In this document: positions 1 to 64,000 of the stretch, piece after piece | Layout of the letters: each line of letters begins with the position of its first letter | How positions within the stretch are numbered: the first letter of the stretch is position 1 | Position numbers and translations under genes: made by a program | From: Candidatus Protoclostridium gallicola | GTDB lineage: Bacteria; Bacillota; Clostridia; Christensenellales; Pumilibacteraceae | DNA length: 64,000 nucleotides | Direction of reading: 5' to 3' | Assembly: GCA_904387375.1 (NCBI GenBank) | Contig: CAJFLE010000007.1 | Coordinates: 1-64,000 of the forward strand | The notes under the pieces: generated by a model | Told to the model about the DNA's origin: nothing | The model's input: the letters and a program-made list of their open reading frames with translations, nothing else | Database searches by the model: none

Positions 1-57
1 CACAGAGCCGATGGTACTGTACGGGACACTGTATGGGAGAGTAGGACGTTGCCGCAT
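1..57 (+). rRNA. rrf: 5S ribosomal RNA, 3' end (partial)
   Basis: The sequence matches the 3' half of bacterial 5S rRNA: the GCCGATGGTA segment, the GGGAGAGTAGG loop E/helix IV region and a closing TGCCG that would pair with the missing 5' end. The gene begins outside the window. A strong intrinsic terminator follows at once, so this is probably the end of an rRNA operon. Confidence 0.9.
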
Positions 58-67
58 TTCCAGTGCG

Positions 68-96
68 AAACGGGAGTGAATTCCACTCCCGTTTTT
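68..96 (+). terminator. Intrinsic terminator of the rRNA operon
   Basis: AAACGGGAGTG and CACTCCCGTTTTT pair around a 5-nt AATTC loop, followed by a T run. It lies 10 nt after the 5S rRNA. Confidence 0.93.
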
Positions 97-225
97 GCTT
101 GCCGCTTAATTATTATATACGGAAAGAATCGGTCGGGCGACCCGGCAAAATGTCTTTAATGACGGCAAAATTGTAACGTAATTGTAAAATTTTTGTAAAT
201 TCTTTACGAAGCGGCAAAATCGGCG

Positions 226-254
226 TTGACTGCTTGCGCGCGGAGTGATAAAAT
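226..254 (+). promoter_or_regulatory. Promoter of the phosphofructokinase gene
   Basis: TTGACT (226-231), 17-nt spacer, TAAAAT (249-254). The predicted RNA start is about 15 nt before the TTG start codon, leaving just room for the GGAGG ribosome site at 261-265. Confidence 0.8.
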
Positions 255-274
255 AATATCGGAGGTGTGGGACT

Positions 275-1348
275 TTGAAGTTAGGCATACTCACGAGCGG
301 CGGAGACTGCGCCGGACTGAACGCGGTCATCCGCGCGATAGGACTTTACGTTTACGACAACATACCCGGCGCGGAGATCGTCGGCATACCCGACGGCTAC
401 GGCGGGCTTATAGAAGGCGAATGCTTTCCCATGAAGCGCGGGGATTTCGGCGACAGCCTGCTGCGTGAGGGCGGCACCGTGCTCGGCACGTCCCGTCAGC
501 CGTATAAAACCATCGCGGCGCCGGACGGCAACGGCTCCCGCCTGTCGCGCATGTGCGCCAATTATCGCAAGATGGGGCTGGACTGCCTGTTCACGCTGGG
601 CGGCGCGGGCACGCACAAGACCGCCGCGCTGCTGTGTTCGGAGGGCTGCAACGTCATAGGCCTGCCCAAAACGATAGATAACGACATATACGGCACCGAC
701 GTCACGTTCGGTTTCCAGACCGCCGTCGAGGTCGTGACCGAATGCATAGACCGCATACGCACGACGGTGGGCAGCCACGGCCGCATAATGCTCGTAGAGG
801 TCATGGGCAACAAGGCCGGCTGGCTGGCGCTGCATTCCGGCATCGCCGCGGGCGCGGATATGATACTGCTCCCCGAAATACCTTTCTCGCTGGACGCGGT
901 GTGCGATTTCGTTGCCGAGCGGAGAAAGTCGGACAGCCCGTCCGCCATAATAGTGGTGGCCGAGGGCGCGGTGCTGGATACCGAAGCGCCTTTCAAAAAG
1001 AGCGAACGCGCTTTCGTCCGCACCGAGCGCGGGGAACGCACGGTCACGGCGCGCCTGGCCGAGACGATAGCCGAACGCACGGGCGCGGAAACGCGTTCCA
1101 CGGTGCTGGGTTACGTGCAGCGCGGAGGCACGCCCTGCGCATACGACCGCCTGCTGTCCTCCCGCCTGGGCGGATACGCCGCTTTTCTGGCCAAGGAAAA
1201 ACGGTTCGGAGTCACCGCCGCGGTCGCAGGAAACCGCATAACGTTCAACGCCCTGACCGAGATCGCGGGCAGGTACAAGACCGTTGATCCCGCCGGCAGC
1301 ATAGTCCGTTTCGCCAAAAGCGTGGGCGTAAGTTTCGGCATTAAATAA
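275..1348 (+). CDS. pfkA: 6-phosphofructokinase
   Basis: This enzyme phosphorylates fructose 6-phosphate to fructose 1,6-bisphosphate in cytosolic glycolysis. Family marks are the N-terminal TSGGDCAGLNAVIR loop (residues 7-20), PKTIDND (131-137) with the catalytic Asp, and the MGNKAGWLAL substrate motif. The length of 357 residues is normal for the short bacterial form. It starts with TTG because GGAGG lies 9 nt upstream and the translated N-terminus fits the family exactly. The phosphoryl-donor loop, normally GGDGS/T, reads GGAGT at 109-113: the Mg-binding Asp is Ala. The GGDCAG form and this loop are typical of clades other than E. coli PfkA, so whether the donor is ATP or pyrophosphate cannot be settled from sequence alone. 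It has its own promoter and stands alone. Confidence 0.9.
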   Translation: MKLGILTSGGDCAGLNAVIRAIGLYVYDNIPGAEIVGIPDGYGGLIEGECFPMKRGDFGDSLLREGGTVLGTSRQPYKTIAAPDGNGSRLSRMCANYRKMGLDCLFTLGGAGTHKTAALLCSEGCNVIGLPKTIDNDIYGTDVTFGFQTAVEVVTECIDRIRTTVGSHGRIMLVEVMGNKAGWLALHSGIAAGADMILLPEIPFSLDAVCDFVAERRKSDSPSAIIVVAEGAVLDTEAPFKKSERAFVRTERGERTVTARLAETIAERTGAETRSTVLGYVQRGGTPCAYDRLLSSRLGGYAAFLAKEKRFGVTAAVAGNRITFNALTEIAGRYKTVDPAGSIVRFAKSVGVSFGIK

Positions 1349-1408
1349 TCAGGATATAATATATATAATGAAAATATAAATAAGGAAATATATAGAACGG
1401 AGAGGAAT

Positions 1409-2584
1409 ATGAAATATTCGGTCATAGACATAAGTTCGAGCAGTCTGTCGCTCACCGTAGCGGAAACGGACGGCAATCCGGACACGACGGAGATCGTGTT
1501 CAAAGACAGAGCCAATCTCAGCCTGCCTTACTATCTCGTCGGCGACAAGCTGTCGGCGCGCGGCATCGACAAACTGCTGGACGCGCTCGCGGTCGCGAAA
1601 GAGAAGTGCTCCAAGCTGGGCGTAAACGCCTGCTGGCTCATTTCGACGGCGGCGATGCGCTCCATATCCAACTTCGACGAGGTCGCCGCGGCGGTGGAAG
1701 AGCATACCGGGCTGCGCATCAATTTCCTCGACGGCGGCACCGAAGCGTACTGCGACTACATCGCCAACCGCAGATACGCGGCATGCGACCGCGCCGTACT
1801 CGTCGACCTCGGCGGCAAGAGCATAGAAATATGCGACCTGTCCAAAAGCGAGAAGTCGGATATGCTTTGCCTCGATTTCGGCATCATGGATCTGCATCAT
1901 AAGTTCGTCAGCCGTCTGCAGCCCACCGAAGGCGAGGCGGACGACGTCAAGAAGTACGTCAAGAGCAAGTTCGACGACGCGGGGCTGCCCTGCGGCGATA
2001 CGTTTGCGACCGTCGTGCTCGTGGGCGCGACCAACCGCGCCGTATACGACGTCTACGCCGAATACGCCGGCGAAGCCGCCGAGGACGGCGTCATGACGAT
2101 AGACCGCAAAAAGTTCAAGAAAATGGTCAAATATCTGCTTACGGACGCGGAGCGTTCTGGGCTCATACTCAAGACCGCGCCCGAAAAACTGTCCTTCGTC
2201 ATTCCCGCCGCGATCGTGCTGAAAACGCTGTTCAAGCGCTTCGGCGCGGATAACATCGTCGTCAGCGACAGCGGCGTCAAGGAAGGTTATCTCCGCCTCG
2301 TGCTGGACGGCAGCGAATCGGGCGAGTATTACGATTTCATATCCGCGCTCGCGGTTGCGGCTTCCGCTCCCGCGGCTCCCAAGAAGCGGGGCAGGAAACC
2401 GGGCGCGAAATCCGCGTCAAAGAAAACTCCCGCAAAGCGCGGACGGAAGCCCGCAGCCGGAAACGCGGCTCCCAAGAAGCGGGGCAGAAAGCCCAAAGCG
2501 GCCGAGGAAACTGCAGCCGCGGATGTTGCCGCAGCAGAGGAAGCGCAGACGGCCGCGGAGGAGAACGCTTCGCCCGCCGAATAA
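1409..2584 (+). CDS. Ppx/GppA-family phosphatase with a C-terminal basic AT-hook-like tail
   Basis: Ppx/GppA proteins are ASKHA-fold hydrolases of polyphosphate or pppGpp. STAAMR near residue 80, an LDGGTEA segment and DLGGKSIE match the family's conserved blocks in order. The first phosphate loop is degenerate (DISSSSLS rather than DIGSNS), and one of the two acidic residues of the GxEEA motif appears replaced, so activity is uncertain. After residue about 320 the protein changes into a Lys/Arg/Ala/Pro tail with three KRGRKP-type units and then an acidic Ala-rich end. A 24-bp exact direct repeat (2371-2394 and 2464-2487) encodes two of the units. The start ATG has GGAGAGG upstream. ppk1 begins 24 nt after the stop, so the two genes probably act on the same polyphosphate pool. 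Confidence 0.82.
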   Translation: MKYSVIDISSSSLSLTVAETDGNPDTTEIVFKDRANLSLPYYLVGDKLSARGIDKLLDALAVAKEKCSKLGVNACWLISTAAMRSISNFDEVAAAVEEHTGLRINFLDGGTEAYCDYIANRRYAACDRAVLVDLGGKSIEICDLSKSEKSDMLCLDFGIMDLHHKFVSRLQPTEGEADDVKKYVKSKFDDAGLPCGDTFATVVLVGATNRAVYDVYAEYAGEAAEDGVMTIDRKKFKKMVKYLLTDAERSGLILKTAPEKLSFVIPAAIVLKTLFKRFGADNIVVSDSGVKEGYLRLVLDGSESGEYYDFISALAVAASAPAAPKKRGRKPGAKSASKKTPAKRGRKPAAGNAAPKKRGRKPKAAEETAAADVAAAEEAQTAAEENASPAE

Positions 2585-2608
2585 AATACTACGGACGCAG
2601 AGGATAAC

Positions 2609-4687
2609 GTGAAAACCGAAACGACAACGGATAAAATAAGAAAGAGATTCATAAAGGACATATACGTCAACCGCGAATACAGCTGGCTGCTGTTCAACAA
2701 GCGCGTGCTCGACCAGTCGCAGGATCTGACCAACCCGCTGCTCGAGCGCTGCAAGTTCCTGTCCATTTTCAGTTCCAACCTCGACGAATTCTTCATGGTG
2801 CGCGTGGGCAGCCTGTACAACGAAAACCTGTCCGAGCCCGAAGAAAAGGACAACAAGACGGGGCTTACGGCCGCCAAACAGATGGAGGGAATATGTCAGG
2901 CGGTGCGGAAATACTATTCCGACCGCAATTCGTGCTATAACTCGCTGCGGCGGGAGCTGAGCAAGAACGGCATAAAGCTGCTGCGCGCCGAAGAGCTTAC
3001 GCCGCGTCAGACGGAAGAGTGCCGCAACATATTCACGTCGCACGTGCTGCCGCTCCTGTCCATCATGGTGCTCGACGCAAAGCACCCGCTCATGCAGTTC
3101 GAGAACATGAAGAACTATATGCTGTACGACATCGAGCGCGACGGCCGCCGCATGATAGGCGTCATGGCGGTAAGCGCGACGCTCGACAGGCTGTACCGTG
3201 TGGGCGGCGGGGAAAAGGTGCGCCTCATCCCGCTCGAAGAGCTGGTGCGCGCTTTCGGCCACCTCGCGTTCATAGGCTACACCGTCAAAGGCAGCATGCT
3301 CATGCGCGTGACGCGCAACGCGGATTTCGATACGCACATAGACGACTGCGACATCGAACGCGACTTTTCGCAGATAATGAAAAAGCGCGTCGAATCTCGG
3401 GCGCGGCTTAACGTCGTGCGGCTGGAAACGGACGGCGGCAACGCGAAGCTGCAGAATTTCGTGCTCGGTCTGCTGCGCCTCGACCCGCAGTTCTGCTTTA
3501 CGGGCGGCCGCATATTCGATTACAAATTCCTGTTCTCGATCGGCAAGTTTCTGCCGCCCGAGCGCGTGGCTCCGCTGCGCTACCCGTCGTTCAAGGGTGC
3601 GGTGGCCGACGAGCTGGCGATGTCGCCCTCGCTCATCGACACGGTATTCGATCGCGACGTGTTCCTCTCGTATCCGTACGACAGCATGTCGCCGCTCGTG
3701 GATCTGCTCGAACAGTGCTCCCGCGACAGCCGCGTGCGCTCCATTCAGATAACGATATACCGCCTCGCCAGCCATTCGCGCATAGCCGAACTGCTGTGCC
3801 GCGCGAGCGAGAACGGCAAGCAGGTCACCGTCGTCATCGAGCTGTGCGCGCGCTTCGACGAAGAGAACAACATGTACTTCGCGGGCAAATTGCAGGAAGC
3901 GGGCTGCACGATCATCTACGGCATGGAGAACTATAAGGTTCATTCCAAGATCCTCAGCGTGCTGCTCGTCGACGGGGAAGAGATCAGGTACATCACGCAC
4001 CTCGGCACCGGCAATTACAACGAGTCCACGAGCAAGCAGTACACCGACCTGAACATAATAACGTCGGACGAGCGCATAGGCCGCGACGCGGTGGCGTTCT
4101 TCCGCAATATAGCCATCTGCAACACCGATTACGAATACGACCGTCTGCTCGTCGCGCCCGAAACGCTCAAAAGCGGGCTGATCGAGCTGATGGACCGCGA
4201 GATAAAGAAGGGAAAGGACGGATATATCCTCGCCAAGATGAACAGCCTGACCGACCGCGCGATCATCGACAAGCTGGCGGAAGCGAGCTGCGCGGGCGTG
4301 ACGGTGGAGCTCATCGTGCGCGGGATATGCTGCCTGCTGCCCGGCGTGCCCGGCAAGACGGAGAACATACGCGTCGTCAGCATCGTGGGCAGATTCCTCG
4401 AACATTCGCGCGTGTATTCGTTCGGCAGGGGCGACGACAGGATAATGTACATATCCAGCGCCGACCTGATGACGAGGAATACCGACAAGCGCGTGGAGAT
4501 CGCCGCGCCCGTGCTCGACCCGAAGATCGCCGACCGCATAGCGGGCATACTCAAAGTGATGCTGAGCGACAACGTCAAGGCGCGCAAGCTGTGCTCCGAC
4601 GGCAAATACCGCCGCGTCGAAACGCTGGGCGAGCCGGTGGACGCGCAGGCGTATCTGCTCCGCGCCGCCCGCACCAAGGACAAGTAA
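2609..4687 (+). CDS. ppk1: Polyphosphate kinase 1
   Basis: PPK1 reversibly transfers the gamma phosphate of ATP onto inorganic polyphosphate through a phosphohistidine. The 692-residue length and the whole domain order (N, H, C1, C2) fit. The autophosphorylated His is H445 in VHSKI; a second conserved active-site His is H599 in LEHSRVY. The phosphate-binding HLGTGNYN stretch follows at 464. The start is GTG at 2609 with GCAGAGG upstream. It forms an operon with the Ppx/GppA gene, and a bidirectional terminator at about 4772 separates it from the convergent restriction operon. Confidence 0.95.
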   Translation: MKTETTTDKIRKRFIKDIYVNREYSWLLFNKRVLDQSQDLTNPLLERCKFLSIFSSNLDEFFMVRVGSLYNENLSEPEEKDNKTGLTAAKQMEGICQAVRKYYSDRNSCYNSLRRELSKNGIKLLRAEELTPRQTEECRNIFTSHVLPLLSIMVLDAKHPLMQFENMKNYMLYDIERDGRRMIGVMAVSATLDRLYRVGGGEKVRLIPLEELVRAFGHLAFIGYTVKGSMLMRVTRNADFDTHIDDCDIERDFSQIMKKRVESRARLNVVRLETDGGNAKLQNFVLGLLRLDPQFCFTGGRIFDYKFLFSIGKFLPPERVAPLRYPSFKGAVADELAMSPSLIDTVFDRDVFLSYPYDSMSPLVDLLEQCSRDSRVRSIQITIYRLASHSRIAELLCRASENGKQVTVVIELCARFDEENNMYFAGKLQEAGCTIIYGMENYKVHSKILSVLLVDGEEIRYITHLGTGNYNESTSKQYTDLNIITSDERIGRDAVAFFRNIAICNTDYEYDRLLVAPETLKSGLIELMDREIKKGKDGYILAKMNSLTDRAIIDKLAEASCAGVTVELIVRGICCLLPGVPGKTENIRVVSIVGRFLEHSRVYSFGRGDDRIMYISSADLMTRNTDKRVEIAAPVLDPKIADRIAGILKVMLSDNVKARKLCSDGKYRRVETLGEPVDAQAYLLRAARTKDK

Positions 4688-4771
4688 ACCGACCCGAAGT
4701 CATGCGTCCCGCCGCGGCACTTGCTTACGCGGAAAAAATAATTATATGAAAGATGTTGTAATAATATAAAA

Positions 4772-4796
4772 AAAGCGGACGCGTCCGCTTTTTTTA
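4772..4796. terminator. Bidirectional intrinsic terminator between ppk1 and hsdR
   Basis: AAAAAAGCGGAC and GTCCGCTTTTTTT form a self-complementary hairpin with A and T runs on both sides, so it can stop transcription in either direction. Confidence 0.88.
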
Positions 4797-4810
4797 TATT
4801 ATTGTGTTAT

Positions 4811-4865
4811 TTATCGGCAAAAATCAAGAATCGCAGGTGCGCGAAAATCCGATTTTTGCCGATAA
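4811..4865. repeat. 15-bp perfect inverted repeat at the 3' edge of the restriction operon
   Basis: TTATCGGCAAAAATC (4811-4825) is the exact reverse complement of 4851-4865, with 25 nt between. There is no T run on either side, so it is not an obvious terminator. It marks the junction where base composition falls. Confidence 0.7.
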
Positions 4866-4893
4866 CGGCAATATTTCACGAATGCTGCGAGTA

Positions 4894-5922
4894 TTAAATA
4901 CCGAAATACCGCTCGAAGAATTGCTGCAACCTTTGGATAACGGTTTCTTTGATCTTTTCGCGTTCCGGATTGAATCTCGATATCGGGGGCATGATTTTAT
5001 CGAAATCCGTTCCCGTCGTTTTCATAACCCCGTCGCGGAAAGAACGTTCGACCAATTTTCTCGTTTCTTCCTCTTTCAGGTGTTCTTCGGATATTATTGC
5101 CGCAAGTTCGGTTTCTTTTTGTCTGGTCACAAATTCGCGCCATTCGAGCATTACGTCGTCCACATCGTTGATGCCTGCAATAAATGTTTCAATAAGCGCT
5201 TTTTTGCTTCTGAGTTCAAGACTCGAATCGACGGCTTTTTGTATGGAAATCAATATCTCCTTATCTTCCAGATGTCCGTCGTGATACTTTTTGACAAGCA
5301 GCAGAACATAGTCTATATTGATTTCAATCTGCTTGATAAGCTCGATTTCAAAGACTATATCGTCGGTTATATCCTCTTTTTCGGCGTACTTGCGGCGATT
5401 GCGCCACTGGTCGTAAAGATCGTTGTATATGCCCTGATAGTCCTGCATATCGCGCTCGGACAGTATTTCGTTTCCGGCAAACTCGTCGAAAGAAGAAAGT
5501 AAATTCCGCATTCGCAGAATTGCGCCGAACAGTCCGATGAAATCCTTTTGTGCCTGTTCTCCGATTATTTGCTCGGACAGCGGATACTTACTTTGAAGTT
5601 CGTCTATCATTTGCACGTAGCCCTGCTTGCCGTCATATCCGCTGTAATAATCCTTATAGCTTTTAAGTACGCAGATTCCGCCGGCGTCTTTGTCGCCGAA
5701 AAGCGAAATTGCGTCGTCGGTACGTTTTTGCAGATTACGGAAACACACGATATTGCCGAACGTCTTGATCGAGTTAAGTATTCTGTTCGTTCGCGAATAC
5801 GCCTGCAAAAGCCCGTGCTGTTTCAGATTCTTATCCACCCAAAGCGTGTTGAGCGTAGTGGCGTCAAAACCCGTCAGAAACATATTGACGACGATAAGCA
5901 AGTCAATTTCGCGGTTTTTCAT
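4894..5922 (-). CDS. hsdR: Type I restriction enzyme HsdR, C-terminal part (split by frameshift)
   Basis: These 342 residues continue HsdR of the EcoR124I type: the start corresponds to the conserved MKNRE segment just before VVNMFLTGFDA, a helicase motif of the second RecA-like lobe, and the rest is the helical C-terminal region that contacts the methylase core. The N-terminal part ends one frame away, overlapping by four bases as ATGA. Adding a single base to the T4 run at 5956-5959 joins the two frames and restores the family sequence between them. The fragment could be an inactive remnant, an off state of a phase-variable gene, a reinitiated second chain, or a sequencing slip. It is not a separate natural protein family. 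Confidence 0.8.
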   Translation of the reverse strand: MKNREIDLLIVVNMFLTGFDATTLNTLWVDKNLKQHGLLQAYSRTNRILNSIKTFGNIVCFRNLQKRTDDAISLFGDKDAGGICVLKSYKDYYSGYDGKQGYVQMIDELQSKYPLSEQIIGEQAQKDFIGLFGAILRMRNLLSSFDEFAGNEILSERDMQDYQGIYNDLYDQWRNRRKYAEKEDITDDIVFEIELIKQIEINIDYVLLLVKKYHDGHLEDKEILISIQKAVDSSLELRSKKALIETFIAGINDVDDVMLEWREFVTRQKETELAAIISEEHLKEEETRKLVERSFRDGVMKTTGTDFDKIMPPISRFNPEREKIKETVIQRLQQFFERYFGI

Positions 5923-7979
5923 GCGGAGCGAAATATCTTTATAATAATTCTGGAATTTTCGCTCGACGTGTCGTAATTCGTGCGGAACATTTCATTATAA
6001 TCGCGGATTGCGCTTTCCAGAAAGTCGCGCGAAGTGCTGTCAAGGGCGGAAGTGTCTTCCGAATTTTCTTCGCCGAGAAGTCCGTCGCCCTCCTCTTCGT
6101 TGGCGGCATAACTGAAAATCGTGGCAATTTTCAGTTTCCGGCTTTGGTTTTCGTTCATCTGCCGCCGGAACTCGTTATAATACAGTTTTGCCGCCTCAAT
6201 AGATGAAATGCAGAAAATGGAGTTAAATCCCGAAAGACGCAGTTTCTGTTTGATTTCTTCGACCGCCTTCGCGTCCTTCGCCGCCGCGACTTCCGCTATA
6301 TTCGTCAGCGCGTTAAAAGAGTAGCTCTTTTCGTTGCGGTACGTTTTGCGATTGAAATTTTCCAAAATATAAGCGACAATCTCGCGGATACGTTTGGGCG
6401 CGTTGAAAGCCTTTTCGCGGTCGATATCCGCTACCTGCTTGTCGTCTATATCCGGTTCTTGTTCCATTGTCTTTATATAATCGATACGGAACGGCAATAC
6501 GTTCTTGTCGTTGATTGCATTGACAATGGTATATGTATGCAGTTTTGCTCCGAAAACCTGTTCCGTTGTTTTCAGATCGGCATGCTTCGTTCCCGTGTTT
6601 GCATTGACTGCAAATATCGGCGTTCCCGTAAAGCCGAACAGGTGATATTTTTTGAATGACTTTGTAATGGCAACGTGCATGTCGCCGAATTGGCTGCGGT
6701 GACACTCGTCGAATATGATGACGACATGCTTCTCGAAGACGGGATGACCCTTATATTTCTTGATAAAAACGTCCAGCTTCTGAATGGTGGTGATGATAAT
6801 CCGCGCATTTGCGTCTTCGAGCTGCTTTTTGAGTACGGCGGTGGAAGTGTTGCTGTTTGCCGCGCCTTTCTGAAAGCGGTCGTATTCCTTCATTGTCTGA
6901 TAGTCGAGATCTTTTCTGTCAACCACAAACAATACCTTGTCGATATAGGGGAGAGCTGTCGCAAGCTGCGCGGTTTTGAAAGAAGTCAGCGTTTTGCCGC
7001 TGCCGGTCGTGTGCCAGATATAGCCGCCGCCGTTTATCGTGCCGTACTGCTTATAGTTGTTGGAGATCTCGATTTTATTCAGGATCTTTTCAGTCGCGGC
7101 AATCTGATACGGGCGCATTACAAGCAGCATATTTTCCGAAGAGAATACGCAATATTTCGTCAGGATATTAAGCAGCGTATGTTTGGAAAAAAAGGTCTTC
7201 GTGAAATCTATCAGATCGGGGATTACGCGGTTGTTTGCGTCCGCCCAGAACGACGTAAATTCGAAGCTGTTGCTTGTCTTTTGTTTTTTTGCGCTTTGCG
7301 CTTTTTTCGCGTCGCGGATATGACTGTCGCGCGTGGTGTTGCTGTAATATTTTGTATTCGTTCCGTTGGATATGACAAATATCTGCACGTATTCGAACAG
7401 CCCGCTTCCTGCCCAAAAACTATCGCGCTGATAGCGGTTGATCTGATTGAACGCTTCCCGTATCGCCACACCGCGGCGTTTGAGTTCGATATGAACGAGG
7501 GGAAGACCGTTGACGAGCACGGTAACGTCGTAGCGGTTTTTATATGTACCGGCGTTATTTTCGTATTGGTTGATGACTTGCAGCCTGTTGGCGTGTATAT
7601 CCGCTTTGTTGATAAGCGCAATATTTTTTGTCAGCCCGTCGTCACGCTTGAAGTTGATACGGCTGTCACCCTCCTGCAATTTTCGCGTTTTTTCCACAAT
7701 GCCGTCGTTGGTATTGGCTATATGCTCAGAAAAGAACCGCCTCCATTCGTCGTCTGTAAATTGTATGCCGTTCAAGGCTTCGAGCTGTTTGCGCAAGTTG
7801 GCGATCAGATCGGCTTCCGTGTGTATGGGCAGATATTCGTACCCCTGCGTTTGCAGAAGATCGATAAACTCTTTTTCAAGCGCCGCTTCGCTTTGAAATG
7901 CTTCGCTGCGTACGGAACCCGACGTATATTCCGCCACAACCGTGCTTTCATTCGATTGCGTTACGATATTGTAAGTCAT
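5919..7979 (-). CDS. hsdR: Type I restriction enzyme HsdR, N-terminal part (split by frameshift)
   Basis: HsdR is the ATP-driven translocase and nuclease of a type I system. This 686-residue part has the PD-(D/E)xK nuclease core (DVTVL...ELK, with Glu165), Walker A HTTGSGKT (about 322-329), the DECH box (about 423-426) and GFTGTP. The reading frame leaves the family sequence after YDTSSE and stops within a few residues. The expected sequence (KFQNYYKDISLRMKNRE) resumes in the other frame. Because the second helicase lobe is lost, this part alone should not translocate DNA. It is the last gene of the hsdM-orf-hsdS-hsdR operon and starts 15 nt after hsdS. Confidence 0.85.
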   Translation of the reverse strand: MTYNIVTQSNESTVVAEYTSGSVRSEAFQSEAALEKEFIDLLQTQGYEYLPIHTEADLIANLRKQLEALNGIQFTDDEWRRFFSEHIANTNDGIVEKTRKLQEGDSRINFKRDDGLTKNIALINKADIHANRLQVINQYENNAGTYKNRYDVTVLVNGLPLVHIELKRRGVAIREAFNQINRYQRDSFWAGSGLFEYVQIFVISNGTNTKYYSNTTRDSHIRDAKKAQSAKKQKTSNSFEFTSFWADANNRVIPDLIDFTKTFFSKHTLLNILTKYCVFSSENMLLVMRPYQIAATEKILNKIEISNNYKQYGTINGGGYIWHTTGSGKTLTSFKTAQLATALPYIDKVLFVVDRKDLDYQTMKEYDRFQKGAANSNTSTAVLKKQLEDANARIIITTIQKLDVFIKKYKGHPVFEKHVVIIFDECHRSQFGDMHVAITKSFKKYHLFGFTGTPIFAVNANTGTKHADLKTTEQVFGAKLHTYTIVNAINDKNVLPFRIDYIKTMEQEPDIDDKQVADIDREKAFNAPKRIREIVAYILENFNRKTYRNEKSYSFNALTNIAEVAAAKDAKAVEEIKQKLRLSGFNSIFCISSIEAAKLYYNEFRRQMNENQSRKLKIATIFSYAANEEEGDGLLGEENSEDTSALDSTSRDFLESAIRDYNEMFRTNYDTSSENSRIIIKIFRSA

Positions 7980-7993
7980 ATTTTTATCCTTTT

Positions 7994-9214
7994 TTATGTC
8001 AATTCCTTAAACGTGAGCAGTTTATCCCGATAGTATTCGTATTGCTTTTGACGCGCCTCAATTTCCGCGGGCAAGCCTTCGGAAATATCGTTGCACAGTT
8101 TATCAAAACGGTCAAGGATCGCGACAATACGTTCTTGTTCTTCGAGAGGGGGAACGGGAATTTTTGCTTTTAATATATTATCATTGTATAATCGAGGTAT
8201 GGTTCCACCCGTTGAAATTGCCCATGGTTGCAGTTGATAATAATAATATAAATATTTATTTAGTACAATGCTTTCATCGTGATTAAGCCAGACTATATTT
8301 GAGTCTTGGTAATATGCTGGTTGTCCATCAAAAATTATTGTCCTTCCAATAGTCCCTGCTGCGGAAATCAAAACATCACCTTTTTTAGGGTAAGGATATA
8401 AAGTCGAATATTTTTCAAAGGTTTCTTTGGAAATATAAGCATCTGCTTGTTTTCCAAATGTTCCAATTTTATAAAACGGAATATCTCCTTGTATGTTTGT
8501 TTCGGATTTCATTATGCGCTTACACATGTTTACGGATCCAATTTCACCTAACTGCATTGTTTTACAGTTAAGTTGATTGCCTCTTAATAATTGATCTCTA
8601 TAAAACTCATATTGTTTTTTTCTCGCCGTGAGTTCCGCCGTGAGTTCCGCCGTGAGTTCCGTAAACTTATCCAGAATTCGCACGATTTCTTCCTGCACCT
8701 CAATCGGCGGAATAGGGATTTTGATTTTCATAAAATCTTTTTTCGATATATAAAATCTTGTAACCCCTCGTACGGCTTTCTGTACTATCTTTCTAAATTC
8801 AATGCCCCGAAAATAATAATTTAAAAAAGTCGAATTTATTTCCGTTTTATATTCCTCTAATATTCTTATACCAAATAAATGGTCATCTAAAAAAACACCG
8901 TCTTGTATATCGTTTTCAATCACAGACGAAATTGCACATTCATCAGGTACTTCCGATGCGCTTGTAAATAATATATCACCTTTTTGCAAAATCGTTTGTC
9001 GCAAATTTTTGACCGTAGCCTTTTTAATAAGCGTTGTATCTATTTTTAAGTGCGTATAAGCGTTCATATAATCTATAAAAACGCAATTGCCTGTTTCTGC
9101 CCATTTATTAGAAACACCGCTCATTCCTGTTAATTGTATAGAAAAATCCTCAAATGTTTTATATTCCACTCCATTTGGGCAAAGTTTTTGTATCAATTCT
9201 TCAAGTTTGTTCAT
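7994..9214 (-). CDS. hsdS: Type I restriction system specificity subunit HsdS
   Basis: HsdS sets the DNA target of the methylase and nuclease complex through two target-recognition domains (TRDs) separated by conserved helices. Both halves are visible: each ends in a PIPPIEVQE/PVPPLEEQE segment followed by a coiled helix ending in KKQYEFYRDQLL or KQYEYYRDKLL. Within the central conserved region residues 185-197 are a repeated Thr-Ala-Glu-Leu stretch encoded by three perfect 12-bp units. The 406-residue length is normal. The TRDs are strongly AT-rich, unlike the rest of the window, which indicates recent exchange. It overlaps the preceding gene by ATGA, so translation is coupled. Confidence 0.93.
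   Translation of the reverse strand: MNKLEELIQKLCPNGVEYKTFEDFSIQLTGMSGVSNKWAETGNCVFIDYMNAYTHLKIDTTLIKKATVKNLRQTILQKGDILFTSASEVPDECAISSVIENDIQDGVFLDDHLFGIRILEEYKTEINSTFLNYYFRGIEFRKIVQKAVRGVTRFYISKKDFMKIKIPIPPIEVQEEIVRILDKFTELTAELTAELTARKKQYEFYRDQLLRGNQLNCKTMQLGEIGSVNMCKRIMKSETNIQGDIPFYKIGTFGKQADAYISKETFEKYSTLYPYPKKGDVLISAAGTIGRTIIFDGQPAYYQDSNIVWLNHDESIVLNKYLYYYYQLQPWAISTGGTIPRLYNDNILKAKIPVPPLEEQERIVAILDRFDKLCNDISEGLPAEIEARQKQYEYYRDKLLTFKELT
8625..8660. repeat. Three tandem 12-bp TAEL-coding repeats inside hsdS
   Basis: GCCGTGAGTTCC occurs three times in a row (8625-8636, 8637-8648, 8649-8660) without mismatch. On the coding strand each unit adds the four residues T-A-E-L to the helical spacer between the two target-recognition domains. 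Confidence 0.95.
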
Positions 9215-10113
9215 TTATATTTCTCCAATATTGCCTGCATTTTCTTTTGACTTTCTTTGTCTTGTACTTTTTCTAAATGAACAATTTCAAATTGGTCATA
9301 AAACCCAATAGATTTTAACTCTTCTATCTGCTCAAATAATTTCCAATTAGGGTTGACCCATATATCATAACCATGTAACATATTTATTTTAATACAAGAA
9401 TCTTGGCGGTTTTGCAAGCCTTCATAACTATTTAAGCCGTCATTGAGAATAACTGCTTGTCTTTGTTTTTCGTCCTCACTCATTCCTCGAATATCGTCAG
9501 CACTTTGCAAAATTTGGCGTTTGGTTATTTCGTTAAGATCGTAACCAAATTGTTTTGCAAGACATTCATCCTGTTTGGCGGTATCAAATTCACAAAAGGA
9601 ATGGCGTCCTTCTTTTGAAAGTTGATAAGAATGAAATACTCTTAACGGATATTTTATTTTATAAATATCGTTTTCGATTTCGTGATTTACGCGATAAGCA
9701 AAGCGAAATAATTCTTTATCGTGGGGGACATAATCCAATGTAAGATTTTCAGGCAAAAAATCTTTACAAAGGCTTCGGACTTCCGCTAATTGATTTTTCA
9801 AGATTGCAATCAATTCGTCGGGCGTATTATATTTTTGCCGCTTGTAATTCTCATCCTTATGAGCAGAATTTTTATCTCTTTCATAGTAAATAGAGGCAAC
9901 AACCTTGTTTTGACAAATTTTCTTCTTATCTTTCGGAAAAGATTTATCCAGCACTATGCAACAGTTAATGTAGAACTGTTGGCAGGTTGCAGCGATTCTT
10001 GCACGCAAGTCAATATTGATAAGTAATTTCTGATTTTCTTTAATATATAGCAATGTATCAATATTTTTCTTTGCTTCTATTAAATATCTGGCAAGTTCCC
10101 ATTTTGTCATCAT
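9211..10113 (-). CDS. Unknown protein encoded between hsdM and hsdS (HEPN-like motif)
   Basis: I do not recognise a family for these 300 residues. It has no signal peptide, membrane segment or nucleotide-binding loop. The N-terminal third is helical and contains R79-D-K-N-S-A-H85, an Rx5H arrangement that fits the catalytic motif of HEPN RNases. HEPN proteins are known from restriction loci, but the motif is short and could be chance. It overlaps hsdM upstream and hsdS downstream by ATGA, so it is translated as part of the operon rather than merely inserted. The composition is AT-rich like hsdS. Possible jobs are an anticodon- or RNA-cutting guard, or a modifier of the restriction complex. 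Confidence that the gene is real is high; its function is open. Confidence 0.8.
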   Translation of the reverse strand: MMTKWELARYLIEAKKNIDTLLYIKENQKLLINIDLRARIAATCQQFYINCCIVLDKSFPKDKKKICQNKVVASIYYERDKNSAHKDENYKRQKYNTPDELIAILKNQLAEVRSLCKDFLPENLTLDYVPHDKELFRFAYRVNHEIENDIYKIKYPLRVFHSYQLSKEGRHSFCEFDTAKQDECLAKQFGYDLNEITKRQILQSADDIRGMSEDEKQRQAVILNDGLNSYEGLQNRQDSCIKINMLHGYDIWVNPNWKLFEQIEELKSIGFYDQFEIVHLEKVQDKESQKKMQAILEKYK

Positions 10114-11675
10114 TCCCCCTCAATCTCCGCAATGATTTTATCTATCTCGTCGCGCAAAAACTGCTCGCGGGCGACGATTTCGGCGATTTGTTTATTAAGC
10201 TCTTTTATATCGACTTTCTCGCGCGTGTCTTGCTTTTCAACGTAAGTGCTGACGGAAAGGTTGAAATCGTTTTCGGCGATCGCAGCGTTCGGCACGACTT
10301 TTGCGGTATATTCCACGTCCTTACGCTCGGTAAAAAGCCGGAGAATATTTTCGATATTGGTATCCGTCAGTTTGTTGTTATTGGTGACTTTTACACATTC
10401 TTTGCTTGCATCGATAAAAAGCACGTCATTGCTCGTTTTGGATTTTTTCAGAACCATAATGCAAGTGGCAATGCTTGTACCGAAAAACAAATTTTCCGGC
10501 AGCTGAATAATGCAGTCGATAAAATTGTTTTCGATGAGATATTTGCGGATTTTCTGTTCCGCGCCGCCGCGATAGAAAATGCCGGGGAAGCATACGATTG
10601 CCGCGACGCCGCTCGTCGCCAGCCAGGACAGGGAGTGCATGATAAACGCCATGTCCGCATAACTTTTCGGCGCAAGAATGCCGGCATGGGAGAACCGCGG
10701 ATCGTTGATAAGGAGCGGATCGTCGCTGCCTTTCCATTTGGTGGAATACGGAGGATTGGAAACAATCGCCTCAAAAGGTTCGTCGTCCCAATGCTGCGGC
10801 TTCGTAAGTGTGTCTTCGTTGGCAATGTCGAATTTGTCGTAATCTATATCGTGCAGAAACATGTTTATACGGCAAAGGTTGTAAGTCGTAAGGTTGATTT
10901 CCTGGCCGAAAAAGCCTTGCCGCACATTCTCTTTGCCGAGAATTTTAGCAAACTTCAACAGCAGCGAGCCGCTGCCGCAAGCGGGATCGTATACCTTATT
11001 GACTTCGGTCTTTCCCACAACGGTGAGTCGTGTCAGAAGCTCGGAAACTTCCTGCGGAGTAAAGTATTCGCCGCCGCTTTTGCCTGCATTGCTCGCATAC
11101 ATACCCATCAGGAACTCGTATGCGTCACCGAATGCGTCGATCGTATTATCCTTGTACCCGCCGAGCTTCATGTCTCCGATACTGTCGAGCAGCTTAACGA
11201 GCTTTTCGTTTCTCCTTGCCACCGTCGGGCCGAGCTTGTTGGAGTTTACGTCGACGTCGTAAAACAGTCCCTTGAAATTTTCTTCGCTGTCGGTGCCCTG
11301 CGCCGAGCCTTCGATTGATTTGAATATCTTTTCGAGAGTTTCATTCAGGTCGGGATCATTTTTCGCCCTTTTGCGTACGTTGGCAAACAGCTGGCTGGGC
11401 AGCATGAAAAATCCCTTTGTCCGTACCATATCCTCGCGGATTATTTCTGCCTGTTCGTCGGAAATATCCGCATAATCGAATGCGGCGTTGCCCGCTTTAT
11501 GCTCGCCGGCATTGATATAATCCGTTATGTTTTCGGATATGTAGCGATAAAACATGAACCCCAGAACATACTGTTTGAAGTCCCAGCCGTCCACACTGCC
11601 GCGCAGGTCGTTCGCTATATTCCATATTGCCTTGTGCAGCTCTTCGCGTTCCTGTTCCTTTGTCGAATTTGCCAT
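10110..11675 (-). CDS. hsdM: Type I restriction system DNA methyltransferase subunit HsdM
   Basis: HsdM is the adenine-N6 methyltransferase that protects the host and forms the core complex with HsdS. The SAM-binding motif DPACGSG starts at residue 230 and the catalytic NPPY at 307. The helical N-terminal domain (ELHKAIWNIANDLRG) and the C-terminal helices that grip HsdS are present. The 521-residue length is normal. I chose the ATG at 11675 because GGGAG lies about 10 nt upstream and the protein then starts MANSTKEQ; an upstream in-frame ATG at 11735 lies inside a hairpin and has no ribosome site. First gene of the operon. Confidence 0.95.
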   Translation of the reverse strand: MANSTKEQEREELHKAIWNIANDLRGSVDGWDFKQYVLGFMFYRYISENITDYINAGEHKAGNAAFDYADISDEQAEIIREDMVRTKGFFMLPSQLFANVRKRAKNDPDLNETLEKIFKSIEGSAQGTDSEENFKGLFYDVDVNSNKLGPTVARRNEKLVKLLDSIGDMKLGGYKDNTIDAFGDAYEFLMGMYASNAGKSGGEYFTPQEVSELLTRLTVVGKTEVNKVYDPACGSGSLLLKFAKILGKENVRQGFFGQEINLTTYNLCRINMFLHDIDYDKFDIANEDTLTKPQHWDDEPFEAIVSNPPYSTKWKGSDDPLLINDPRFSHAGILAPKSYADMAFIMHSLSWLATSGVAAIVCFPGIFYRGGAEQKIRKYLIENNFIDCIIQLPENLFFGTSIATCIMVLKKSKTSNDVLFIDASKECVKVTNNNKLTDTNIENILRLFTERKDVEYTAKVVPNAAIAENDFNLSVSTYVEKQDTREKVDIKELNKQIAEIVAREQFLRDEIDKIIAEIEGE

Positions 11676-11719
11676 ATTCAGCAGCTCCCGTAAGTAGATA
11701 TTGATTATTGAAAACAAAA

Positions 11720-11767
11720 CCCGGGTTATCTGCATGCGGCTGTCCGCCGGGTTGCCGATAATCCGGG
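11720..11767 (-). promoter_or_regulatory. Leader hairpin before hsdM (terminator or attenuator)
   Basis: An 11-bp near-perfect inverted repeat (11720-11730 with 11757-11767) is followed on the minus strand by TTTTGTTTT. It can end transcription coming from the cytidylate-kinase-like gene. A TATAAT box on the minus strand (11775-11780) would start RNA right at this hairpin, so it could instead act as an attenuator for the restriction operon. Confidence 0.55.
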
Positions 11768-11791
11768 CTTACGCATTATAAACCGAATGGG

Positions 11792-12388
11792 TTATTTCAT
11801 TCTTGCGAAATCGGCGAGAATGTTGACGACCTTGTCGATGCCGACGGCGCTGGAAATCGTCATGTCGTAGTTCTGCATGCGGCCCCATTCCGCGCCCGCG
11901 TATTTGCGGTAATACGCCGCGCGCGCCTTGTCGTTCTTGCGGAGATATTTGATCGCGCTCTTCTCGTCGAGGTTGTGGCGTTCCATGATCCGTTCGACGC
12001 GCTGCTCGACGGGCGCGTGCACGAATACGCTTATATTCGGTATCTTGCGTTCGGCAAGGACGTGAGAGGCGCACCTGCCTACTATAACGCAGTCGCCACC
12101 TGCGGCGAGGCGGCGGATCGCCTTGCTCTGCGCGAGATAGATCTGATCGTACACGGGCAGCCACTTTTCGCTGCCGGCGGTGTCGTAGAAATAATAATAT
12201 CCGGAATAATCGAAGGGCATGGGCGTCTTGTCCGCCGAGTGCTCTATAATCTCTTTCGCAAAGCCGGATATGTCCGCGGTCAGCTGCGTGACCGTTTTGT
12301 CGTAGCACGGCACGCCCAGCTTGTCCGCGAGTTTGTGCCCGATCTCGCTTCCGCCCGATCCGCTTTCTCTGCTGATGGTTATAATCAT
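11792..12388 (-). CDS. Cytidylate-kinase-like family protein
   Basis: A 198-residue P-loop protein. MIITISRESGSGGSEIG opens with the modified nucleotide-binding loop of the cytidylate-kinase-like family, and VIVGRCASHVL plus a C-terminal lid region (RVERIMERHNLD) follow in the usual order. These proteins resemble CMP kinase but their true substrate is mostly unknown. The start at 12388 is set by AAGGAGG 7 nt upstream; a longer in-frame form to 12451 has no ribosome site. It has its own minus-strand promoter (12423-12451) and is divergent from the phosphatase gene. Confidence 0.85.
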   Translation of the reverse strand: MIITISRESGSGGSEIGHKLADKLGVPCYDKTVTQLTADISGFAKEIIEHSADKTPMPFDYSGYYYFYDTAGSEKWLPVYDQIYLAQSKAIRRLAAGGDCVIVGRCASHVLAERKIPNISVFVHAPVEQRVERIMERHNLDEKSAIKYLRKNDKARAAYYRKYAGAEWGRMQNYDMTISSAVGIDKVVNILADFARMK

Positions 12389-12422
12389 AACGTTTTCCTC
12401 CTTATTGCGATGATGCATATAT

Positions 12423-12451
12423 ATTATAATATATTTTTCCGGGAATTTCAA
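12423..12451 (-). promoter_or_regulatory. Promoter of the cytidylate-kinase-like gene
   Basis: On the minus strand TTGAAA (12451-12446), 17-nt spacer, TATAAT (12428-12423), about 28 nt before the ribosome site. Confidence 0.75.
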
Positions 12452-12481
12452 TACCCGTGCGGCAATTTGGCAAAAAAATAT

Positions 12482-12511
12482 TTGGCGCGGGCGCCGCTCG
12501 CGTGGTATAAT
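12482..12511 (+). promoter_or_regulatory. Promoter of the tyrosine phosphatase gene
   Basis: TTGGCG (12482-12487), 18-nt spacer, extended -10 TGGTATAAT ending at 12511. The start codon is 21 nt downstream with GGAG between. Confidence 0.75.
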
Positions 12512-12532
12512 CTAAGAAAAAACGGAGCCGAT

Positions 12533-12988
12533 ATGAAAATAATATTCGTCTGCCACGGCAATATATGCCGTTCGCCCATGGCGGAATTCGTAATGAAAGA
12601 CATCCTCGCGCGCCGGGGAATGAGCGGCTGCGAGGTCATAAGCCGCGCCGCCCGCACCGACGAGATAGGTTCGGACATTTATCCGCCCGCGCGCCGCACT
12701 CTGGACGCGCACGGAGTGCCGTATGCCCGCCGCGCCGCCCGTCTGATCACGCGGGAGGAGTTCGCTTCCGCCGATCTCGTCGTCGTTATGGACGGGGAGA
12801 ATCTGTGCGACATGGAGCGCGCGTTCGGCCGCTCGGACAAGGTGCGCCGGCTGATGAGCTTCGCCGGGGAGGAACGCGACGTCGCCGACCCGTGGTACAC
12901 CCGCGATTTCGAGCGCACTTACTCGGACGTGGCGCGCGGCTGCGCTGCGCTCGCGGACGAAATAGCCGCTTCTGCTGCGGCAAAATAA
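12533..12988 (+). CDS. Low-molecular-weight protein-tyrosine phosphatase
   Basis: A 151-residue cytosolic phosphatase. The P-loop CHGNICRS (C7 to R13) matches CX5R at the extreme N-terminus, and the general-acid segment DPWY occurs near residue 121, as in the family. The same fold includes arsenate reductases, but the DPWY motif favours phosphotyrosine as substrate, often a bacterial tyrosine kinase product in capsule or stress control. The start follows GGAG by 6 nt. The next gene, thioredoxin, has its own promoter. Confidence 0.92.
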   Translation: MKIIFVCHGNICRSPMAEFVMKDILARRGMSGCEVISRAARTDEIGSDIYPPARRTLDAHGVPYARRAARLITREEFASADLVVVMDGENLCDMERAFGRSDKVRRLMSFAGEERDVADPWYTRDFERTYSDVARGCAALADEIAASAAAK

Positions 12989-12997
12989 TAAAAACAC

Positions 12998-13026
12998 TTG
13001 TCAACCGCCGCCTTGTGTGGTATACT
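12998..13026 (+). promoter_or_regulatory. Thioredoxin promoter giving a leaderless mRNA
   Basis: TTGTCA (12998-13003), 17-nt spacer, extended TGG-TATACT (13021-13026). The ATG at 13033 is 6 nt after the -10 box, so RNA should start at the A of the start codon. There is no ribosome site. Confidence 0.8.
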
Positions 13027-13032
13027 ACGCGT

Positions 13033-13335
13033 ATGGTTAAAGAACTCACTTACGACAATTTCAAAAGCGAAACGGCGGACGGCGTGTGCGTCCTGGATTT
13101 CTGGGCGTCCTGGTGCGGTCCCTGCCGCATGATGTCTCCCGTTATCGACGGTCTTGCCGAGAAACGCCCCGACATAAAATTCTTCAAAGTCAACGTGGAC
13201 GAGGAAGACAGGCTCGCCGCGGCTTTCCGCGTGGAGAGCATTCCCATGATCGTGGTCATGCGCGACGGCAAGGTGGCCGGCGGCACCGTGGGCTATATGC
13301 CCGAGGAAACGCTCGTTCGCGAACTGGGGATCTGA
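13033..13335 (+). CDS. trxA: Thioredoxin
   Basis: A 100-residue cytosolic dithiol oxidoreductase. The active site WCGPC holds Cys28 and Cys31, FWASWCGPC is the classical context, and the cis-Pro loop ESIPMIV follows near residue 73. The length is standard for a single thioredoxin domain. It overlaps the next gene by ATGA, so it is the first gene of an operon with the HAD phosphatase and leuS. Translation must begin without a leader if the promoter at 12998-13026 is used. Confidence 0.93.
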   Translation: MVKELTYDNFKSETADGVCVLDFWASWCGPCRMMSPVIDGLAEKRPDIKFFKVNVDEEDRLAAAFRVESIPMIVVMRDGKVAGGTVGYMPEETLVRELGI

Positions 13336-13895
13336 TGCGGGCATTCGACTTCGACCAGACGATATACGACGGATACAGCTACCGCGACTTCTGCTTTTTC
13401 GTGACCGCCCGCCGCCCCTGGCTGGCGTTCTATCTGCCCGTCATCATCGTCGTTGCGCTGCTTAAAGCGTGCCGGCTCATTTCCATGAAGCGCACGGTGG
13501 AGATCATTCTCTGGCCGTATCTGCGCTTTAAGAAAATCGACGAGTATATCGTCAAATTCTGGGACAAGAAGGAAAAGCGCATACAGCAGTGGTATAAAGA
13601 TATCCACAGCCCCGACGACCTCATCATAAGCGCGACCCCGTCCTTCTTCCTCGAAGAGATCTGCCGCCGCATAGGCGTGACCAATCTCATCGCGACCGAG
13701 ATCGACCGCAAGACGGGCAAGGTCGTGGACCCGTACTGCTACCGCGAAGGCAAGTGGCAGCGGTTTATCGCGCGCTACGGCGAGGACGCGAAACTTACCG
13801 AATATTATACGGACACCATGCGCGACGAATTCATGCTCGGAAAAGCCGAGCGCGGATTTTTCGTCAAGAACGGCAGGGTGACCCAGGTACACTGA
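13335..13895 (+). CDS. HAD-family hydrolase (phosphoserine-phosphatase-like)
   Basis: A 186-residue protein of the HAD superfamily. The nucleophile motif is at the very start ([10 protein letters not shown], Asp5 and Asp7), ISATPSFF supplies motif II, and a C-terminal DTMRDEFML replaces the usual GDSxxD, so the metal-binding motif is partly altered. A hydrophobic cap stretch (residues about 28-55) lies between motifs I and II, as in HAD-IB phosphatases. The substrate is unknown. It is translationally coupled to thioredoxin and ends one base before the leuS start codon. Confidence 0.8.
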
Positions 13896-13896
13896 T

Positions 13897-16293
13897 ATGG
13901 ACTTTCTGAAAATCGAAGAAAAATGGAAAAAGAGGTGGGAGGATGAAAAGCTCGACTCCTTCGACGTTTCGCGCGCGGATAAGAAAAAGTACGTGCTCGA
14001 AATGTTCTCGTACCCCTCGGGCGCGAACCTGCACCTCGGACATTGGTATAATTTCGGCCTGACCGACATCTACGCGCGCCTGCTCCGCATGCAGGGCTAC
14101 GAAGTGTTCCAGCCCATGGGCTTCGACGCGTTCGGTCTGCCCGCGGAGAACTACGCGATCAAAACGGGCATACATCCCAAGGATTCCACCGAAAAGAACA
14201 TAAAGACCATGGAGCGCCAGCTCCGCAATATGGGCGCGTCCTTCGACTGGGACTACGAGATCAAGACGTGCGAGCCGGAGTATTACAAGTGGACGCAGTG
14301 GCTTTTTTTGCAGCTGTACAAGCACGGCCTCGCCGAGGAAAAACTCGCGCCCGTCAACTGGTGCCCCTCCTGCAACACCGTCATCGCCAACGAACAGGTG
14401 GTGGACGGCTGCTGCGAGCGCTGCGGCTCCGTCGTCGAGCGCAGGGAAATGCGCCAGTGGTTTTTCAAGATAACGAAATACGCCGAGGAGCTGCTCTCCG
14501 GGCTGGACAAGATAGACTGGCCGGAAAAGACCAAGCTCATGCAGCGCAACTGGATAGGCAAATCGTCGGGCGGCGAAGTGGAATTCGACCTCGTGGGCGG
14601 CGGCTCGTTCAAGGTATTCACGACGCGCGCCGACACGCTGTTCGGCTGCTCGTACGTCGTGCTGGCGCCCGAGCACCCGCTCGTGGACAAGATCACGACG
14701 GCGGACAGAAAGGCAGACGTCGAGGAGTATAAGAAGCAGGCGGCGCAGCAGTCGGAGATCGACCGCACGTCCACAGTCAAGGAAAAAACGGGCGTGTTCA
14801 CGGGCGCGTATGCGATAAATCCCATCAACGGCCGCAAGGTTCCGGTGTGGGTGGCGGACTACGTCCTTGCGACCTACGGCACCGGCGCGGTCATGGCCGT
14901 GCCCTCGCACGACACGCGCGACTACGATTTCGCGACCAAATACGGCCTGCCCATAGAGCGCGTCGTCAGGAGCGCGGACGGCTCGCCGGACGACCTGCCG
15001 TTCACCGAATACGGCGTCGCCGTCAATTCCGGCTTCATTGACGGCATGAAGACGGCGGACGCGAAAAAGGCGGTGCTCAAAAAACTCGCCGAGCTGGGCA
15101 AGGGCGGGGAAAAGGTGACTTACCGCCTGCGCGACTGGTCGGTGTCCCGCCAGCGCTACTGGGGCGCGCCCATTCCCATGATACACTGCCCGCACTGCGG
15201 CGTGGTGCCAGTGCCCGAGGATCAGCTCCCCGTCGAGCTGCCTTACGACGTGGATTTCCATCCGAGCGGAAAGAGCCCGCTCGGCGCCAAAGAGAGTTAT
15301 ATAAACGTCAGGTGCCCGGTGTGCGGCGCGGACGCAAAGCGCGACCCCGACACCCTCGACACCTTCGTGTGCTCGAGCTGGTACTACCTGCGCTATCCCA
15401 ACGCAAAGCGCGCGGACGTCGCCTTCGATCCCGAGTGGACGGATAAGATGCTGCCCGTGGACACATACGTCGGCGGCGCCGAGCACGCGTGCATGCACCT
15501 GCTGTACTCGCGCTTCATCACCAAAGCGCTGCGCGACATGGGCTATCTGCACTTCGACGAGCCTTTCCTCAAACTCGTGCACCAGGGCGTCATACTCGGC
15601 CCCGACGGCAAGCGCATGAGCAAGACGCGCGGCAACATAATCAATCCCGACGACTACGTGTCCGTGTACGGCTCCGACGTGTTCAAGATGTATCTGTGCT
15701 TCGCCTTCTCGTACACCGAGGGCGGCCCGTTCTCCAAGGACGGCATACCCGCGGTCGCGAAGTACCTCGACCGCGTCGAGCGCATAGTGCTCAAAGCGGC
15801 GGGCGGCAGGGACGTAAAGCCCGCGGACTCCAAAAAGGCTGCGGCGCTGGAATACGACGTCAACTACGCGGCGAAGTGCTGCGCGGCCGACATAGGAAAC
15901 TTCTCGTTCAATACCGCGGTGGCGCGGCTCATGGAGCTGACCAATTCCATGTATAAATACGACGCCCCGGATTCCGCGCTGCTCGGCGCGGCGGAAACGC
16001 TCGTGAAGCTCATGGCGCCCATGGTTCCGCACATAGCCGAAGAACTGTGGGAGGCGCTGGGACACAAGACGAGCGTGCTGCGCGAAAAGTATCCCGAGTG
16101 CGACGAGAGCAAGCTGGTCAGGGCGGAAGTGGAAATCCCCGTGCAGCTGCTCGGCAAGCTCAAAGGCACGGTCATGCTCGCGCCCGACGCATCCGAGGAA
16201 GAGGCCTCGGCTGCCGCGCTCGCGCTGCTCGGTCTGACCGGAGCGAAAAAGATAATCTACAAGGCGGGCAGGATAATAAACGTCATCGCCTGA
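13897..16293 (+). CDS. leuS: Leucyl-tRNA synthetase
   Basis: This class I synthetase charges tRNA-Leu. The HIGH-type motif is HLGH (46-49) after SYPSGAN; the KMSKS-type motif is KRMSKTRGN (572-580). Between them lies the CP1 editing domain ([24 protein letters not shown]) and two zinc-ribbon-like CxxC pairs (WCPSC, CPHC). The C-terminal anticodon-binding helices end with a short domain. At 798 residues it is full length for the compact bacterial form. It begins 1 nt after the HAD stop codon and is followed by a terminator. Confidence 0.97.
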
Positions 16294-16312
16294 AAACAGC
16301 AGTCAGCTTTGG

Positions 16313-16336
16313 GGCGCCGGATTTCCGGCGCCTTTT
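16313..16336 (+). terminator. Terminator of the trx-HAD-leuS operon
   Basis: GGCGCCGG and CCGGCGCC pair around ATTT and are followed by TTTT. Confidence 0.88.
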
Positions 16337-16409
16337 CGCTGCGATAAAACGCAATTTGAAAAGTCATAAAAATAAGGGTTAAAAACTATTGAAAAGTCAT
16401 GCGGGGAAA

Positions 16410-16501
16410 CAAAACGAAAAGCCCGGGGCGATGCCTCGGGCTTTCCGTTGGTAAGATGATGGTGATGATGATTAGGAGGATTGTGGTGCCGTCCTATTTG
16501 T
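16410..16501 (-). ncRNA. Candidate small RNA, about 90 nt
   Basis: On the minus strand a TTTACA-N17-TATATT promoter (16536-16508) would start RNA near 16501. A hairpin at 16444-16418 (AAAGCCC...GGGCTTTT) followed by CGTTTTG ends it. No start codon gives an open frame inside. This is the only visible content of the 346-nt gap between leuS and the DJ-1 gene. The transcript would contain CATCATCACCATCAT, but not in a frame with a start codon. Confidence 0.4.
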
Positions 16502-16507
16502 AGCTAT

Positions 16508-16536
16508 AATATATCATATATTTCCGGATTTGTAAA
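16508..16536 (-). promoter_or_regulatory. Minus-strand promoter of the candidate small RNA
   Basis: TTTACA (16536-16531), 17-nt spacer, TATATT (16513-16508). Confidence 0.5.
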
Positions 16537-16639
16537 TACCTTTTGCACAAATTGACGTTTTTTTGACCTAAATTGCATTCCGCCGGTACGAAAGGCGCTT
16601 TTTTGAAAACGAAAGGCGCTTTTCACGCCTTCTCCCGCC

Positions 16640-17191
16640 TCAGACGCGGTCGTACTGAATGGCGCTTTTCACGTGCGCGGCGTTATCTTTCGTCGTCAGC
16701 AGCGCGAGCAGTTCCAGCCCGAGATCGAGCGCATAGCCCAGTCCGCGCGCCGTCGTGACGTTGCCGTCGGTGACCACGCCTTCGCCCGTGTACGCCGCCC
16801 CCGTAAGCTCGCCCTCGAATCCGGGGAAGCAGGTCGCGCGCCTGCCGATGAGCAGTCCCAGCCTGCCGAGCACCGAAGGCGCGGCGCATATCGCCGCCAG
16901 CCGCCGGCCCTTCCTCGCCGCGTCCGTGAGCATGTCCGCCAGCCTGCCGCACGCCGCGAGGTTGCGCGTGCCGGGCATGCCGCCGGGCAGGAACAGCGCG
17001 TCCGCGTCCGAGCAGTCGACGCCGCCGATGACCGCGTCGCATACGACGGTTATGCCGTGCGAGCTGACTATTTCCTTTTTGTCCGATACGGACACGAGAG
17101 TGACCTCGACGCCGCCGCGCACGAGCACGTCGGCCACCGCGAGGCATTCGGTTTCTTCCGTTCCGTCCGCCATAAATGCGTATACTTTCAT
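16640..17191 (-). CDS. DJ-1/PfpI family protein
   Basis: A 183-residue flavodoxin-like fold protein of the DJ-1/ThiJ/PfpI superfamily. The conserved nucleophile Cys102 sits in the elbow AAICAAPSVL, and an acidic residue near residue 15 and the FLPGGMPG loop complete the site. The close bacterial relatives are YajL-like; proposed roles include glyoxalase or chaperone activity in carbonyl or oxidative stress. AAGGAG lies 7 nt before the ATG. It follows the membrane protein gene by 35 nt on the same strand and is probably co-transcribed with it. Confidence 0.9.
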   Translation of the reverse strand: MKVYAFMADGTEETECLAVADVLVRGGVEVTLVSVSDKKEIVSSHGITVVCDAVIGGVDCSDADALFLPGGMPGTRNLAACGRLADMLTDAARKGRRLAAICAAPSVLGRLGLLIGRRATCFPGFEGELTGAAYTGEGVVTDGNVTTARGLGYALDLGLELLALLTTKDNAAHVKSAIQYDRV

Positions 17192-17226
17192 TCTATGCTC
17201 CTTCGGCGCGCTCCGGGCGCGCCCCT

Positions 17227-18066
17227 TTACGTTTTGTCGCTTTCCGCCGCTTCGGCCGCCGCCCCGGCTTCTTCCGGCTCCGCGGGTTCGGGCTTATCTC
17301 GATAGGTGTCCGCGTTGCTCTCCGCCAGCCTTTCCAGGAAGGTGACGCGGGGCGTGCGGAGTTTCAGCTCCTCGGTCACGCGCGCCGTCACCCACAGATA
17401 GATCGCGTATATGGGCGGCAGTCCGAGATTGGTTTCGACGAGCGAGTTGACGATCAGAACGTGCAGCTTGTCCGCGAAGCTTTCGAATCCGCTCGAACGT
17501 ATGCCGCCGACGAGCAGGGAGAACTCCCAGCCGAACTGCACCGCCACGCCTATCGCGAATAGCCACAGTATGCGGAAGCGGTGTTCCTTGTTTCTGCGGA
17601 ACAGGTTCCATATAATGACGGTCATGTACGACGCCGCGAGAATGAGCGCCATATATCCGTGATACGCGCCGGTCGTGCGCGCGATCGTGATCTGACCCAG
17701 TCCCGCGCCGAACGTGTCGTCGAGCATGGGGCAGGCGATCCACCACACGAATATGAGCACCGTCCATTCGGCAATGCGCCTGTCCTTTTTCAGGCACAGC
17801 CATATCCAGGCGAAGTTGGTTATGCCGTAACTCATCGACATCCACAGCAGCACCCAGAACATGTCGCCGCCCTCGATGGAGCGCGACCCGGTCAGCAGGT
17901 GAAATATGCCGTAATCGACGAGGAAGTACAGCACGCCGCCCGCGAGCGCGAACAGCAGAGTGAGCCGGCGTTTCGTCAGAAACAGCAGCAGGCACAGCAG
18001 GACGATGAACGCCGTGTCCATCCAGATGTAAAGCACGCCGAACGTGCGCTGAGCGATTATTTCCAT
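17227..18066 (-). CDS. Multi-pass membrane protein of unknown function
   Basis: 279 residues with about seven hydrophobic helices (starting at LYIWMDTAFIVLLCLLLF, then a LALAGGVLYFLV-type span, and ending near residue 235) and a charged Glu/Ala/Pro cytoplasmic tail of about 45 residues. The second to fourth spans are rich in Trp and aromatic residues. I recognise no transporter signature or catalytic motif and cannot assign a family. The start at 18066 is chosen for the AGGA ribosome site and the TTGCCT-N17-TATAAT promoter just upstream; the longer in-frame version would extend through that promoter. Operon partner of the DJ-1 gene. Confidence 0.8.
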   Translation of the reverse strand: MEIIAQRTFGVLYIWMDTAFIVLLCLLLFLTKRRLTLLFALAGGVLYFLVDYGIFHLLTGSRSIEGGDMFWVLLWMSMSYGITNFAWIWLCLKKDRRIAEWTVLIFVWWIACPMLDDTFGAGLGQITIARTTGAYHGYMALILAASYMTVIIWNLFRRNKEHRFRILWLFAIGVAVQFGWEFSLLVGGIRSSGFESFADKLHVLIVNSLVETNLGLPPIYAIYLWVTARVTEELKLRTPRVTFLERLAESNADTYRDKPEPAEPEEAGAAAEAAESDKT

Positions 18067-18084
18067 ATCTTTTTCCTCGGGTTT

Positions 18085-18113
18085 ATTATAACAGACGCGG
18101 GCGGAGAAGGCAA
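18085..18113 (-). promoter_or_regulatory. Promoter of the membrane protein/DJ-1 operon
   Basis: Minus strand TTGCCT (18113-18108), 17-nt spacer, TATAAT (18090-18085). Confidence 0.75.
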
Positions 18114-18166
18114 GATTTTTTCGCAAGGTGCCGAAAATCCGTGTTCCGCAAATACACACGAATCTG

Positions 18167-18195
18167 TTGTATAAACGGCACGAATGTGTTATAAT
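18167..18195 (+). promoter_or_regulatory. Upstream promoter P1 of the XRE cluster
   Basis: TTGTAT (18167-18172), 17-nt spacer, TATAAT (18190-18195). The operator-like block begins about 24 nt downstream. Confidence 0.65.
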
Positions 18196-18218
18196 TGAAT
18201 AAAATTGCGGCAAAAAGG

Positions 18219-18255
18219 AAACTTATGCAACCGCAATGTAAACTTTTGGAAACCG
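18219..18255 (+). promoter_or_regulatory. Operator-like block, copy 1
   Basis: A 37-nt block containing GCAACCGC, ATGTAAACTT and GGAAACCG at fixed distances. 32 of 37 positions match the block at 19450-19486 before the third XRE gene. It lies between promoters P1 and P2. Confidence 0.65.
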
Positions 18256-18262
18256 CACGGCA

Positions 18263-18291
18263 TTGCGTTCCCCGCCGTTTCGCGGTAAAAT
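18263..18291 (+). promoter_or_regulatory. Downstream promoter P2 of the first XRE gene
   Basis: TTGCGT (18263-18268), 17-nt spacer, TAAAAT (18286-18291), directly after the operator-like block. Confidence 0.7.
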
Positions 18292-18313
18292 AATGCAAGG
18301 GGAAAGGACGGAA

Positions 18314-18871
18314 ATGGAAAACAAAAACTGCGGAAAAAGAGTCTGCGCCCTGCGCGCAAAGCTCGGACTGAACCAGGACGACATCGCCGATGCATGCGGA
18401 GTATCGCGGCAGAGCGTCGGCAAATGGGAGCGGGGTAAGGCAATTCCAAGCCGTGCGTCGCTCATTACTCTTTGCACGACCTTCGGCGTGCCGTACGAAT
18501 ATTTTTCGGTGCCGGACATCAAAGCCGCGCTGGAGATTCTGGACGGATGCGATTTCGGCTCGAAGCAGGCCGAAGATCTTCCGCCCGAAACCGCGGCGAC
18601 GGAAATCGCGCCGCCGCCGGAAGAGAAACCGAAAAAGAAGTCGCATAAGGGACTTATAATCGCGCTCATAGTCTGCGCGGTTATATTCGTCGCCATGATA
18701 GTGTGGCTCATCGTCAAGATAATAGACAGTCAGAAATATTATACCATGGCGTCTTCGGTAACGATACAGCTTACATATCTCGAAACCCTGATAATTCTGA
18801 TAAGCATAGGCGCGCTGGCGGCAGGTATCATACTTGCCGTTTTGCTGCATAAAAAAGGCCGCAAGAAATAG
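18314..18871 (+). CDS. Membrane-bound XRE-family regulator, paralogue 1
   Basis: 185 residues: an N-terminal helix-turn-helix of the XRE/Cro type (about residues 10-64, with GLNQDDIADACGVSRQSVGKWE as the core), a polar linker with an EEKPKKKSHKG stretch, and two hydrophobic helices at the C-terminus (about 117-137 and 155-176). The predicted topology keeps the DNA-binding domain in the cytosol, tethered to the membrane. The start is the ATG at 18314 after AAAGGACGG. It is very similar to the next gene, a recent tandem duplicate. The neighbours suggest it regulates the transporter genes downstream, but that is inference. Confidence 0.88.
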   Translation: MENKNCGKRVCALRAKLGLNQDDIADACGVSRQSVGKWERGKAIPSRASLITLCTTFGVPYEYFSVPDIKAALEILDGCDFGSKQAEDLPPETAATEIAPPPEEKPKKKSHKGLIIALIVCAVIFVAMIVWLIVKIIDSQKYYTMASSVTIQLTYLETLIILISIGALAAGIILAVLLHKKGRKK

Positions 18872-18883
18872 GGGGACGATAAA

Positions 18884-19441
18884 ATGACCGAAGAAAACAC
18901 AGGCAGAAAGATCCGTGCCCTGCGCGCAAAGCTCGGGTTGAACCAGGAAGACATCGCCGATGCGTGCGGAGTATCGCGTCAAAGCGTGAGTAAATGGGAA
19001 CAGGGTTCGGCAATTCCCAACCGGACATCGCTCATGACGTTGTGTTCGAAGTTCGGCGTGCCGTACGAATATTTTTCGGCGCCGGACATCAAGACCGCGC
19101 TGGAGATTCTGGACGGGTGCGATTTCGGCACGAAGCAGGCCGAAGATCTGCCGCCCGAAACCGCGGCGACGGAGATCGTGCCGCCGGAAGAGAAACCGAA
19201 AAGGAAGTCGCATAAAGGCCTTATAGTCGCGCTCATAATCTGCGCAGCTATATTCGTCACTATGATAGTATGGCTTATCGTCAAGATGATAGAAAGCCGG
19301 AAATATTATACCGTGGCGTCTTCGGTAACGATACATATCGCCTATTTGGATATCGTCATACTGCTTGTCAGCATAGCCGCGCTTGTCGCGGGGATTGTGC
19401 TTGCACGTATCATTATAAAACGCCGCGGAAAGAAAAAATAA
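18884..19441 (+). CDS. Membrane-bound XRE-family regulator, paralogue 2
   Basis: 185 residues with the same layout as its neighbour: XRE helix-turn-helix, linker with PEEKPKRKSHKG, two C-terminal membrane helices. Most of the HTH and linker are identical in protein and DNA to paralogue 1, with changes concentrated in the recognition helix region (SKWEQGSAIPNRTS against GKWERGKAIPSRAS) and the outer-loop part of the membrane hairpin. It starts 12 nt after paralogue 1 with an AGGGGG ribosome site and no promoter of its own. Confidence 0.87.
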   Translation: MTEENTGRKIRALRAKLGLNQEDIADACGVSRQSVSKWEQGSAIPNRTSLMTLCSKFGVPYEYFSAPDIKTALEILDGCDFGTKQAEDLPPETAATEIVPPEEKPKRKSHKGLIVALIICAAIFVTMIVWLIVKMIESRKYYTVASSVTIHIAYLDIVILLVSIAALVAGIVLARIIIKRRGKKK

Positions 19442-19449
19442 AACAATGT

Positions 19450-19486
19450 AAACTTTCGCAACCGCGATGTAAACTTAAGGAAACCG
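19450..19486 (+). promoter_or_regulatory. Operator-like block, copy 2
   Basis: Second copy of the 37-nt block (GCAACCGC, ATGTAAACTT, GGAAACCG). It ends 7 nt before the -35 box of the third XRE gene, the same place as copy 1 relative to P2. Confidence 0.65.
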
Positions 19487-19493
19487 AAAAACG

Positions 19494-19522
19494 TTGCGGC
19501 CGCCGCCGTTTTATCGTAAAAT
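19494..19522 (+). promoter_or_regulatory. Promoter of the third XRE gene
   Basis: TTGCGG (19494-19499), 17-nt spacer, TAAAAT (19517-19522). Confidence 0.65.
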
Positions 19523-19541
19523 CGATACAAGGGAAAAGGAA

Positions 19542-20072
19542 ATGGAAATCGAAGACATTGGGGAAAGAATATGCGCACTGCGCGCGAAACTGGGGCTGAA
19601 GCAGAAAGACATTGCCGCGGTGTGCGGAGTGTCGCGGCAGAGCGTAGGAAGATGGGAACAGGGTTTGTCTGTCCCGGACCGTACGACACTTGCCTCATTG
19701 TGCGAAAAACTCGGCGTGCCGCATGATTTTTTCACTGCTCCGGATATGAGTGCCGCGCTGGAAATTCTGAAGGGGTGCGTAAACGAACCGACCGCCTGCC
19801 CGCAATCCTCGCCGGCCGACCCGGAAGACTTTCGGCAAAAGCGAACGGGCAAAGGAGCTGTTATAGCGCTTATAATCTGCGCCAGCCTTTTCGTTTTATC
19901 CGCCGCATGGTTTATTATCGTTTACGTCGCCGCTCCGAAATACGACGTTACGGCATATACCACGATTATCAGTCTGTCGTTTCCGGAAATTTTCGCCATC
20001 CTCGTGAGTATAGCCGCGCTCGCCGCCTGTATTATACTCGCATATATGCTTATAAAACGAAAAAAGAAATGA
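19542..20072 (+). CDS. Membrane-bound XRE-family regulator, paralogue 3
   Basis: 176 residues, same architecture as the two preceding genes but more diverged: HTH core GLKQKDIAAVCGVSRQSVGRWE, a shorter linker without the EEKPK stretch, two C-terminal membrane helices and a Lys-rich end. It has its own promoter with the shared operator-like block. It may respond to a different membrane-side signal, or sit in series with the first two. The start at 19542 follows GGGAAAAGGA. Confidence 0.86.
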   Translation: MEIEDIGERICALRAKLGLKQKDIAAVCGVSRQSVGRWEQGLSVPDRTTLASLCEKLGVPHDFFTAPDMSAALEILKGCVNEPTACPQSSPADPEDFRQKRTGKGAVIALIICASLFVLSAAWFIIVYVAAPKYDVTAYTTIISLSFPEIFAILVSIAALAACIILAYMLIKRKKK

Positions 20073-20115
20073 TGCCGTCCGTATTGCCTGAAACGCCGGA
20101 ATAATAGGGGGAAAT

Positions 20116-20967
20116 ATGAGAAAGTCTACGCTACCTGTCGTCATAACGGTCATAGCCGCGGCAATATTGATCGCGGCTATGATTATTCCTGCGATGTATT
20201 TACTGAGTTACGCAGACGAGCAGTGGACCATCGGGCTGTATTTCCGCAATCATCAGGAGTATATCTGCGTAATCGACGACGAGGTCGCTGAATTCAATTT
20301 TCTGGCGGTAAGCCTCGGCACGGAAGAAAGCGATTTGCCGTCGTCGGAGAACAGCGTATGTTACCTCGCCGGCTATCGGGCGGATTCCTTTCGGTTTTAT
20401 TCGACGAATTCGTCCGATGGCCGTTTCAGTACATGGCAGCTGAAAGTAAATATTTCCGCGCCGGAAAGTTTTACGGCGACGGAAGTGGTGTTCGAAACCG
20501 ACGGCGTGCAAACATCATACGATATAGGCAAAGCGGTGTATGACCGTATACAGACCGATAATGCGGAATATTCCGAAATATTGTATTTGCCTTATAGCTA
20601 TCTGATCGGTACTGGATTGGATTTCAGCTGCGAGTGTGGCGTGGAACTGTATAACACAGCCGACGCGGATATTACCGTAGAATCTTTACGTTTGGATTTT
20701 CCCGATTTTTCGGATTTTTCTTACAGACTGGAATCGTCAGGCGCAATCGATTTCCCCATGACTTTGGGCGCCGGCGAAAACGTCGACCTGACGGCGACAT
20801 ACAAAGGCGGGCTGGCCGACTGCGTGGTAATTCTCCGTCCGGCTGTATTTTATATATATGACGGAGTCAGGTACGTCACTCATGCAGACGGAGCCAACGT
20901 ATACTATAATTCCATGACGGCCGACTACATTCTGGAACTTATAAAGGAGCGGAATACCGACAAATGA
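20116..20967 (+). CDS. Membrane-anchored extracellular protein of unknown function
   Basis: 283 residues. One N-terminal hydrophobic helix (about residues 7-31) follows a short basic start, and the rest is hydrophilic, acidic and rich in beta-forming segments, so it is probably an outward-facing anchored protein. Two Cys (CECG near residue 174) could form a disulfide. No family is recognised. It follows the XRE genes by 44 nt and overlaps the ABC ATPase gene by ATGA, so it likely works with that transporter, perhaps as a ligand-binding partner. Confidence 0.8.
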   Translation: MRKSTLPVVITVIAAAILIAAMIIPAMYLLSYADEQWTIGLYFRNHQEYICVIDDEVAEFNFLAVSLGTEESDLPSSENSVCYLAGYRADSFRFYSTNSSDGRFSTWQLKVNISAPESFTATEVVFETDGVQTSYDIGKAVYDRIQTDNAEYSEILYLPYSYLIGTGLDFSCECGVELYNTADADITVESLRLDFPDFSDFSYRLESSGAIDFPMTLGAGENVDLTATYKGGLADCVVILRPAVFYIYDGVRYVTHADGANVYYNSMTADYILELIKERNTDK

Positions 20968-21629
20968 TAGAAGCCGAGGGCATTACTTTCACTTACAAAA
21001 AGACCAACGAGGTGCAGGCGGTGCGGGGCGTGAGCCTGCGCATAGAAAGCGGCTCGTTCGTGTCCGTCGTGGGGCGGTCGGGTTCGGGCAAGTCCACGCT
21101 GCTGCACTGCCTGAGCGGGCTGCTGACGCCCGATTCGGGCAGCGTGCGATACGACGGCACGGACATATACGCGATGAAAGACAGGGAACTGTCCGCGTTC
21201 CGCAACGCGAACATCGGGTTCGTGTTCCAGAATTTTTACCTCGAACCCAATTTCAACCTGCTGGAAAACGTCATGCTGCCGCTGCTCGTGCGCAGGATGA
21301 GCGTCAGGCAGGCGAAGGCGCGCGCGATGGAAACGCTGAAAAAGTTCGGCATTGACGACCGCGCCTATCATTTCCCCGCGGAAATGTCGGGCGGTGAGTG
21401 CCAGCGCGCCGCGATCGCCCGCGCGATAGTGGGCGACCCGACGTACATATTCGCGGACGAGCCCACAGGCAACCTCGACAGGCAGAACGGCAGGCTCATC
21501 GTGGAAACGCTGCACGAGCTGAAAGACAGCTACGGCAAGACCGTGATCATGGTCACGCACAACGAGGCGGACACCGAGGGCAGCGACGCGGTATACGTGA
21601 CGGAGGACGGAAAGATTTCCGTGCGGTGA
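20964..21629 (+). CDS. ABC transporter ATP-binding protein (MacB/LolD type)
   Basis: A 221-residue nucleotide-binding subunit. Walker [11 protein letters not shown]-loop FVFQNFYL, signature MSGGECQRAAIARA, Walker B YIFADEPTG and the H-loop VTHN are all intact. The Phe-Gln-Asn Q-loop and the LDRQNGRLI region are typical of the MacB/FtsE/LolD group that drives extrusion of peptides or lipoproteins or mechanotransmission. It pairs with the two FtsX-like permeases directly downstream. Confidence 0.95.
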   Translation: MIEAEGITFTYKKTNEVQAVRGVSLRIESGSFVSVVGRSGSGKSTLLHCLSGLLTPDSGSVRYDGTDIYAMKDRELSAFRNANIGFVFQNFYLEPNFNLLENVMLPLLVRRMSVRQAKARAMETLKKFGIDDRAYHFPAEMSGGECQRAAIARAIVGDPTYIFADEPTGNLDRQNGRLIVETLHELKDSYGKTVIMVTHNEADTEGSDAVYVTEDGKISVR

Positions 21630-21630
21630 T

Positions 21631-22758
21631 ATGGGCTACGCGTTCTTCGTTCTGAAAAAGCTGTTCCGCCGCAACGCAGTCATATACGTGCCCATCGCGG
21701 TGAACGTCGCCGTCGCGGTGATCCTCGTGTTCGTGTTCTTCACGCTCGCGTTCAACTTCTCCTCGGCGACCGACAGTCTGTACGCCGACAATCTCGCTTT
21801 CTATACCGTGAATATTTATTCGTACGAGGGCATGACGGCGGAGCGGGCGGCGGAGTACGCGGACACCGAGGGCGCGGAGAGCTGCCGCGTCGCATACGCC
21901 GATACGGTCTATGCCGAAGGCCTCGGCGGTTCTGTCATTCCCGCGACGTACTGCTCGGGCGACCTCGCGCTGCTGGGCGGTGAAGCGTTCGCCGCCGGAG
22001 GCATGCCGGAGAGCGGGGACGAGGCGGCGGTGACCTGTTCGCTCGTATACTTCCTCGGCATGGAACCGGACGAGGCGGTCGGGCTGGAATTCACGCTCGC
22101 AGAGGGCGGGGAGAGCCGCACGTGCACCGTCGCCGGCGTGCTCGGCGAAGCGGAATGCTCGGGGCTGAACGCCGCGCTGTACTCCGACGTGCTCGTGCCG
22201 GGCGGCGGAGATACGGTCGCCTGCGTGACCCTGCGCTTTACGCGCGACGCGGACATATCCGCCGCGATCGCCGGGCTGGACGAAGAGGGCGCGGACTATA
22301 TGTCCGACTACCGCACGCTGGACACCATGCGGGCGGTGTACGACATCATCTCGGCGGTAATGTTCGCCTGCGGCGGCGTGCTCGGGCTGCTGTTCGCGCT
22401 CGGCGCCAGGGCGGCGGTCGAGTATACTTACAAGGAAAATATCCTGCTCTGGAGCCTGATGAAGACATTCGGCGGCAGAAATTCCGACTCTTTCCTCATC
22501 TCCCTGCTGCTGACCGCGCTGCCCGTGCTGGCGGGCGCGGCGGCGGGCATAGGGCTGGGCGCGCTCCTGCTCGCGGGGCTGAGCTCCGCGCAGTTCGCGC
22601 TGTGGGGAGTGCCGTTTTCCGTCGTGTCGGCGTTCAGCGCGCCGGCGGTCGGGATCACGGCGGGCGCGGGCGTATGCGTGACGCTGCTGCTCGCGCTCAT
22701 GAACGGATACTCATACGGGCGGCTGGACGTTTCCGCCGCGCTCAGGTACAGCGAATGA
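21631..22758 (+). CDS. ABC transporter permease, FtsX-like, first subunit
   Basis: 375 residues: one N-terminal membrane helix (about 18-42), a large extracellular domain of about 190 residues, then three C-terminal membrane helices (the FtsX domain). It starts 1 nt after the ATPase stop codon. The extracellular domain resembles a MacB-type periplasmic core domain in its place and size. It overlaps the second permease gene, so the transporter is probably a heterodimer. Confidence 0.87.
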   Translation: MGYAFFVLKKLFRRNAVIYVPIAVNVAVAVILVFVFFTLAFNFSSATDSLYADNLAFYTVNIYSYEGMTAERAAEYADTEGAESCRVAYADTVYAEGLGGSVIPATYCSGDLALLGGEAFAAGGMPESGDEAAVTCSLVYFLGMEPDEAVGLEFTLAEGGESRTCTVAGVLGEAECSGLNAALYSDVLVPGGGDTVACVTLRFTRDADISAAIAGLDEEGADYMSDYRTLDTMRAVYDIISAVMFACGGVLGLLFALGARAAVEYTYKENILLWSLMKTFGGRNSDSFLISLLLTALPVLAGAAAGIGLGALLLAGLSSAQFALWGVPFSVVSAFSAPAVGITAGAGVCVTLLLALMNGYSYGRLDVSAALRYSE

Positions 22759-24083
22759 TGAACACGTTATATCTCGCATGGAAAAATTTCACGGGGCATC
22801 TCGGCAAAACGCTGTCCGGGATATTCCCGCTCGCCGCGGGCATACTCGTGCTCACCTTTTTCTTCGGCTGCTGGCACGGCATATACGCGCTGACGCTCGG
22901 CTCGGCCATGGACGACGCGAATAACCGCATCGTGCGCATGTACCCGTACGCCCTGACGGAGAGCGGGAGCATGACGCGCGTGAACATGACGGACGCGGAT
23001 TTCGCGGACATAGCGTCGCTGCCGCACGTCGAGGACATATCCGTGAAATACGTCCTGCGCGGCGAGGTCACGTCGGTGTCGTACTCCGGCCGCGAGGTGC
23101 GCCCGCCGTACGAATACGTCTGCACGGACGCGGCGTACTCCGCCTTTACCGGCGCGGAAACGGAGGCGCTGACGGGCGGCGGGGAATACATCGTCGCGGG
23201 CAGGGACTTCGCCGCGGGCGACGAATTGTGCGCGCTCGTCGAAGAGATCGCCGCTTCCCGGCTGGGCATAGACGCCGCCGGCGGGGATTTCGGCAGTCTG
23301 ACGGTGTCGCTGCGCAGCAGCGTGACGGGGGAGGAAAAGACGGTGACGCTCGATATAGTCGGCATATACGACGGCGCGCTGTCCGACCTGTCCGGCTCCG
23401 GAGAATACGAATATCGCCCGGGCAGCGCGGTGGACTGCGGCTCGCTGCCCTTCGTGTTCACGTCCGACGTAACGGAAATTGTTCCCGTCGCTTCGCCCGC
23501 GACGTACGAGCATACGCAGTCGGGGCTGGACGAAATCGTGATCGGCGTCGATTCCGCCGCTGCGGCCGCGGAGGTAGCGGCAGCGCTCGAAAACGGCTAC
23601 GACAATTATATATACGCGAATACGACGGTTGCCGAAGAGCTGGCGCGCAGCGTGAACGATTTCGGCGCGGTGATCGGCGCGCTCGGCGGCATGCTCATAG
23701 CTTCCGCGCTCGTCAATATCTTCGTGTTTTCGCTGCTGCGCGGTCTGGAACGCAGGCGCGCGACCGCCATGCTGAAAGCCTTCGGCTATACCAACGGCAG
23801 GCTGGCCGCCGCGCAGCTGCTCGAACTCGCGTTCATATCCCTGTCGGCGGCGGTGCCGGGCGGCGCGCTCGCATACGCCGGTCTGGCGGGAATGCAGGCG
23901 GTATTCTTCGACGCATATCCGTCGCTGGCCGCTGCGCCGCAGGCGTTTTTGCTGCCCTTCGGGCTGTTCCTGCTCATCGCGGTTGCGGTGAGCGCGGCGG
24001 CGATCGGAATAGGAATGCTGCCGCTGATTTTCAATACAAAAGGAGATGTGATGGGAAATGTCGGAAACAGCAGGAATCTTTGA
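22755..24083 (+). CDS. ABC transporter permease, FtsX-like, second subunit
   Basis: 442 residues with the MacB-like order: first helix near 23-44, extracellular domain (to about 310), then three helices, with the RRRATAMLKAFGYTNGRLAAAQ coupling helix typical of FtsX permeases between the first two. The start is ATG at 22755, overlapping the previous stop (a second ATG at 22758 is equally possible). Its 3' end overlaps the CPBP gene by 26 bases, so the two are translated together. Confidence 0.88.
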   Translation: MMNTLYLAWKNFTGHLGKTLSGIFPLAAGILVLTFFFGCWHGIYALTLGSAMDDANNRIVRMYPYALTESGSMTRVNMTDADFADIASLPHVEDISVKYVLRGEVTSVSYSGREVRPPYEYVCTDAAYSAFTGAETEALTGGGEYIVAGRDFAAGDELCALVEEIAASRLGIDAAGGDFGSLTVSLRSSVTGEEKTVTLDIVGIYDGALSDLSGSGEYEYRPGSAVDCGSLPFVFTSDVTEIVPVASPATYEHTQSGLDEIVIGVDSAAAAAEVAAALENGYDNYIYANTTVAEELARSVNDFGAVIGALGGMLIASALVNIFVFSLLRGLERRRATAMLKAFGYTNGRLAAAQLLELAFISLSAAVPGGALAYAGLAGMQAVFFDAYPSLAAAPQAFLLPFGLFLLIAVAVSAAAIGIGMLPLIFNTKGDVMGNVGNSRNL

Positions 24084-25014
24084 AAGATACAAACTGAACT
24101 ATTTTTTCGTGACGCTGATCGTCGTCTATTTCTTGTCCGAAATGCTGCTGCCCGGACTGTGGGGAGCGTCGCATCTGGACAACGACGTGCTGTTCATTCT
24201 TATAGGTATGCTGCTGTGCGTGCTGCTGCCGAATATCGTATTCTACGTCGCGCTCGCCGGCAAGTTTCCCGACCGCCGGTTCGTTACTCCGACGGCGGGG
24301 AATATCCGCGGCACGTGCGGCAGGGCGCAGCTCGCGCTGTTCATCGTCCTGGGCTGCGTATTCGCGTTCGGAGCCACTCTGCTCGTCGACGCCGTTATCT
24401 CCGTCATGAGCGGACTGGCAAACGACACGTCGCTCGTGCCTTACGCCGGTTCCTCGCCCGACTTCTGGGGCGTCGCCGCGATAATTCTGCTCGACGTACT
24501 GCTGTGCGCCGCCGTCGAGGAGCTGTTCTACCGCAGCACATTCCGAGAAGTATTCGGCGCTCACGGCGCCGCGTGGACGGTATACGCGGTGGCGGTGTTC
24601 ACGCTCGCGCACGACAGCATAGCCGATACCTTCGGCGCGCTGTGCGTAGGCTCCGCCGCCATGCTGATATACTGCCGCAGCGGCTCGGTCGCCGCGGCCG
24701 CGTCCCTGCACGGCGCGTACAACCTGCTCGCCGCCGTCAGCTCGCAATACGTCAACTTCCCGTGGAGCGCGTACTCGCTCATGCAAAACAGCACCATGGC
24801 GGAAGAGATGATCGCGCAAGGGCTGATCGTGGGAGCGATCGCCGTCGCCGTGCTCGCCGCCGCGCTCGTCGGAATACTGCTCGTGTGCGCCCGAGCCGCG
24901 CGTAACGACCCGCCGCCCGCCGCGCCCGTCAGGGTCGACACGGCCAATAAAATCAAATACCTTGTTTTCCTCGCATTCGAGGCAGGCTGGTTCATGCTCA
25001 TGATCCTGACCTGA
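24058..25014 (+). CDS. CPBP family intramembrane metalloprotease
   Basis: 318 residues and about eight membrane helices. The catalytic motifs are EELFYR (Glu154, Glu155, Arg159), a downstream His in FTLAHD and HGAYN, as in Rce1/CPBP-type proteases. Such enzymes often sit in bacteriocin, immunity or signalling clusters in Bacillota. The ATG at 24058 lies inside the previous gene with GGAGATG upstream. Being the last gene of the operon, it might process a peptide or a partner exported or sensed by the ABC transporter; no substrate gene is visible. Confidence 0.9.
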   Translation: MSETAGIFERYKLNYFFVTLIVVYFLSEMLLPGLWGASHLDNDVLFILIGMLLCVLLPNIVFYVALAGKFPDRRFVTPTAGNIRGTCGRAQLALFIVLGCVFAFGATLLVDAVISVMSGLANDTSLVPYAGSSPDFWGVAAIILLDVLLCAAVEELFYRSTFREVFGAHGAAWTVYAVAVFTLAHDSIADTFGALCVGSAAMLIYCRSGSVAAAASLHGAYNLLAAVSSQYVNFPWSAYSLMQNSTMAEEMIAQGLIVGAIAVAVLAAALVGILLVCARAARNDPPPAAPVRVDTANKIKYLVFLAFEAGWFMLMILT

Positions 25015-25040
25015 CGTAATCTGCCATTTCCACCACCCCA

Positions 25041-25087
25041 GGGCCGCCGATGTCCTTTTCCCCAAAAAGCACGGCGGCCCGTTTTTT
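25041..25087 (+). terminator. Terminator of the XRE/ABC/CPBP operon
   Basis: GGGCCGCCG (25041-25049) pairs with CGGCGGCCC (25072-25080), followed by GTTTTTT. Confidence 0.85.
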
Positions 25088-25110
25088 ATGCAACCTTACA
25101 AAACTGTTAG

Positions 25111-25139
25111 GTGACAAACTTCCGCATACGTGATATAAT
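25111..25139 (+). promoter_or_regulatory. Promoter of the fused ABC exporter
   Basis: GTGACA (25111-25116), 17-nt spacer, extended -10 TGA-TATAAT (25134-25139). The 110-nt leader contains a palindrome at 25161-25179 (CCGGAAAAA...TTTTTCCGG). Confidence 0.7.
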
Positions 25140-25256
25140 GGAAAAAAGGCGAAAGTGCGGCCGGAAAAAATTTTTCCGGAAAATTTTCGGAAAACCGGGG
25201 ACAAAACGCTTTCCGAATCGTTGTGTATATAGATACGGATAAAGGGAGGAAAAGAA

Positions 25257-27320
25257 ATGCTGACGCTTCGAAACGTCACGAAAATTTATTCGAGCAAGCA
25301 CGGCAGCTCTACGAAAGCTCTCTGCGATGTGACGCTGGACTTTCCCGACACGGGCATGGTGTTCCTGCTGGGGCGTAGCGGCAGCGGCAAAAGCACGATG
25401 CTCAACATCATCGGCGGGCTTGACACGCCGACGGAAGGCGAACTCATCGTGGACGGCAGATCAAGCAGGACGTTTTGGGAAACCGATCTGGACAGCTACC
25501 GCAACACATACGTCGGTTTCGTCTTTCAGGAATACAACCTCATGGACGGCTATACTGTTGGGCGGAACGTTTCGCTGGCGCTCGACCTGCAGGGCAGGCG
25601 GGGCGCCGCCGAGCGCGTGGACGATATTCTGCGCCGCGTGGGGCTTGCCGACCGTTTCGGCAACACCTTCGCGCGCCGCTATCCCGGCGAGCTGTCGGGC
25701 GGGCAGAAACAGCGCGTCGCCATCGCCCGCGCTCTCGTGAAAGATCCGAAGATTATTCTCGCCGACGAGCCTACGGGCGCGCTGGACTTCCGGACGGGCG
25801 AACAGCTTTACGAACTGCTCAAACAGCTGTCGGCGGACAAACTCGTGATCGTCGTCACGCACGACGAGGACGCGGCGCGCAAGTACGGCGACCGCATCAT
25901 TGAGCTTGCCGACGGCGAAGTGGCGTCGGATACCGGTCCGCAGCCGGAGGAGCGCGATAACGGCGACGGCGCGGCGTTCGTAGCGAGCCGCCTGCCGCTG
26001 CGACGCACGCTCGCCATGGGACTGGCGGGGTTCGCCGCCCGGCCGATACGGCTTATCGTATCCGTACTGCTTTCCGTAGTGGCGCTCGCAGCCTTCGGCA
26101 TCGTCGTGACCGTCGCCACGGTCAACGAAACGGACATAATACTCGGCTCCATGTACGAGCGGGATATGCGTATGCTGACCGTCAGGGGATCGTATGCGGA
26201 AGATACGCCGGAGATAGTGGAAGAATACATCGGCGTGCCGCCGATGCGCGTGTATTCCCCGGCAAACATGAACATTCATATCTCGACCGACGCTTACGTT
26301 CCCATGGACTCCTTTTCGCTCGGGCTGCTGTGCACCGGCGAGATTCCGTATTTCGCCGAGCTTGACCCCGATTACGGCGAAGGCGACGCGCGGCTGACGC
26401 CGGACGACCGCTTCGAGGACGCCTCGCTGTGCCGCCTGCCCGAAAAGGAGGGCGAGATCGCCATCACCGATCTGCAGGCGAGTATGTTCATGGAGTTCGG
26501 CTACCGCGGCGCGGACGGCCGCATAACCGAAATATCGTGTCCGGACGACCTTATAGGCAAAACGCTTGTGCGCGGCACGGAAACGGGACTGGATGAGACC
26601 GTTTACACTATATGCGGCGTATATTCGACGGAAATCGACAGGGAGGACGTCGAAGCGTTCGATTATATTTATAACGACGAAGAGGAAGATTATTATGCTT
26701 CTTATTATACCGAAGGTATAGGCTACTCGATTATGTCGTATGCGTTCGTGGCAAAGGGCGAGTCTGCTTCCGATGGAGTTTTCGGCGGTATGATAAAGAT
26801 GAGCGGAGACGCGGACAGGGACGCGGCGTTTCTGCACGGACTCGAATACTCTGAAGGCGGCAGAAATTACGAAATAAGAATAACCACGCCTATATCGATA
26901 TTTATGAGCCCTCCAATGGCTTTTCGTACATACGGCGCGGTTCCATGCGCAATAGTTGCAGCAATAATGGCAGTATTCTCTATATTGCTTATGGCGAGCA
27001 GCCTGACCGCGAGCCTGAACATGAAGAGCCGCAAGCTGGGCGTGCTGCGCGCGCTGGGCGCGGGCAAGCCGGATATATTCGCGATATGTCTGGTCGAGAG
27101 CGTCGCAGTCGCGCTGCTGGAAATGATCCTGACGTCCGTCGCCGTTCCGATCATGTGCGCCGCGTTCAACTCGATCTTCTACGTTTCGCTGCTGTTCTTC
27201 GGCGTCGGCGCGTTCTTCGCGGTGTTCGGCCTGTGCTTCGGCTCCGCCGCGCTGTCGACGGTACTGCCCGTCGCGAAGCTGATGCGAAAAAAGCCCGTGG
27301 ATATCATCGCGGGCAGATAA
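25257..27320 (+). CDS. ABC transporter with fused ATPase and FtsX-like permease
   Basis: 687 residues in one chain. Residues 1-225 are an ATPase with Walker [10 protein letters not shown], signature [15 protein letters not shown], Walker B ILADEPTG and VTHD. From about 265 there is a first membrane helix, an extracellular domain of about 270 residues, and three C-terminal helices with the [16 protein letters not shown] coupling segment. This is the MacB layout but without a periplasmic partner; in Gram-positive relatives it is linked to antimicrobial-peptide efflux or sensing. GGGAGG lies 8 nt before the ATG. Transcribed alone, after the other exporter operon. Confidence 0.92.
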
Positions 27321-27350
27321 AATGCCGTTTCCACCACCCACCCTAAACGG

Positions 27351-27389
27351 CGGACCGTACGCGTTATATTCGCGGCGGTCCGTTTTTTT
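27351..27389 (+). terminator. Terminator of the fused ABC exporter gene
   Basis: CGGACCG (27351-27357) pairs with CGGTCCG (27376-27382), followed by seven T. Confidence 0.85.
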
Positions 27390-27390
27390 G

Positions 27391-27419
27391 TGGACAATCG
27401 CGCCGCCGCGTGGTAAAAT
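27391..27419 (+). promoter_or_regulatory. Promoter of the esterase gene
   Basis: TGGACA (27391-27396), 17-nt spacer, extended -10 TGG-TAAAAT (27414-27419). Confidence 0.65.
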
Positions 27420-27438
27420 AAAAGGACAGGGAGGGACT

Positions 27439-28335
27439 ATGCTCAGATGTTTCATGGCGCCCGTCGTCGGCATCCTCAGACGGATGATGAAGAGTACGGA
27501 CGCGAAATGCGAAAAAGGAAAGACGCTGCCCGGCGGCGTGACCGAATACGCCGACCTGTCCTACGGCCCCTGCGGCGCGGCGGGCATGCTCGACGTATAC
27601 GCGCCCGAAGGCGCCTCGGGGCTGCCCGTGATTTTCGACGTGCACGGCGGCGGGCTGGTCTACGGCTGCAAGGAGCTGAACAAGCGGTTCTGCTACGCGC
27701 TCGCCCTGCGCGGCTTCGCGGTCGTGAGCATAAACTACCGCCTCGCGCCCGCGGTGACTTTCCCCGAGCAGCTGCGCGACGTGACCGCGGCCATGCGCTG
27801 GACGGCGGAGAATATACGTTCTTACGGCGGCGATGCGGAGCGCGCGTATCTGTGCGGCGATTCGGCGGGGGCGCTGCTCGCGATGTACGCGGGCGCGATA
27901 AGCGCGTCGGACGAGCTGCAAAAGGCGTTCGGAAACGAAGGAAGCGGCCTCCGTCCGCGCGCCTGCTTCTACGTGTCCGGTCTGTACGACCTGCGCACGA
28001 AGAATTACATAAAGCACCTGTGTTCGTACGCCTGCGGCAGGGGATACAAGAAATCCGCGTGGTATCCGTACACCGACCTCGGCGCGCTGGCGGACGCCGC
28101 TCCGCTTCCGCCGCTGTTTCTCACGTCGTCGGACGAGGACATGCTCGCAGACCAGACGACGCACTTCGCGGAATTTCTGCGCGCACGCGGCGCGGCCTTC
28201 GAGCCGGATTTCCGCCCGAAGAACGCGGATAAAAACGCGCACCGATACGAGCACATATATCCCGTCAAGCACCCGGAGTGGGAGGAGTGCGCGGAGCTGA
28301 TCGACCGCGCCTGCGCGTTTATGCGACGATACTGA
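27439..28335 (+). CDS. Alpha/beta-hydrolase, esterase/lipase of the HGGG type
   Basis: 298 residues, cytosolic. HGGG (from His69) is the oxyanion-hole motif of hormone-sensitive-lipase-like esterases, and GDSAG carries the nucleophile Ser142. A late Asp (TSSDEDMLAD) and a C-terminal His (HRYEH or HPEWEE) complete the triad. INYRLAP between them is also typical. The start is ATG at 27439 after GGGAGGG; the reading frame is open further upstream but runs into the terminator. The substrate is unknown, most likely short acyl or acetyl esters. Confidence 0.88.
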   Translation: MLRCFMAPVVGILRRMMKSTDAKCEKGKTLPGGVTEYADLSYGPCGAAGMLDVYAPEGASGLPVIFDVHGGGLVYGCKELNKRFCYALALRGFAVVSINYRLAPAVTFPEQLRDVTAAMRWTAENIRSYGGDAERAYLCGDSAGALLAMYAGAISASDELQKAFGNEGSGLRPRACFYVSGLYDLRTKNYIKHLCSYACGRGYKKSAWYPYTDLGALADAAPLPPLFLTSSDEDMLADQTTHFAEFLRARGAAFEPDFRPKNADKNAHRYEHIYPVKHPEWEECAELIDRACAFMRRY

Positions 28336-28354
28336 TTTTCTAATCAAATCTTAA

Positions 28355-28385
28355 TATACCGCCGTCCGTGCCGGGCGGCGGTATA
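28355..28385. terminator. Hairpin between esterase and P-type ATPase genes
   Basis: TATACCGCCG (28355-28364) pairs with CGGCGGTATA (28376-28385). There is no T run after it on the plus strand, so it may be a weak terminator or an operator; its 3' edge abuts the -35 box of the next gene. Confidence 0.5.
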
Positions 28386-28386
28386 A

Positions 28387-28416
28387 TTGACTTTGCCTCG
28401 CCCGTTGTGGTATACT
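28387..28416 (+). promoter_or_regulatory. P-type ATPase promoter giving a leaderless mRNA
   Basis: TTGACT (28387-28392), 18-nt spacer, extended -10 TGG-TATACT (28411-28416). The ATG at 28423 is 6 nt away, at the expected RNA start. Confidence 0.8.
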
Positions 28417-28422
28417 TCGCAT

Positions 28423-31101
28423 ATGGCCGACAACAATTCCAAAGGCAGCAGCACGCTGTCCACCATAGATCTGCTCGATTACAGCGCGTCGAAGCGCCGC
28501 AGGTTCTCGCGTCCGCGCAGACGCGGCGTCGATCCCGCGCGCGCCGAAAGGTTCGCGCCCGACGTCGAGACCGGGCTTATGTCCGATCAGGTGACCAAGC
28601 GCACCGAGGACGGGCTCGTCAACGCGGCGAGCCGCACCGTGGGCAGGTCGTACGCGCGCATTATTTTTTCCAATCTGTTCACGTACCTCAACCTGCTCAT
28701 TCTCGTCATATTCATAGCCATGATGCTCGTCGTGGACATCAGCAAGGACTGGAGCAAGTTCCTGTTCGTCGTCATCGTGTCCGCGAACACAATTATAGGC
28801 ATAGTGCTCGAAATCAAGTCGAAAATGACCATCGACCGCTTGAAGCTCGTCACCGCTCCGACGGCGATAGTCGTGCGCGACGGCGCCACCAAGGCCATAC
28901 CCGTGCGCGAAGTCGTGCTCGACGACATCATATATCTCGAATCGGGCAAGCAGATCTGCGCCGACTCGGTCATCGTCAGGGGCGAATGCGAGGTCAACGA
29001 ATCCATGCTGACGGGCGAGAGCGTGCCCGTGCACAAAGGCCCGGGCGACGTCATTCTGTCCGGCTCGTTCATGACCTCGGGCAACTGCTACGCGCGCGTG
29101 GACAGGATAGGCGACGACAACTACGTCGAAACGCTGTCGTCGTACGCGAAGAAGTATAAAAAACCCAAGAGCGAGCTCAACAACGCCATAAATCTCGTCA
29201 TCAAAGTCGTGTCCGTCATCATGATACCCATCGCGATTCTCATGATATACCGCACGTACATGAATCTCGTCGATACGATGCCTCTCGACCCGTGGGGACG
29301 GGGAAGCGGACATCTGTTCTATGAGATAATCACGACCGTGAGCGGCGCGCTCATCGGCATGATACCGTCGGGCATGTTCCTGCTGACCAGCGTCGCGCTC
29401 GCGACCTCGGTCATAAGGCTGGGCAAGCGGCACACGCTGGTGCAGAATATCTATTGCATAGAGATGCTGGCGCGCGTGGACGTGCTCTGTCTGGACAAGA
29501 CGGGCACGATCACAGACGGCTCCATGATAGTGAAGAACGTCATTCCCATAAAGGGCGCGGATACGGGCGGGTTCACCGTCGGCGACATAATAGGCTCCAT
29601 GCTGTCGGCGACCGAGGATAATAACCAGACCGCAATCGCGCTTGCCGACAAGTTCGGCTATAACCTGAAATTCCGGCCGACCACCGTGCTGCCATTCTCG
29701 TCAGCGCGCAAGCTTTCGGCGGTCACGTTCGAGGGCATGGGCACGTATATGCTCGGCGCGCCCGAGTTCGTGCTCAGCGACATGGGCGTGCGCATAAGAA
29801 AACTCGTCGAGGACAACGCCTCGCAGGGCTTCCGCGTGATGTGCCTCGCGCATTCGCCCGCCGACATCCGCGGCGAGCGTCTGCCCGCCGTGCGCCGTCC
29901 GCTCTGCCTCATAATCATAGAGGACCATATCCGCGGCGACGCGGTGGACACCATAAGGTGGTTCAAGGAGAACGACGTCGCAGTCAAGGTCATATCCGGC
30001 GACAACCCGCTCACCGTTTCCGAGGTGGCGCGCCGCGTGGGCGTGCAGGACGCCGACAAGTATATCTCGCTCGAAGGGCTGTCCGCGCACGAGGTCATGG
30101 AAGCGGCGAACAAATACACGGTTTTCGGACGCGTCACGCCCGAACAGAAGAGTATTCTCGTCAAGAGCATGAAGGCGAAGGGGCATACCGTGGCCATGAC
30201 GGGCGACGGCGTCAACGACATTCTCGCCATGCGCCAGGCGGACTGCGCCGTATCCATAGCGTCGGGAGCGGAGGCCGCGCGCAACGTCGCGCACCTCGTG
30301 CTCATGGACAACAACTTCACGTCCATGCCCGACGTCGTCGTGGAAGGCCGCCGCGTCATAAACAACATAGCCAAGTCGTCGTCGCTGTACCTGATGAAAA
30401 CGATGATGACGGTGCTGCTGTCCATAGCCGCGCTCGCGCTCGGCACGTCGTATTTCTTCACGACGAACATGACGCTGATGTACGAGATCTTCATCACGGC
30501 GATACCGTCCTTCTTCCTCGCGCTGCAGACGAACAAGGACAGGGTGCAGGGACGGTTCCTTACCAACATGCTGAAAAACGCTTTCCCCGGCGGCATAACG
30601 CTGTCGCTCGCGGTCATGGCGGTATACGTATACTGGATTTTTGCCGGCACGGGCGAATACGGCGCGCAGTACAACGCCGAATTCCTGTCCATGGTCACGC
30701 TGACCGTGACCTATGCGGGCTACTTCCTGCTCGTGCGGCTGGCGCAGCCTTACAACGCATACCGCGTCGTGCTCGTCGCCTTCACTTTCGCGCTCTGTCT
30801 GTTCGGCACCATAGTGCTGGGCGAATCGACGTTCGGCATAGATTTCGACGCGCTGACGCTGACCGACTGGTTCTTCATGAGCACGGTCGTGCTGGCCGCT
30901 TACGGCGTGGTCAGCGTGCTGTTTGCCGCCGTGAACAAGATAAACATAGCGACGCAGCCGCTCGAAGTCGAGGCCGCCGCCGAAGAACAGGCGAGGCTGG
31001 AAGAACAGAAGATGCTCGAAGAGCTGCGCGAGCAGCGCCGTCAGGCCGAAGCGATAGACGCGGACGAACCCGAACCTCCGCCCGTGCAGAAAATCGGATA
31101 A
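28423..31101 (+). CDS. Cation-transporting P-type ATPase
   Basis: 892 residues, polytopic membrane protein. DKTGT contains the phosphorylated Asp358, TGES (197-200) is the dephosphorylation loop of the A domain, and TGDGVND (593-599) is the hinge motif. The fourth membrane helix reads MIPSGMFLL instead of PEGLP, as in the Exp7-like branch of bacterial P2-like pumps, so the ion is uncertain. After the last helix there is a charged Glu/Arg-rich tail of about 45 residues. I chose the ATG at 28423 (MADNNSKG) since an in-frame TTG at 28387 is the -35 box of its own promoter. No ribosome site exists, consistent with leaderless translation. Confidence 0.92.
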   Translation: MADNNSKGSSTLSTIDLLDYSASKRRRFSRPRRRGVDPARAERFAPDVETGLMSDQVTKRTEDGLVNAASRTVGRSYARIIFSNLFTYLNLLILVIFIAMMLVVDISKDWSKFLFVVIVSANTIIGIVLEIKSKMTIDRLKLVTAPTAIVVRDGATKAIPVREVVLDDIIYLESGKQICADSVIVRGECEVNESMLTGESVPVHKGPGDVILSGSFMTSGNCYARVDRIGDDNYVETLSSYAKKYKKPKSELNNAINLVIKVVSVIMIPIAILMIYRTYMNLVDTMPLDPWGRGSGHLFYEIITTVSGALIGMIPSGMFLLTSVALATSVIRLGKRHTLVQNIYCIEMLARVDVLCLDKTGTITDGSMIVKNVIPIKGADTGGFTVGDIIGSMLSATEDNNQTAIALADKFGYNLKFRPTTVLPFSSARKLSAVTFEGMGTYMLGAPEFVLSDMGVRIRKLVEDNASQGFRVMCLAHSPADIRGERLPAVRRPLCLIIIEDHIRGDAVDTIRWFKENDVAVKVISGDNPLTVSEVARRVGVQDADKYISLEGLSAHEVMEAANKYTVFGRVTPEQKSILVKSMKAKGHTVAMTGDGVNDILAMRQADCAVSIASGAEAARNVAHLVLMDNNFTSMPDVVVEGRRVINNIAKSSSLYLMKTMMTVLLSIAALALGTSYFFTTNMTLMYEIFITAIPSFFLALQTNKDRVQGRFLTNMLKNAFPGGITLSLAVMAVYVYWIFAGTGEYGAQYNAEFLSMVTLTVTYAGYFLLVRLAQPYNAYRVVLVAFTFALCLFGTIVLGESTFGIDFDALTLTDWFFMSTVVLAAYGVVSVLFAAVNKINIATQPLEVEAAAEEQARLEEQKMLEELREQRRQAEAIDADEPEPPPVQKIG

Positions 31102-31113
31102 AGAACGCCGGAA

Positions 31114-31148
31114 AAAACGCGCACCGCATTTGACAGCGGGCGCGTTTT
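31114..31148 (+). terminator. Terminator of the P-type ATPase gene
   Basis: AAAACGCG (31114-31121) pairs with CGCGTTTT (31141-31148). The loop contains the -35 box of the next gene. Confidence 0.65.
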
Positions 31149-31159
31149 GCGTATATAAT
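31130..31159 (+). promoter_or_regulatory. Promoter of the phospholipase C-like gene
   Basis: TTGACA (31130-31135), 18-nt spacer, TATAAT (31154-31159). A second TATAAT at 31176-31181 lacks a good -35. Confidence 0.7.
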
Positions 31160-31210
31160 TCAAGCGTGCCGCGGTTATAATTTATGCGGCGCAGGGGAAG
31201 AATCCGAAGT

Positions 31211-32095
31211 ATGCCTACCGCTTACACTCATCAACTCATCGCAGAGGACGCGTCCGGCGCCGCGAAGGAAGCGGGCGTGCGGCTCGCCGACTACTATTTC
31301 GGCGCGCAGGGCGCAGATCCGCTGTTTTTCTACCGCTTCGTCGTCATGCGCAAAAACAATCCGGGCAGAATGCTGCACACCTGCGGGATATACGACACGT
31401 TCTCGTCCATGCTGGACTACGCGCGCTCCCGTCCCGAGGCGCTGGGCTATGCTCTCGGCTACGTCACGCACTGCGCCGCAGATTCCGTCTTTCACCCGTA
31501 CGTGTACTACCGCGCCTATAACTGCGGGGCGACGCGTCTCATGCGCTCTATATGCCACACGCAGGACGAGAGCGATTTCGACACGCATTTCCTCGCCCGT
31601 CGGGGCACGGAGGTGAACAGATACCGTCTGCCCTACTTACGCAAGGACATAGACCTCGGCGCGGTGAGCGGCCTGTACGTCCGCGTTCTCTCCGACAAGG
31701 GCGTGGAGGCGACGGAAGCCGCCGTGCGCAAGGCCGTGCGCGGCTGGTTCCGCTTTCTGTTCTTCACGACCGACAGGCATTTCGTCAGGGGTACGGTGCT
31801 GCGCGGACTGGGCAGGATTTCAAAACGCTTTCGTCATCTCGGCGCTCTGCTGCGCAGAAAGAACATCGATCGTTCGTGTCTTAACGAGGAGCACGCGCCG
31901 TGGAATTACCGCGGTTCGGACATCACGAGCACGGACGGGGTCGACGAGCTGTACGTCAAGGCGGTGGAGCGGGCGAAGGCAATGACGGAAAAGTTCCTGG
32001 AATGCTGGCGGTCGGGCGAGCCTCTTCCTCGGGAAGAGTTCTGTCTCGGTCTGCTCACCGGCCTGCCCGAGGGCGGCGGAGAGTCCGAAAAATAG
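31211..32095 (+). CDS. Zinc-dependent phospholipase C-like protein
   Basis: 294 residues. MPTAYTHQLIAEDA at the start, GAQGADPLFF, and GYVTHCAADSVFHPYVYY match the zinc-dependent phospholipase C (PLPC) family: the His and Asp residues spaced along these helices would bind zinc. There is no signal peptide, so the protein is probably cytosolic and the true substrate unknown. The start at 31211 is preferred because it gives the family N-terminus; an in-frame ATG at 31184 adds nine Arg-rich residues and sits 2 nt after a -10 box. Confidence 0.82.
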   Translation: MPTAYTHQLIAEDASGAAKEAGVRLADYYFGAQGADPLFFYRFVVMRKNNPGRMLHTCGIYDTFSSMLDYARSRPEALGYALGYVTHCAADSVFHPYVYYRAYNCGATRLMRSICHTQDESDFDTHFLARRGTEVNRYRLPYLRKDIDLGAVSGLYVRVLSDKGVEATEAAVRKAVRGWFRFLFFTTDRHFVRGTVLRGLGRISKRFRHLGALLRRKNIDRSCLNEEHAPWNYRGSDITSTDGVDELYVKAVERAKAMTEKFLECWRSGEPLPREEFCLGLLTGLPEGGGESEK

Positions 32096-32145
32096 ACATT
32101 TTTTGTTTGAAAATAGAAAAATCGTGCACAAAATGAAAATCCGTA

Positions 32146-32174
32146 TTGACAACGGCGGCCAGAGGCATTAGAAT
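32146..32174 (+). promoter_or_regulatory. Promoter of the sugar symporter gene
   Basis: TTGACA (32146-32151), 17-nt spacer, TAGAAT (32169-32174). Confidence 0.8.
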
Positions 32175-32208
32175 AGGTTTTAACAGCGAAAAAAGGAGAG
32201 AATGATCA

Positions 32209-34233
32209 ATGAAAAACGCAAAAGCCTCGCTGCTGGACAATCCGCTGCTGCGCACGAAGGTAAAGTCGGCGAACGCGAAGATATTCCCCGAAGGCGGCCT
32301 CGGCTACTTCATAGGACCCACGCTCGCGCTGCTGTCCAACTCCATATTGGCCGGCTACCTCAACATGTATTTCACGAACGTGCTCAACATGAACGCATGG
32401 GCGAACACGTTCCTGACCGTGCTGCCCGTCATATCCGTCGTCTTCGTCGTGCTCGGCAACATAGTCGTCGGACGGCTGATGGACCACATGAAAACGCGCG
32501 CGGGCAAGGCGCGGCCCATACTGCTCATGGCCATACCTATCTGCATACTCGCGCTGCTCTGCCTGTTCGTGTTCTCGCCGTACGTCGACGAGGCGAGCGA
32601 CGAAGGCACGCAGATGCTCGCGCTTATATTGCTCGCAGTGGGATATAACCTGTGGTTTGCGGTCGCATACCCGTTCTATTACACTCCGCACGCGGCGCTC
32701 GTCAACCTGTCAACGCGCAACAGCAGGGACCGTTCGCTGCTCGCCACCATATCCAACGCGACGACGCTCGCGGCTATGGGGCTGTGCTCCATGGTACTGC
32801 CGTTCTTCCTCGGCATACTGTTCAGATACGACATGAATCCGTCCGCGCTCGACGCGATTCCCGTGCTCGAGAACGGTGTGCTGCAATATTACACTTACGC
32901 CGACGGTTCGGTAATTTACGACCGCGGCGCCTCATACGACGCATGGCGCATATTCGTCATCGCGCTCATGATCATCAACACGGTGGGCATCCTCATCGAA
33001 TATTACTTCACGAGGGAGCGCATCACAGAGGAATCATTCACCCGCAAAGAGGGCGCCGCGGAGCCGGAAAAGAAGAAGGCCGCGCCGCTCCTTAAACAGG
33101 CGGGCGTGTGCTTCAAGGACAAATTCTGGTGGATAATGATCGCCTTCTTCTTCCTCTACCAGCTCGGCGGCATGATGAAGAACGTTTCGCAGCTCTATTT
33201 CTGCCAGGCGATGTTCCCCGACGCAAGCGGCAACTATTCCACCCAGACGGGCGGTACTTTCCAGGGCACGCTGTCCATTATAGGCGCGGTGCCGACGGCG
33301 CTGGGCATGGTCATAGCGTGGCCGCTCGCGAACAAGATAGGCAAGGGCCGGGCGATAATGTTCGGCGCGATACTGTCCGTCATCGGCGGCGCGATAGGGT
33401 TCATTGCTCCCGACAACTTCGGCGTGGTCGTCACGTCCTTCGTCGTCAAGGCGCTCGGCTCCACGCCGGCGATGTATCTGTCGCTCGCGCTGCTCGCAGA
33501 CACGCTCGATCATCAGGAAGCCATGCACGGTTTCCGCACCGACGGCTTCACGATGACGATATACGGCGCGATCATGGCGGGTATGACAGGTATCGCCACG
33601 GGCATACTCAACGGCGTGCTCGGCGCGGTCGGATATTCCGCGACCAACGTTTCGTCCCCGCTCATCCGCACGGTCATGCCGTGGATATTCATCGGCGGCG
33701 AAACGATATGCTACGCCGTCATAGTGATACTGTTCATCTTCATGGGCGTGGAGAAGTTCTCTTCGCTCGACCATAAGGCCATCGTGCTCGACCAGAAGAC
33801 GCTCGCCGCCGCAGAGGGCAGGGAATACGTTCCGCCCGCAGTCGTGATGGCGAGAGAGGAGGCGGAAGCCGAGGCAGAAGCGGACGAGCAGAGAAGGCAG
33901 GCGCTCAAAGCCCGCTGCGAGAAGCAGGGGCTGGACTTCGAGGCCGAAGAGCGCAGATACCGCGAAGCGCAGGAGGCGAAAGCCGCTGCCGCCGAAGCAA
34001 AGAAGCAGGCCGCGGAGGCAAAGAAAGCCGCAGCAGAGCAGGAGAAGGCAGACCGCATTGCCGCCATGAGCGAGGAGGAGCGCAAGGCGCTCGAAGCCCG
34101 CGAGGCGGAGAAGGCGGAAAAGCACGCCCGCCGTCAGGCCGAGGCGCTGACCGAATTCAACGCTCTCCGCGAACGTTTCGGCCGCACCGCGCTGACAGAA
34201 GAGCAGGCGGCGGAAGAAACCGCCGGCGCATAA
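32209..34233 (+). CDS. GPH-family sugar:cation symporter with a long charged C-terminal tail
   Basis: 674 residues. Residues 1-515 hold about twelve membrane helices in the glycoside-pentoside-hexuronide (MelB-like) arrangement, with the early GRLMDHMKTRAGKARP loop (the family's D-x-x-x-R-x-G-K-x-R cation/sugar loop) near residue 93 and PHAALVNLSTRNSRDR after helix five. From about 520 to the end is a Glu/Lys/Arg/Ala-rich stretch, probably a long helix or coiled coil, that GPH carriers usually lack. GGAGA precedes the ATG. The sugar is unknown; the gene stands alone. Confidence 0.9.
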   Translation: MKNAKASLLDNPLLRTKVKSANAKIFPEGGLGYFIGPTLALLSNSILAGYLNMYFTNVLNMNAWANTFLTVLPVISVVFVVLGNIVVGRLMDHMKTRAGKARPILLMAIPICILALLCLFVFSPYVDEASDEGTQMLALILLAVGYNLWFAVAYPFYYTPHAALVNLSTRNSRDRSLLATISNATTLAAMGLCSMVLPFFLGILFRYDMNPSALDAIPVLENGVLQYYTYADGSVIYDRGASYDAWRIFVIALMIINTVGILIEYYFTRERITEESFTRKEGAAEPEKKKAAPLLKQAGVCFKDKFWWIMIAFFFLYQLGGMMKNVSQLYFCQAMFPDASGNYSTQTGGTFQGTLSIIGAVPTALGMVIAWPLANKIGKGRAIMFGAILSVIGGAIGFIAPDNFGVVVTSFVVKALGSTPAMYLSLALLADTLDHQEAMHGFRTDGFTMTIYGAIMAGMTGIATGILNGVLGAVGYSATNVSSPLIRTVMPWIFIGGETICYAVIVILFIFMGVEKFSSLDHKAIVLDQKTLAAAEGREYVPPAVVMAREEAEAEAEADEQRRQALKARCEKQGLDFEAEERRYREAQEAKAAAAEAKKQAAEAKKAAAEQEKADRIAAMSEEERKALEAREAEKAEKHARRQAEALTEFNALRERFGRTALTEEQAAEETAGA

Positions 34234-34260
34234 TGCCGAAAGATATTCAATGAAACGAGA

Positions 34261-34286
34261 AAGCCGTCCCAATGCCGGGACGGCTT
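34261..34286. terminator. Hairpin between the symporter and the XRE gene
   Basis: AAGCCGTCCC pairs with GGGACGGCTT around AATGCC. It can serve the two convergent genes, though the T runs are short. Confidence 0.7.
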
Positions 34287-34314
34287 TGCTGTATTATTCG
34301 TCTATTTATTCGTT

Positions 34315-34818
34315 TTATTCGTCGCCGAGATCGAAATCGGCATTCGTTTCCGGCGGAGTGTCGTCGTCTGTGCGGCCGAGCAGATAGTCGAGCGAAGCGC
34401 CGAAATAATTTGCCACGGCAACGAGATACGGAAGCGAGGGTTTTACGCGGCCGCTTTTCCATTCCGTAAAATAATTCCGGTTTATGCCCGTGCGTTCGGC
34501 AATCCGGTAATAAGTCACGCCTTTTGCTGCTCTCATGAGTTCCAGACGTTCCGCAAACGTTGCATTGCCGCCCGAGGCGGCAAATCTTTCGTCGTCCGTT
34601 CTTCCGATGAGATAATCCGCCGAAACGTCGAAAAAATCCGCTATGCGCACGAGCACGTCCGGCTTCGGGAGTATGCCGTATTGCAATATCCGGGAATATA
34701 CGGAATAGGAAATGCCCATCTTTTCCGCCAGCCGGACAGAGCCGCAGTCGCCGTGCCCGGCGCAGTATTCCTGTACGCACTCCTTGAATCTGTTTTTGAA
34801 CGTAACCGAAATCGACAT
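34315..34818 (-). CDS. Transcriptional regulator with two XRE domains
   Basis: 167 residues. Two helix-turn-helix domains follow one another (about 10-80 and 92-155). Each ends in the same element, DYLIGRTDDE and DYLLGRTDDD, so the protein arose by internal duplication. It probably binds as a monomer to two half-sites, or as a dimer to four. The start at 34818 has GGAGA upstream. It is divergent from the radical SAM gene with about 90 nt between and may control it. The acidic end (FDLGDE) is typical of these small regulators. Confidence 0.88.
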   Translation of the reverse strand: MSISVTFKNRFKECVQEYCAGHGDCGSVRLAEKMGISYSVYSRILQYGILPKPDVLVRIADFFDVSADYLIGRTDDERFAASGGNATFAERLELMRAAKGVTYYRIAERTGINRNYFTEWKSGRVKPSLPYLVAVANYFGASLDYLLGRTDDDTPPETNADFDLGDE

Positions 34819-34873
34819 AATAGTCTCTCCGAGGATATTATTCATTATAAATATAAACAAAATATAAATGCTC

Positions 34874-34902
34874 TTGCGTGCGGCGTGGAAAAGATGTATA
34901 AT
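34874..34902 (+). promoter_or_regulatory. Radical SAM gene promoter giving a leaderless mRNA
   Basis: TTGCGT (34874-34879), 17-nt spacer, TATAAT (34897-34902) preceded by TG. The ATG at 34910 is 7 nt after the box. Confidence 0.78.
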
Positions 34903-34909
34903 ATAGCCG

Positions 34910-35800
34910 ATGTCATTCGATTATTCACATTGCGAAATGTGTCCGCGGCGGTGCGGCGCAGACAGACGGACGGGCGCAGGCTACTGCGGCTGCGGCGACG
35001 GAGCCGCGGTCGCAAAGACCATGCTGCACATGTGGGAAGAACCTCCCGTAAGCGGCGCGCGGGGCAGCGGCGCGGTGTTCTTTTCGGGCTGTAATCTGCG
35101 CTGCATATACTGCCAGAACCGCGATATCTCCTTTTCCGTTTCCGGCCGCCGCATGAGCCGCGAAGAGCTGGCGGACTCGTTCCTTTCGCTGCGCGACGCG
35201 GGCGCGCACAACATAAATCTCGTCACCGCAACGCCGTATCTGCCCGACGTGGCGGACGCGCTCGGCATTGCGCGCCGCCGCGGGCTTGACCTGCCCGTCG
35301 TGTACAACACCGGCGGCTACGAGCTGCCCGAAGCGGTGGAAGCGCTGTCGCCGTACGTCGACGTATGGCTGCCCGATTTCAAATACGCCTCCTCCGCTCT
35401 CGCGGCGAAATACTCCTCCGCGCCCGACTATCCCGCCGTTGCCGAAGAGGCGATAGACCGCATGGTGCGGCTCGCCGGCCCGCCCGTAATCGAGAACGGA
35501 CTTATCCGCCGCGGCGTGATCGTGCGCCACCTCGTGCTGCCGGGCTGCCGCGCCGACAGTCTGCTCGTCGTGCGCCGCATTGCGGAAAAATGGGGCGGGG
35601 ATGTGAAGCTGTCGCTCATGCGGCAGTACACGCCGGACTTTGCACCGCCCGGCTGCGGGCTTAACCGCCGCGTGACCGCGTTCGAGTATAACTCCGTGCT
35701 GGAAGAGGCGCTGCGCCTGGGACTGGACGGCTGGTTCCAGGACGCGGATTCCGCCACGAAAGCGTATACGCCGGATTTCACAAATAATGTGAAAAGTTGA
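34910..35800 (+). CDS. Radical SAM protein, PflX-like (COG1313 type)
   Basis: 296 residues. The [4Fe-4S] cluster motif CNLRCIYC (Cys61, Cys65, Cys68) follows SG, and an extra N-terminal Cys set (CEMCPRRCG...GYCGCG) matches the PflX family, relatives of pyruvate-formate-lyase activating enzymes whose substrates are unknown. HLVLPG and a C-terminal QYTPDF complete the family pattern. The initiation codon lies at the predicted RNA start, and there is no ribosome site. Confidence 0.88.
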   Translation: MSFDYSHCEMCPRRCGADRRTGAGYCGCGDGAAVAKTMLHMWEEPPVSGARGSGAVFFSGCNLRCIYCQNRDISFSVSGRRMSREELADSFLSLRDAGAHNINLVTATPYLPDVADALGIARRRGLDLPVVYNTGGYELPEAVEALSPYVDVWLPDFKYASSALAAKYSSAPDYPAVAEEAIDRMVRLAGPPVIENGLIRRGVIVRHLVLPGCRADSLLVVRRIAEKWGGDVKLSLMRQYTPDFAPPGCGLNRRVTAFEYNSVLEEALRLGLDGWFQDADSATKAYTPDFTNNVKS

Positions 35801-35854
35801 CGGAATGTGACGGCGAAGTGTGTAAAACTTCACGATAATTTACAATTTCCCATA

Positions 35855-35883
35855 TTGACAAATCCTCGTTTCCGTAATATAAT
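35855..35883 (+). promoter_or_regulatory. Promoter of the lipoprotein gene
   Basis: TTGACA (35855-35860), 17-nt spacer, TATAAT (35878-35883). Both boxes match the consensus. Confidence 0.85.
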
Positions 35884-35933
35884 CATATTATAAACGGTGA
35901 GCCGCAAAGGCGCCGCAAGGAGGATTTATCGAT

Positions 35934-36848
35934 ATGAAAAAAACGAAAATAGCGCTTTGCGCGATGCTTGCGCTGGTGGTGGCGTTCGCATGTTTCGCAT
36001 TCGCGGGCTGCGGTGACGAAATAACCGCGACTACGCCTGCGACGGAGGACTCTTACAAGGCGTTCATCGAAACTGCCGCGCTCAAATCGGCCGCGGATAC
36101 GGAGACCGGTATGCCCGGGTTCATAAGCGGCAACGGTTATAAGCTGGAAATGAATATGTCCATGAAGATGGAACAGCCCATGGGCAGCGGTTCGGATTCC
36201 GCAAAGATGTCGACCGAAATATCGTATAAAGCCGACGGGCAGCTCAACATGCTCAAGGATATGACCGGCTCCGTGAACGTCGATATCGATTTTAATATTA
36301 AGACGACGGGTGTGCCGGAAGAGGCGGGCGGCGACAGCGAAATCGCCATGACGATTTCCGGCGACAGCATTCTTGCCGACGATACTTTGTACATAAACGG
36401 CGATTATCAGCTGAGCGGCTCCGGCACGGAAACAAAAACGTCCACGAAAGTAGCGATGACCGCGGAGTCGGTGCTTAACGGATTCGAAGCTATAATTTCC
36501 GAAACTCCGGGCGCCGACGCGGCGGCGACGCTGGACGAATACGTCAAAGCGCTTAACGCTCAGTACGGCGACGGCGAAGATTCGGACGTCGTAACCGTCT
36601 TTATAGACGGCGGCACGCTGAAAGTGGAGATCGATAAAATCGGTCATATCGCGATATCGTACGACGAGGACGGCGTGCTTACCGCGGCTGACATGGTGTT
36701 AGACGATATTTCGTCGACTCTCGGCGCATCTTCCGAAAGCGGTTCGATGACCGGCTCCTTCACTTACAAGATCCGTAAGACGGACGTCACGACCGTGACG
36801 GCTCCCTCCGACGCGGCCGATTACGAACTCATCGATATGGATATCTGA
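35934..36848 (+). CDS. Lipoprotein of unknown function
   Basis: 304 residues. Lys-rich start, hydrophobic core and lipobox AFAGC with Cys near residue 24 give a lipoprotein signal peptide, so it should be lipid-anchored outside the membrane. The mature part is acidic, rich in Ser/Thr/Asp/Met and made of alternating strands (DDTLYINGDYQLSG and similar), which loosely recalls LolA/LppX-like lipoproteins, but I cannot show that. Perfect promoter and terminator mark it as a single-gene unit likely to be well expressed. Confidence 0.82.
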   Translation: MKKTKIALCAMLALVVAFACFAFAGCGDEITATTPATEDSYKAFIETAALKSAADTETGMPGFISGNGYKLEMNMSMKMEQPMGSGSDSAKMSTEISYKADGQLNMLKDMTGSVNVDIDFNIKTTGVPEEAGGDSEIAMTISGDSILADDTLYINGDYQLSGSGTETKTSTKVAMTAESVLNGFEAIISETPGADAAATLDEYVKALNAQYGDGEDSDVVTVFIDGGTLKVEIDKIGHIAISYDEDGVLTAADMVLDDISSTLGASSESGSMTGSFTYKIRKTDVTTVTAPSDAADYELIDMDI

Positions 36849-36870
36849 AAAACCGCATAATGCGGCGACA

Positions 36871-36903
36871 AAAGCTCCGGCAGATTTTGCCGGAGCTTTT
36901 TTT
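36871..36903 (+). terminator. Terminator of the lipoprotein gene
   Basis: AAAGCTCCGGCA pairs with TGCCGGAGCTTT around GATTT, followed by T7. Confidence 0.93.
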
Positions 36904-36935
36904 CGCGGCGGCCGTTTAATTATTCCGCTCGCGGG

Positions 36936-36941
36936 TATAAT
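36936..36941 (+). promoter_or_regulatory. -10 box 7 nt before the next start codon
   Basis: TATAAT (36936-36941) with ATG at 36949. No good -35 is seen at 16-18 nt (CGTTTA at best), so confidence is lower than for the other leaderless starts. Confidence 0.55.
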
Positions 36942-36948
36942 TACGGAT

Positions 36949-37611
36949 ATGAAAAACACGGACAGGGAAGTTATGTATCTGGTGGGAGACAGCGCGGAAA
37001 AGCGCAGACTCATGCGCAGCGGCGGTCAGGGCGTCGCCCGCGCGCTCAACGACGAGGTGTCGGCGGTGTGCCGGGTGACGGGCAGGGACTATTACGTCGT
37101 CGGCAAGCATCCGTTCGCGGCGTTTACGGTGTGGCAGTATATGCGCTACGAGCGCGCGCTGCTGTCCGCAACCCCGCTGAACAAAAAGGAAGCCGCCGCG
37201 CTGCTGAAAAAGATGGGCGTGCGCGTAAGCCTGCGCCGCAGGTTCGGCAGTCTGTCGTACGCCGAGCGCCGGCTGGTGACCGCCGCCTCGCGCATAACCG
37301 GCCGCACGTCCACCGTCGCGCTCAACCTCGACGGCGCGCCATATTCCCGCCGACTGAAAAAACAGCTCCGCCGCGCGGTAAAACGGCTGCGTTCGTCGTA
37401 TGCGCTGTGGATAGCCGTCACAGACAGCAGGCTGGTGCCGCGCCGCGCGGGCGTCGTGGAAGTGAAGCCGAACACGTTGTACTCGCACGAGGGCAGGACG
37501 TACCGCTCCTTCGTGGTGACGCGCTCGTCGCTGCTCGCCCGTCTGCGCCGCTGCTTCGCCGAACCGGTGCCCGTAGAGGCGGGCAAGGTCGTGTGCGTGA
37601 CCAGCCGCTGA
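36949..37611 (+). CDS. Unknown protein resembling a degenerate ABC ATPase
   Basis: 220 residues, very basic, without signal peptide or membrane helix. No Walker A is present. Yet the second half follows ABC ATPase order: TVWQYMRYERALL then EAAALLKKMGV (helical subdomain), FGSLSYAERRLVTAASRI (in place of LSGGQRQRV), TVALNLDG (Walker B position), and ALWIAVTDSRL (H-loop position with Asp for His). It could be a decayed ATPase used as a scaffold or DNA- or RNA-binding protein. This relation is inferred by eye only. It is a single gene with its own terminator. Confidence 0.7.
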   Translation: MKNTDREVMYLVGDSAEKRRLMRSGGQGVARALNDEVSAVCRVTGRDYYVVGKHPFAAFTVWQYMRYERALLSATPLNKKEAAALLKKMGVRVSLRRRFGSLSYAERRLVTAASRITGRTSTVALNLDGAPYSRRLKKQLRRAVKRLRSSYALWIAVTDSRLVPRRAGVVEVKPNTLYSHEGRTYRSFVVTRSSLLARLRRCFAEPVPVEAGKVVCVTSR

Positions 37612-37627
37612 CGTATATCGGATAACC

Positions 37628-37661
37628 AAAACGGGACGAAAGCGATTTTCGCCCCGTTTTT
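37628..37661 (+). terminator. Terminator after the ABC-like gene
   Basis: AAAACGGG and CCCGTTTTT form the base of a hairpin that also pairs CGAAA with TTTCG. Confidence 0.88.
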
Positions 37662-37705
37662 GCCGCCGTTTGCGTAAAAATCGACGGAGGGAATGCGAAA
37701 AATCG

Positions 37706-37734
37706 TTGACAAAGCGTTTGCAAACGTATATAAT
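37706..37734 (+). promoter_or_regulatory. Promoter of the rpsL-rpsG-fusA genes
   Basis: TTGACA (37706-37711), 17-nt spacer, TATAAT (37729-37734): a perfect consensus. The spacer holds the 12-bp palindrome CGTTTGCAAACG (37715-37726). The 87-nt leader can fold a hairpin at about 37740-37762. Confidence 0.88.
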
Positions 37735-37827
37735 TATTTAGCCTGCGGTTTTATCGTAGGCTATGTCTTTGCTTTTGAGGAATTCGGAAGCGGGACGGCA
37801 ATACTACTTAAAAGGAGGTAGAGTAAC

Positions 37828-38199
37828 ATGCCCACTATCAATCAGCTCATCCATAAGGGACGCGAGACCAGCGTGAAGAAGTCCGTTTCTCCGCTTCTCG
37901 AGGGCAACCCTCAGAAGCGCGGCGTATGTCTTTCCGTCAAGACCGCAACCCCCAAGAAGCCTAACTCCGCTCTTCGTAAGATAGCGCGTGTGCGTCTTGT
38001 CAACAAGATGGAAGGAACTGTTTATATCCCCGGTGTGGGGCACAACCTGCAGGAACACAGCGTCGTGTTGGTTCGTGGCGGCAGAGTGAAGGATTTGCCC
38101 GGCGTAAGATATCATATCATTCGCGGCGCGTTGGATACCAACGGCGTGGCGAAACGCATGCAAGCCCGCTCTAAGTACGGCGCAAAGAGACCCAAGTAA
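37828..38199 (+). CDS. rpsL: 30S ribosomal protein S12
   Basis: 123 residues. MPTINQLI, the [11 protein letters not shown] loop and GRVKDLPG are invariant S12 segments at the decoding centre; both streptomycin-related Lys residues are the wild-type form. AAAGGAGG lies 11 nt upstream. It opens the str operon with the promoter at 37706. rpoB/rpoC, often just upstream, are not in this window; the gene before it is unrelated. Confidence 0.98.
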
Positions 38200-38241
38200 G
38201 CGCGCCGGTCGTAATTCTATTCAAAAGGAGATTATTTAATT

Positions 38242-38712
38242 ATGCCCAGAAGAAGTGGAGTTCCGAAGCGCGACGTGCTTCCCGATCCCATTTACGGCAG
38301 CAAGGTGGTCACGAAACTGACCAACCAGGTAATGCTGGACGGTAAAAAAGGCATCGCGCAGAAGATCGTGTACGAAGCTTTCGATATTATCAAGGAAAAG
38401 ACGGGCTCCGAGCCGATGGATGTGTTCACCAAGGCGCTCGAAAACGTTATGCCTCAGCTCGAGGTCAAGGCCCGCAGAGTGGGCGGTTCGACCTATCAGG
38501 TCCCCATGGAGATACGTCCCGACCGCCGCCAGACGCTCGGCATCCGCTGGCTCGTGCTCTTCTCCCGCAAGCGCGGCGAAAAGACGATGAAAGAACGTCT
38601 CGCCGCCGAACTGATGGACGCCTACAATTCCACCGGCGCCTCGGTAAAGCGCAAGGAAGAGATGCACAGAATGGCGGAGGCCAACAAGGCGTTCGCGCAT
38701 TTCAGATGGTAA
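38242..38712 (+). CDS. rpsG: 30S ribosomal protein S7
   Basis: 156 residues. [21 protein letters not shown], the start of the S7 family, and the central [19 protein letters not shown] are clearly seen. S7 nucleates the 3' domain of 16S rRNA. It follows rpsL by 42 nt with an AAAGGAG ribosome site and ends 177 nt before fusA. Confidence 0.98.
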
Positions 38713-38889
38713 AGATAATCGCCGTATAAGCGCGGTGATACGGGCTGCGTGCTCCGTCGTTTACTCCGCTCAGCGCTAACGCTTGCTTCGCCCACGAAAG
38801 TAAACTTCCGTCGCCGGCTGCCCGCCTGACCGCACTTCTCCGCCGATTACCGTCGGCGCAATACAACGATTATCCCACAGGAGTTAAAA
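38713..38889 (+). other. Structured intergenic region between rpsG and fusA
   Basis: 177 nt without a gene. GTTTACT and AGTAAAC, about 40 nt apart, can pair with additional short stems between. The segment GCGCTAACGCTTGC (38773-38786) resembles the core of the 38-bp repeat found at 48077 and 52238. No promoter is convincing, so it may be a processing or regulatory element in the str transcript. An AGGAG ribosome site precedes fusA. Confidence 0.45.
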
Positions 38890-40995
38890 ATGGCTAAGAG
38901 AGAATATTCACTCGAAAATACCAGAAACATAGGAATCATGGCGCACATCGACGCGGGCAAGACCACGACGACCGAGCGTATCCTTTTCTATACCGGTAAG
39001 GTTCATAAAATAGGCGAGACCCACGAGGGCGCAGCTACTATGGACTGGATGGAACAGGAACAGGAGCGCGGCATCACGATCACGTCCGCGGCTACCACCA
39101 CCGTGTGGAAGACCAAGACCAGCCCCATGACCCGCATCAACATCATCGATACCCCCGGCCACGTCGACTTCACCGTGGAGGTCGAGCGTTCGCTCAAAGT
39201 CCTCGACGGAGCCGTCGCCGTATTCTGCGCGAAGGGCGGCGTCGAGCCTCAGTCCGAAACGGTGTGGCGTCAGGCCACCAAGTACGGCGTTCCCAGAATG
39301 GCGTACGTCAACAAAATGGACATCAACGGCGCGAATTTCTTCAACGTCATCAAGATGATCCGCGAGCGTCTGGGCGCCAATCCCGTCGCCATCCAGCTCC
39401 CCATCGGCAAGGAAGAGACGTTCAAGGGCGTCGTAGACCTGGTCAGAATGAGAGCTGAAGTGTACTACGACGACCTCGGCAAGGACGTGCGCGACGAGGA
39501 TATCCCCGCAGACATGATGGATCTCGCCAAGGAATACCGTGCGAAACTGCTCGAAACCGTCGCCGAACAGGACGACGCTCTCATGGAGAGATATTTCGAG
39601 GACGAAGGCGCGTCGTTCACCGAAGAGGAGATCAAAAAGGCTCTCCGCAAGGGTACGATCGGTATGAACATCATTCCCGTCACCTGCGGTTCTTCGTATA
39701 AGAACAAAGGCGTGCAGCTGCTGCTCGACGCGATCGTCGACTTCATGCCCAGCCCGCTCGACGTCCCGCACATCAAGGGTACGCTCGAGGACGGCGAGAC
39801 GGTGGAGGAGAGAGAAACGAGCGACGACGCTCCGTTCGCCGGTCTTGCGTTCAAGATCATGGCGGATCCGTTCGTCGGCAAGCTCGCGTTCTTCCGCTGC
39901 TACTCCGGCACGCTGACCACCGGTTCCTACGTGCTCAACTCCACGAAGAACAAGAAGGAGCGCGTCAGCCGTATCGTCATGATGCACGCGAACAGCCGCA
40001 CCGAGATCGATCAGATCTTCGCCGGCGATATATGCGCTATCGTCGGTCTGAAAGATACGACGACGGGCGACACCCTCTGCGACCCCGCGCACCCCATCGT
40101 GCTCGAGTCCATGGAGTTCCCCGATCCCGTCATCAGAGTCGCGATCGAGCCCAAGACCAAGGCCGGTCAGGAGAAGATGGCCATCGCCCTTCAGAAGCTG
40201 GCTGAGGAAGACCCCACGTTCAAAACCTACACCGATCAGGAGACCGGTCAGACCATAATCGCCGGCATGGGCGAGCTTCACCTCGAAATCATCGTCGACA
40301 GAATGCTGCGCGAGTTCAAGGTCGAGGCCAACGTCGGCAAACCGCAGGTCGCATACCGCGAGACGTTCCGCAAGACCGTCGACGCCGAAGGCAAGTACAT
40401 CAAGCAGTCGGGCGGTAAAGGTCAGTACGGTCATTGTAAGGTCACGTTCGAGCCTCTCGAGCCGGGTGCCGGTTACGAATTCGTGGACAAGACCGTGGGC
40501 GGTTCCATTCCGAAGGAATTCATACAGCCTATAAACGAAGGTATTCAGGAGGCGAGAATGAGCGGCGTGCTCGCCGGCTACGAAACCGTGGACTTCAGAG
40601 CCACAGTTTACGACGGTTCGTATCACGACGTCGACTCGTCCGAAATGGCGTTCCACATCGCAGGTTCGCTTGCGTTCAAGGACGGCGTGGCAAAGGCCAA
40701 CCCCGTCATTCTCGAGCCTATCATGCGCGTGGAGATCGTCATTCCCGAAGAGTACCTCGGTACCGTGCAGGGCGACGTCAACCGCCGCCGCGGCAACCTG
40801 ATGGGTATGGAGATCGTCAACGGCTCGCAGGTCATCAAGTCCGAAATACCTCTTTCCGAGATGTTCGGTTACTCGACCGCGCTCCGCTCCAACACGCAGG
40901 GCAGAGGTCAGTACACGATGACTTTCGATCACTACTCCGAAGTGCCCAAGAATATCGCCGACAAGATCATCGGCGAACGCGCGAAGAAGAACTGA
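38890..40995 (+). CDS. fusA: Elongation factor G
   Basis: 701 residues, the translocation GTPase. G1 AHIDAGKTT (near residue 17), G2 region [11 protein letters not shown]3 DTPGH and G4 NKMD are intact, followed by domains II-V including the SGGKGQYGH loop of domain IV. Full length, with no sign of the resistance-type FusA2 variant. Third gene of the str operon. Confidence 0.98.
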
Positions 40996-41031
40996 TCCGC
41001 GCGATAAAATCGTAAAAAACAGTCAAAACCC

Positions 41032-41060
41032 TTTACAAAATCAGCGAATTCATATATAAT
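41032..41060 (+). promoter_or_regulatory. Promoter of tuf
   Basis: TTTACA (41032-41037), 17-nt spacer, TATAAT (41055-41060). tuf can thus be transcribed apart from the str operon. Confidence 0.8.
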
Positions 41061-41110
41061 GTAAGGGCGTTTGAAGAATTTATTTCAAAATTTAATGGAG
41101 GAAACAAAAT

Positions 41111-42310
41111 ATGGCAAAGGCTAAATTTGACCGCAGCAAGCCGCACGTAAACATCGGTACCATCGGTCACGTCGACCATGGCAAAACCACGCTTACCGCA
41201 GCTATCACGATGACTCTGGCCGCTAAGGGACTTTCTCAGAAGATGAAGTATGAGGATATAGACAAGGCTCCCGAGGAAAAGGCAAGAGGTATCACGATTA
41301 ACACCGCTCACGTCGAGTACGAGACCGCAAAGCGTCACTACGCTCACGTGGACTGCCCGGGTCACGCCGACTATGTCAAGAACATGATCACCGGCGCGGC
41401 TCAGATGGACGGCGCAATCCTCGTCGTCGCAGCTACCGACGGCGCAATGCCCCAGACCAAGGAGCACATCCTGCTCGCCCGTCAGGTCGGCGTGCCCAAG
41501 ATCGTCGTATTCCTTAACAAGTGCGACCAGATGGACGACCCCGAGCTTCTCGACCTCGTCGAGATGGAGCTCCGCGAACTTCTTTCGTCCAACGGCTTCG
41601 ACGAAGACGCTCCCATCATCAGAGGTTCCGCTCTCAAGGCTCTCGAAGCCGCTACCGCAGGCAACGTGGACGGCCCCGAGTGCAAGTGCATATTCGAGCT
41701 TATGGATGCGGTTGACTCCTACATCCCCGAGCCCGTGCGCGACGTGGATAAGCCCTTCCTTATGCCCGTCGAGGACGTGTTCACGATCACCGGCCGCGGC
41801 ACCGTCGCAACCGGCAGAGTGGAGCGCGGCCAGATAAAGATTCAGGAACCCGTCGAGATCGTCGGCCTCAAAGAGACCAAGACCTCTGTCGTTACCGGTA
41901 TCGAGATGTTCAGAAAGTCCCTCGACTTCGCTCAGGCAGGCGACAACGCAGGTATCCTGCTCCGCGGCGTAGAGCGTAAGGACATCGAGCGCGGCCAGGT
42001 CCTCGCTAAGCCCAAGACCGTCACCCCGCACACCGAGTTCGAAGGCCAGATCTACGTGCTGAAAGCAGACGAAGGCGGCCGTAAGACCCCCTTCTTCAAG
42101 GGCTACCGTCCTCAGTTCTATTTCAGAACGACCGACGTCACCGGCACCATCGAGTTCGCCGACGGCCGCGAAATGGCTATGCCCGGCGACAACGTGACGA
42201 TCAAAGTTCAGCTTATCGCTCCCGTCGCTATGGAAGAGCAGCTTCGTTTCGCTATCCGCGAAGGCGGCAGAACGATCGGTTCGGGCGTCGTTTCGAAGAT
42301 CATCAAATAA
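41111..42310 (+). CDS. tuf: Elongation factor Tu
   Basis: 399 residues. [23 protein letters not shown] and NKCD are the GTPase motifs; domains II and III follow in full ([13 protein letters not shown]). It delivers aminoacyl-tRNA to the ribosome. AATGGAGG lies about 10 nt before the ATG. It has its own promoter and a strong terminator. Confidence 0.98.
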
Positions 42311-42330
42311 TAACGGCTGACAGCCGCATG

Positions 42331-42362
42331 AAAGACCGCAGGGAAGACCTGCGGTCTTTTTT
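42331..42362 (+). terminator. Terminator of tuf
   Basis: AAAGACCGCAGG pairs with CCTGCGGTCTTT around GAAGA, followed by TTTTTT. Confidence 0.95.
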
Positions 42363-42445
42363 CGTGTCGTTTGAGCGGTTTTGTAACGGAATTGTATGGA
42401 ATTTGTGAAACAGTGTGAAAGTCTTGTCCCCGCGGCGGCTATGCG

Positions 42446-42474
42446 TTGACTTGAAAACGCATAAATGGTATAAT
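42446..42474 (+). promoter_or_regulatory. Promoter of uppP
   Basis: TTGACT (42446-42451), 17-nt spacer, extended -10 TGG-TATAAT (42469-42474). Confidence 0.82.
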
Positions 42475-42548
42475 AATAAAGTTGCGTGTCGTTAATTTAC
42501 GCAAAACGGAGAGGGAAGGGCAATGTCGGAACGCAAGAGGGATAACAA

Positions 42549-43406
42549 ATGACGTTTGTCGAATGGATACGGATAATTTTAATAGGCATCATCGAGGGCA
42601 TAACCGAGTGGCTGCCCATAAGCAGCACCGGACACATGCTGCTGTTCGATCAGATATTTCCGACTACGGCGCCCGAGGTGTTCACGCCAGAATTCAACGA
42701 CGTCTTTATGGTCGTTATACAGCTCGGCGCCATACTCGCCGTGCTGACCTGTTTCTTCGGCAGACTCAATCCCGTTTCGCGTCAGAAGACGAGGGAAGAG
42801 AAGAAGAGCACGTGGAGTCTGTGGGGCAAGGTCATCGTGGGCTGTCTGCCCGCCGCCGTCGCCGGACTGCTGTTTGACGACTGGATGGAAGAGCACCTCT
42901 ATAACTACGCGGTCATCGCCGCCATGCTCATTGTGTACGGCGTGCTGTTCATCGTCCTCGAAATCCGGAACCGCCGGCGCACGTTCAAGGTGCAGACCGT
43001 GGACGCGCTGACGTACCGGCACGCGCTGATCATCGGTATCATACAGGTGCTGTCGCTGATCCCCGGCACGTCGCGCTCGGGCGTGACCATACTCGGAGCC
43101 ATGCTCATAGGCTGTTCGCGCTCGGTCGCCGCCGAATATACGTTCTTCCTCGCCATTCCCGTCATGATAGGGGCGAGCGGCTTCCGTATCGTCAAGTACT
43201 TTATCGACGGCAGCACTTTCACGGTCATGCAGGTCGCGGTCATGCTTGCGGCAATGGCGGTGGCTTACGTCGTTTCCATGCTGGCGATTAAGTTCCTGAT
43301 GAAGTTTGTCCGCCGTCACGATTTCAAGATATTCGGCGTATACCGCATCGCGCTCGGCGTGCTCGTGCTCGCGCTTTTCCCGACGGTATTCGGCATCACG
43401 CTGTAA
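42549..43406 (+). CDS. uppP: Undecaprenyl-diphosphatase (BacA/UppP)
   Basis: 285 residues with about seven to eight membrane helices. The active-site segment EGITEWLPISSTGH (residues 16-29) and PGTSRSG near 173 are diagnostic. It recycles undecaprenyl diphosphate for cell-wall synthesis at the outer face of the membrane, and extra copies give bacitracin resistance. Single-gene unit. Confidence 0.97.
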   Translation: MTFVEWIRIILIGIIEGITEWLPISSTGHMLLFDQIFPTTAPEVFTPEFNDVFMVVIQLGAILAVLTCFFGRLNPVSRQKTREEKKSTWSLWGKVIVGCLPAAVAGLLFDDWMEEHLYNYAVIAAMLIVYGVLFIVLEIRNRRRTFKVQTVDALTYRHALIIGIIQVLSLIPGTSRSGVTILGAMLIGCSRSVAAEYTFFLAIPVMIGASGFRIVKYFIDGSTFTVMQVAVMLAAMAVAYVVSMLAIKFLMKFVRRHDFKIFGVYRIALGVLVLALFPTVFGITL

Positions 43407-43556
43407 TCGACGGGAGCGACGCGAAAACGATGTCGCGCGTCGGCCGGCCGTTCGGCGTCCGGAGTTTTCCGTAATTTGATTTCGCGGCCCGGCGCTTATA
43501 TACGGCGACTTATCGTTTCGCGCCGGTGCGCTTTAAGGGAAAAATTCATCATAAAG

Positions 43557-43585
43557 AAAAAGGCTTTCCGGTCGGAAAGCCTTTT
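43557..43585. terminator. Bidirectional terminator of uppP region and the AraC gene
   Basis: AAAAAGGCTTTCCG pairs with CGGAAAGCCTTTT around GT. On the minus strand the T run continues (TTTTTCTTT), so it mainly ends the AraC gene. Confidence 0.88.
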
Positions 43586-43601
43586 AGCTTACGTCGTTTT
43601 A

Positions 43602-44570
43602 TCAGATGCCGTGATCCCTGCCCGCGTATGCGGAGCGCACCGAACGGGTACGTATTTCGCCCGCGGCTTCGCGGCCCTGACGGCGGTACTCCTTCGGCGT
43701 CATGCCGTAAACGGATTTGAACTGGCGGTTGAAGTAAGATACGTTGTTGTATCCCACCGCAAGCGCAATGTCGATTATGCTCGAACTCGACGCGATGAGG
43801 TGGTTGGCCGCCTGCGCGAGGCGCACGCCGTTTATGTAGTCCACGCACGTCATGCCCGTCGTCTTTTTGAACAGCTTCATGAAGTATGTGTCGCTGTATC
43901 CGCACAGCGTCGCGAGTTTGTGAATGAAAATTTCTTCGGCGTAGTTGCTTCTGATATATTCGATCGCGGGCTGGATGGAATCGCTCTCCTGCTTCTCGTC
44001 GATATTGCGCGACTTATGCACGAGCCCGAGGCGATAGAGATGATAGAACAGCCAGAACAGATTTGCCTTTACCGCCATTTCCCAGCCCGGAATGCCGTCG
44101 TTATACGCCTGCATGATCGTCGTCATGTTTTCGTCGAATACGTGATAATCCGGATTCTTGGTCCGAATGATACGCGTAACGAGATACTGTCCGTTGATTA
44201 TCGGCGCGAGATATTTTATCGTGCACGAATCGGCGTTCGTGCTTTCCAGACTGTGCAGGTTGAACACGATGGACTCGATGAACATCTCTTCCTTCTTGAA
44301 CCGCGCAAACGAATGTATGATCTTGGGATTGACGAAGAGAATATCGCCTTCGTGCACCGAGAACCATTTGTCGTCGATGCAGACGGAGCCCGAACCTTTC
44401 TGCACTTTTATGATCTCCATTTCGTCGTGCCAGTGCGCCGCATAGGACGGCATCTTATCGCCGATGACCATGGAGTATTTGGCGAAGGGCTTGAGCGCGT
44501 CGCCGTGTACTTTGTTCTCGTGAAAATTGTTGAACTCTTCTTTGTTGAGCTCGGACAGCTTCTTTTTCAT
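43602..44570 (-). CDS. AraC-family transcriptional regulator
   Basis: 322 residues. The N-terminal part is a cupin-like sensing domain (HWHDEMEIIKVQKGSGSV around residue 56, with the His-Glu pattern of a sugar-binding cupin). The C-terminal 100 residues contain two helix-turn-helix motifs: LATLCGYSDTYFMKLFKKTTG and IALAVGYNNVSYFNRQFKSVYG, ending in TPKEYRR. Such proteins often control carbohydrate genes; the GH3 enzyme 4 kb away is one possible target. The start at 44570 has AGGTGGTGG upstream. Its promoter is at 44719-44691. Confidence 0.92.
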   Translation of the reverse strand: MKKKLSELNKEEFNNFHENKVHGDALKPFAKYSMVIGDKMPSYAAHWHDEMEIIKVQKGSGSVCIDDKWFSVHEGDILFVNPKIIHSFARFKKEEMFIESIVFNLHSLESTNADSCTIKYLAPIINGQYLVTRIIRTKNPDYHVFDENMTTIMQAYNDGIPGWEMAVKANLFWLFYHLYRLGLVHKSRNIDEKQESDSIQPAIEYIRSNYAEEIFIHKLATLCGYSDTYFMKLFKKTTGMTCVDYINGVRLAQAANHLIASSSSIIDIALAVGYNNVSYFNRQFKSVYGMTPKEYRRQGREAAGEIRTRSVRSAYAGRDHGI

Positions 44571-44690
44571 GGTTTCCACCACCTGTGTGAATTACGTACG
44601 TGCCGCCGCTCACCCCTGCGCGGCCGGTCGCGTTTTGTCAATAGTAAAGATGCGGAGATTTCGTTTATGCTCTCACTCCGCAGTATAACT

Positions 44691-44719
44691 ATTATATCCG
44701 TACGCAGAAAATTTGTCAA
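44691..44719 (-). promoter_or_regulatory. Promoter of the AraC-family gene
   Basis: Minus strand TTGACA (44719-44714), 17-nt spacer, TATAAT (44696-44691): perfect consensus with a 120-nt leader. Confidence 0.85.
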
Positions 44720-44850
44720 GCAATTTTTCGGCATTGCGTTTTTTGCGCGTTTTATGTCGAAAATGCGCGACTCTGCATATTTCGGCACTCGAAATTTTAT
44801 GACTGTTTTGTGACGGCATGTGAAAATTGGCCGGAACCTGCGCAATGGGA

Positions 44851-44879
44851 TTGACAAACGTGCGGCGATGTAGTATATT
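44851..44879 (+). promoter_or_regulatory. Promoter of a short transcript upstream of the sensor kinase
   Basis: TTGACA (44851-44856), 17-nt spacer, TATATT (44874-44879). Confidence 0.78.
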
Positions 44880-44885
44880 TATTAC

Positions 44886-45087
44886 ACGTGATGGCGGATG
44901 ACGGAGGGCATTCGCGGACGGCGCGGTGGTGCGTCCGTCAGCGGTTCTGCCGCGGCGCGTGCGTTCCGGTCGGCGGCATACGGCCCCGGACGGGACGACG
45001 GATAAGCGCAGGGCGGATCCGGGCACGGAAGTTTTTAAGTATGTGCAGGAAAAACGGTCTTCTTGGGTAAGAGAAGACCGTTTTTCC
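44886..45087 (+). ncRNA. Candidate 200-nt RNA or leaderless small-protein gene
   Basis: A consensus promoter and a 16-bp perfect terminator hairpin bound this unit. It contains an open frame of 60 codons (GTG 44888 or ATG 44891 to TAA 45070) encoding a basic, Cys-containing peptide (MADDGGHSRTARWCVRQ at the start). The stop codon lies in the terminator loop. The frame is GC-rich and its composition is not clearly that of a protein, so an RNA is equally likely. It lies just before the GHKL sensor kinase, where peptide-signal genes are sometimes found, but it lacks the features of a known pheromone precursor. Confidence 0.5.
45048..45087 (+). terminator. Terminator of the short transcript
   Basis: GGAAAAACGGTCTTCT (45048-45063) pairs perfectly with AGAAGACCGTTTTTCC (45072-45087) around TGGGTAAG. 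The stem ends in T5. Confidence 0.92.
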
Positions 45088-45092
45088 GTTCC

Positions 45093-45122
45093 GCCGTTTG
45101 CGGCGTTTCACACGCCGTTTGT
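45093..45122 (+). promoter_or_regulatory. LytTR-type direct repeat before the sensor kinase promoter
   Basis: GCCGTTTGC (45093-45101) and GCCGTTTGT (45114-45122) start exactly 21 bp apart and fit the LytTR site pattern at 8 and 7 of 9 positions. The second site ends 10 nt before the -35 box. Confidence 0.65.
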
Positions 45123-45132
45123 TCCGTATGCG

Positions 45133-45162
45133 TTGACTTTTGCGCCTCTTCGCGTTTATACT
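45133..45162 (+). promoter_or_regulatory. Promoter of the sensor kinase/response regulator operon
   Basis: TTGACT (45133-45138), 18-nt spacer, TATACT (45157-45162). Confidence 0.75.
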
Positions 45163-45189
45163 TGTAACAAAGCAGAACAGGGAGTGATG

Positions 45190-46752
45190 ATGAATTATTT
45201 CGTGGATTTTTACGGCGGGCTCAGATTCGGGGTCATAGCTTTGGTGGTAAACAATCTGATTGCGGCGTTCGTCCCGCTGCTGGCCGAGGATATACATATC
45301 CGCCGGCCGAAAGACGTCGCCGTACTTGCGGCCAAGATAGCCGTCGCAGTCATAGTAATGAACTGTCTGTGCGCGCTCAGCTATGTTATTTTTGCCGACA
45401 AATATATGTCGCAGCTGTGCGGCGGCACACTTACCGCGCTGTGGCTTATTTTCGTGTGCAGATACCGCGCTACCGCCCGCGTGACGATAGGCGTTTCGTA
45501 CTTCGCCGTTATATGCGTGGCGCTCGTGTGCTGTTTTTCCATGCTCGACCTCATATCCACGCTGGGGATAGAGATGGGCGAGATGGAATGGATAATGGTG
45601 ACGCTGGTCGTCATTATTATCGGCGCATGCGTGGCATTTTTCAAAGTGTTCTCGCTCAGCCGGCTGGAAGAAACGGTGCTGGCGAGCCTCGGGATAGTCT
45701 GCGTCGCCGCGGCGGCGTGCGTCGTATTCTGGGTAATTACCAATTTCTTCGACGTCAATTCCGCCGCAAACGTGGTTATAAGCATAATACTCCTCGTTAT
45801 TCTGCTGACGGCGTATTACAGCGTGTTCGCCATCAGCCGCGCCGTGTGCGAGAGCAACCGCCGACGCGCCGACAGTCTTCTGCGCGAAACGGACGCCACG
45901 ACCATGCGCATTTCCGCCGCCAATATCGAGGCGATGCGCCGTCTGCGCCACGAACTGCGCAATCAGTATACCATGATGAAGCTGATGCTGGAGCGCGGGG
46001 AATACGAAAAGCTGAACGATTACTTTTCCGAATATTCGGAGCGGCTGCTTCCGTCGCTGTCGTACGTGGACTGCGGCAACCGCGTGGTCAGCGCGGTCAT
46101 GAACGTGGAGCTGGACAAAGCCGCGCGCTCGGGCATCAAAATAGACTACGAGATCGCCGTTCCCGCGGAAATCGCGTTCGCCGACACGGACATGTGTTCG
46201 CTGCTGTTCAATCTGCTCAACAACGCCATCGAGTATCTGGAACGCAACCCGGAAGTAGAGGACAGAACGGTTGTTTTCAGACTGAAATTGATAAACAAAA
46301 CGCTGTTCGTGACGGTGGAAAACGCGGTGGCGTCGGAGCATGAGCGCCGCTCGCTCACGCTCATTACGAGCAAGAAGGACAAGGACGCTCACGGTTACGG
46401 CACCAAAGTCGTCAAGGGCATAGTGGACGCGCATAACGGCAGCGTGGAGTATAAAGCCGAGCACGGCAGATTCGTCGTCAGCGCAATACTGTCCGAACCG
46501 ACGGGGGGGGGGTGGGTCTTAATAACATGCAAAGCGGCGCCGGCGGCACGGAGGATATATGGAATCGATAAGGGTTGCGATCTGCGACGACGAAGAAAAC
46601 ATAGTGGACATAATGCTGAGCGCGGTCAGGGCGGCGTTTGCCAAGCGCGGCGTGAGCGTGGAAATCGAGACGTTCACTTCCGCCGAGCCGCTTTGGCGCA
46701 GTATGAAGCTGCGCATTTTCGACCTGCTCTTTCTGGATATCGAAATGCCTAA
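45190..46752 (+). CDS. GHKL-family sensor histidine kinase (C-terminus altered by a G10 tract)
   Basis: Six to seven membrane helices fill residues 1-215, then a linker helix, the phospho-acceptor His254 in RRLRHELRNQYTMM, the N box NLLNNAIEYLE and the G box GYGTKVVKG. This is the AgrC/ComD/citrate-kinase-like layout used to sense peptides or small ligands. The natural domain ends near residue 436 (VVSAILSEP). There a run of ten G (46503-46512) follows; as sequenced the frame continues about 80 codons across the regulator gene as nonsense sequence. With nine G the protein would stop at TAATAA directly after the tract. The ATG at 45190 has AGGGAG 5 nt upstream. Confidence 0.87.
   Translation: MNYFVDFYGGLRFGVIALVVNNLIAAFVPLLAEDIHIRRPKDVAVLAAKIAVAVIVMNCLCALSYVIFADKYMSQLCGGTLTALWLIFVCRYRATARVTIGVSYFAVICVALVCCFSMLDLISTLGIEMGEMEWIMVTLVVIIIGACVAFFKVFSLSRLEETVLASLGIVCVAAAACVVFWVITNFFDVNSAANVVISIILLVILLTAYYSVFAISRAVCESNRRRADSLLRETDATTMRISAANIEAMRRLRHELRNQYTMMKLMLERGEYEKLNDYFSEYSERLLPSLSYVDCGNRVVSAVMNVELDKAARSGIKIDYEIAVPAEIAFADTDMCSLLFNLLNNAIEYLERNPEVEDRTVVFRLKLINKTLFVTVENAVASEHERRSLTLITSKKDKDAHGYGTKVVKGIVDAHNGSVEYKAEHGRFVVSAILSEPTGGGWVLITCKAAPAARRIYGIDKGCDLRRRRKHSGHNAERGQGGVCQARRERGNRDVHFRRAALAQYEAAHFRPALSGYRNA
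46503..46512 (+). repeat. Ten-G homopolymer at the end of the kinase gene
   Basis: G10 followed by TGGGTCTTAATAA. A change of one base decides whether the kinase stops here or reads on in a wrong frame. Such tracts slip easily during replication and during sequencing. Confidence 0.9.
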
Positions 46753-47296
46753 AATCGACGGTATCGAGTTCGGCGAACGCCTGCGCAGAAACAACGACAG
46801 AACGGAAATCGTATACGTTTCCGCGCGCGAGGACAGGGTTTTCGACGCGTTCAAAGTGCGTCCCTTCGATTTCATAAGAAAGTCCAACTTCCTCGGCGAT
46901 CTTAGCAAGGTCATAAACAACTACCTCGCCATGCTCGAAAGCCGCAAGGGAGGTACAGTAACCGTGCTGAGCAAGAGCGGAATCATGAACGTTCCGCTGT
47001 CCGATGTGAAATATTTCGAGGGCTACGGCAAAACGCAGCTCATACACCTTGCCGGAAAAAAGGAAACCATAAACGTCAACCGTTCCATGGAAAAGCTGGA
47101 AGAAGATCTCGGCCCCAAGGGGTTTATCCGCATACATAAAGGCATACTCGTGAATTACCGTTTCATTTCGCGCATACTCGTGTCCGACGTCGAGCTTACG
47201 GACGGCGAAGTTCTGCCGCTGTCCCGCCGTAAGGTCACGGCGATAAAAGCGCGGTATCTCGAATTGCTGCGCGGCGGCGGCTCGGTTATACTCTGA
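46559..47296 (+). CDS. LytTR-family response regulator
   Basis: 245 residues. The receiver domain has the acidic pair (CDDEE, residues 9-13), phospho-acceptor Asp60 in LFLDIEMP and a Lys near 107 (IRKSNF). The C-terminal LytTR DNA-binding domain runs from about 140 (GGTVTVLSKSGIMNVPLSDVKYFEGYGK) to the end with IHKGILVNYRFI. GGAGG precedes the ATG. It is the partner of the kinase directly upstream. Sites fitting its family lie before the kinase, the lipoprotein and the GH3 gene. Confidence 0.94.
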   Translation: MESIRVAICDDEENIVDIMLSAVRAAFAKRGVSVEIETFTSAEPLWRSMKLRIFDLLFLDIEMPKIDGIEFGERLRRNNDRTEIVYVSAREDRVFDAFKVRPFDFIRKSNFLGDLSKVINNYLAMLESRKGGTVTVLSKSGIMNVPLSDVKYFEGYGKTQLIHLAGKKETINVNRSMEKLEEDLGPKGFIRIHKGILVNYRFISRILVSDVELTDGEVLPLSRRKVTAIKARYLELLRGGGSVIL

Positions 47297-47299
47297 CGC

Positions 47300-47370
47300 G
47301 CCGTTCGTTCCCTTTGACGCGCCGCTCGCGGCTCCGCGCCGCATGATTTTGACTTTCACGCGCCGTTTGT
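47300..47370 (+). promoter_or_regulatory. LytTR-type sites before the second lipoprotein gene
   Basis: GCCGTTCGT (47300-47308) and GCCGCTCGC (47321-47329) start 21 bp apart. A further GCCGTTTGT (47362-47370) ends 10 nt before the TTGAAA -35 box, the same distance as at the kinase promoter. Confidence 0.6.
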
Positions 47371-47380
47371 TCCTTTTGTA

Positions 47381-47409
47381 TTGAAAAAGCGCGCCTGCCG
47401 TATTATCAT
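47381..47409 (+). promoter_or_regulatory. Promoter of the second lipoprotein gene
   Basis: TTGAAA (47381-47386), 17-nt spacer, TATCAT (47404-47409). A weak -10 box would fit dependence on an activator. Confidence 0.5.
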
Positions 47410-47461
47410 ATATTTGACTGAAGCGAAAGGTTTTTGCGAAAAAATTTTTCAGGAGAATGTT

Positions 47462-48004
47462 ATGAAAAAGTTAAGAAGCGCCGCAGTCGCGGCAGTGCTT
47501 GTACTGACGCTCGCGCTTGCAGTCGTTTGCATAAGCGCATGCGGCGGTTACTCTCTCGAGGAAGGAACGTATACGGGCACATACACGTGCCACTACACGA
47601 CGAGCTTCGAGGTCGCCGGCACCGGACCGAGCGCCGGACAGATAACGAAGTACGAGGGCGACCATTGGGGCGCAACCGTCACGTTCGACGTCGACCAGAA
47701 CAACAGCATCTGGAACGTTACGTCCGCGGCTCCGGCAGCCGATTCCGCATCGGACAACGAGGAATATCAGACATACGTCAACGCAGGTATGTCCAACGTG
47801 TTCCTTAATCAGTTTACCGGCTGGACGCTGGACGAGATAATGGCTATCTCCGTCGACGTCAACGAAAGCGGCTGGCCTACGGCTGTGGACGGTAACGGCA
47901 AGACGATCACGATCGCTTCCGGACAGACGGGCACCTGCGGCCTGGTCATACTCGCCATGCAGGAGGCCATCAGGAACCCTCAGACCGTGACGGCAACCGA
48001 ATAA
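47462..48004 (+). CDS. Lipoprotein, possibly FMN-binding-like
   Basis: 180 residues. Signal peptide with lipobox ISAC (Cys near residue 23), so an outer-surface lipoprotein. The C-terminal part (SVDVNESGWP, then ASGQTGTCGLVILAMQEAI) resembles the SGATxT segment at which FMN is covalently attached to Thr in FMN_bind domains, but it is only a loose match. CAGGAGA precedes the ATG. The LytTR-type sites and its place after the regulator suggest control by that two-component system. Confidence 0.78.
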   Translation: MKKLRSAAVAAVLVLTLALAVVCISACGGYSLEEGTYTGTYTCHYTTSFEVAGTGPSAGQITKYEGDHWGATVTFDVDQNNSIWNVTSAAPAADSASDNEEYQTYVNAGMSNVFLNQFTGWTLDEIMAISVDVNESGWPTAVDGNGKTITIASGQTGTCGLVILAMQEAIRNPQTVTATE

Positions 48005-48030
48005 AAGAAAAAAGCAAAAACTTCAAGCAG

Positions 48031-48066
48031 GAAAATACCGACGCATTCGCGCCGGTATTTTCTTTT
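48031..48066 (+). terminator. Terminator of the second lipoprotein gene
   Basis: GAAAATACCG (48031-48040) pairs with CGGTATTTTC (48053-48062), followed by TTTT. Confidence 0.88.
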
Positions 48067-48076
48067 GTTAACCTTC

Positions 48077-48114
48077 CTTGCGCACGCCGACGGCGAGCGT
48101 TAGCGGTGCGCAAG
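48077..48114 (+). repeat. REP-like 38-bp repeat, copy A
   Basis: A 38-bp imperfect palindrome whose ends CTTGCGCAC and GTGCGCAAG pair. It is identical, in inverted orientation, to 52238-52275. Confidence 0.9.
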
Positions 48115-48242
48115 GAATAAGACCCCGTTGGCGTTCGCGCCAATGCGAGCACCGAAAAACTCGCAGGAGTTTTTCGGGCGCAACATTGCAACCGGCGCGA
48201 ATTATCGGCGCGAGATAATCAGAATAAGCGGTTTTCATCCCC
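48115..48242. other. Hairpin-rich part of the 408-nt gap before the GH3 gene
   Basis: After repeat copy A come a TTGGCG-TTCG-CGCCAA hairpin (48128-48143) with a stable tetraloop and an 11-bp perfect stem around GCAG (48152-48177, CCGAAAAACTC with GAGTTTTTCGG). No open frame or promoter is convincing. This may be a larger repeat unit or a folded RNA. Confidence 0.5.
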
Positions 48243-48284
48243 GCCGTTCGTTCCTTTTTGCGCGCCGTTCGTCCGTGCGTTCGT
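48243..48284 (+). promoter_or_regulatory. LytTR-type sites before the GH3 gene
   Basis: GCCGTTCGT (48243-48251) and an identical GCCGTTCGT (48264-48272) start exactly 21 bp apart; TGCGTTCGT follows at 48276-48284. The GH3 promoter lies 40-50 nt further on. Confidence 0.6.
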
Positions 48285-48323
48285 CCGCTCACTCTGTTTC
48301 AACCCCCTGTTTTTCCGTTATTA

Positions 48324-48352
48324 TTGAAACCGCTCCGCCGCGGTTTTATAAT
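48324..48352 (+). promoter_or_regulatory. Promoter of the GH3 gene
   Basis: TTGAAA (48324-48329), 17-nt spacer, TATAAT (48347-48352). A TATACT at 48388-48393 lacks a -35. Confidence 0.65.
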
Positions 48353-48412
48353 TGAAAAGCACACGGGGAAACCCGGGCAAAAAATTTTATACTTCTATAA
48401 AAGGAGGAAATC

Positions 48413-51391
48413 ATGAAACAGAGAAGCAAGAAAGTCGGCATCATCGGTATCGTGCTCATAGTTTTGCTCATAGCGATAGCGATAGTCGTCGACGTGCTCT
48501 GCGCGACGTATTCGTCCATGATCGGTCTGTTCTTCCGCGACAGAAGCGCGGATACGGACGCGGTCATCGCCGCGGCGAACGAGTATACCGTCGAGCAGGA
48601 AGCCGGTGGTATGGTGCTGATGAAGAACGAGAGCAACACGCTCCCACTTCCCGAAGGCACGACGAAGGTCAACCTCTTCGGCGCGCTGTCCGCAAAACAG
48701 CTGTATCTCGGTACAGGCTCGGCGGGCGGCTGGAACTGGGATCCGTCCGCGTTCCTCAACCTTAAAGACGCGCTTGCCGAGGTGAACGTAGAGGTCAACG
48801 AGGAGCTTTGGGACTTCTATTCCGACCTGACGGGCGACGCCGGCGCCAATGCGGGCAGCGTCACGGACATGCAGGGTTCGACGCACTCCATCGTCGACGT
48901 ACCGCTCGATTACGACGGATACGCAGCGGCGCGCACGAGCGCGGAGAGTTACAGCGACACGGCGATACTCGTCGTCGGACGCGCGGGCGGCGAGGGCAGC
49001 GATGCGGTCATGGATATGACGCCGTACGAGTCCAGCCGCGGCGACATGAACCAGGGCGGCGCAGCGGGATATCATTATCTCGAACTTATGCCCCAGGAAC
49101 GCGAACTCGTCGATTACGTCAAGGCCAACTACGAGCACGTCATTCTGCTCGTCAACACGCCCATGCCCATCGAGCTCGACTTCGTTGACGGCGCTGCCGG
49201 CAGCGACGGCACGGGCAACATCGACTCGGTGCTGTGGATAGGCATGCCCGGCTCGACGGGTAACCGAGCGGTCGCACAGGCGCTCACCGGTCAGATATCT
49301 CCTTCGGGCAGACTGTCCGACACCTGGGCGTACGAAGTGGAGTCCGCTCCGTCGTATTATAACTTCGGCGACTTCACGTATACCGACGTCAACGGTCAGG
49401 CCAACCTCAAATATCTGCACTATCAGGAAGGTATTTACGTCGGCTACCGCTGGTACGAAACCGCTGCCGCTGAAGGCGTGACCGTAACCGCGGACAATTA
49501 CCATGCGTATATGGGCATGGAAACGGACGGCAAGGGTCAGTCCACGACCAAGACGTTCAACTTCGCAAACTACGACGAAATCGTGCAGTATCCCTTCGGA
49601 TACGGCCTGTCGTATGCGGATTTCGACATCGCGTTCGAAGGCGAGCCCGCATATAACTCTTCGACCAACGAGTTCACGTTCAACGTGACCGTGACGAACA
49701 GAAGCGAGACTCGTGCTTCGCGCACGCCCGTCGAGCTTTACTACGAAGCTCCTTACACCGACGGCGGCCTCGAGAAGTCCAAGGTTGTGCTCGGCGCCTT
49801 CGACAAGACGGCCGAACTCGCTCCCGGCACGTCGGAAACCCTGACGCTGACGATCAACCGCGATCAGCTCGCATCCTACGACTGGCAGGACGAAAAAGCG
49901 TATGTGCTCGAAGCCGGCGATTACCGCTTCTATGTCGATTTCGGCAAATACGGCGCGCACTGCTGGGCGAACACTTCGGACAGCGACGTACTGAGCTGGA
50001 CATACAATCTGTCAAGCGAAATAGTGTTCAGCGGCGACAACAACCGTGATTCGGATCATCAGACGGCTACCAACCAGTTTGACGACGTCAACCGCGGCGA
50101 CGGCGCCTACACTCCGGGCGAGGACGATATGACCCGCGCCGACTTCGCTAACACGTTCCCCGATAGTTATGCCGCAAGCCAGGCGATGAACACGCCCGAC
50201 GACTTCACGAAGACCAGACTGACGGACAAGCTTCACGGCGCTACGCTCGAAGGCTATAATCCCGAAACCGGTAAATACACCGGCGAGTTCGCCGACAGCG
50301 AAGGCAATTACCAGGATCCCGCAAGCGGATATACGGCGCTGCCCCTGTCGCAGGCTCAGCAGCTCGTATGCGCCGATCTCGTCGGCGTGCCTTACGACGA
50401 CGACAGATGGGATACTCTTATCTCCCAGATGAGCTTCAACGAGCTTCAGAATCTTACCTGCAACTGCGGCTGGCAGAACCCCGCAATCAGCTCGATAGGC
50501 AAGAACTTCGCGGTCGATATGGACGGCGCCGAAGGCCTGCACGACCTCGTCTCCGACATAGACGCGAACTGCTATACCTGCGCGCCCATTACCGCGTCGT
50601 CCTTCGATACCGACCTCGCGTATGAAATGGGCTCGGTCTACGCCGACGAAGCGATCGCCAACAACGTGTCCGCTATCTACGGCTTCTCCACCAACCTGCA
50701 CCGCAGTCCTTTCGGCGGCCGCTCCTTCGAATATTACAGTGAGGACAGCCTGCTCTCCGGATACATCTGCGCGGCTCAGACGAGCGGCCTGCAGGACAAG
50801 GGCGTCGCGGTCTACACCAAGCACTTCGCGGTCAACGATCAGGAAACCAACAGAAGCGGCGTGCATACCTGGCTGAACGAGCAGGCAATGCGCGAGATCT
50901 ATCTCCGTCCTTACGAGATCATCTGCGAGACCGCTACAGTAGCGGACAGCATCCTTAACGGCGGCACCGGCATCATGACCGCGTACAACTCCATCGGTAC
51001 GTCGCACACTGCGGCTCACTACGGCCTGCTTACAGAAGTGCTTCACAACGAGTGGGGCTTCGAGGGCAGAATCGTCACCGACGCATTCGGTTCGGACAGC
51101 ATGTCGTGCAGCGTCCGCGCCGGTCTGGATATGTTCCTCGGTTCCGGCTCCTTCGATACCATCGAGGGCATGGATAACCGCAGCGGTTACGGTCTGATGA
51201 AGATACAGGAATCCGCGAAGGATCAGCTGTACGTCTTCGTCAATACCAACGGCATCACGACGGTTTCCACGATTAACAACGCATGGATCGCGATCCCCAT
51301 CGTGCTCAGTATCATACTCGTCGCAGGCGCGGTCGTGATATTCATCTTCATGGTGCTTCCCGCATTCAGAAAGCCCAAAGACAAGGCATAA
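48413..51391 (+). CDS. Membrane-anchored glycoside hydrolase family 3 enzyme with permuted domains
   Basis: 992 residues. A hydrophobic helix at each end (about 9-31 and 963-984) should anchor the protein so that the large middle part lies outside. The GH3 domains are in reverse order: the C-terminal alpha/beta domain comes first (EAGGMVLMKNESNTLPLP near residue 63), then a fibronectin-III-like part (about 420-500), then the barrel domain with KHFAVNDQETNR and the nucleophile Asp890 in RIVTDAFGSD. The permuted order is known in some Bacillota beta-glucosidases. Substrate is probably a beta-linked sugar from the gut; not predictable. AAAGGAGG lies 7 nt before ATG. Confidence 0.9.
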   Translation: MKQRSKKVGIIGIVLIVLLIAIAIVVDVLCATYSSMIGLFFRDRSADTDAVIAAANEYTVEQEAGGMVLMKNESNTLPLPEGTTKVNLFGALSAKQLYLGTGSAGGWNWDPSAFLNLKDALAEVNVEVNEELWDFYSDLTGDAGANAGSVTDMQGSTHSIVDVPLDYDGYAAARTSAESYSDTAILVVGRAGGEGSDAVMDMTPYESSRGDMNQGGAAGYHYLELMPQERELVDYVKANYEHVILLVNTPMPIELDFVDGAAGSDGTGNIDSVLWIGMPGSTGNRAVAQALTGQISPSGRLSDTWAYEVESAPSYYNFGDFTYTDVNGQANLKYLHYQEGIYVGYRWYETAAAEGVTVTADNYHAYMGMETDGKGQSTTKTFNFANYDEIVQYPFGYGLSYADFDIAFEGEPAYNSSTNEFTFNVTVTNRSETRASRTPVELYYEAPYTDGGLEKSKVVLGAFDKTAELAPGTSETLTLTINRDQLASYDWQDEKAYVLEAGDYRFYVDFGKYGAHCWANTSDSDVLSWTYNLSSEIVFSGDNNRDSDHQTATNQFDDVNRGDGAYTPGEDDMTRADFANTFPDSYAASQAMNTPDDFTKTRLTDKLHGATLEGYNPETGKYTGEFADSEGNYQDPASGYTALPLSQAQQLVCADLVGVPYDDDRWDTLISQMSFNELQNLTCNCGWQNPAISSIGKNFAVDMDGAEGLHDLVSDIDANCYTCAPITASSFDTDLAYEMGSVYADEAIANNVSAIYGFSTNLHRSPFGGRSFEYYSEDSLLSGYICAAQTSGLQDKGVAVYTKHFAVNDQETNRSGVHTWLNEQAMREIYLRPYEIICETATVADSILNGGTGIMTAYNSIGTSHTAAHYGLLTEVLHNEWGFEGRIVTDAFGSDSMSCSVRAGLDMFLGSGSFDTIEGMDNRSGYGLMKIQESAKDQLYVFVNTNGITTVSTINNAWIAIPIVLSIILVAGAVVIFIFMVLPAFRKPKDKA

Positions 51392-51422
51392 GCCTTAACG
51401 GAAAACCTTAAACTTCAGTCGG

Positions 51423-51454
51423 AAAAGGCGTCCGCTCATGCGGGCGCCTTTTTG
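51423..51454 (+). terminator. Terminator of the GH3 gene
   Basis: AAAAGGCG(T)CCGC pairs with GCGG(G)CGCCTTTTT around TCAT. Confidence 0.88.
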
Positions 51455-51468
51455 CGCGGTCGTCACGC

Positions 51469-51497
51469 TTGACATAAGCCGGCGAATATAGTAAAAT
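51469..51497 (+). promoter_or_regulatory. J-domain gene promoter giving a leaderless mRNA
   Basis: TTGACA (51469-51474), 17-nt spacer, TAAAAT (51492-51497). The GTG start codon at 51504 is 6 nt after the box. Confidence 0.8.
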
Positions 51498-51503
51498 AGG
51501 CGG

Positions 51504-52031
51504 GTGAAAAACTATTACGCCACACTCGGAATAACCAGGGACGCGAGCGACGAGGACATAAAACTCGCATACCGTACGCTCGCAAGACGGTACCATCCCG
51601 ATCTCGGCGGGGAAGAGAACGCGCCCCGCTTCGAGGAGATCAACGAGGCGTACCGGTTTCTCAGCGACCGCATAAAACGCATGGGGCTGGACGCAGAGCT
51701 CGCAGCGTCGGGCGTGACGGCAAATCTCCGTCCGCATGCGAATCCGCAGCCGCGGAGCCGTTCCGTAAGTCAGGCTGCCGGATCGGAAACCGAACGCCGG
51801 GAGCAGACCGCATGCGCGCGTCCGCAAGCCCGGGACTGCGCCCCTGTCGACGGGGCGGGGTATACGGCGGAGCTGGAAGCGCAGATAGCCGCATACGAGG
51901 CGGTGATAGAATCGCTGACCAAAGTGTCGTATGCGCCGCCGCGCCGCGACCTGTCCCCGGCAAGCCTTGCCGCGCTTCTGCGCGTCAACCGTGAAAAGCG
52001 CGCCGTGCTCGCCCGCAAAACGACAAAATAA
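51504..52031 (+). CDS. J-domain (DnaJ-like) protein
   Basis: 175 residues. Residues 1-55 are a J domain with the HPD motif (RYHPDLGG) and helix IV (FEEINEAYRFLSD), which would stimulate an Hsp70 ATPase. The rest has no zinc-finger or client-binding domains; it is a polar linker with Arg and Pro followed by a helix near 118-137 and a basic end. So it is a specialised co-chaperone, not DnaJ itself. GTG is the start (MKNYYATLGI), located at the expected RNA 5' end. Confidence 0.87.
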   Translation: MKNYYATLGITRDASDEDIKLAYRTLARRYHPDLGGEENAPRFEEINEAYRFLSDRIKRMGLDAELAASGVTANLRPHANPQPRSRSVSQAAGSETERREQTACARPQARDCAPVDGAGYTAELEAQIAAYEAVIESLTKVSYAPPRRDLSPASLAALLRVNREKRAVLARKTTK

Positions 52032-52090
52032 CGTTTCGACAATGTCCGAAAAAATTTTTCAAAAAATTTTAAAAAACTTATGAAAAACAG

Positions 52091-52120
52091 TTGACATCCA
52101 TCGTTGACATGTGATATATT
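52091..52120 (+). promoter_or_regulatory. Promoter of a candidate 105-nt RNA
   Basis: TTGACA (52091-52096), 18-nt spacer, TATATT (52115-52120). A second TTGACA at 52104-52109 has no matching -10. Confidence 0.7.
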
Positions 52121-52126
52121 ATCGGT

Positions 52127-52232
52127 ACAAACAAACCTACGCGTTGTTTGAAACAAATTTAGCTCATCATTTTCCCCCTTATCATAGCGAATCCGCTGAT
52201 GTGACGCGATGTCCGTGGCGGATTCGTTTTTT
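52127..52232 (+). ncRNA. Candidate small RNA, about 105 nt
   Basis: Starts after the promoter at 52091-52120. It contains a TTGTTT/AAACAA stem and ends at a strong terminator (CGAATCCGC with GCGGATTCG, then T6). No start codon with a ribosome site lies inside. The repeat copy B begins 6 nt later. Confidence 0.6.
52188..52232 (+). terminator. Terminator of the candidate 105-nt RNA
   Basis: CGAATCCGC (52188-52196) pairs with GCGGATTCG (52218-52226), then TTTTTT. Confidence 0.88.
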
Positions 52233-52237
52233 ATGTT

Positions 52238-52275
52238 CTTGCGCACCGCTAACGCTCGCCGTCGGCGTGCGCAAG
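52238..52275 (-). repeat. REP-like 38-bp repeat, copy B
   Basis: Exact reverse complement of copy A at 48077-48114. The palindrome CAGACGCGTCTG follows at 52278-52289. Confidence 0.9.
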
Positions 52276-52464
52276 TTCAGACGCGTCTGCGGGATCTTTT
52301 GCGTTCTTTCGCGTGAAATCCCCCTTGCCGCCATAAGGCAGGCCGCGGGGACGTGCGCGTTGCGCGCGGCGAAGCCGAACGTTAGTGTATTATATCTTGT
52401 GTTTTGCTCGTCATTATGTTATAATTTTTAATAGGATTAGCCGAAATTTACCGAGGAGGTTGCA

Positions 52465-52884
52465 ATGCTCGATATAATACCCGATGCAGATCGTATGACG
52501 GCGTTGATCGGAAAGCCGTTGTATGAGATATGGAATAAGTTATGCGCTCTGATCGACGAACATTACGATATGGATCGCATATGGGGCAAGGGAGGCAAGG
52601 CCTGGACTTATGAGTACAAATACCGCAGAGGAGGCAAAACCCTGTGCGCATTATACGCGCGGGAAAATTGCGCCGGTTTTATGGTTATTCTCGGAAAAGA
52701 GGAACGCGAGAAATTCGAACGGGACAGGGAAGATTATTCTTTGGAAGTACGGAAAGTTTACGATGAATCCAGGACCTATCATGACGGCAAATGGATGATG
52801 TTTGAACTTACCGACGAGTCTTTATTCTCTGATTTTATGAGACTGCTGAAAATAAAAAGAAAGCCCTATAATCCTTTTCATTGA
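52465..52884 (+). CDS. DUF3788-family protein
   Basis: 139 residues, cytosolic. The order W-x-x-L-x-x-x-I-x-x-x-Y (IWNKLCALIDEHY), the GGKAWTYEYKYRRGGKTLCALY strand pair, FMVILGKEEREKFE and YDESRTYHDGKWMMFEL match DUF3788, a family of small proteins of unknown function that are common in Bacillota. A GGAGG ribosome site lies 6 nt before the ATG. The promoter may be the TATAAT-like run near 52420. Nothing in the neighbours explains its role. Confidence 0.85.
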   Translation: MLDIIPDADRMTALIGKPLYEIWNKLCALIDEHYDMDRIWGKGGKAWTYEYKYRRGGKTLCALYARENCAGFMVILGKEEREKFERDREDYSLEVRKVYDESRTYHDGKWMMFELTDESLFSDFMRLLKIKRKPYNPFH

Positions 52885-52931
52885 TGATTCGCACCAATGT
52901 TCCTCGCGAAACAGCGGCGCGAAAAGGATAA

Positions 52932-52970
52932 TAATAAAAAACGCGGCGCGTCTTGGCTAAGACGCGCCGC
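52932..52970 (-). terminator. Minus-strand terminator of the candidate long RNA
   Basis: A 12-bp perfect stem (52943-52954 with 52959-52970, loop AGCC on the minus strand) is followed on the minus strand by GTTTTTTATTATTATCC. On the plus strand there is no T run, so it belongs to the minus strand. Confidence 0.9.
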
Positions 52971-53194
52971 TTCCCACACGAAAGTGGATTTTACGGAATA
53001 ATTATTCGGGCCGTTGATTCTGAAAAGTTTTCTTCTTAAAACGGTCACACTTACTCTTTCGGATCCATAGTGTTTTTTCAAACGGATCGATATTCGACCG
53101 AGGGAAGAAAAAGTTTTCTTTTCCTTTTGCGGTACCGTTCGCGACTCGTCCTTATCTCCGTTAAGACGACTCCGATAACCTCTTCCATGCTGAG

Positions 53195-53369
53195 CATTCG
53201 ATTACACTCCTGTGTCGCACGAAAACGATTGTCTTCGTCATCCCCCGCGTTGCGGTTCGCTTTCCGCATTCGCCTCGCATTCGATTACACTCCTGTCCGG
53301 CTCGTGCGTTCCGTTTCCCTTGGCTCTGCGACCAACCTTTCTTACGGCTTACATTCGATTACACTCCTG
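53195..53369 (-). repeat. Three dispersed copies of an 18-nt repeat
   Basis: Minus-strand CAGGAGTGTAATCGAATG occurs at 53369-53352, 53295-53278 and 53212-53195 without mismatch, 74 and 83 nt apart. Each carries AGGAG and an ATG 8 nt later. The sequences between copies are unrelated. Confidence 0.92.
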
Positions 53370-53765
53370 CTTGCCGCAAAACGTTTTTCCGCATTGCCCG
53401 CGATGTCGGGGTAGGGATTGGGCGGATCGGCTCCGTAGAATCCACACAATAAAGACGCTTTCGGTTCAACCGTTTTTCTCCGTACGTCCCCGTACGCGGA
53501 ACGTCGTCTGCAGATGAGATCGACGGTTTCCGTCCGGACTCCTTTTCCGCTTCGGTCGGATCCGTTCCTTCCTTTTCGCTCCTCGTTTCCGCTGCCCGCT
53601 ATTGGCTTCGTCCGCCCGGATTGCCCGGGTACCTGGAGCAGTTCGCGCGGCCGATGTTTTCACGGTCGGCTTCTCCGATTTGCGATCGGGAATTCGCTTT
53701 TCCTTCTTCCGCTTCCTTTTTGTCCGATGCGGTAACACCCTTCGGCGTTCGTTTATTGTACATAC

Positions 53766-53793
53766 ATTGTATCATAAATTTTCGATTTGTCAA
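53766..53793 (-). promoter_or_regulatory. Promoter of the candidate long RNA
   Basis: Minus strand TTGACA (53793-53788), 16-nt spacer, TACAAT (53771-53766) within TATGATACAAT. Confidence 0.75.
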
Positions 53794-53880
53794 GACCTTT
53801 TTGAAAAAAAGTTTGAAAAACTTTTCGACATAATCCGACAAAATACGACAAGATACGATTTTTTACGACTTTTTTCTGCG

Positions 53881-54615
53881 TCAGAACGGCTTGACATTGT
53901 AATTTTCCAAATAACGGTTGATGCGCGGGAAGTCGGACGGGGTGATGATCGTCAGCACCTTTTCGCCCAGCACGCCGCTCTCGGTGACGATGACGGCGAT
54001 GAGATCCTTGTGCTTCTCGAACGCCGTGAAAACGTCCACGACCGTCGCGTCCCTGCCCACGAGCATATAGCCCGTCAGGTCGGCGGGGCTGAGTATGTCG
54101 CCGCATCTCGCGCCGGTCAGGAACGCGGTCACGTCGTCGCCGCGCTTTGCCCTCGCCGCTATCTCGCCGTACAGCTTATACGAATTGATGACGCCGCTCA
54201 TGCGCCCGTGGTCGTAGACTATGAGCGTCTTCTGCCTGTTCTCCGCGAACGCCTCCGCCGCGGTCAGCAGCGGCTTGTCCGCGAACACCGACGCGATCTT
54301 CTTGACCTTGATTACGTCGAGCACTGCGGGCGGCGCGCACAGATAGCGCTCTATGAACTCGATCTGCCGCACGACCTCGTCGCACGGGTTGGCGATCACT
54401 TTGATTCCGCCTTCCGCACCGTGCACGATGGCGTTGCGCAGCTTGCCGTAGTCGATGAGCTCGTTCTCGTACCGCCTGACGGTGATGTTCAGATCCGAAC
54501 ACCGCCTGACAAGGTCGGTGAAGTTCTGGGTCGGTTTCGCGTTATACAGAATTTTGAGCTGCGTTTCGATGCGGTTGTAACTGCGCAGAAACCTTTCCGC
54601 GTTCTCGTTTGCCAT
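53881..54615 (-). CDS. CBS-domain protein with an N-terminal HEPN-like domain
   Basis: 244 residues, cytosolic. Residues 1-95 are helical and include YGKLRNAIVHG with Arg60 and His65, the Rx4H pattern of HEPN nucleases. Residues about 96-235 hold a pair of CBS domains, which usually bind adenine nucleotides (KPLLTAAEAF..., YMLVGRDATVVDVFTAFEKHKDLIAVIVTESGVLG). A nucleotide-gated RNase is one possibility; a non-catalytic HEPN dimer module is another. AGGAGG precedes the ATG. Promoter TTGTAA-N18-TATAAT on the minus strand (54665-54636). Confidence 0.85.
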   Translation of the reverse strand: MANENAERFLRSYNRIETQLKILYNAKPTQNFTDLVRRCSDLNITVRRYENELIDYGKLRNAIVHGAEGGIKVIANPCDEVVRQIEFIERYLCAPPAVLDVIKVKKIASVFADKPLLTAAEAFAENRQKTLIVYDHGRMSGVINSYKLYGEIAARAKRGDDVTAFLTGARCGDILSPADLTGYMLVGRDATVVDVFTAFEKHKDLIAVIVTESGVLGEKVLTIITPSDFPRINRYLENYNVKPF

Positions 54616-54635
54616 TCTTCCTCCTCCTCTTTCCC

Positions 54636-54665
54636 ATTATACCATAAAGCGGACGGGTTTTACAA
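54636..54665 (-). promoter_or_regulatory. Promoter of the HEPN-CBS gene
   Basis: Minus strand TTGTAA (54665-54660), 18-nt spacer, TATAAT (54641-54636). Confidence 0.75.
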
Positions 54666-54685
54666 GGGATTATGGCGCGAAGCTG

Positions 54686-54714
54686 TTGCAAAAGGCGGTG
54701 CAATCTGCTATAAT
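54686..54714 (+). promoter_or_regulatory. mrnC operon promoter giving a leaderless mRNA
   Basis: TTGCAA (54686-54691), 17-nt spacer, extended -10 TGC-TATAAT (54709-54714). The ATG at 54721 is 6 nt after the box. Confidence 0.82.
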
Positions 54715-54720
54715 ACCCGT

Positions 54721-55104
54721 ATGCTGGAACAAAAAGCCGTGCAACTCAATCCGCTTACGCTCGCTTTCGTGGGCGACGGCGTGTACAATCTCTTCGTCAG
54801 GACGTACGCCGTCGAGCATATGGACGTCAAGGCAAGCCGCATGAACGCGTATTGCCGCGACTTTGTCAAGGCGACGGCGCAGGCGAAAGCGTACCGCGCC
54901 ATAGAGGGCGAGCTGACCGAAACGGAAGCGGCGGTGGCGCACCGCGCGCGCAACTCACACCCGTACAACAAGGCGAAGAACGCGTCGTCGGCGGACTATA
55001 TGCACGCGACCGCGCTGGAAGCGGTCATCGGCTATCTGTACGTCAGCGGCCAGCGCGAACGGCTGGAATATATAGAAAAAAGAGCGATGGAGGAAAGCGT
55101 ATGA
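54721..55104 (+). CDS. mrnC: Mini-ribonuclease 3
   Basis: 127 residues. It has the RNase III catalytic domain without the double-stranded-RNA-binding domain: LAFVGDGVYNLFVR holds the first acidic site, and DYMHATALEAVIGYLYVSG the second. In Bacillus this enzyme matures 23S rRNA. The four-gene order mrnC-thyA-folA-rlmB is compact; rlmB follows mrnC in many Bacillota, here with thyA and folA between them. Leaderless start. Confidence 0.93.
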   Translation: MLEQKAVQLNPLTLAFVGDGVYNLFVRTYAVEHMDVKASRMNAYCRDFVKATAQAKAYRAIEGELTETEAAVAHRARNSHPYNKAKNASSADYMHATALEAVIGYLYVSGQRERLEYIEKRAMEESV

Positions 55105-55931
55105 GCAGAGCCGACGACATTCTCGTGGCAAATCTGAAAGACATACTCGAAAACGGTTATTCGGACGCGGAGCTCGACGTGCGGCCGCGCTGGGCCGACG
55201 GCACGCCGGCGCACACGATAAAGAAATTCGGCATAGTCAACCGCTACGACCTGCGCGAGGAGTTCCCGGTCGTGACCGTGCGCCGCACGTACATAAAGTC
55301 GGCGGTGGACGAGCTGCTGTGGATATGGCAGAAAAAATCCAACAACATTCGCGACCTGCATTCGCACATCTGGGACAGCTGGGCGGACGAAAACGGCTCC
55401 ATCGGCAAGGCGTACGGCTATCAGCTGGGCGTCAAACACAAATACGCCGAAGGCGAGTTCGATCAGGTGGACCGCGTGCTGTACGATCTCCGGCACAATC
55501 CGCAGAGCCGCCGCATACTGACGAACATATATAACCACCACGACCTGCACGAGATGAATCTGTATCCGTGCGCGTACTCGATGACCTTCAACGTCAGCGG
55601 CAACGTGCTTAACGGCATTCTCAACCAGCGCTCGCAGGATATGCTGACGGCGAACAACTGGAACGTCGTGCAGTACAGCGTGCTGCTGCACATGATGGCG
55701 CAGGTGAGCGGGCTGGTCGCGGGCGAGCTCGTGCACGTCATCGCCGACGCGCACATATACGACCGGCATATTCCCATCGTGGAAGAAATAATAAAGAACG
55801 AGCGGCACCCCGCGCCGACATTCGTCATGAACAGGGACGTCGAGGACTTCTACGCGTTCACTCCCGACGATTTCCGGCTGGAAAATTACGTGTGCTGCGA
55901 CAAAAAATACGACATACCCGTGGCGATCTGA
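55101..55931 (+). CDS. thyA: Thymidylate synthase
   Basis: 276 residues. It methylates dUMP to dTMP with methylene-tetrahydrofolate. The nucleophile Cys157 is in NLYPCAYSMTF, the RSQDMLTANNWN dUMP loop and HIYDRH are present. The proline-cysteine context (YPC in place of PPC) and the spacing are those of a divergent ThyA subgroup. The ATG overlaps the mrnC stop (ATGA). Together with folA it forms the dTMP/folate cycle in one operon. Confidence 0.95.
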   Translation: MSRADDILVANLKDILENGYSDAELDVRPRWADGTPAHTIKKFGIVNRYDLREEFPVVTVRRTYIKSAVDELLWIWQKKSNNIRDLHSHIWDSWADENGSIGKAYGYQLGVKHKYAEGEFDQVDRVLYDLRHNPQSRRILTNIYNHHDLHEMNLYPCAYSMTFNVSGNVLNGILNQRSQDMLTANNWNVVQYSVLLHMMAQVSGLVAGELVHVIADAHIYDRHIPIVEEIIKNERHPAPTFVMNRDVEDFYAFTPDDFRLENYVCCDKKYDIPVAI

Positions 55932-55955
55932 CGCGCGGAATATAAGGAAACACGA

Positions 55956-56468
55956 ATGAAAGCGATACTGCACTGCGACAGAAAGTGGGGCATAGGCAAA
56001 CACAACGACCTGATGTTCAGGCTGCCCCTGGATATGAAATTCTTCCGCGAAACGACGTCGGGCAAGGTCGTCGTCATGGGTTCGAACACGCTGCTGTCCT
56101 TCCCGGGCGGCAAACCGCTCAAAAACCGCACCAATATCGTGCTGTGGCCGGGCGGCGACGCCGCGAGGGCGGAGGCGGACGGGTTCGTCATGACCGAAAC
56201 CCCGGACGGTCTGCTTTCCGAGATAAAGAAATACCCGCCCGACGACGTGTTTGTCGTGGGCGGCGCGATGATGTACCGGACGCTGCTGCCGTACTGCTCG
56301 CACGTGCTGCTGACCAAGGTGGACGCGGACGGCGGCGCGGAAACGTTTTTCCCGAATCTCGACGAACTGCCCGGCTGGTCGCTTGCCGCCGAGAGCGAAC
56401 CCGTCGCCGACAACGGCTATACCATAAGATTCTGCACATACGAAAACAGCGAGGTGAAACCACTGTGA
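55956..56468 (+). CDS. folA: Dihydrofolate reductase
   Basis: 170 residues. It regenerates tetrahydrofolate after ThyA. GIGKHNDLMFRLPLDMKFF covers the substrate loop with Asp, VVVMGSNTLLSFPGGKPLKNRTNIV is the NADPH-binding region, and VFVVGGAMMYRTLLPYC the second. The order and length match bacterial DHFR. An AAGGAAA site precedes ATG. It overlaps rlmB by GTGA. Confidence 0.94.
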   Translation: MKAILHCDRKWGIGKHNDLMFRLPLDMKFFRETTSGKVVVMGSNTLLSFPGGKPLKNRTNIVLWPGGDAARAEADGFVMTETPDGLLSEIKKYPPDDVFVVGGAMMYRTLLPYCSHVLLTKVDADGGAETFFPNLDELPGWSLAAESEPVADNGYTIRFCTYENSEVKPL

Positions 56469-57199
56469 AGATATACGGAAGGAACGCCGTCGAAGAGGCG
56501 CTCAAAGCGGGCACGACGATTGACAGGCTCGTCGTGCAGAAGGACATGAAGGACGCGGGCGCGAACCGCATTATAAAGGAAGCCAAGGACAGGGGAATCA
56601 AGATCTTTTTCCGCGAGAAAACGGCGCTCGACCGCGAGTGCGAGGGCAAATCGCGGCATCAGGGCTTTATCGCCGAAGTGACCGATTTCAGATACTGCGA
56701 GCTGTCCGATATTCTCGCATACGCCGAGGAAAAGGGCGAGCCGCCCTTCGTCGTGCTGCTCGACGGCGTGGAGGATCCGCACAATCTCGGCTCCGTGCTT
56801 CGCGTGGCGGAGTGCGCCGGCGTGCACGGCGTGGTCATTCCCCGTCACCGCGCGGTGTCCGTCAACGACACCGTCGTCAAGGTATCCAGCGGAGCCGCGG
56901 CGCACATACGCGTCGCCAAGGTGACCAACATAAACGACGCGATCGCCGAACTGAAACAGGCGGGCGTGTGGGTGTACGCCGCAGATATGGAGGGCGGCAG
57001 CCTGTATGACGCCGATCTCCGCGGCGCCGTCGCGTTCGTCATAGGCGGCGAGGGCAGGGGCGTGAAACGCCTTACCCGCGAGCTGTGCGACGGAGTCGTG
57101 TCCATTCCCATGTTCGGCAGCGTCAATTCGCTTAACGCTTCCGTCGCCGCCGGCATAGTCGTCTACGAAAAGGTCCGCCAGGACAAAGCGGTCTCATAA
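56465..57199 (+). CDS. rlmB: 23S rRNA (guanosine-2'-O-)-methyltransferase RlmB
   Basis: 244 residues. N-terminal substrate-binding domain (YGRNAVEEAL) and C-terminal SPOUT (TrmH) domain with DGVEDPHNLGSVLRVAE, VIGGEGRGV and SLNASVAAGIVVYE. It probably methylates G2251 in the peptidyl-transferase P-loop. It starts with GTG at 56465, overlapping the folA stop; the frame is open upstream but antisense to nothing and without a ribosome site. Last gene of the operon. Confidence 0.94.
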   Translation: MKIYGRNAVEEALKAGTTIDRLVVQKDMKDAGANRIIKEAKDRGIKIFFREKTALDRECEGKSRHQGFIAEVTDFRYCELSDILAYAEEKGEPPFVVLLDGVEDPHNLGSVLRVAECAGVHGVVIPRHRAVSVNDTVVKVSSGAAAHIRVAKVTNINDAIAELKQAGVWVYAADMEGGSLYDADLRGAVAFVIGGEGRGVKRLTRELCDGVVSIPMFGSVNSLNASVAAGIVVYEKVRQDKAVS

Positions 57200-57264
57200 T
57201 TCGACAAAATTCGTGCAATTTTCAATCGAAAATATAATATTTGTTAAAATATTACTTATTTCCG

Positions 57265-57293
57265 TTGACATTTACGGTAAAATATATTAGAAT
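57265..57293 (+). promoter_or_regulatory. Promoter of a candidate 65-nt RNA
   Basis: TTGACA (57265-57270), 17-nt spacer, TAGAAT (57288-57293). Confidence 0.75.
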
Positions 57294-57299
57294 ATTGAC

Positions 57300-57364
57300 G
57301 TAAAGCGCAGCTGCGCTTTACAGTTCGCCACACGGCTCCGACGGTTTCTTGCCGCCGGAGCCGT
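57300..57364 (+). ncRNA. Candidate two-hairpin small RNA, about 65 nt
   Basis: The predicted RNA start coincides with a 22-bp perfect palindrome (57300-57321, GTAAAGCGCAG and its complement). A second hairpin, ACGGCTCCG with CGGAGCCGT (57332-57364), follows, then ATTTATCG. No coding frame. Confidence 0.5.
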
Positions 57365-57411
57365 ATTTATCGTTATATAACGAAAAAACCGCTTTTTGCG
57401 GCTCTGTTCGT

Positions 57412-57669
57412 CTATCGGTTTTTATCCGCTTCGCGCATACATTCTGAAAAGAAATCGTCAAACGGCACGTCGAAAATAATTTTCAATGCAACCAATTCGC
57501 TGACTTTGATGTTCATTCTGTTTGTTTCTATTTTTGCATAATTGCTTTTCGAGATATCTATCCCCATGAGCTGCAATTTTGCCACGACCTGATCCTGAGT
57601 CATTCTGCTGCGTCTGCGCGCTGTCTGAATGGCAAATCCTATATCCATATCCGGCCTTATTTTCTGCAT
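57412..57669 (-). CDS. XRE-family transcriptional regulator
   Basis: 85 residues, a single helix-turn-helix domain (RRRSRMTQDQVVAKLQLMG, then DISKSNYAKIE as recognition helix). A short acidic end follows. The start at 57669 has AAGGA upstream; a longer in-frame version lacks a ribosome site. Divergent from the 130-residue gene at 57805. Three similar palindromes in the 135 nt between them are likely its operators. Confidence 0.88.
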   Translation of the reverse strand: MQKIRPDMDIGFAIQTARRRSRMTQDQVVAKLQLMGIDISKSNYAKIETNRMNIKVSELVALKIIFDVPFDDFFSECMREADKNR

Positions 57670-57693
57670 ATAAATTCGTTCCTTTGAAATTAT

Positions 57694-57782
57694 TTTCGGT
57701 ATTGCGAAATATTTACTTGATTTTAACATATATAAATGATATAATGTTTCGTAATAACGAAATAAAATTCGTTATAAAGAAT
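57694..57782. promoter_or_regulatory. Three operator-like palindromes between divergent genes
   Basis: TTTCGGTATTGCGAAA (57694-57709), TTTCGTAATAACGAAA (57747-57762) and ATTCGTTATAAAGAAT (57767-57782) share the form TTTCG-N6-CGAAA. The second overlaps the RNA start of the plus-strand promoter. Confidence 0.72.
57717..57745 (+). promoter_or_regulatory. Promoter of the 130-residue gene
   Basis: TTGATT (57717-57722), 17-nt spacer, TATAAT (57740-57745). Confidence 0.72.
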
Positions 57783-57804
57783 TTTTTATCAGAGGTGCAG
57801 GATT

Positions 57805-58197
57805 ATGAAAATTCCTATCGATATCATCAGGGACGGATATGACCCGAATACCGAAAGCATGGCTTTTCTTATGTTCGCCGGCAAATACATGGCGGAATTT
57901 CTTAGTACGAAGAAAAGCAGGCGCGACGTATCTCTGTACGGCCGCCTGATCGCCATATGCACGGTCTTCGGCTTCCGGCGCGAAATGTTCCGTCTGTTTT
58001 CGGACGGAGAATCAAGAATAGAAGAAATTCTTCATTACATACAAACCGCGGGTAAAGATCGCGATTTAGTGGAAGGTTGGATTAAGGAAGCCATAGAAAA
58101 CATAGAGGAAAAAGAGCTGAAAGACATGGCGCGCCTTCTATGGGAAGATAAGATAAAGCGAATCGACGGGGAATTTGCCCTTACGAAATTACTGTAA
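57805..58197 (+). CDS. Hypothetical protein next to an XRE regulator
   Basis: 130 residues, helical, charged, cytosolic. I do not recognise it. Notable stretches are AFLMFAGKYMAEFLSTKKSRRD and a C-terminal amphipathic segment (WIKEAIENIEEKELKDMARLLWEDKIK). Pairing with a divergent small XRE repressor and shared palindromes suggests a small regulated module such as a toxin or stress effector, but no motif supports a particular activity. AGAGGTGCAGG upstream provides the ribosome site. Confidence 0.75.
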   Translation: MKIPIDIIRDGYDPNTESMAFLMFAGKYMAEFLSTKKSRRDVSLYGRLIAICTVFGFRREMFRLFSDGESRIEEILHYIQTAGKDRDLVEGWIKEAIENIEEKELKDMARLLWEDKIKRIDGEFALTKLL

Positions 58198-58198
58198 A

Positions 58199-58226
58199 AC
58201 GCCGCCCGGAAAGTCCGGACGGCGTA
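58199..58226 (-). terminator. Terminator of pyk, shared with the convergent gene
   Basis: ACGCCG(C)CCGGA pairs with TCCGG(A)CGGCGT around AAG; on the minus strand it is followed by TTTTAC. Confidence 0.75.
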
Positions 58227-58249
58227 AGTCGCGTATTATCGTTATATGT

Positions 58250-59665
58250 TTATATAGTCGCGATGTTGATGAGGTCGGAGTTGCCGCTTTTGCCGTTGGG
58301 CGTGCCGCCGGTGATGACGATCGTGTCGCCTTTGCCGACCAGGCCGGTCGCCTTGGCGGCGCATTTGGCGAAGTGGAACAGCACGTCCACGGAGTGGTAT
58401 TCCTCGCTCATGACGGGCAGGACGCCCCAACTGAGCGCCAGCTTGCGGTACGTCCTTTCGTTGGACGTCATGGCTATTATGCCGGTTCCGGGGCGGTAGC
58501 GCGACACCATTTTGGCGCTCGTGCCCGTGCGGGTGCACGCCACCAGCGCCTTGGCGCTGACGTCGCCGGCAAGCGTGACCGCCGCGTGCGACAGCGCGTC
58601 GGACTCCTTTTTGATGACAAACTGACAGCTGTTCATGACCTGCAGGAATTCGGGATTGTTTTCTGCTCGCACGACTATGCGGCTCATCGCCTCCACGGTT
58701 TCGACCGGGTAGCGGCCGGCCGCGGTTTCGCCGGACAGCATGACGGCGCTCGTGCCGTCGTACACCGCGTTCGCCACGTCGGAGATCTCGGCGCGGGTGG
58801 GGCGGGGCTTGGTAATCATGGATTCGAGCATTTCCGTCGCGGTTATGCAGATCTTGCCTGCGCGGCGGCACTCGTTGATTATGTGCTTCTGTATGTCGGG
58901 CAGTTCCTCGTACGGGATCTCGACGCCGAGGTCGCCGCGGCCGATCATGATGCCGTCGCTGACTTCGAGTATGTCTGCGAGATTGTTCACGCCCGCGCGG
59001 TTCTCTATCTTTGATATGATGTCTATGTCGGAGGGCGCGCCTATTTCGGCGAGGTATTCGCGCACCTCGACGATGTCCTGCGCCTTGGATACGAACGAGC
59101 AGGCTATGAAGTCGACGTCCTGCTCCTTGCCGTACGCGAGGTCGCTCTTGTCCTGCGCGGACAGATACGGCATTCTGAATTCCTTGTCGGGGAAGAACAT
59201 GGACTTGCGGTCGGAAACCTCTCCGCCCACGAGCACGCGGCATATCACGTCGGGCGCCCTGACCTCCGTCACTTCGAAGATCATCAGTCCGTTGTTGAGC
59301 AGTATGCGGTCGCCGGGATGCATTTCCTCGCACACTCCCTTATACGACACGGACACGCGCTTTTCGTTGCCGACGACGTCGTCGGTTGTGAACGCGAAAG
59401 TATCGCCTTCGGCAAGCGTGATTCTGCCCTTTTCGAACGTACCTATGCGGAATTCCGGGCCCTTCGTGTCCAGCATGACCGCGAGCGGTATATCCAGCTT
59501 TTCGCGCACTTTTTTCACCGCGGCGATTTTCTTCGCGTGTTCTTCGTGCGAGCCGTGCGACGCGTTTATGCGCGCGACGTTCATGCCCGCTTTCGCCATT
59601 GCCGAAATAACCTTTTCGGTGTCCGACGCGGGGCCGAGAGTACAGATGATTTTGGTCTTTTTCAT
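58250..59665 (-). CDS. pyk: Pyruvate kinase
   Basis: 471 residues. It converts phosphoenolpyruvate and ADP to pyruvate and ATP. KTKIICTLGPAS, the NASHG loop, MLDTKGPE, KIENRAGV with the catalytic Lys, and MIGRGDLGVEIP are all there; ATEMLESM is the K+/Mg region. It has no C-terminal PEP-utilising extension such as Bacillus PYK carries. NASHG in place of NFSHG and EFRIG for EIRTG are unusual substitutions. Promoter on the minus strand at 59739-59710. Confidence 0.96.
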   Translation of the reverse strand: MKKTKIICTLGPASDTEKVISAMAKAGMNVARINASHGSHEEHAKKIAAVKKVREKLDIPLAVMLDTKGPEFRIGTFEKGRITLAEGDTFAFTTDDVVGNEKRVSVSYKGVCEEMHPGDRILLNNGLMIFEVTEVRAPDVICRVLVGGEVSDRKSMFFPDKEFRMPYLSAQDKSDLAYGKEQDVDFIACSFVSKAQDIVEVREYLAEIGAPSDIDIISKIENRAGVNNLADILEVSDGIMIGRGDLGVEIPYEELPDIQKHIINECRRAGKICITATEMLESMITKPRPTRAEISDVANAVYDGTSAVMLSGETAAGRYPVETVEAMSRIVVRAENNPEFLQVMNSCQFVIKKESDALSHAAVTLAGDVSAKALVACTRTGTSAKMVSRYRPGTGIIAMTSNERTYRKLALSWGVLPVMSEEYHSVDVLFHFAKCAAKATGLVGKGDTIVITGGTPNGKSGNSDLINIATI

Positions 59666-59709
59666 GAGCCACCTTCGCTGTTATTATCTTTCCTCTTTTT
59701 CCCCGATTT

Positions 59710-59739
59710 ATTGTACTATAAAACAGAGAAAGATTGCAA
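59710..59739 (-). promoter_or_regulatory. Promoter of pyk
   Basis: Minus strand TTGCAA (59739-59734), 18-nt spacer, TACAAT (59715-59710). Confidence 0.7.
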
Positions 59740-59783
59740 GCGTTTTGGCGGTGCGCTCCGCCCGAGCCTGAGCATAAAACCGT

Positions 59784-59812
59784 TGACATACCCGCCGAAT
59801 GGGTGTAAAATA
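59784..59812 (+). promoter_or_regulatory. Promoter of the alpha/beta-hydrolase gene
   Basis: TTGACA (59784-59789), 17-nt spacer, TAAAAT (59807-59812). Confidence 0.82.
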
Positions 59813-59880
59813 TCATATAACGGCGATCGGCGTTTAACGGCCCGGCCGCAGGGAAATACTATCCATCGCAAGGACGACCT

Positions 59881-60855
59881 ATGAAGAAAACGGGACTGCT
59901 GCTTATACACGGATTTCTCACATGCACCGACGACTGGGATCTGTTTGTCCCCGAGCTGGAAAAACTGTACGACGGCGTCGTGCTTTTCAAACAGCCCGGC
60001 CACGAACGCGCCGACGGCAAACCGCATTACCGCGACTTCACCGCCGATGCCGCGTTTTCCGAGCTCGGCCGCACGCTGCGGGAAATGGAAGAAGAATACG
60101 AAACGATCGACATCATGGGGCATTCCATGGGCGGCGGCATGGCGCTGTACGCGGCGGCCGAGGCGAAAAACGTCCGCCGTACGGTGCTGCTTTCGCCGGC
60201 GATAAAGTATCCGCGCCCCGGCGCGTTCGCACGGCATAACTCGGCGGTAAGCAAATTGCAGAATATGTCCAGGCACTGCCGGGATACCGAACTCGCCGAA
60301 GCTCTCGCCGCGGCCGCGTCCAACGTCCGCACGACGTTCAAAGAGTCGGTGGACATGTTCTTAAAGCGTCTGCTGCCCAACTGGAGTCCGCATAACCTCA
60401 TGACGTTCGCGCGCATAATGGGCAGGGCGGAGAAGTATGCCGACAAGGTGGAATGCCCGCTCGCCGTACTGTGGGGAGAACTGGACGAGTTCATACCCCG
60501 CCGTGCGGCAGATATAATACTCGCAAAGGCCGGGAGCCGCGAAAAGACGTTTATATCCTATGCGGATATGGGTCATGCCATGATGTATCTCGGCGACGTG
60601 CGCGCGCTGCTGCGCGACGTTATATGTCTGCTGTCCGGCGGCGACATCTGCGCCGTCGAAACGGAGAAGGGAGAACAGCGCACGGTGCGCCGCATGACCG
60701 AAGAGGCGGAAGGCGTACGCACCGTGACGGTGACCGACCGTATCGTAAAGACAAAAGAAGGCGTGACCGCAGAGCACGGGCGCTGCGAGGATTTCGAACC
60801 TTTCGGCGCGGAACCGGCCGTTACACAGCCGGCGGATAATAAGCGGGCGCACTGA
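59881..60855 (+). CDS. Alpha/beta-hydrolase (carboxylesterase/lysophospholipase-like)
   Basis: 324 residues. LLIHGFLT gives the oxyanion site, GHSMGGG the nucleophile Ser82, WGELDEFIP the acid and YADMGHAMMY the catalytic His. From about 250 on the protein continues with a polar, Glu/Arg/Thr-rich region of 70 residues that is not part of the fold and looks unstructured. The substrate is unknown. CAAGGACG before ATG is the ribosome site. Divergent from pyk. Confidence 0.88.
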   Translation: MKKTGLLLIHGFLTCTDDWDLFVPELEKLYDGVVLFKQPGHERADGKPHYRDFTADAAFSELGRTLREMEEEYETIDIMGHSMGGGMALYAAAEAKNVRRTVLLSPAIKYPRPGAFARHNSAVSKLQNMSRHCRDTELAEALAAAASNVRTTFKESVDMFLKRLLPNWSPHNLMTFARIMGRAEKYADKVECPLAVLWGELDEFIPRRAADIILAKAGSREKTFISYADMGHAMMYLGDVRALLRDVICLLSGGDICAVETEKGEQRTVRRMTEEAEGVRTVTVTDRIVKTKEGVTAEHGRCEDFEPFGAEPAVTQPADNKRAH

Positions 60856-60925
60856 TATTTATCATCAATTTATAATCGCGCGTTATAATTACACCATATA
60901 ACAGGCAGCAAAGGGAGGTTAAACA

Positions 60926-61774
60926 ATGAGCAAAACGATAATCACCAGCGACAGCACCGCGGATCTCGATTACCTGTTTGCGGAGCGGAACATCCCCGTC
61001 ATGCCGCTTACCGTACTGCTCGGCGAGCGCGAGGGGCTGGACGGCGTGGAAATAACGCCGAAGGACATTTACGAATATTTCGACAAAACCAGGACTACGC
61101 CCAAGACGGCGGCGGTCACGCCCGAACGGTATTACGAATTTTTCAAAAAGTATACCGACGAGGGCTGCGAGATCGTGCACTTCACCATCTCGTCTGACAT
61201 GAGTTCGTGCTACGACAACGCCGTGCAGGCGGCGCGGCAGTGCGGCGGCGTATACGTCATCGACTCGCTCAACCTGTCCACGGGCATAGGCCTTCAGGTG
61301 CTTTACGCAGACGACCTCGCAAAGGAGGGACTGAACGCGAAAACGATAGCCGAGAAGGTGAACGCCCGCCGCGCGGCGGTGCAGGCGTCCTTCGTCGTGG
61401 ACACCATGTCCTTCCTCTACCGCGGCGGAAGATGCAGCGGCATATCCGCGTTCGTCGCCAGCGTGCTCAAAATCCATCCGTCCATTTTCGTGACGGGCGG
61501 CAAGATGGTCGTGGGCAAAAAATATATGGGCACGACGGACAAGGCGATCATGAAATACGTGTCCGACACCATGGCGGCGTTCACGCACCCGGACAAGAAA
61601 TATTTCTTCGTCACTCACTCGTCCGCTTCGCCGCAGACGGTGGAAAAAGTCAAGGAAGCCGTGCGCGCCGTATACCCCGACGCTAATATAATAGAAACAG
61701 TCGCCGGCTCTACCGTCACGTCGCACTGCGGTAAAGGCACGCTGGGCATACTGTACTATAACGACGCGGAGTGA
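60926..61774 (+). CDS. DegV-family fatty-acid-binding protein, paralogue 1
   Basis: 282 residues. TIITSDSTADL at the start, TTPKTAAVTPERYYEFF, FTISSDMSSCYDNA, DSLNLSTGIG, VVDTMSFLYRGGRCSG and TVTSHCGKGTLG are the DegV pattern. FakB-type members bind a fatty acid and present it to the kinase FakA; no fakA is in this window. GGGAGG lies 8 nt before ATG. It is followed by a homologous gene 122 nt on. Confidence 0.93.
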   Translation: MSKTIITSDSTADLDYLFAERNIPVMPLTVLLGEREGLDGVEITPKDIYEYFDKTRTTPKTAAVTPERYYEFFKKYTDEGCEIVHFTISSDMSSCYDNAVQAARQCGGVYVIDSLNLSTGIGLQVLYADDLAKEGLNAKTIAEKVNARRAAVQASFVVDTMSFLYRGGRCSGISAFVASVLKIHPSIFVTGGKMVVGKKYMGTTDKAIMKYVSDTMAAFTHPDKKYFFVTHSSASPQTVEKVKEAVRAVYPDANIIETVAGSTVTSHCGKGTLGILYYNDAE

Positions 61775-61778
61775 CATT

Positions 61779-61800
61779 TTCCGCGCGGATTACCGCGGAA
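61779..61800 (+). terminator. Short hairpin after the first DegV gene
   Basis: TTCCGCG (61779-61785) pairs with CGCGGAA (61794-61800), followed by GTTTATG. The T run is poor. Confidence 0.4.
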
Positions 61801-61896
61801 GTTTATGATTAGTTAATAACGGCGCGCCCGTACGTAAACATTTATTTATGTCGCTTTGATAAACTCTTGCACATTGACATACGCAAGGAGCTGTTT

Positions 61897-62751
61897 ATGA
61901 AAACGACCATAATAACGGACAGCGCGTCCGATCTCGGCGGCGAGGGCCGCGGCATAATTGTCATTCCGCTCACCGTACTGCTCGGCGAGCGCGAGGGCGC
62001 GGACGGTGAAATAACGCCCGACGACATTTACGCGTATTTCGCGGAAACGGGCAGGACGCCCAAAACCGCCGCGATATCTCCGGAGCGGTTCGAAAGGGTA
62101 TTTGCCGAAGTGACGGCGGACGGCGGGGAAGCCGTATACATATCCATAGCGTCGACGATGAGCGCGTGCTACGGCAACGCGCGGCTGGCGGCGCAGAATT
62201 ATCCCGGCGTGCGCGTCGTCGATTCGGGCTGGCTGTCGGGCGGAATCGCGCTGCTCGCGCTTTACGCCGAAGAGCTGGCCGGAAGAGGACTGGGCGCGGA
62301 CGAAATCGCCGCCCGTGTGGAGGCGAGGAAGAGCGCGGTCAGGCTGTCGCTCATCGTGGATACGATGACTTTTCTCCACCGCGGAGGCAGGTGCGGCTCG
62401 CTCGCCGCGTTCGTGGCGGGCGTGCTCAAAATCCGCCCGTCCATCGTGATGACGGACGGGAAGCTGACGGTGGGGCGCAAGTACATCGGTCCGGCGCGCA
62501 GGGCGCTGACAAAATACGCGGCGGACGCTCTCGCCGCGGCGGACAACATAGATCCCGCATATTTTTATCTCGTTCATACCTCGCCCAAACGCGAGATACT
62601 CGACGAGACCGAAGCGCTCATCCGCGCGGCGCGGCCGGACGCGAACATAATCGAACGCGTCGCCGGCGCGACCATAACGTCGCACACCGGCAGAGGCGGA
62701 ATAGCGCTCATATATTTCAACGACGGAGGCAATCCCCATACAGATGAGTAA
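61897..62751 (+). CDS. DegV-family fatty-acid-binding protein, paralogue 2
   Basis: 284 residues, same motifs as the first copy (TIITDSASDL, TPKTAAISPERF, SIASTMSACYGNA, VDTMTFLHRGGRCGS, TITSHTGRGGI) but clearly diverged, so the two probably bind different acyl chains. The start at 61897 follows AAGGAG by 7 nt. Its 3' end overlaps tsaD by 8 bases, so the two are translated together. Confidence 0.93.
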   Translation: MKTTIITDSASDLGGEGRGIIVIPLTVLLGEREGADGEITPDDIYAYFAETGRTPKTAAISPERFERVFAEVTADGGEAVYISIASTMSACYGNARLAAQNYPGVRVVDSGWLSGGIALLALYAEELAGRGLGADEIAARVEARKSAVRLSLIVDTMTFLHRGGRCGSLAAFVAGVLKIRPSIVMTDGKLTVGRKYIGPARRALTKYAADALAAADNIDPAYFYLVHTSPKREILDETEALIRAARPDANIIERVAGATITSHTGRGGIALIYFNDGGNPHTDE

Positions 62752-63751
62752 AGACGTACTGGTACTCGGAATAGAATCGTCCTGCGACGAAACGTCCGCT
62801 GCCGTGGTAAGAAACGGCAGGGAATGTCTGTCCAACGTCATCGCCAGCCAGATCGACATACACCGCCGCTTCGGCGGCGTCGTGCCCGAAATAGCGGGGC
62901 GCAACCACCTGCTCGCCGTCATGCCCGTCATCGACGAGGCGCTGTCAAAAGCGGGCGTGAAAAAAGAGGAAATCGACGCCGTCGCCGTGACGTACGGCGC
63001 CGGGCTGATCGGCTGTCTTCTCGTCGGCGTGTCCGCGGCAAAGGCGTTCGCATACGCCATAGACCGTCCCCTCGTCAAAGTCAATCACATCGAAGGGCAT
63101 ATAGCCGCGAACTTCATCGCCTTTCCGGAGCTGCAGCCGCCTTTCCTTTCTCTCGTCGCGAGCGGCGGCCATACGAGCATCGTCGAAGTGTCCGGCTACT
63201 GCGATATGAAACCTGTGAGCGCGACGATGGACGACGCGATAGGCGAGGCGTTCGACAAGGTCGCGCGCATACTCGGTCTGCCCTATCCCGGCGGCCCGGA
63301 AATAGACCGCAGGGCGAAAGAGGGCAGGGCGGTCATACGGTTCTGCCCCAATCTGCACGCGCGCGGCGATCTCGCATACTCGTTCTCGGGACTGAAAACC
63401 GCCGTCGTCAACTACGTGCACAACCTTACGCAGCGCGGGGAAGAGATACCCGTAAACGACGTCTGCGCGTCCTTTACCGCAGAGGCGGTGGGCTACCTCG
63501 TGGACACGTTCATGGAATGCGTGCGCAGGCGCGGCGTGAAGAGCGCGGCGCTCGCGGGCGGAGTGGCGGCAAACTCGTATCTGCGCGCCCGGCTGGGCGA
63601 GGCGTGCGCGGCCGAGGGCGTGAAGCTGTTCGTGCCCCCTCCCGTGCTGTGCACCGACAACGCCGCAATGATAGCGGCGCGCGGCTATTTCTCCTTTGCC
63701 GGGGGCAGGGACATAGCCGACCTGTCGCTCAACGCCGTTTCCAATCTTTGA
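62744..63751 (+). CDS. tsaD: tRNA N6-adenosine threonylcarbamoyltransferase TsaD
   Basis: 335 residues, ASKHA-fold enzyme that makes t6A at position 37 of ANN-decoding tRNAs with TsaB, TsaE and TsaC. The metal-binding HIEGH (His115, His119) follows VN, and IESSCDETSAAVV, SGGHTSI and GLKTAVVNYV are conserved. The usual PExASRxH reads PEIAGRNH, a small change. The gene overlaps the DegV gene upstream. tsaB and tsaE are not in this window. Confidence 0.97.
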   Translation: MSKDVLVLGIESSCDETSAAVVRNGRECLSNVIASQIDIHRRFGGVVPEIAGRNHLLAVMPVIDEALSKAGVKKEEIDAVAVTYGAGLIGCLLVGVSAAKAFAYAIDRPLVKVNHIEGHIAANFIAFPELQPPFLSLVASGGHTSIVEVSGYCDMKPVSATMDDAIGEAFDKVARILGLPYPGGPEIDRRAKEGRAVIRFCPNLHARGDLAYSFSGLKTAVVNYVHNLTQRGEEIPVNDVCASFTAEAVGYLVDTFMECVRRRGVKSAALAGGVAANSYLRARLGEACAAEGVKLFVPPPVLCTDNAAMIAARGYFSFAGGRDIADLSLNAVSNL

Positions 63752-63782
63752 CGAATAATACGCGGCGCGGGCGCATTTGCGC

Positions 63783-63811
63783 TTGCGCTGAAGTTTTTTT
63801 TATGCTATACT
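63783..63811 (+). promoter_or_regulatory. Decarboxylase gene promoter giving a leaderless mRNA
   Basis: TTGCGC (63783-63788), 17-nt spacer, extended -10 TGC-TATACT (63806-63811). The ATG at 63819 is 7 nt after the box. Confidence 0.75.
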
Positions 63812-63818
63812 TTATCGG

Positions 63819-64000
63819 ATGACCGTTCGGGAATACATCGAAAACTATTCGCCGGCCTATCGCGGGCACACGCCCGGGCACAAGGGAAAGGCGGACAGGC
63901 GGGATATCACCGAGATACTCGACGAGTTTCCCGCCGATCTCGTGAAAAATAGCGAGAAGGCTGCGGGGTTCGTCTACGGCGCGCCCTATTTCCGTTTTCT
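63819..64000 (+). CDS. Orn/Lys/Arg decarboxylase-like protein, N-terminal part (runs off the window)
   Basis: Only the first 60 codons are present. MTVREYIENYSPAYRGHTPGHKGK matches the start of PLP-dependent fold-type-I decarboxylases of the SpeA/Cad group in Bacillota, in which HTPGHKG is highly conserved. The substrate (arginine, lysine or ornithine) cannot be read from this part. No ribosome site; the start codon is at the predicted RNA start. Confidence 0.75.
   Translation, partial: MTVREYIENYSPAYRGHTPGHKGKADRRDITEILDEFPADLVKNSEKAAGFVYGAPYFRF

Follow-up and report, generated by a model that had tools for sequence, protein, structure and literature searches.

In the Clostridia lineage of Candidatus Protoclostridium gallicola, a few percent of the genes are preceded by predicted sigma-70-type promoters with only 6 (or 7) nt between their end and the start codon, and these would produce leaderless mRNAs, a reading to which we give a probability of about 85%. 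Indeed, when the -10 box ends at this distance, the transcript likely begins on the start codon, with the RNA polymerase starting on its A or G, and thus no Shine-Dalgarno (SD) site would be available. In that case, ribosomes would bind directly to a start codon at the bare 5' end. Leaderless mRNAs elsewhere are initiated by 70S ribosomes or by an IF2-assisted 30S complex, and this host, if its 5' ends lie where we place them, would presumably use the same ways.

The window, i.e., the whole 64,000-nt stretch of DNA analysed, contains seven such sites. The original prediction had described their start codons, -10 boxes and gaps (the distance from the end of the -10 box to the start codon), and all of them can be read from the sequence, with a gap of 6 or 7 nt in each case. 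In agreement with that prediction, a TTG-type -35 with a spacer of 17-18 nt is present at six of the seven, the exception being the gene at 36949, and by eye none of the seven genes has an SD at a usable distance. The features are the following:

12998..13003, plus strand: thioredoxin -35, TTGTCA, 17 nt spacer (sequence)
13021..13026, plus strand: thioredoxin -10, TATACT, 6 nt 5' of ATG
13033..13335, plus strand: thioredoxin gene, predicted leaderless here (Pfam PF00085 from residue 2; homologs)
28387..28392, plus strand: P-type ATPase -35, TTGACT, 18 nt spacer (sequence)
28411..28416, plus strand: P-type ATPase -10, TATACT, 6 nt 5' of ATG
28423..31101, plus strand: P-type ATPase gene, predicted leaderless (Pfam E1-E2_ATPase; codon score)
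34874..34879, plus strand: PflX-like -35, TTGCGT, 17 nt spacer (sequence)
34897..34902, plus strand: PflX-like -10, TATAAT, 7 nt 5' of ATG
34910..35800, plus strand: PflX-like radical SAM gene, predicted leaderless (profile search; homologs)
36936..36941, plus strand: -10-like TATAAT, 7 nt 5' of ATG, without TTG -35
36949..37611, plus strand: gene of unknown family, originally called ABC-like (relatives)
51469..51474, plus strand: J-domain -35, TTGACA, 17 nt spacer (sequence)
51492..51497, plus strand: J-domain -10, TAAAAT, 6 nt 5' of GTG
51504..52031, plus strand: J-domain protein gene, GTG start, predicted leaderless in the host (Pfam DnaJ from residue 3; homolog N-termini)
54686..54691, plus strand: mrnC -35, TTGCAA, 17 nt spacer (sequence)
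54709..54714, plus strand: mrnC -10, TATAAT, 6 nt 5' of ATG
54721..55104, plus strand: mrnC, RNase III domain (Pfam Ribonuclease_3; the name Mini-III ribonuclease is that of the original prediction)
63783..63788, plus strand: decarboxylase -35, TTGCGC, 17 nt spacer (sequence)
63806..63811, plus strand: decarboxylase -10, TATACT, 7 nt 5' of ATG
63819..64000, plus strand: Orn/Lys/Arg decarboxylase-family gene, predicted leaderless (Pfam OKR_DC_1; contig continuation)

The decarboxylase frame extends beyond the window end into the rest of the contig and encodes 337 aa. Of the 50 window genes that were scored, six have an in-frame start with a -10 at gap 6-7, where the background of the host's other 400 kb would predict 1.26. 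Five of the six are sites listed above; the sixth is at 12418 on the minus strand and lacks a -35. The gene caller missed mrnC and the decarboxylase, which were added by hand to complete the seven. A search of the window with Rfam at gathering scores gave no match.

The genome-wide peak of distances implied by the original prediction is present, at gap 6 and, in the host, also at gap 7. Over 464 kb of the host, promoter-like sites precede 14 genes at gap 6 and 8 at gap 7, and counts at the remaining gaps up to 19 range from 1 to 6; the set of candidates at gaps 6-7 numbers 26, against a background of 4.8 per gap (Poisson P 9e-6). In the whole host genome, TATAAT-N6/7-ATG gives 100 matches against 39 for N12/13; the wider pattern TATAAT-N1..30-ATG, with 733 places, did not serve as a basis for the distribution. 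Counted by frame, the surplus of ATGs at gap 6 lies in the reading frame of the gene, with 15 there and 0 and 4 in the two others. TATAAT-like words could fall near an ATG in any genome by chance and base composition, and with about 4.8 background matches per gap in 464 kb single candidates may be chance. Indeed, gaps 5-8 give 25 host matches (smpB counted twice) where the background predicts 10.7, so that some four in ten may be fortuitous. As the source of the excess itself, however, chance is hardly credible and was ruled out by the distance, frame and phylum controls: the excess disappears at other distances and out of frame, and 146 of the 148 more distant genomes lack it.

Two further features are commoner among the candidates than at control distances. 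A TTG -35 at 16-18 nt is found in 17/26 host candidates against 9/53 controls, and in genome G030 in 12/18 against 7/27. A pyrimidine occupies position -1 in 21/26 host candidates (25/53 in controls) and in 17/18 of those of G030 (16/27 in controls). GTG starts (4/26 in the host, 5/18 in G030) are no commoner than in the host controls (15/53) and thus prove little about start-codon preference.

Of the 29 host genes whose -10 lies at gap 4-9, 26 lack an SD, against 113 of the 339 other genes, and 24 of these 26 have a wide upstream gap. A 4-base SD word occurs in 2 of the 24 host ATG candidates, and an SD-like word of at least 4 bases in 7 of 15 in G030, where one candidate (L139) was rejected as false, a true AGGAGG being present. 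The anti-SD of the host 16S rRNA, CACCTCCTTT, is intact and most genes of the lineage stay SD-led. The near promoter could be secondary to additional upstream promoters whose transcripts carry a ribosome-binding site (RBS), as in Clostridium phytofermentans, whose potentially leaderless genes generally had other upstream transcription start sites (TSS) and a typical RBS according to the part of that report consulted (PMC5171806). This is quite unlikely here: since 26 of the 29 host candidates are without RBS, a transcript from further upstream would not be SD-led either.

The leaderless reading also depends on the start codons. Those of five of the seven window genes (13033, 34910, 36949, 51504 and 54721) are backed by homolog N-termini, and for the P-type ATPase the one backing is the step in codon score, from -0.67 before the ATG to 0.37 after it. 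True starts lying further downstream, with their own SD and with the ATG near the -10 unused, are very unlikely, even though starts cannot be picked from sequence with certainty: a coding-only caller put that of the PflX-like gene 111 nt downstream, and its homologs in other genera begin 3-5 codons later. Against such starts, the homolog alignments reach the proposed ones or come close to them, the gap-6 excess is in frame, and some Pfam domains open at residues 1-6, so that later starts would truncate these proteins. Pfam naming covered 27 of the 44 candidates at gaps 6-7 (26 in the host, 18 in G030) plus the decarboxylase, i.e., 28 proteins, of which 7 have such a domain onset and 4 have no match; it further covered the five window genes of the candidate set and, separately, two SmpBs, with the same onset in 2 of 6 of the window-gene set and in both SmpBs.

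The homolog comparison covered the thioredoxin, PflX-like, 36949, J-domain and mrnC genes, and single genes vary between SD-led and leaderless-type arrangements among relatives. The arrangement is kept for mrnC, with a -10 at gap 5-8 in 21/30 family genomes (control, 4.3 per four gaps), and for the PflX-like gene, in 10/19 family orthologs (control, 0.7 per four gaps), host included in both cases. On the other hand, homologs are SD-led in 24/30 family genomes for thioredoxin, in 19/28 for the J-domain protein and in 12/16 for the 36949 gene. This last one is the weakest of the seven: no TTG-type -35 was found upstream and its product has no Pfam or NCBIfam match. A different promoter-like pair recurs in several of its relatives, and the gene is possibly under another sigma factor.

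Of ten named mrnC relatives, five have the -10 at gap 6, three at gap 8 and two at gap 10 (the last by eye), which, if the distance to the transcription start is fixed, corresponds to a leader of 0, 2 or 4 nt; similarly, host smpB has a TATAAT at gap 8, overlapping a TAATAT at gap 6. The -10 boxes could then be real and the leaders very short, about 1-4 nt, read without SD and not strictly leaderless. We regard this as rather unlikely, though worth keeping in mind, because in four genomes the spike stands exactly at 6 (14, 13, 13 and 10 genes) and not over 8-10, and a pyrimidine at -1 agrees with initiation on the start codon itself.

The spike extends to relatives. At gap 6, it recurs in another genus (13 genes) and in two other families of the order (13 and 10), while two phylum outgroups lack it (0 and 2 genes); the comparison with relatives envisaged by the original prediction thus gave a common peak. 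One genome of another family, G050, reaches no more than P 0.041 in the count by gene. A pattern-count excess is found in 27 of 37 family genomes, in 3 of the 24 genomes from other families of the order (P<0.01) and in 2 of 148 beyond it, same-class genomes being covered by this count rather than gene by gene. The pooled pattern ratio is 1.90 in the genus, 1.57 in the other genera of the family and 0.98 over the 148 class and phylum genomes; one of the 13 other genus members, G011, is without excess (53 against 55). A peak shared by host and relatives and missing in the two outgroups is best read as regular leaderless use in this lineage. On sequence grounds, leaderless mRNAs very likely serve about 2-4% of its genes, alongside SD initiation. 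The suggestion of regular use is supported for the lineage, with the reservation that the seven window genes fare unequally among homologs.

Mycobacterium tuberculosis reportedly has a leaderless transcriptome, with mRNAs starting at the start codon and leadered and leaderless genes in one genome. In the sections consulted of the survey of Zheng et al. 2011 (PMC3160421), TA-led genes, with a TANNNT whose first T lies about 12 nt ahead of the start (gap about 6), were found as an excess over shuffled sequence and taken as leaderless. Our sites have the same gap of about 6, but belong to a Clostridia order and show TATAAT-like boxes with a TTG -35. The original prediction had called leaderless genes rare in Bacillota; that survey predicted them in 56 of its 209 Firmicutes genomes, chiefly in members of Lactobacillales and Mycoplasma, and a word search of its text for "Clostridi" found none (PMC3160421). 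Its table gives about 20% (19.2) for Actinobacteria, against the 2-4% predicted here from the DNA alone, and leadered and (here predicted) leaderless genes are mixed in one genome in both (PMC3160421). Some Clostridia have reported 5' ends at start codons: potentially leaderless genes are 4% of one TSS class in C. phytofermentans (PMC5171806), few in C. difficile (15 genes, PMC7438776), and 212 by RNA-seq in C. acetobutylicum, some shifting under stress (PMC4533764). A conserved promoter-to-start spacing is not mentioned in the portions consulted of these three reports. Leaderless genes are thus a known kind; within the literature searched, a Clostridia order that uses them regularly appears to be new.

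If the reading is true, a Clostridia lineage, probably the whole order, joins the regular users of leaderless mRNAs, and SD-expecting gene finders may misplace starts in its genomes. The mrnC, PflX-like and thioredoxin genes would form a natural series, as their orthologs differ in arrangement (SD-led against leaderless) among relatives, which makes the cost and cause of the switch testable. Tentatively, and with more doubt than confidence, we suggest that a second, leaderless way of starting became fixed in the whole order, with a promoter module (-10 exactly 6 nt upstream) replacing the SD gene by gene, and that this start mode favours RNA and ribosome upkeep genes (mrnC, rsmA, smpB, lepA, tilS), whose proteins could persist when normal initiation is impaired. 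Gap 6 is found for rsmA in two genera and for smpB in G050; the functions were named without a comparison set, so this bias is an impression.

A preference for the first genes of operons did not emerge from the counts: 20/26 host candidates either have a divergent neighbour or lie 40 nt or more from the gene upstream, but so do 43/53 controls. A closely following co-directional gene is present in 5/26 host candidates against 28/53 controls, and in G030 in 8/18 against 5/27.

The seven genes of the window for which leaderless transcripts had been predicted (starts at 13033, 28423, 34910, 36949, 51504, 54721 and 63819) all carry, as stated, a -10 box whose last base lies 6-7 nt before the start codon (a distance hereafter called the gap), and no ribosome-binding site is visible by eye before any of them. 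On reading the sequence, we also found the TTG-type -35 with a 17-18 nt spacer that had been claimed for six of them (TTGTCA, TTGACT, TTGCGT, TTGACA, TTGCAA and TTGCGC; 6/7). The gene at 36949 has no TTG-type -35, and its protein has no match in Pfam or NCBIfam; the J-domain gene starts with GTG behind a full TTGACA -35. Pfam families among the window genes are thioredoxin, P-type ATPase, radical SAM, DnaJ domain and RNase III domain (mrnC), and the Orn/Lys/Arg decarboxylase (337 aa) extends beyond the window. The G+C content of the window is 55.8%, and the host genome, of which it occupies part of contig 7, amounts to 1.80 Mb in 28 contigs. If transcription starts at the normal spacing between -10 and +1, a sigma-70-type promoter with 6 nt between its -10 box and the start codon would initiate on this codon itself; the mRNA would be leaderless, and its translation would rely on a start codon at the 5' terminus. 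Other leaderless mRNAs initiate via 70S ribosomes or IF2-assisted 30S subunits.

This arrangement exceeds chance in the host. In the whole genome, TATAMT-N6-ATG gives 79 matches versus 20 for the reversed pattern, and TATAAT-N6/7-ATG gives 100 versus 39 at N12/13 (binomial P 1.2e-7). We also used a gene-based sample made up of the window and 20 further stretches totalling 400 kb, with 379 genes from a simple codon-usage caller whose starts were picked without any upstream signal. Taking as -10-like any TANNNT hexamer that matches the middle TAA at two or more positions, we counted, over 368 host genes, 14 at gap 6, 8 at gap 7 and 0-4 at every remaining gap below 20. In-frame ATGs near gene starts gave 15 at gap 6 and 9 at gap 7, and out-of-frame ATGs, in the two other frames, 0 and 4 at gap 6 and 1 and 1 at gap 7. 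With GTG included, gaps 6-7 hold 26, against a background of 4.8 per gap (P 9e-6), so that any candidate list is partly background. The window alone has 6 at gaps 6-7 among 50 called genes, versus 1.26 expected; these include 12418 (minus strand), absent from the original prediction, and leave out mrnC and the decarboxylase, which the caller missed. This additional candidate, a cytidylate kinase-like gene with the AT-rich run TATTATAATATAT immediately 5' of its ATG, has no -35.

The boxes look like promoters. Compared with controls (genes with a -10-like box at gaps 10-19), TTG lies at -35 distance in 17/26 host candidates versus 9/53 (Fisher P 3e-5), and in 12/18 versus 7/27 in G030, from another genus of the family (Fisher P 0.008). 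A pyrimidine directly precedes the start codon in 21/26 versus 25/53 in the host (Fisher P 0.004) and in 17/18 versus 16/27 in G030 (Fisher P 0.009); the usual transcription start preference is a pyrimidine at -1 and a purine at +1. Of the host genes whose -10 lies at gap 4-9, 26/29 lack a Shine-Dalgarno (SD) word of at least 4 bases, as do 113/339 of the remaining ones. In G030, 7/15 ATG candidates have such a word, and one was rejected as false because it carries a true AGGAGG. GTG starts 4/26 host candidates (host controls, 15/53) and 5/18 G030 candidates. The 16S rRNA (locus L051) has an intact anti-SD, GGATCACCTCCTTT, and SD initiation therefore coexists.

To survey relatives and outgroups, TATAAT-N6/7-ATG was counted against N12/13 in 61 genomes and in 148 more (3 of the class, 145 of the phylum). 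The pooled ratio is 1.90 in the genus, host included (14 genomes), 1.57 in the family's other genera (23), 1.15 in the order's other families (24) and 0.98 in the 148 class and phylum genomes, with an excess at P<0.01 in 27/37 family genomes, 3/24 in the rest of the order and 2/148 beyond. One of these two, G099, is unspecific, since its reversed control pattern reaches 100 matches versus 76; the other, G129, has 13 versus 2. One genus member (G011) lacks the excess (53 versus 55), and the pattern-based signal is patchy at order level; both count against the leaderless reading. A gene-based promoter score (-35, spacer and -10, with a threshold set from shuffled upstream sequence) gives a sharper signal than the pattern count. 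Six genomes were scored, the host over 464 kb and the others over 400 kb each, G030 being chosen for its few contigs, G052 for a significant pattern excess, G050 despite a non-significant one, and the outgroups G193 and G085 for long contigs. The distance distribution by which the prediction could be judged, compared with relatives and shuffled upstream sequence, supports it: a gap-6 peak is present in the host and three relatives and absent from two outgroups. The leadered class (gaps 20-60) has many matches in all six.

Table. Promoter-scored genes by gap (genes at gaps 5, 6, 7; observed/expected at gaps 5-8; net share of genes; leadered class)
Host: 1, 14, 8; 25/10.7; 4.0%; 116
G030, same family: 0, 13, 1; 16/6.4; 3.5%; 71
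G052, second family of the order: 1, 13, 0; 16/5.3; 3.6%; 78
G050, third family of the order: 1, 10, 2; 13/7.5 (P 0.041); 1.7%; 85
G193, phylum outgroup: 0, 0, 0; 0/2.4; -0.8%; 67
G085, phylum outgroup: 1, 2, 0; 3/2.1; 0.3%; 54

The predicted leaderless initiation is of a known kind, here in a lineage for which our literature search found no report. Zheng et al. 2011 (PMC3160421) predicted leaderless genes in 56/209 Firmicutes genomes, with a table value of 4.2 (2.4, 16.6) percent and cases clustering in Lactobacillales and Mycoplasma. In C. phytofermentans, 4% of one class of transcription start sites (TSS) are potentially leaderless, generally with a second TSS and a ribosome-binding site (PMC5171806); C. 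difficile has 15 potentially leaderless genes (PMC7438776); and in C. acetobutylicum, RNA-seq gave 212 leaderless transcripts among genes with detected proteins, part of which change under stress (PMC4533764). The relevant passages of PMC9581028 and PMC5397173 name no Clostridia. Given these Clostridia cases, as their sources' relevant passages describe them, and a search without any title-level report for Christensenellales, metagenome-assembled Clostridia or Bacillota at large, the phenomenon appears new in this lineage; what is new is the conservation of the gap, together with the way in which relatives differ gene by gene.

Conservation differs between genes. Counting starts with a -10 5-8 nt before them, host included, mrnC has the arrangement in 21/30 family genomes (4 SD-led, 5 neither), against a total of 13 matches over 12 control gaps (9-20), or 4.3 for every 4 gaps. 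By eye, L228-L230, three of the five 'neither' loci, show weaker boxes 6-8 nt before GTG. Among 10 named relatives, host excluded, the gap is 6 in 5, 8 in 3 and 10 in 2 (the last by eye). The leaderless-type arrangement of mrnC may be limited to the window's own relatives, because the distant homologs L062 and L063 (titled Lachnospiraceae and Clostridium sp.) have no clear adjoining -10 within 55 nt. The PflX-like gene has it in 10/19 (4 SD-led, 5 neither; background 0.7 per 4 gaps; weak homologs from L113 onward excluded), with flanks that are strongly divergent by eye. For thioredoxin, the tally is 4/30, one of them with a questionable TTG start at gap 5 (24 SD-led, 2 neither); for the J-domain gene, 2/28 usable homologs, mostly longer DnaJ-type proteins and not orthologs (19 SD-led, 7 neither; 2/30 dropped); and for the 36949 gene, 2/16 usable (12 SD-led, 2 neither; 2/18 dropped). 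Since the tallies vary between -10-led and SD-led, the initiation mode predicted from sequence varies among homologs and the window's set is partly local. In the host genus, the 36949 gene (window 36900-36949, L196, L197) has a box 7-8 nt before the start. Several of its relatives in other genera (L198, L200-L203, L206, L209) share an upstream pair such as GTATAAA and, after about 15 nt, CAATAAT or CGATAAT, mostly followed by an SD; this pair is unlike sigma-70 and may resemble forespore sigma promoters.

Named domains occur in host candidates such as Lon, LepA, MgsA/RarA-type AAA, NAD kinase, RecD2, Ham1, RsmA/KsgA and thiamin pyrophosphokinase, and in G030 candidates such as TilS, a DNA polymerase III clamp-loader subunit, PHP and RsmA. 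For RsmA the gap is 6 in the host genus and in that of G030; SmpB has gap 6 in G050, and host SmpB a TATAAT at gap 8 overlapping TAATAT at gap 6. In 7/28 candidate proteins searched, the domain begins at residues 1-6, and those starts therefore cannot be much further in. The counts do not establish the proposal that such genes, promoter-proximal by construction, are first genes of operons more often than others: 20/26 host candidates lie 40 nt or more from the preceding gene or have a divergent neighbour, and so do 43/53 controls. A co-directional gene lies at most 40 nt downstream in 5/26 versus 28/53 controls in the host, and in 8/18 versus 5/27 in G030. On contig 1 of the host, one 34-base string, running from TATAATCGGC to GATATG, is present at both 26745 and 266892. 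This recurrence over a distance of 240 kb points to a repeated element or a gene copy.
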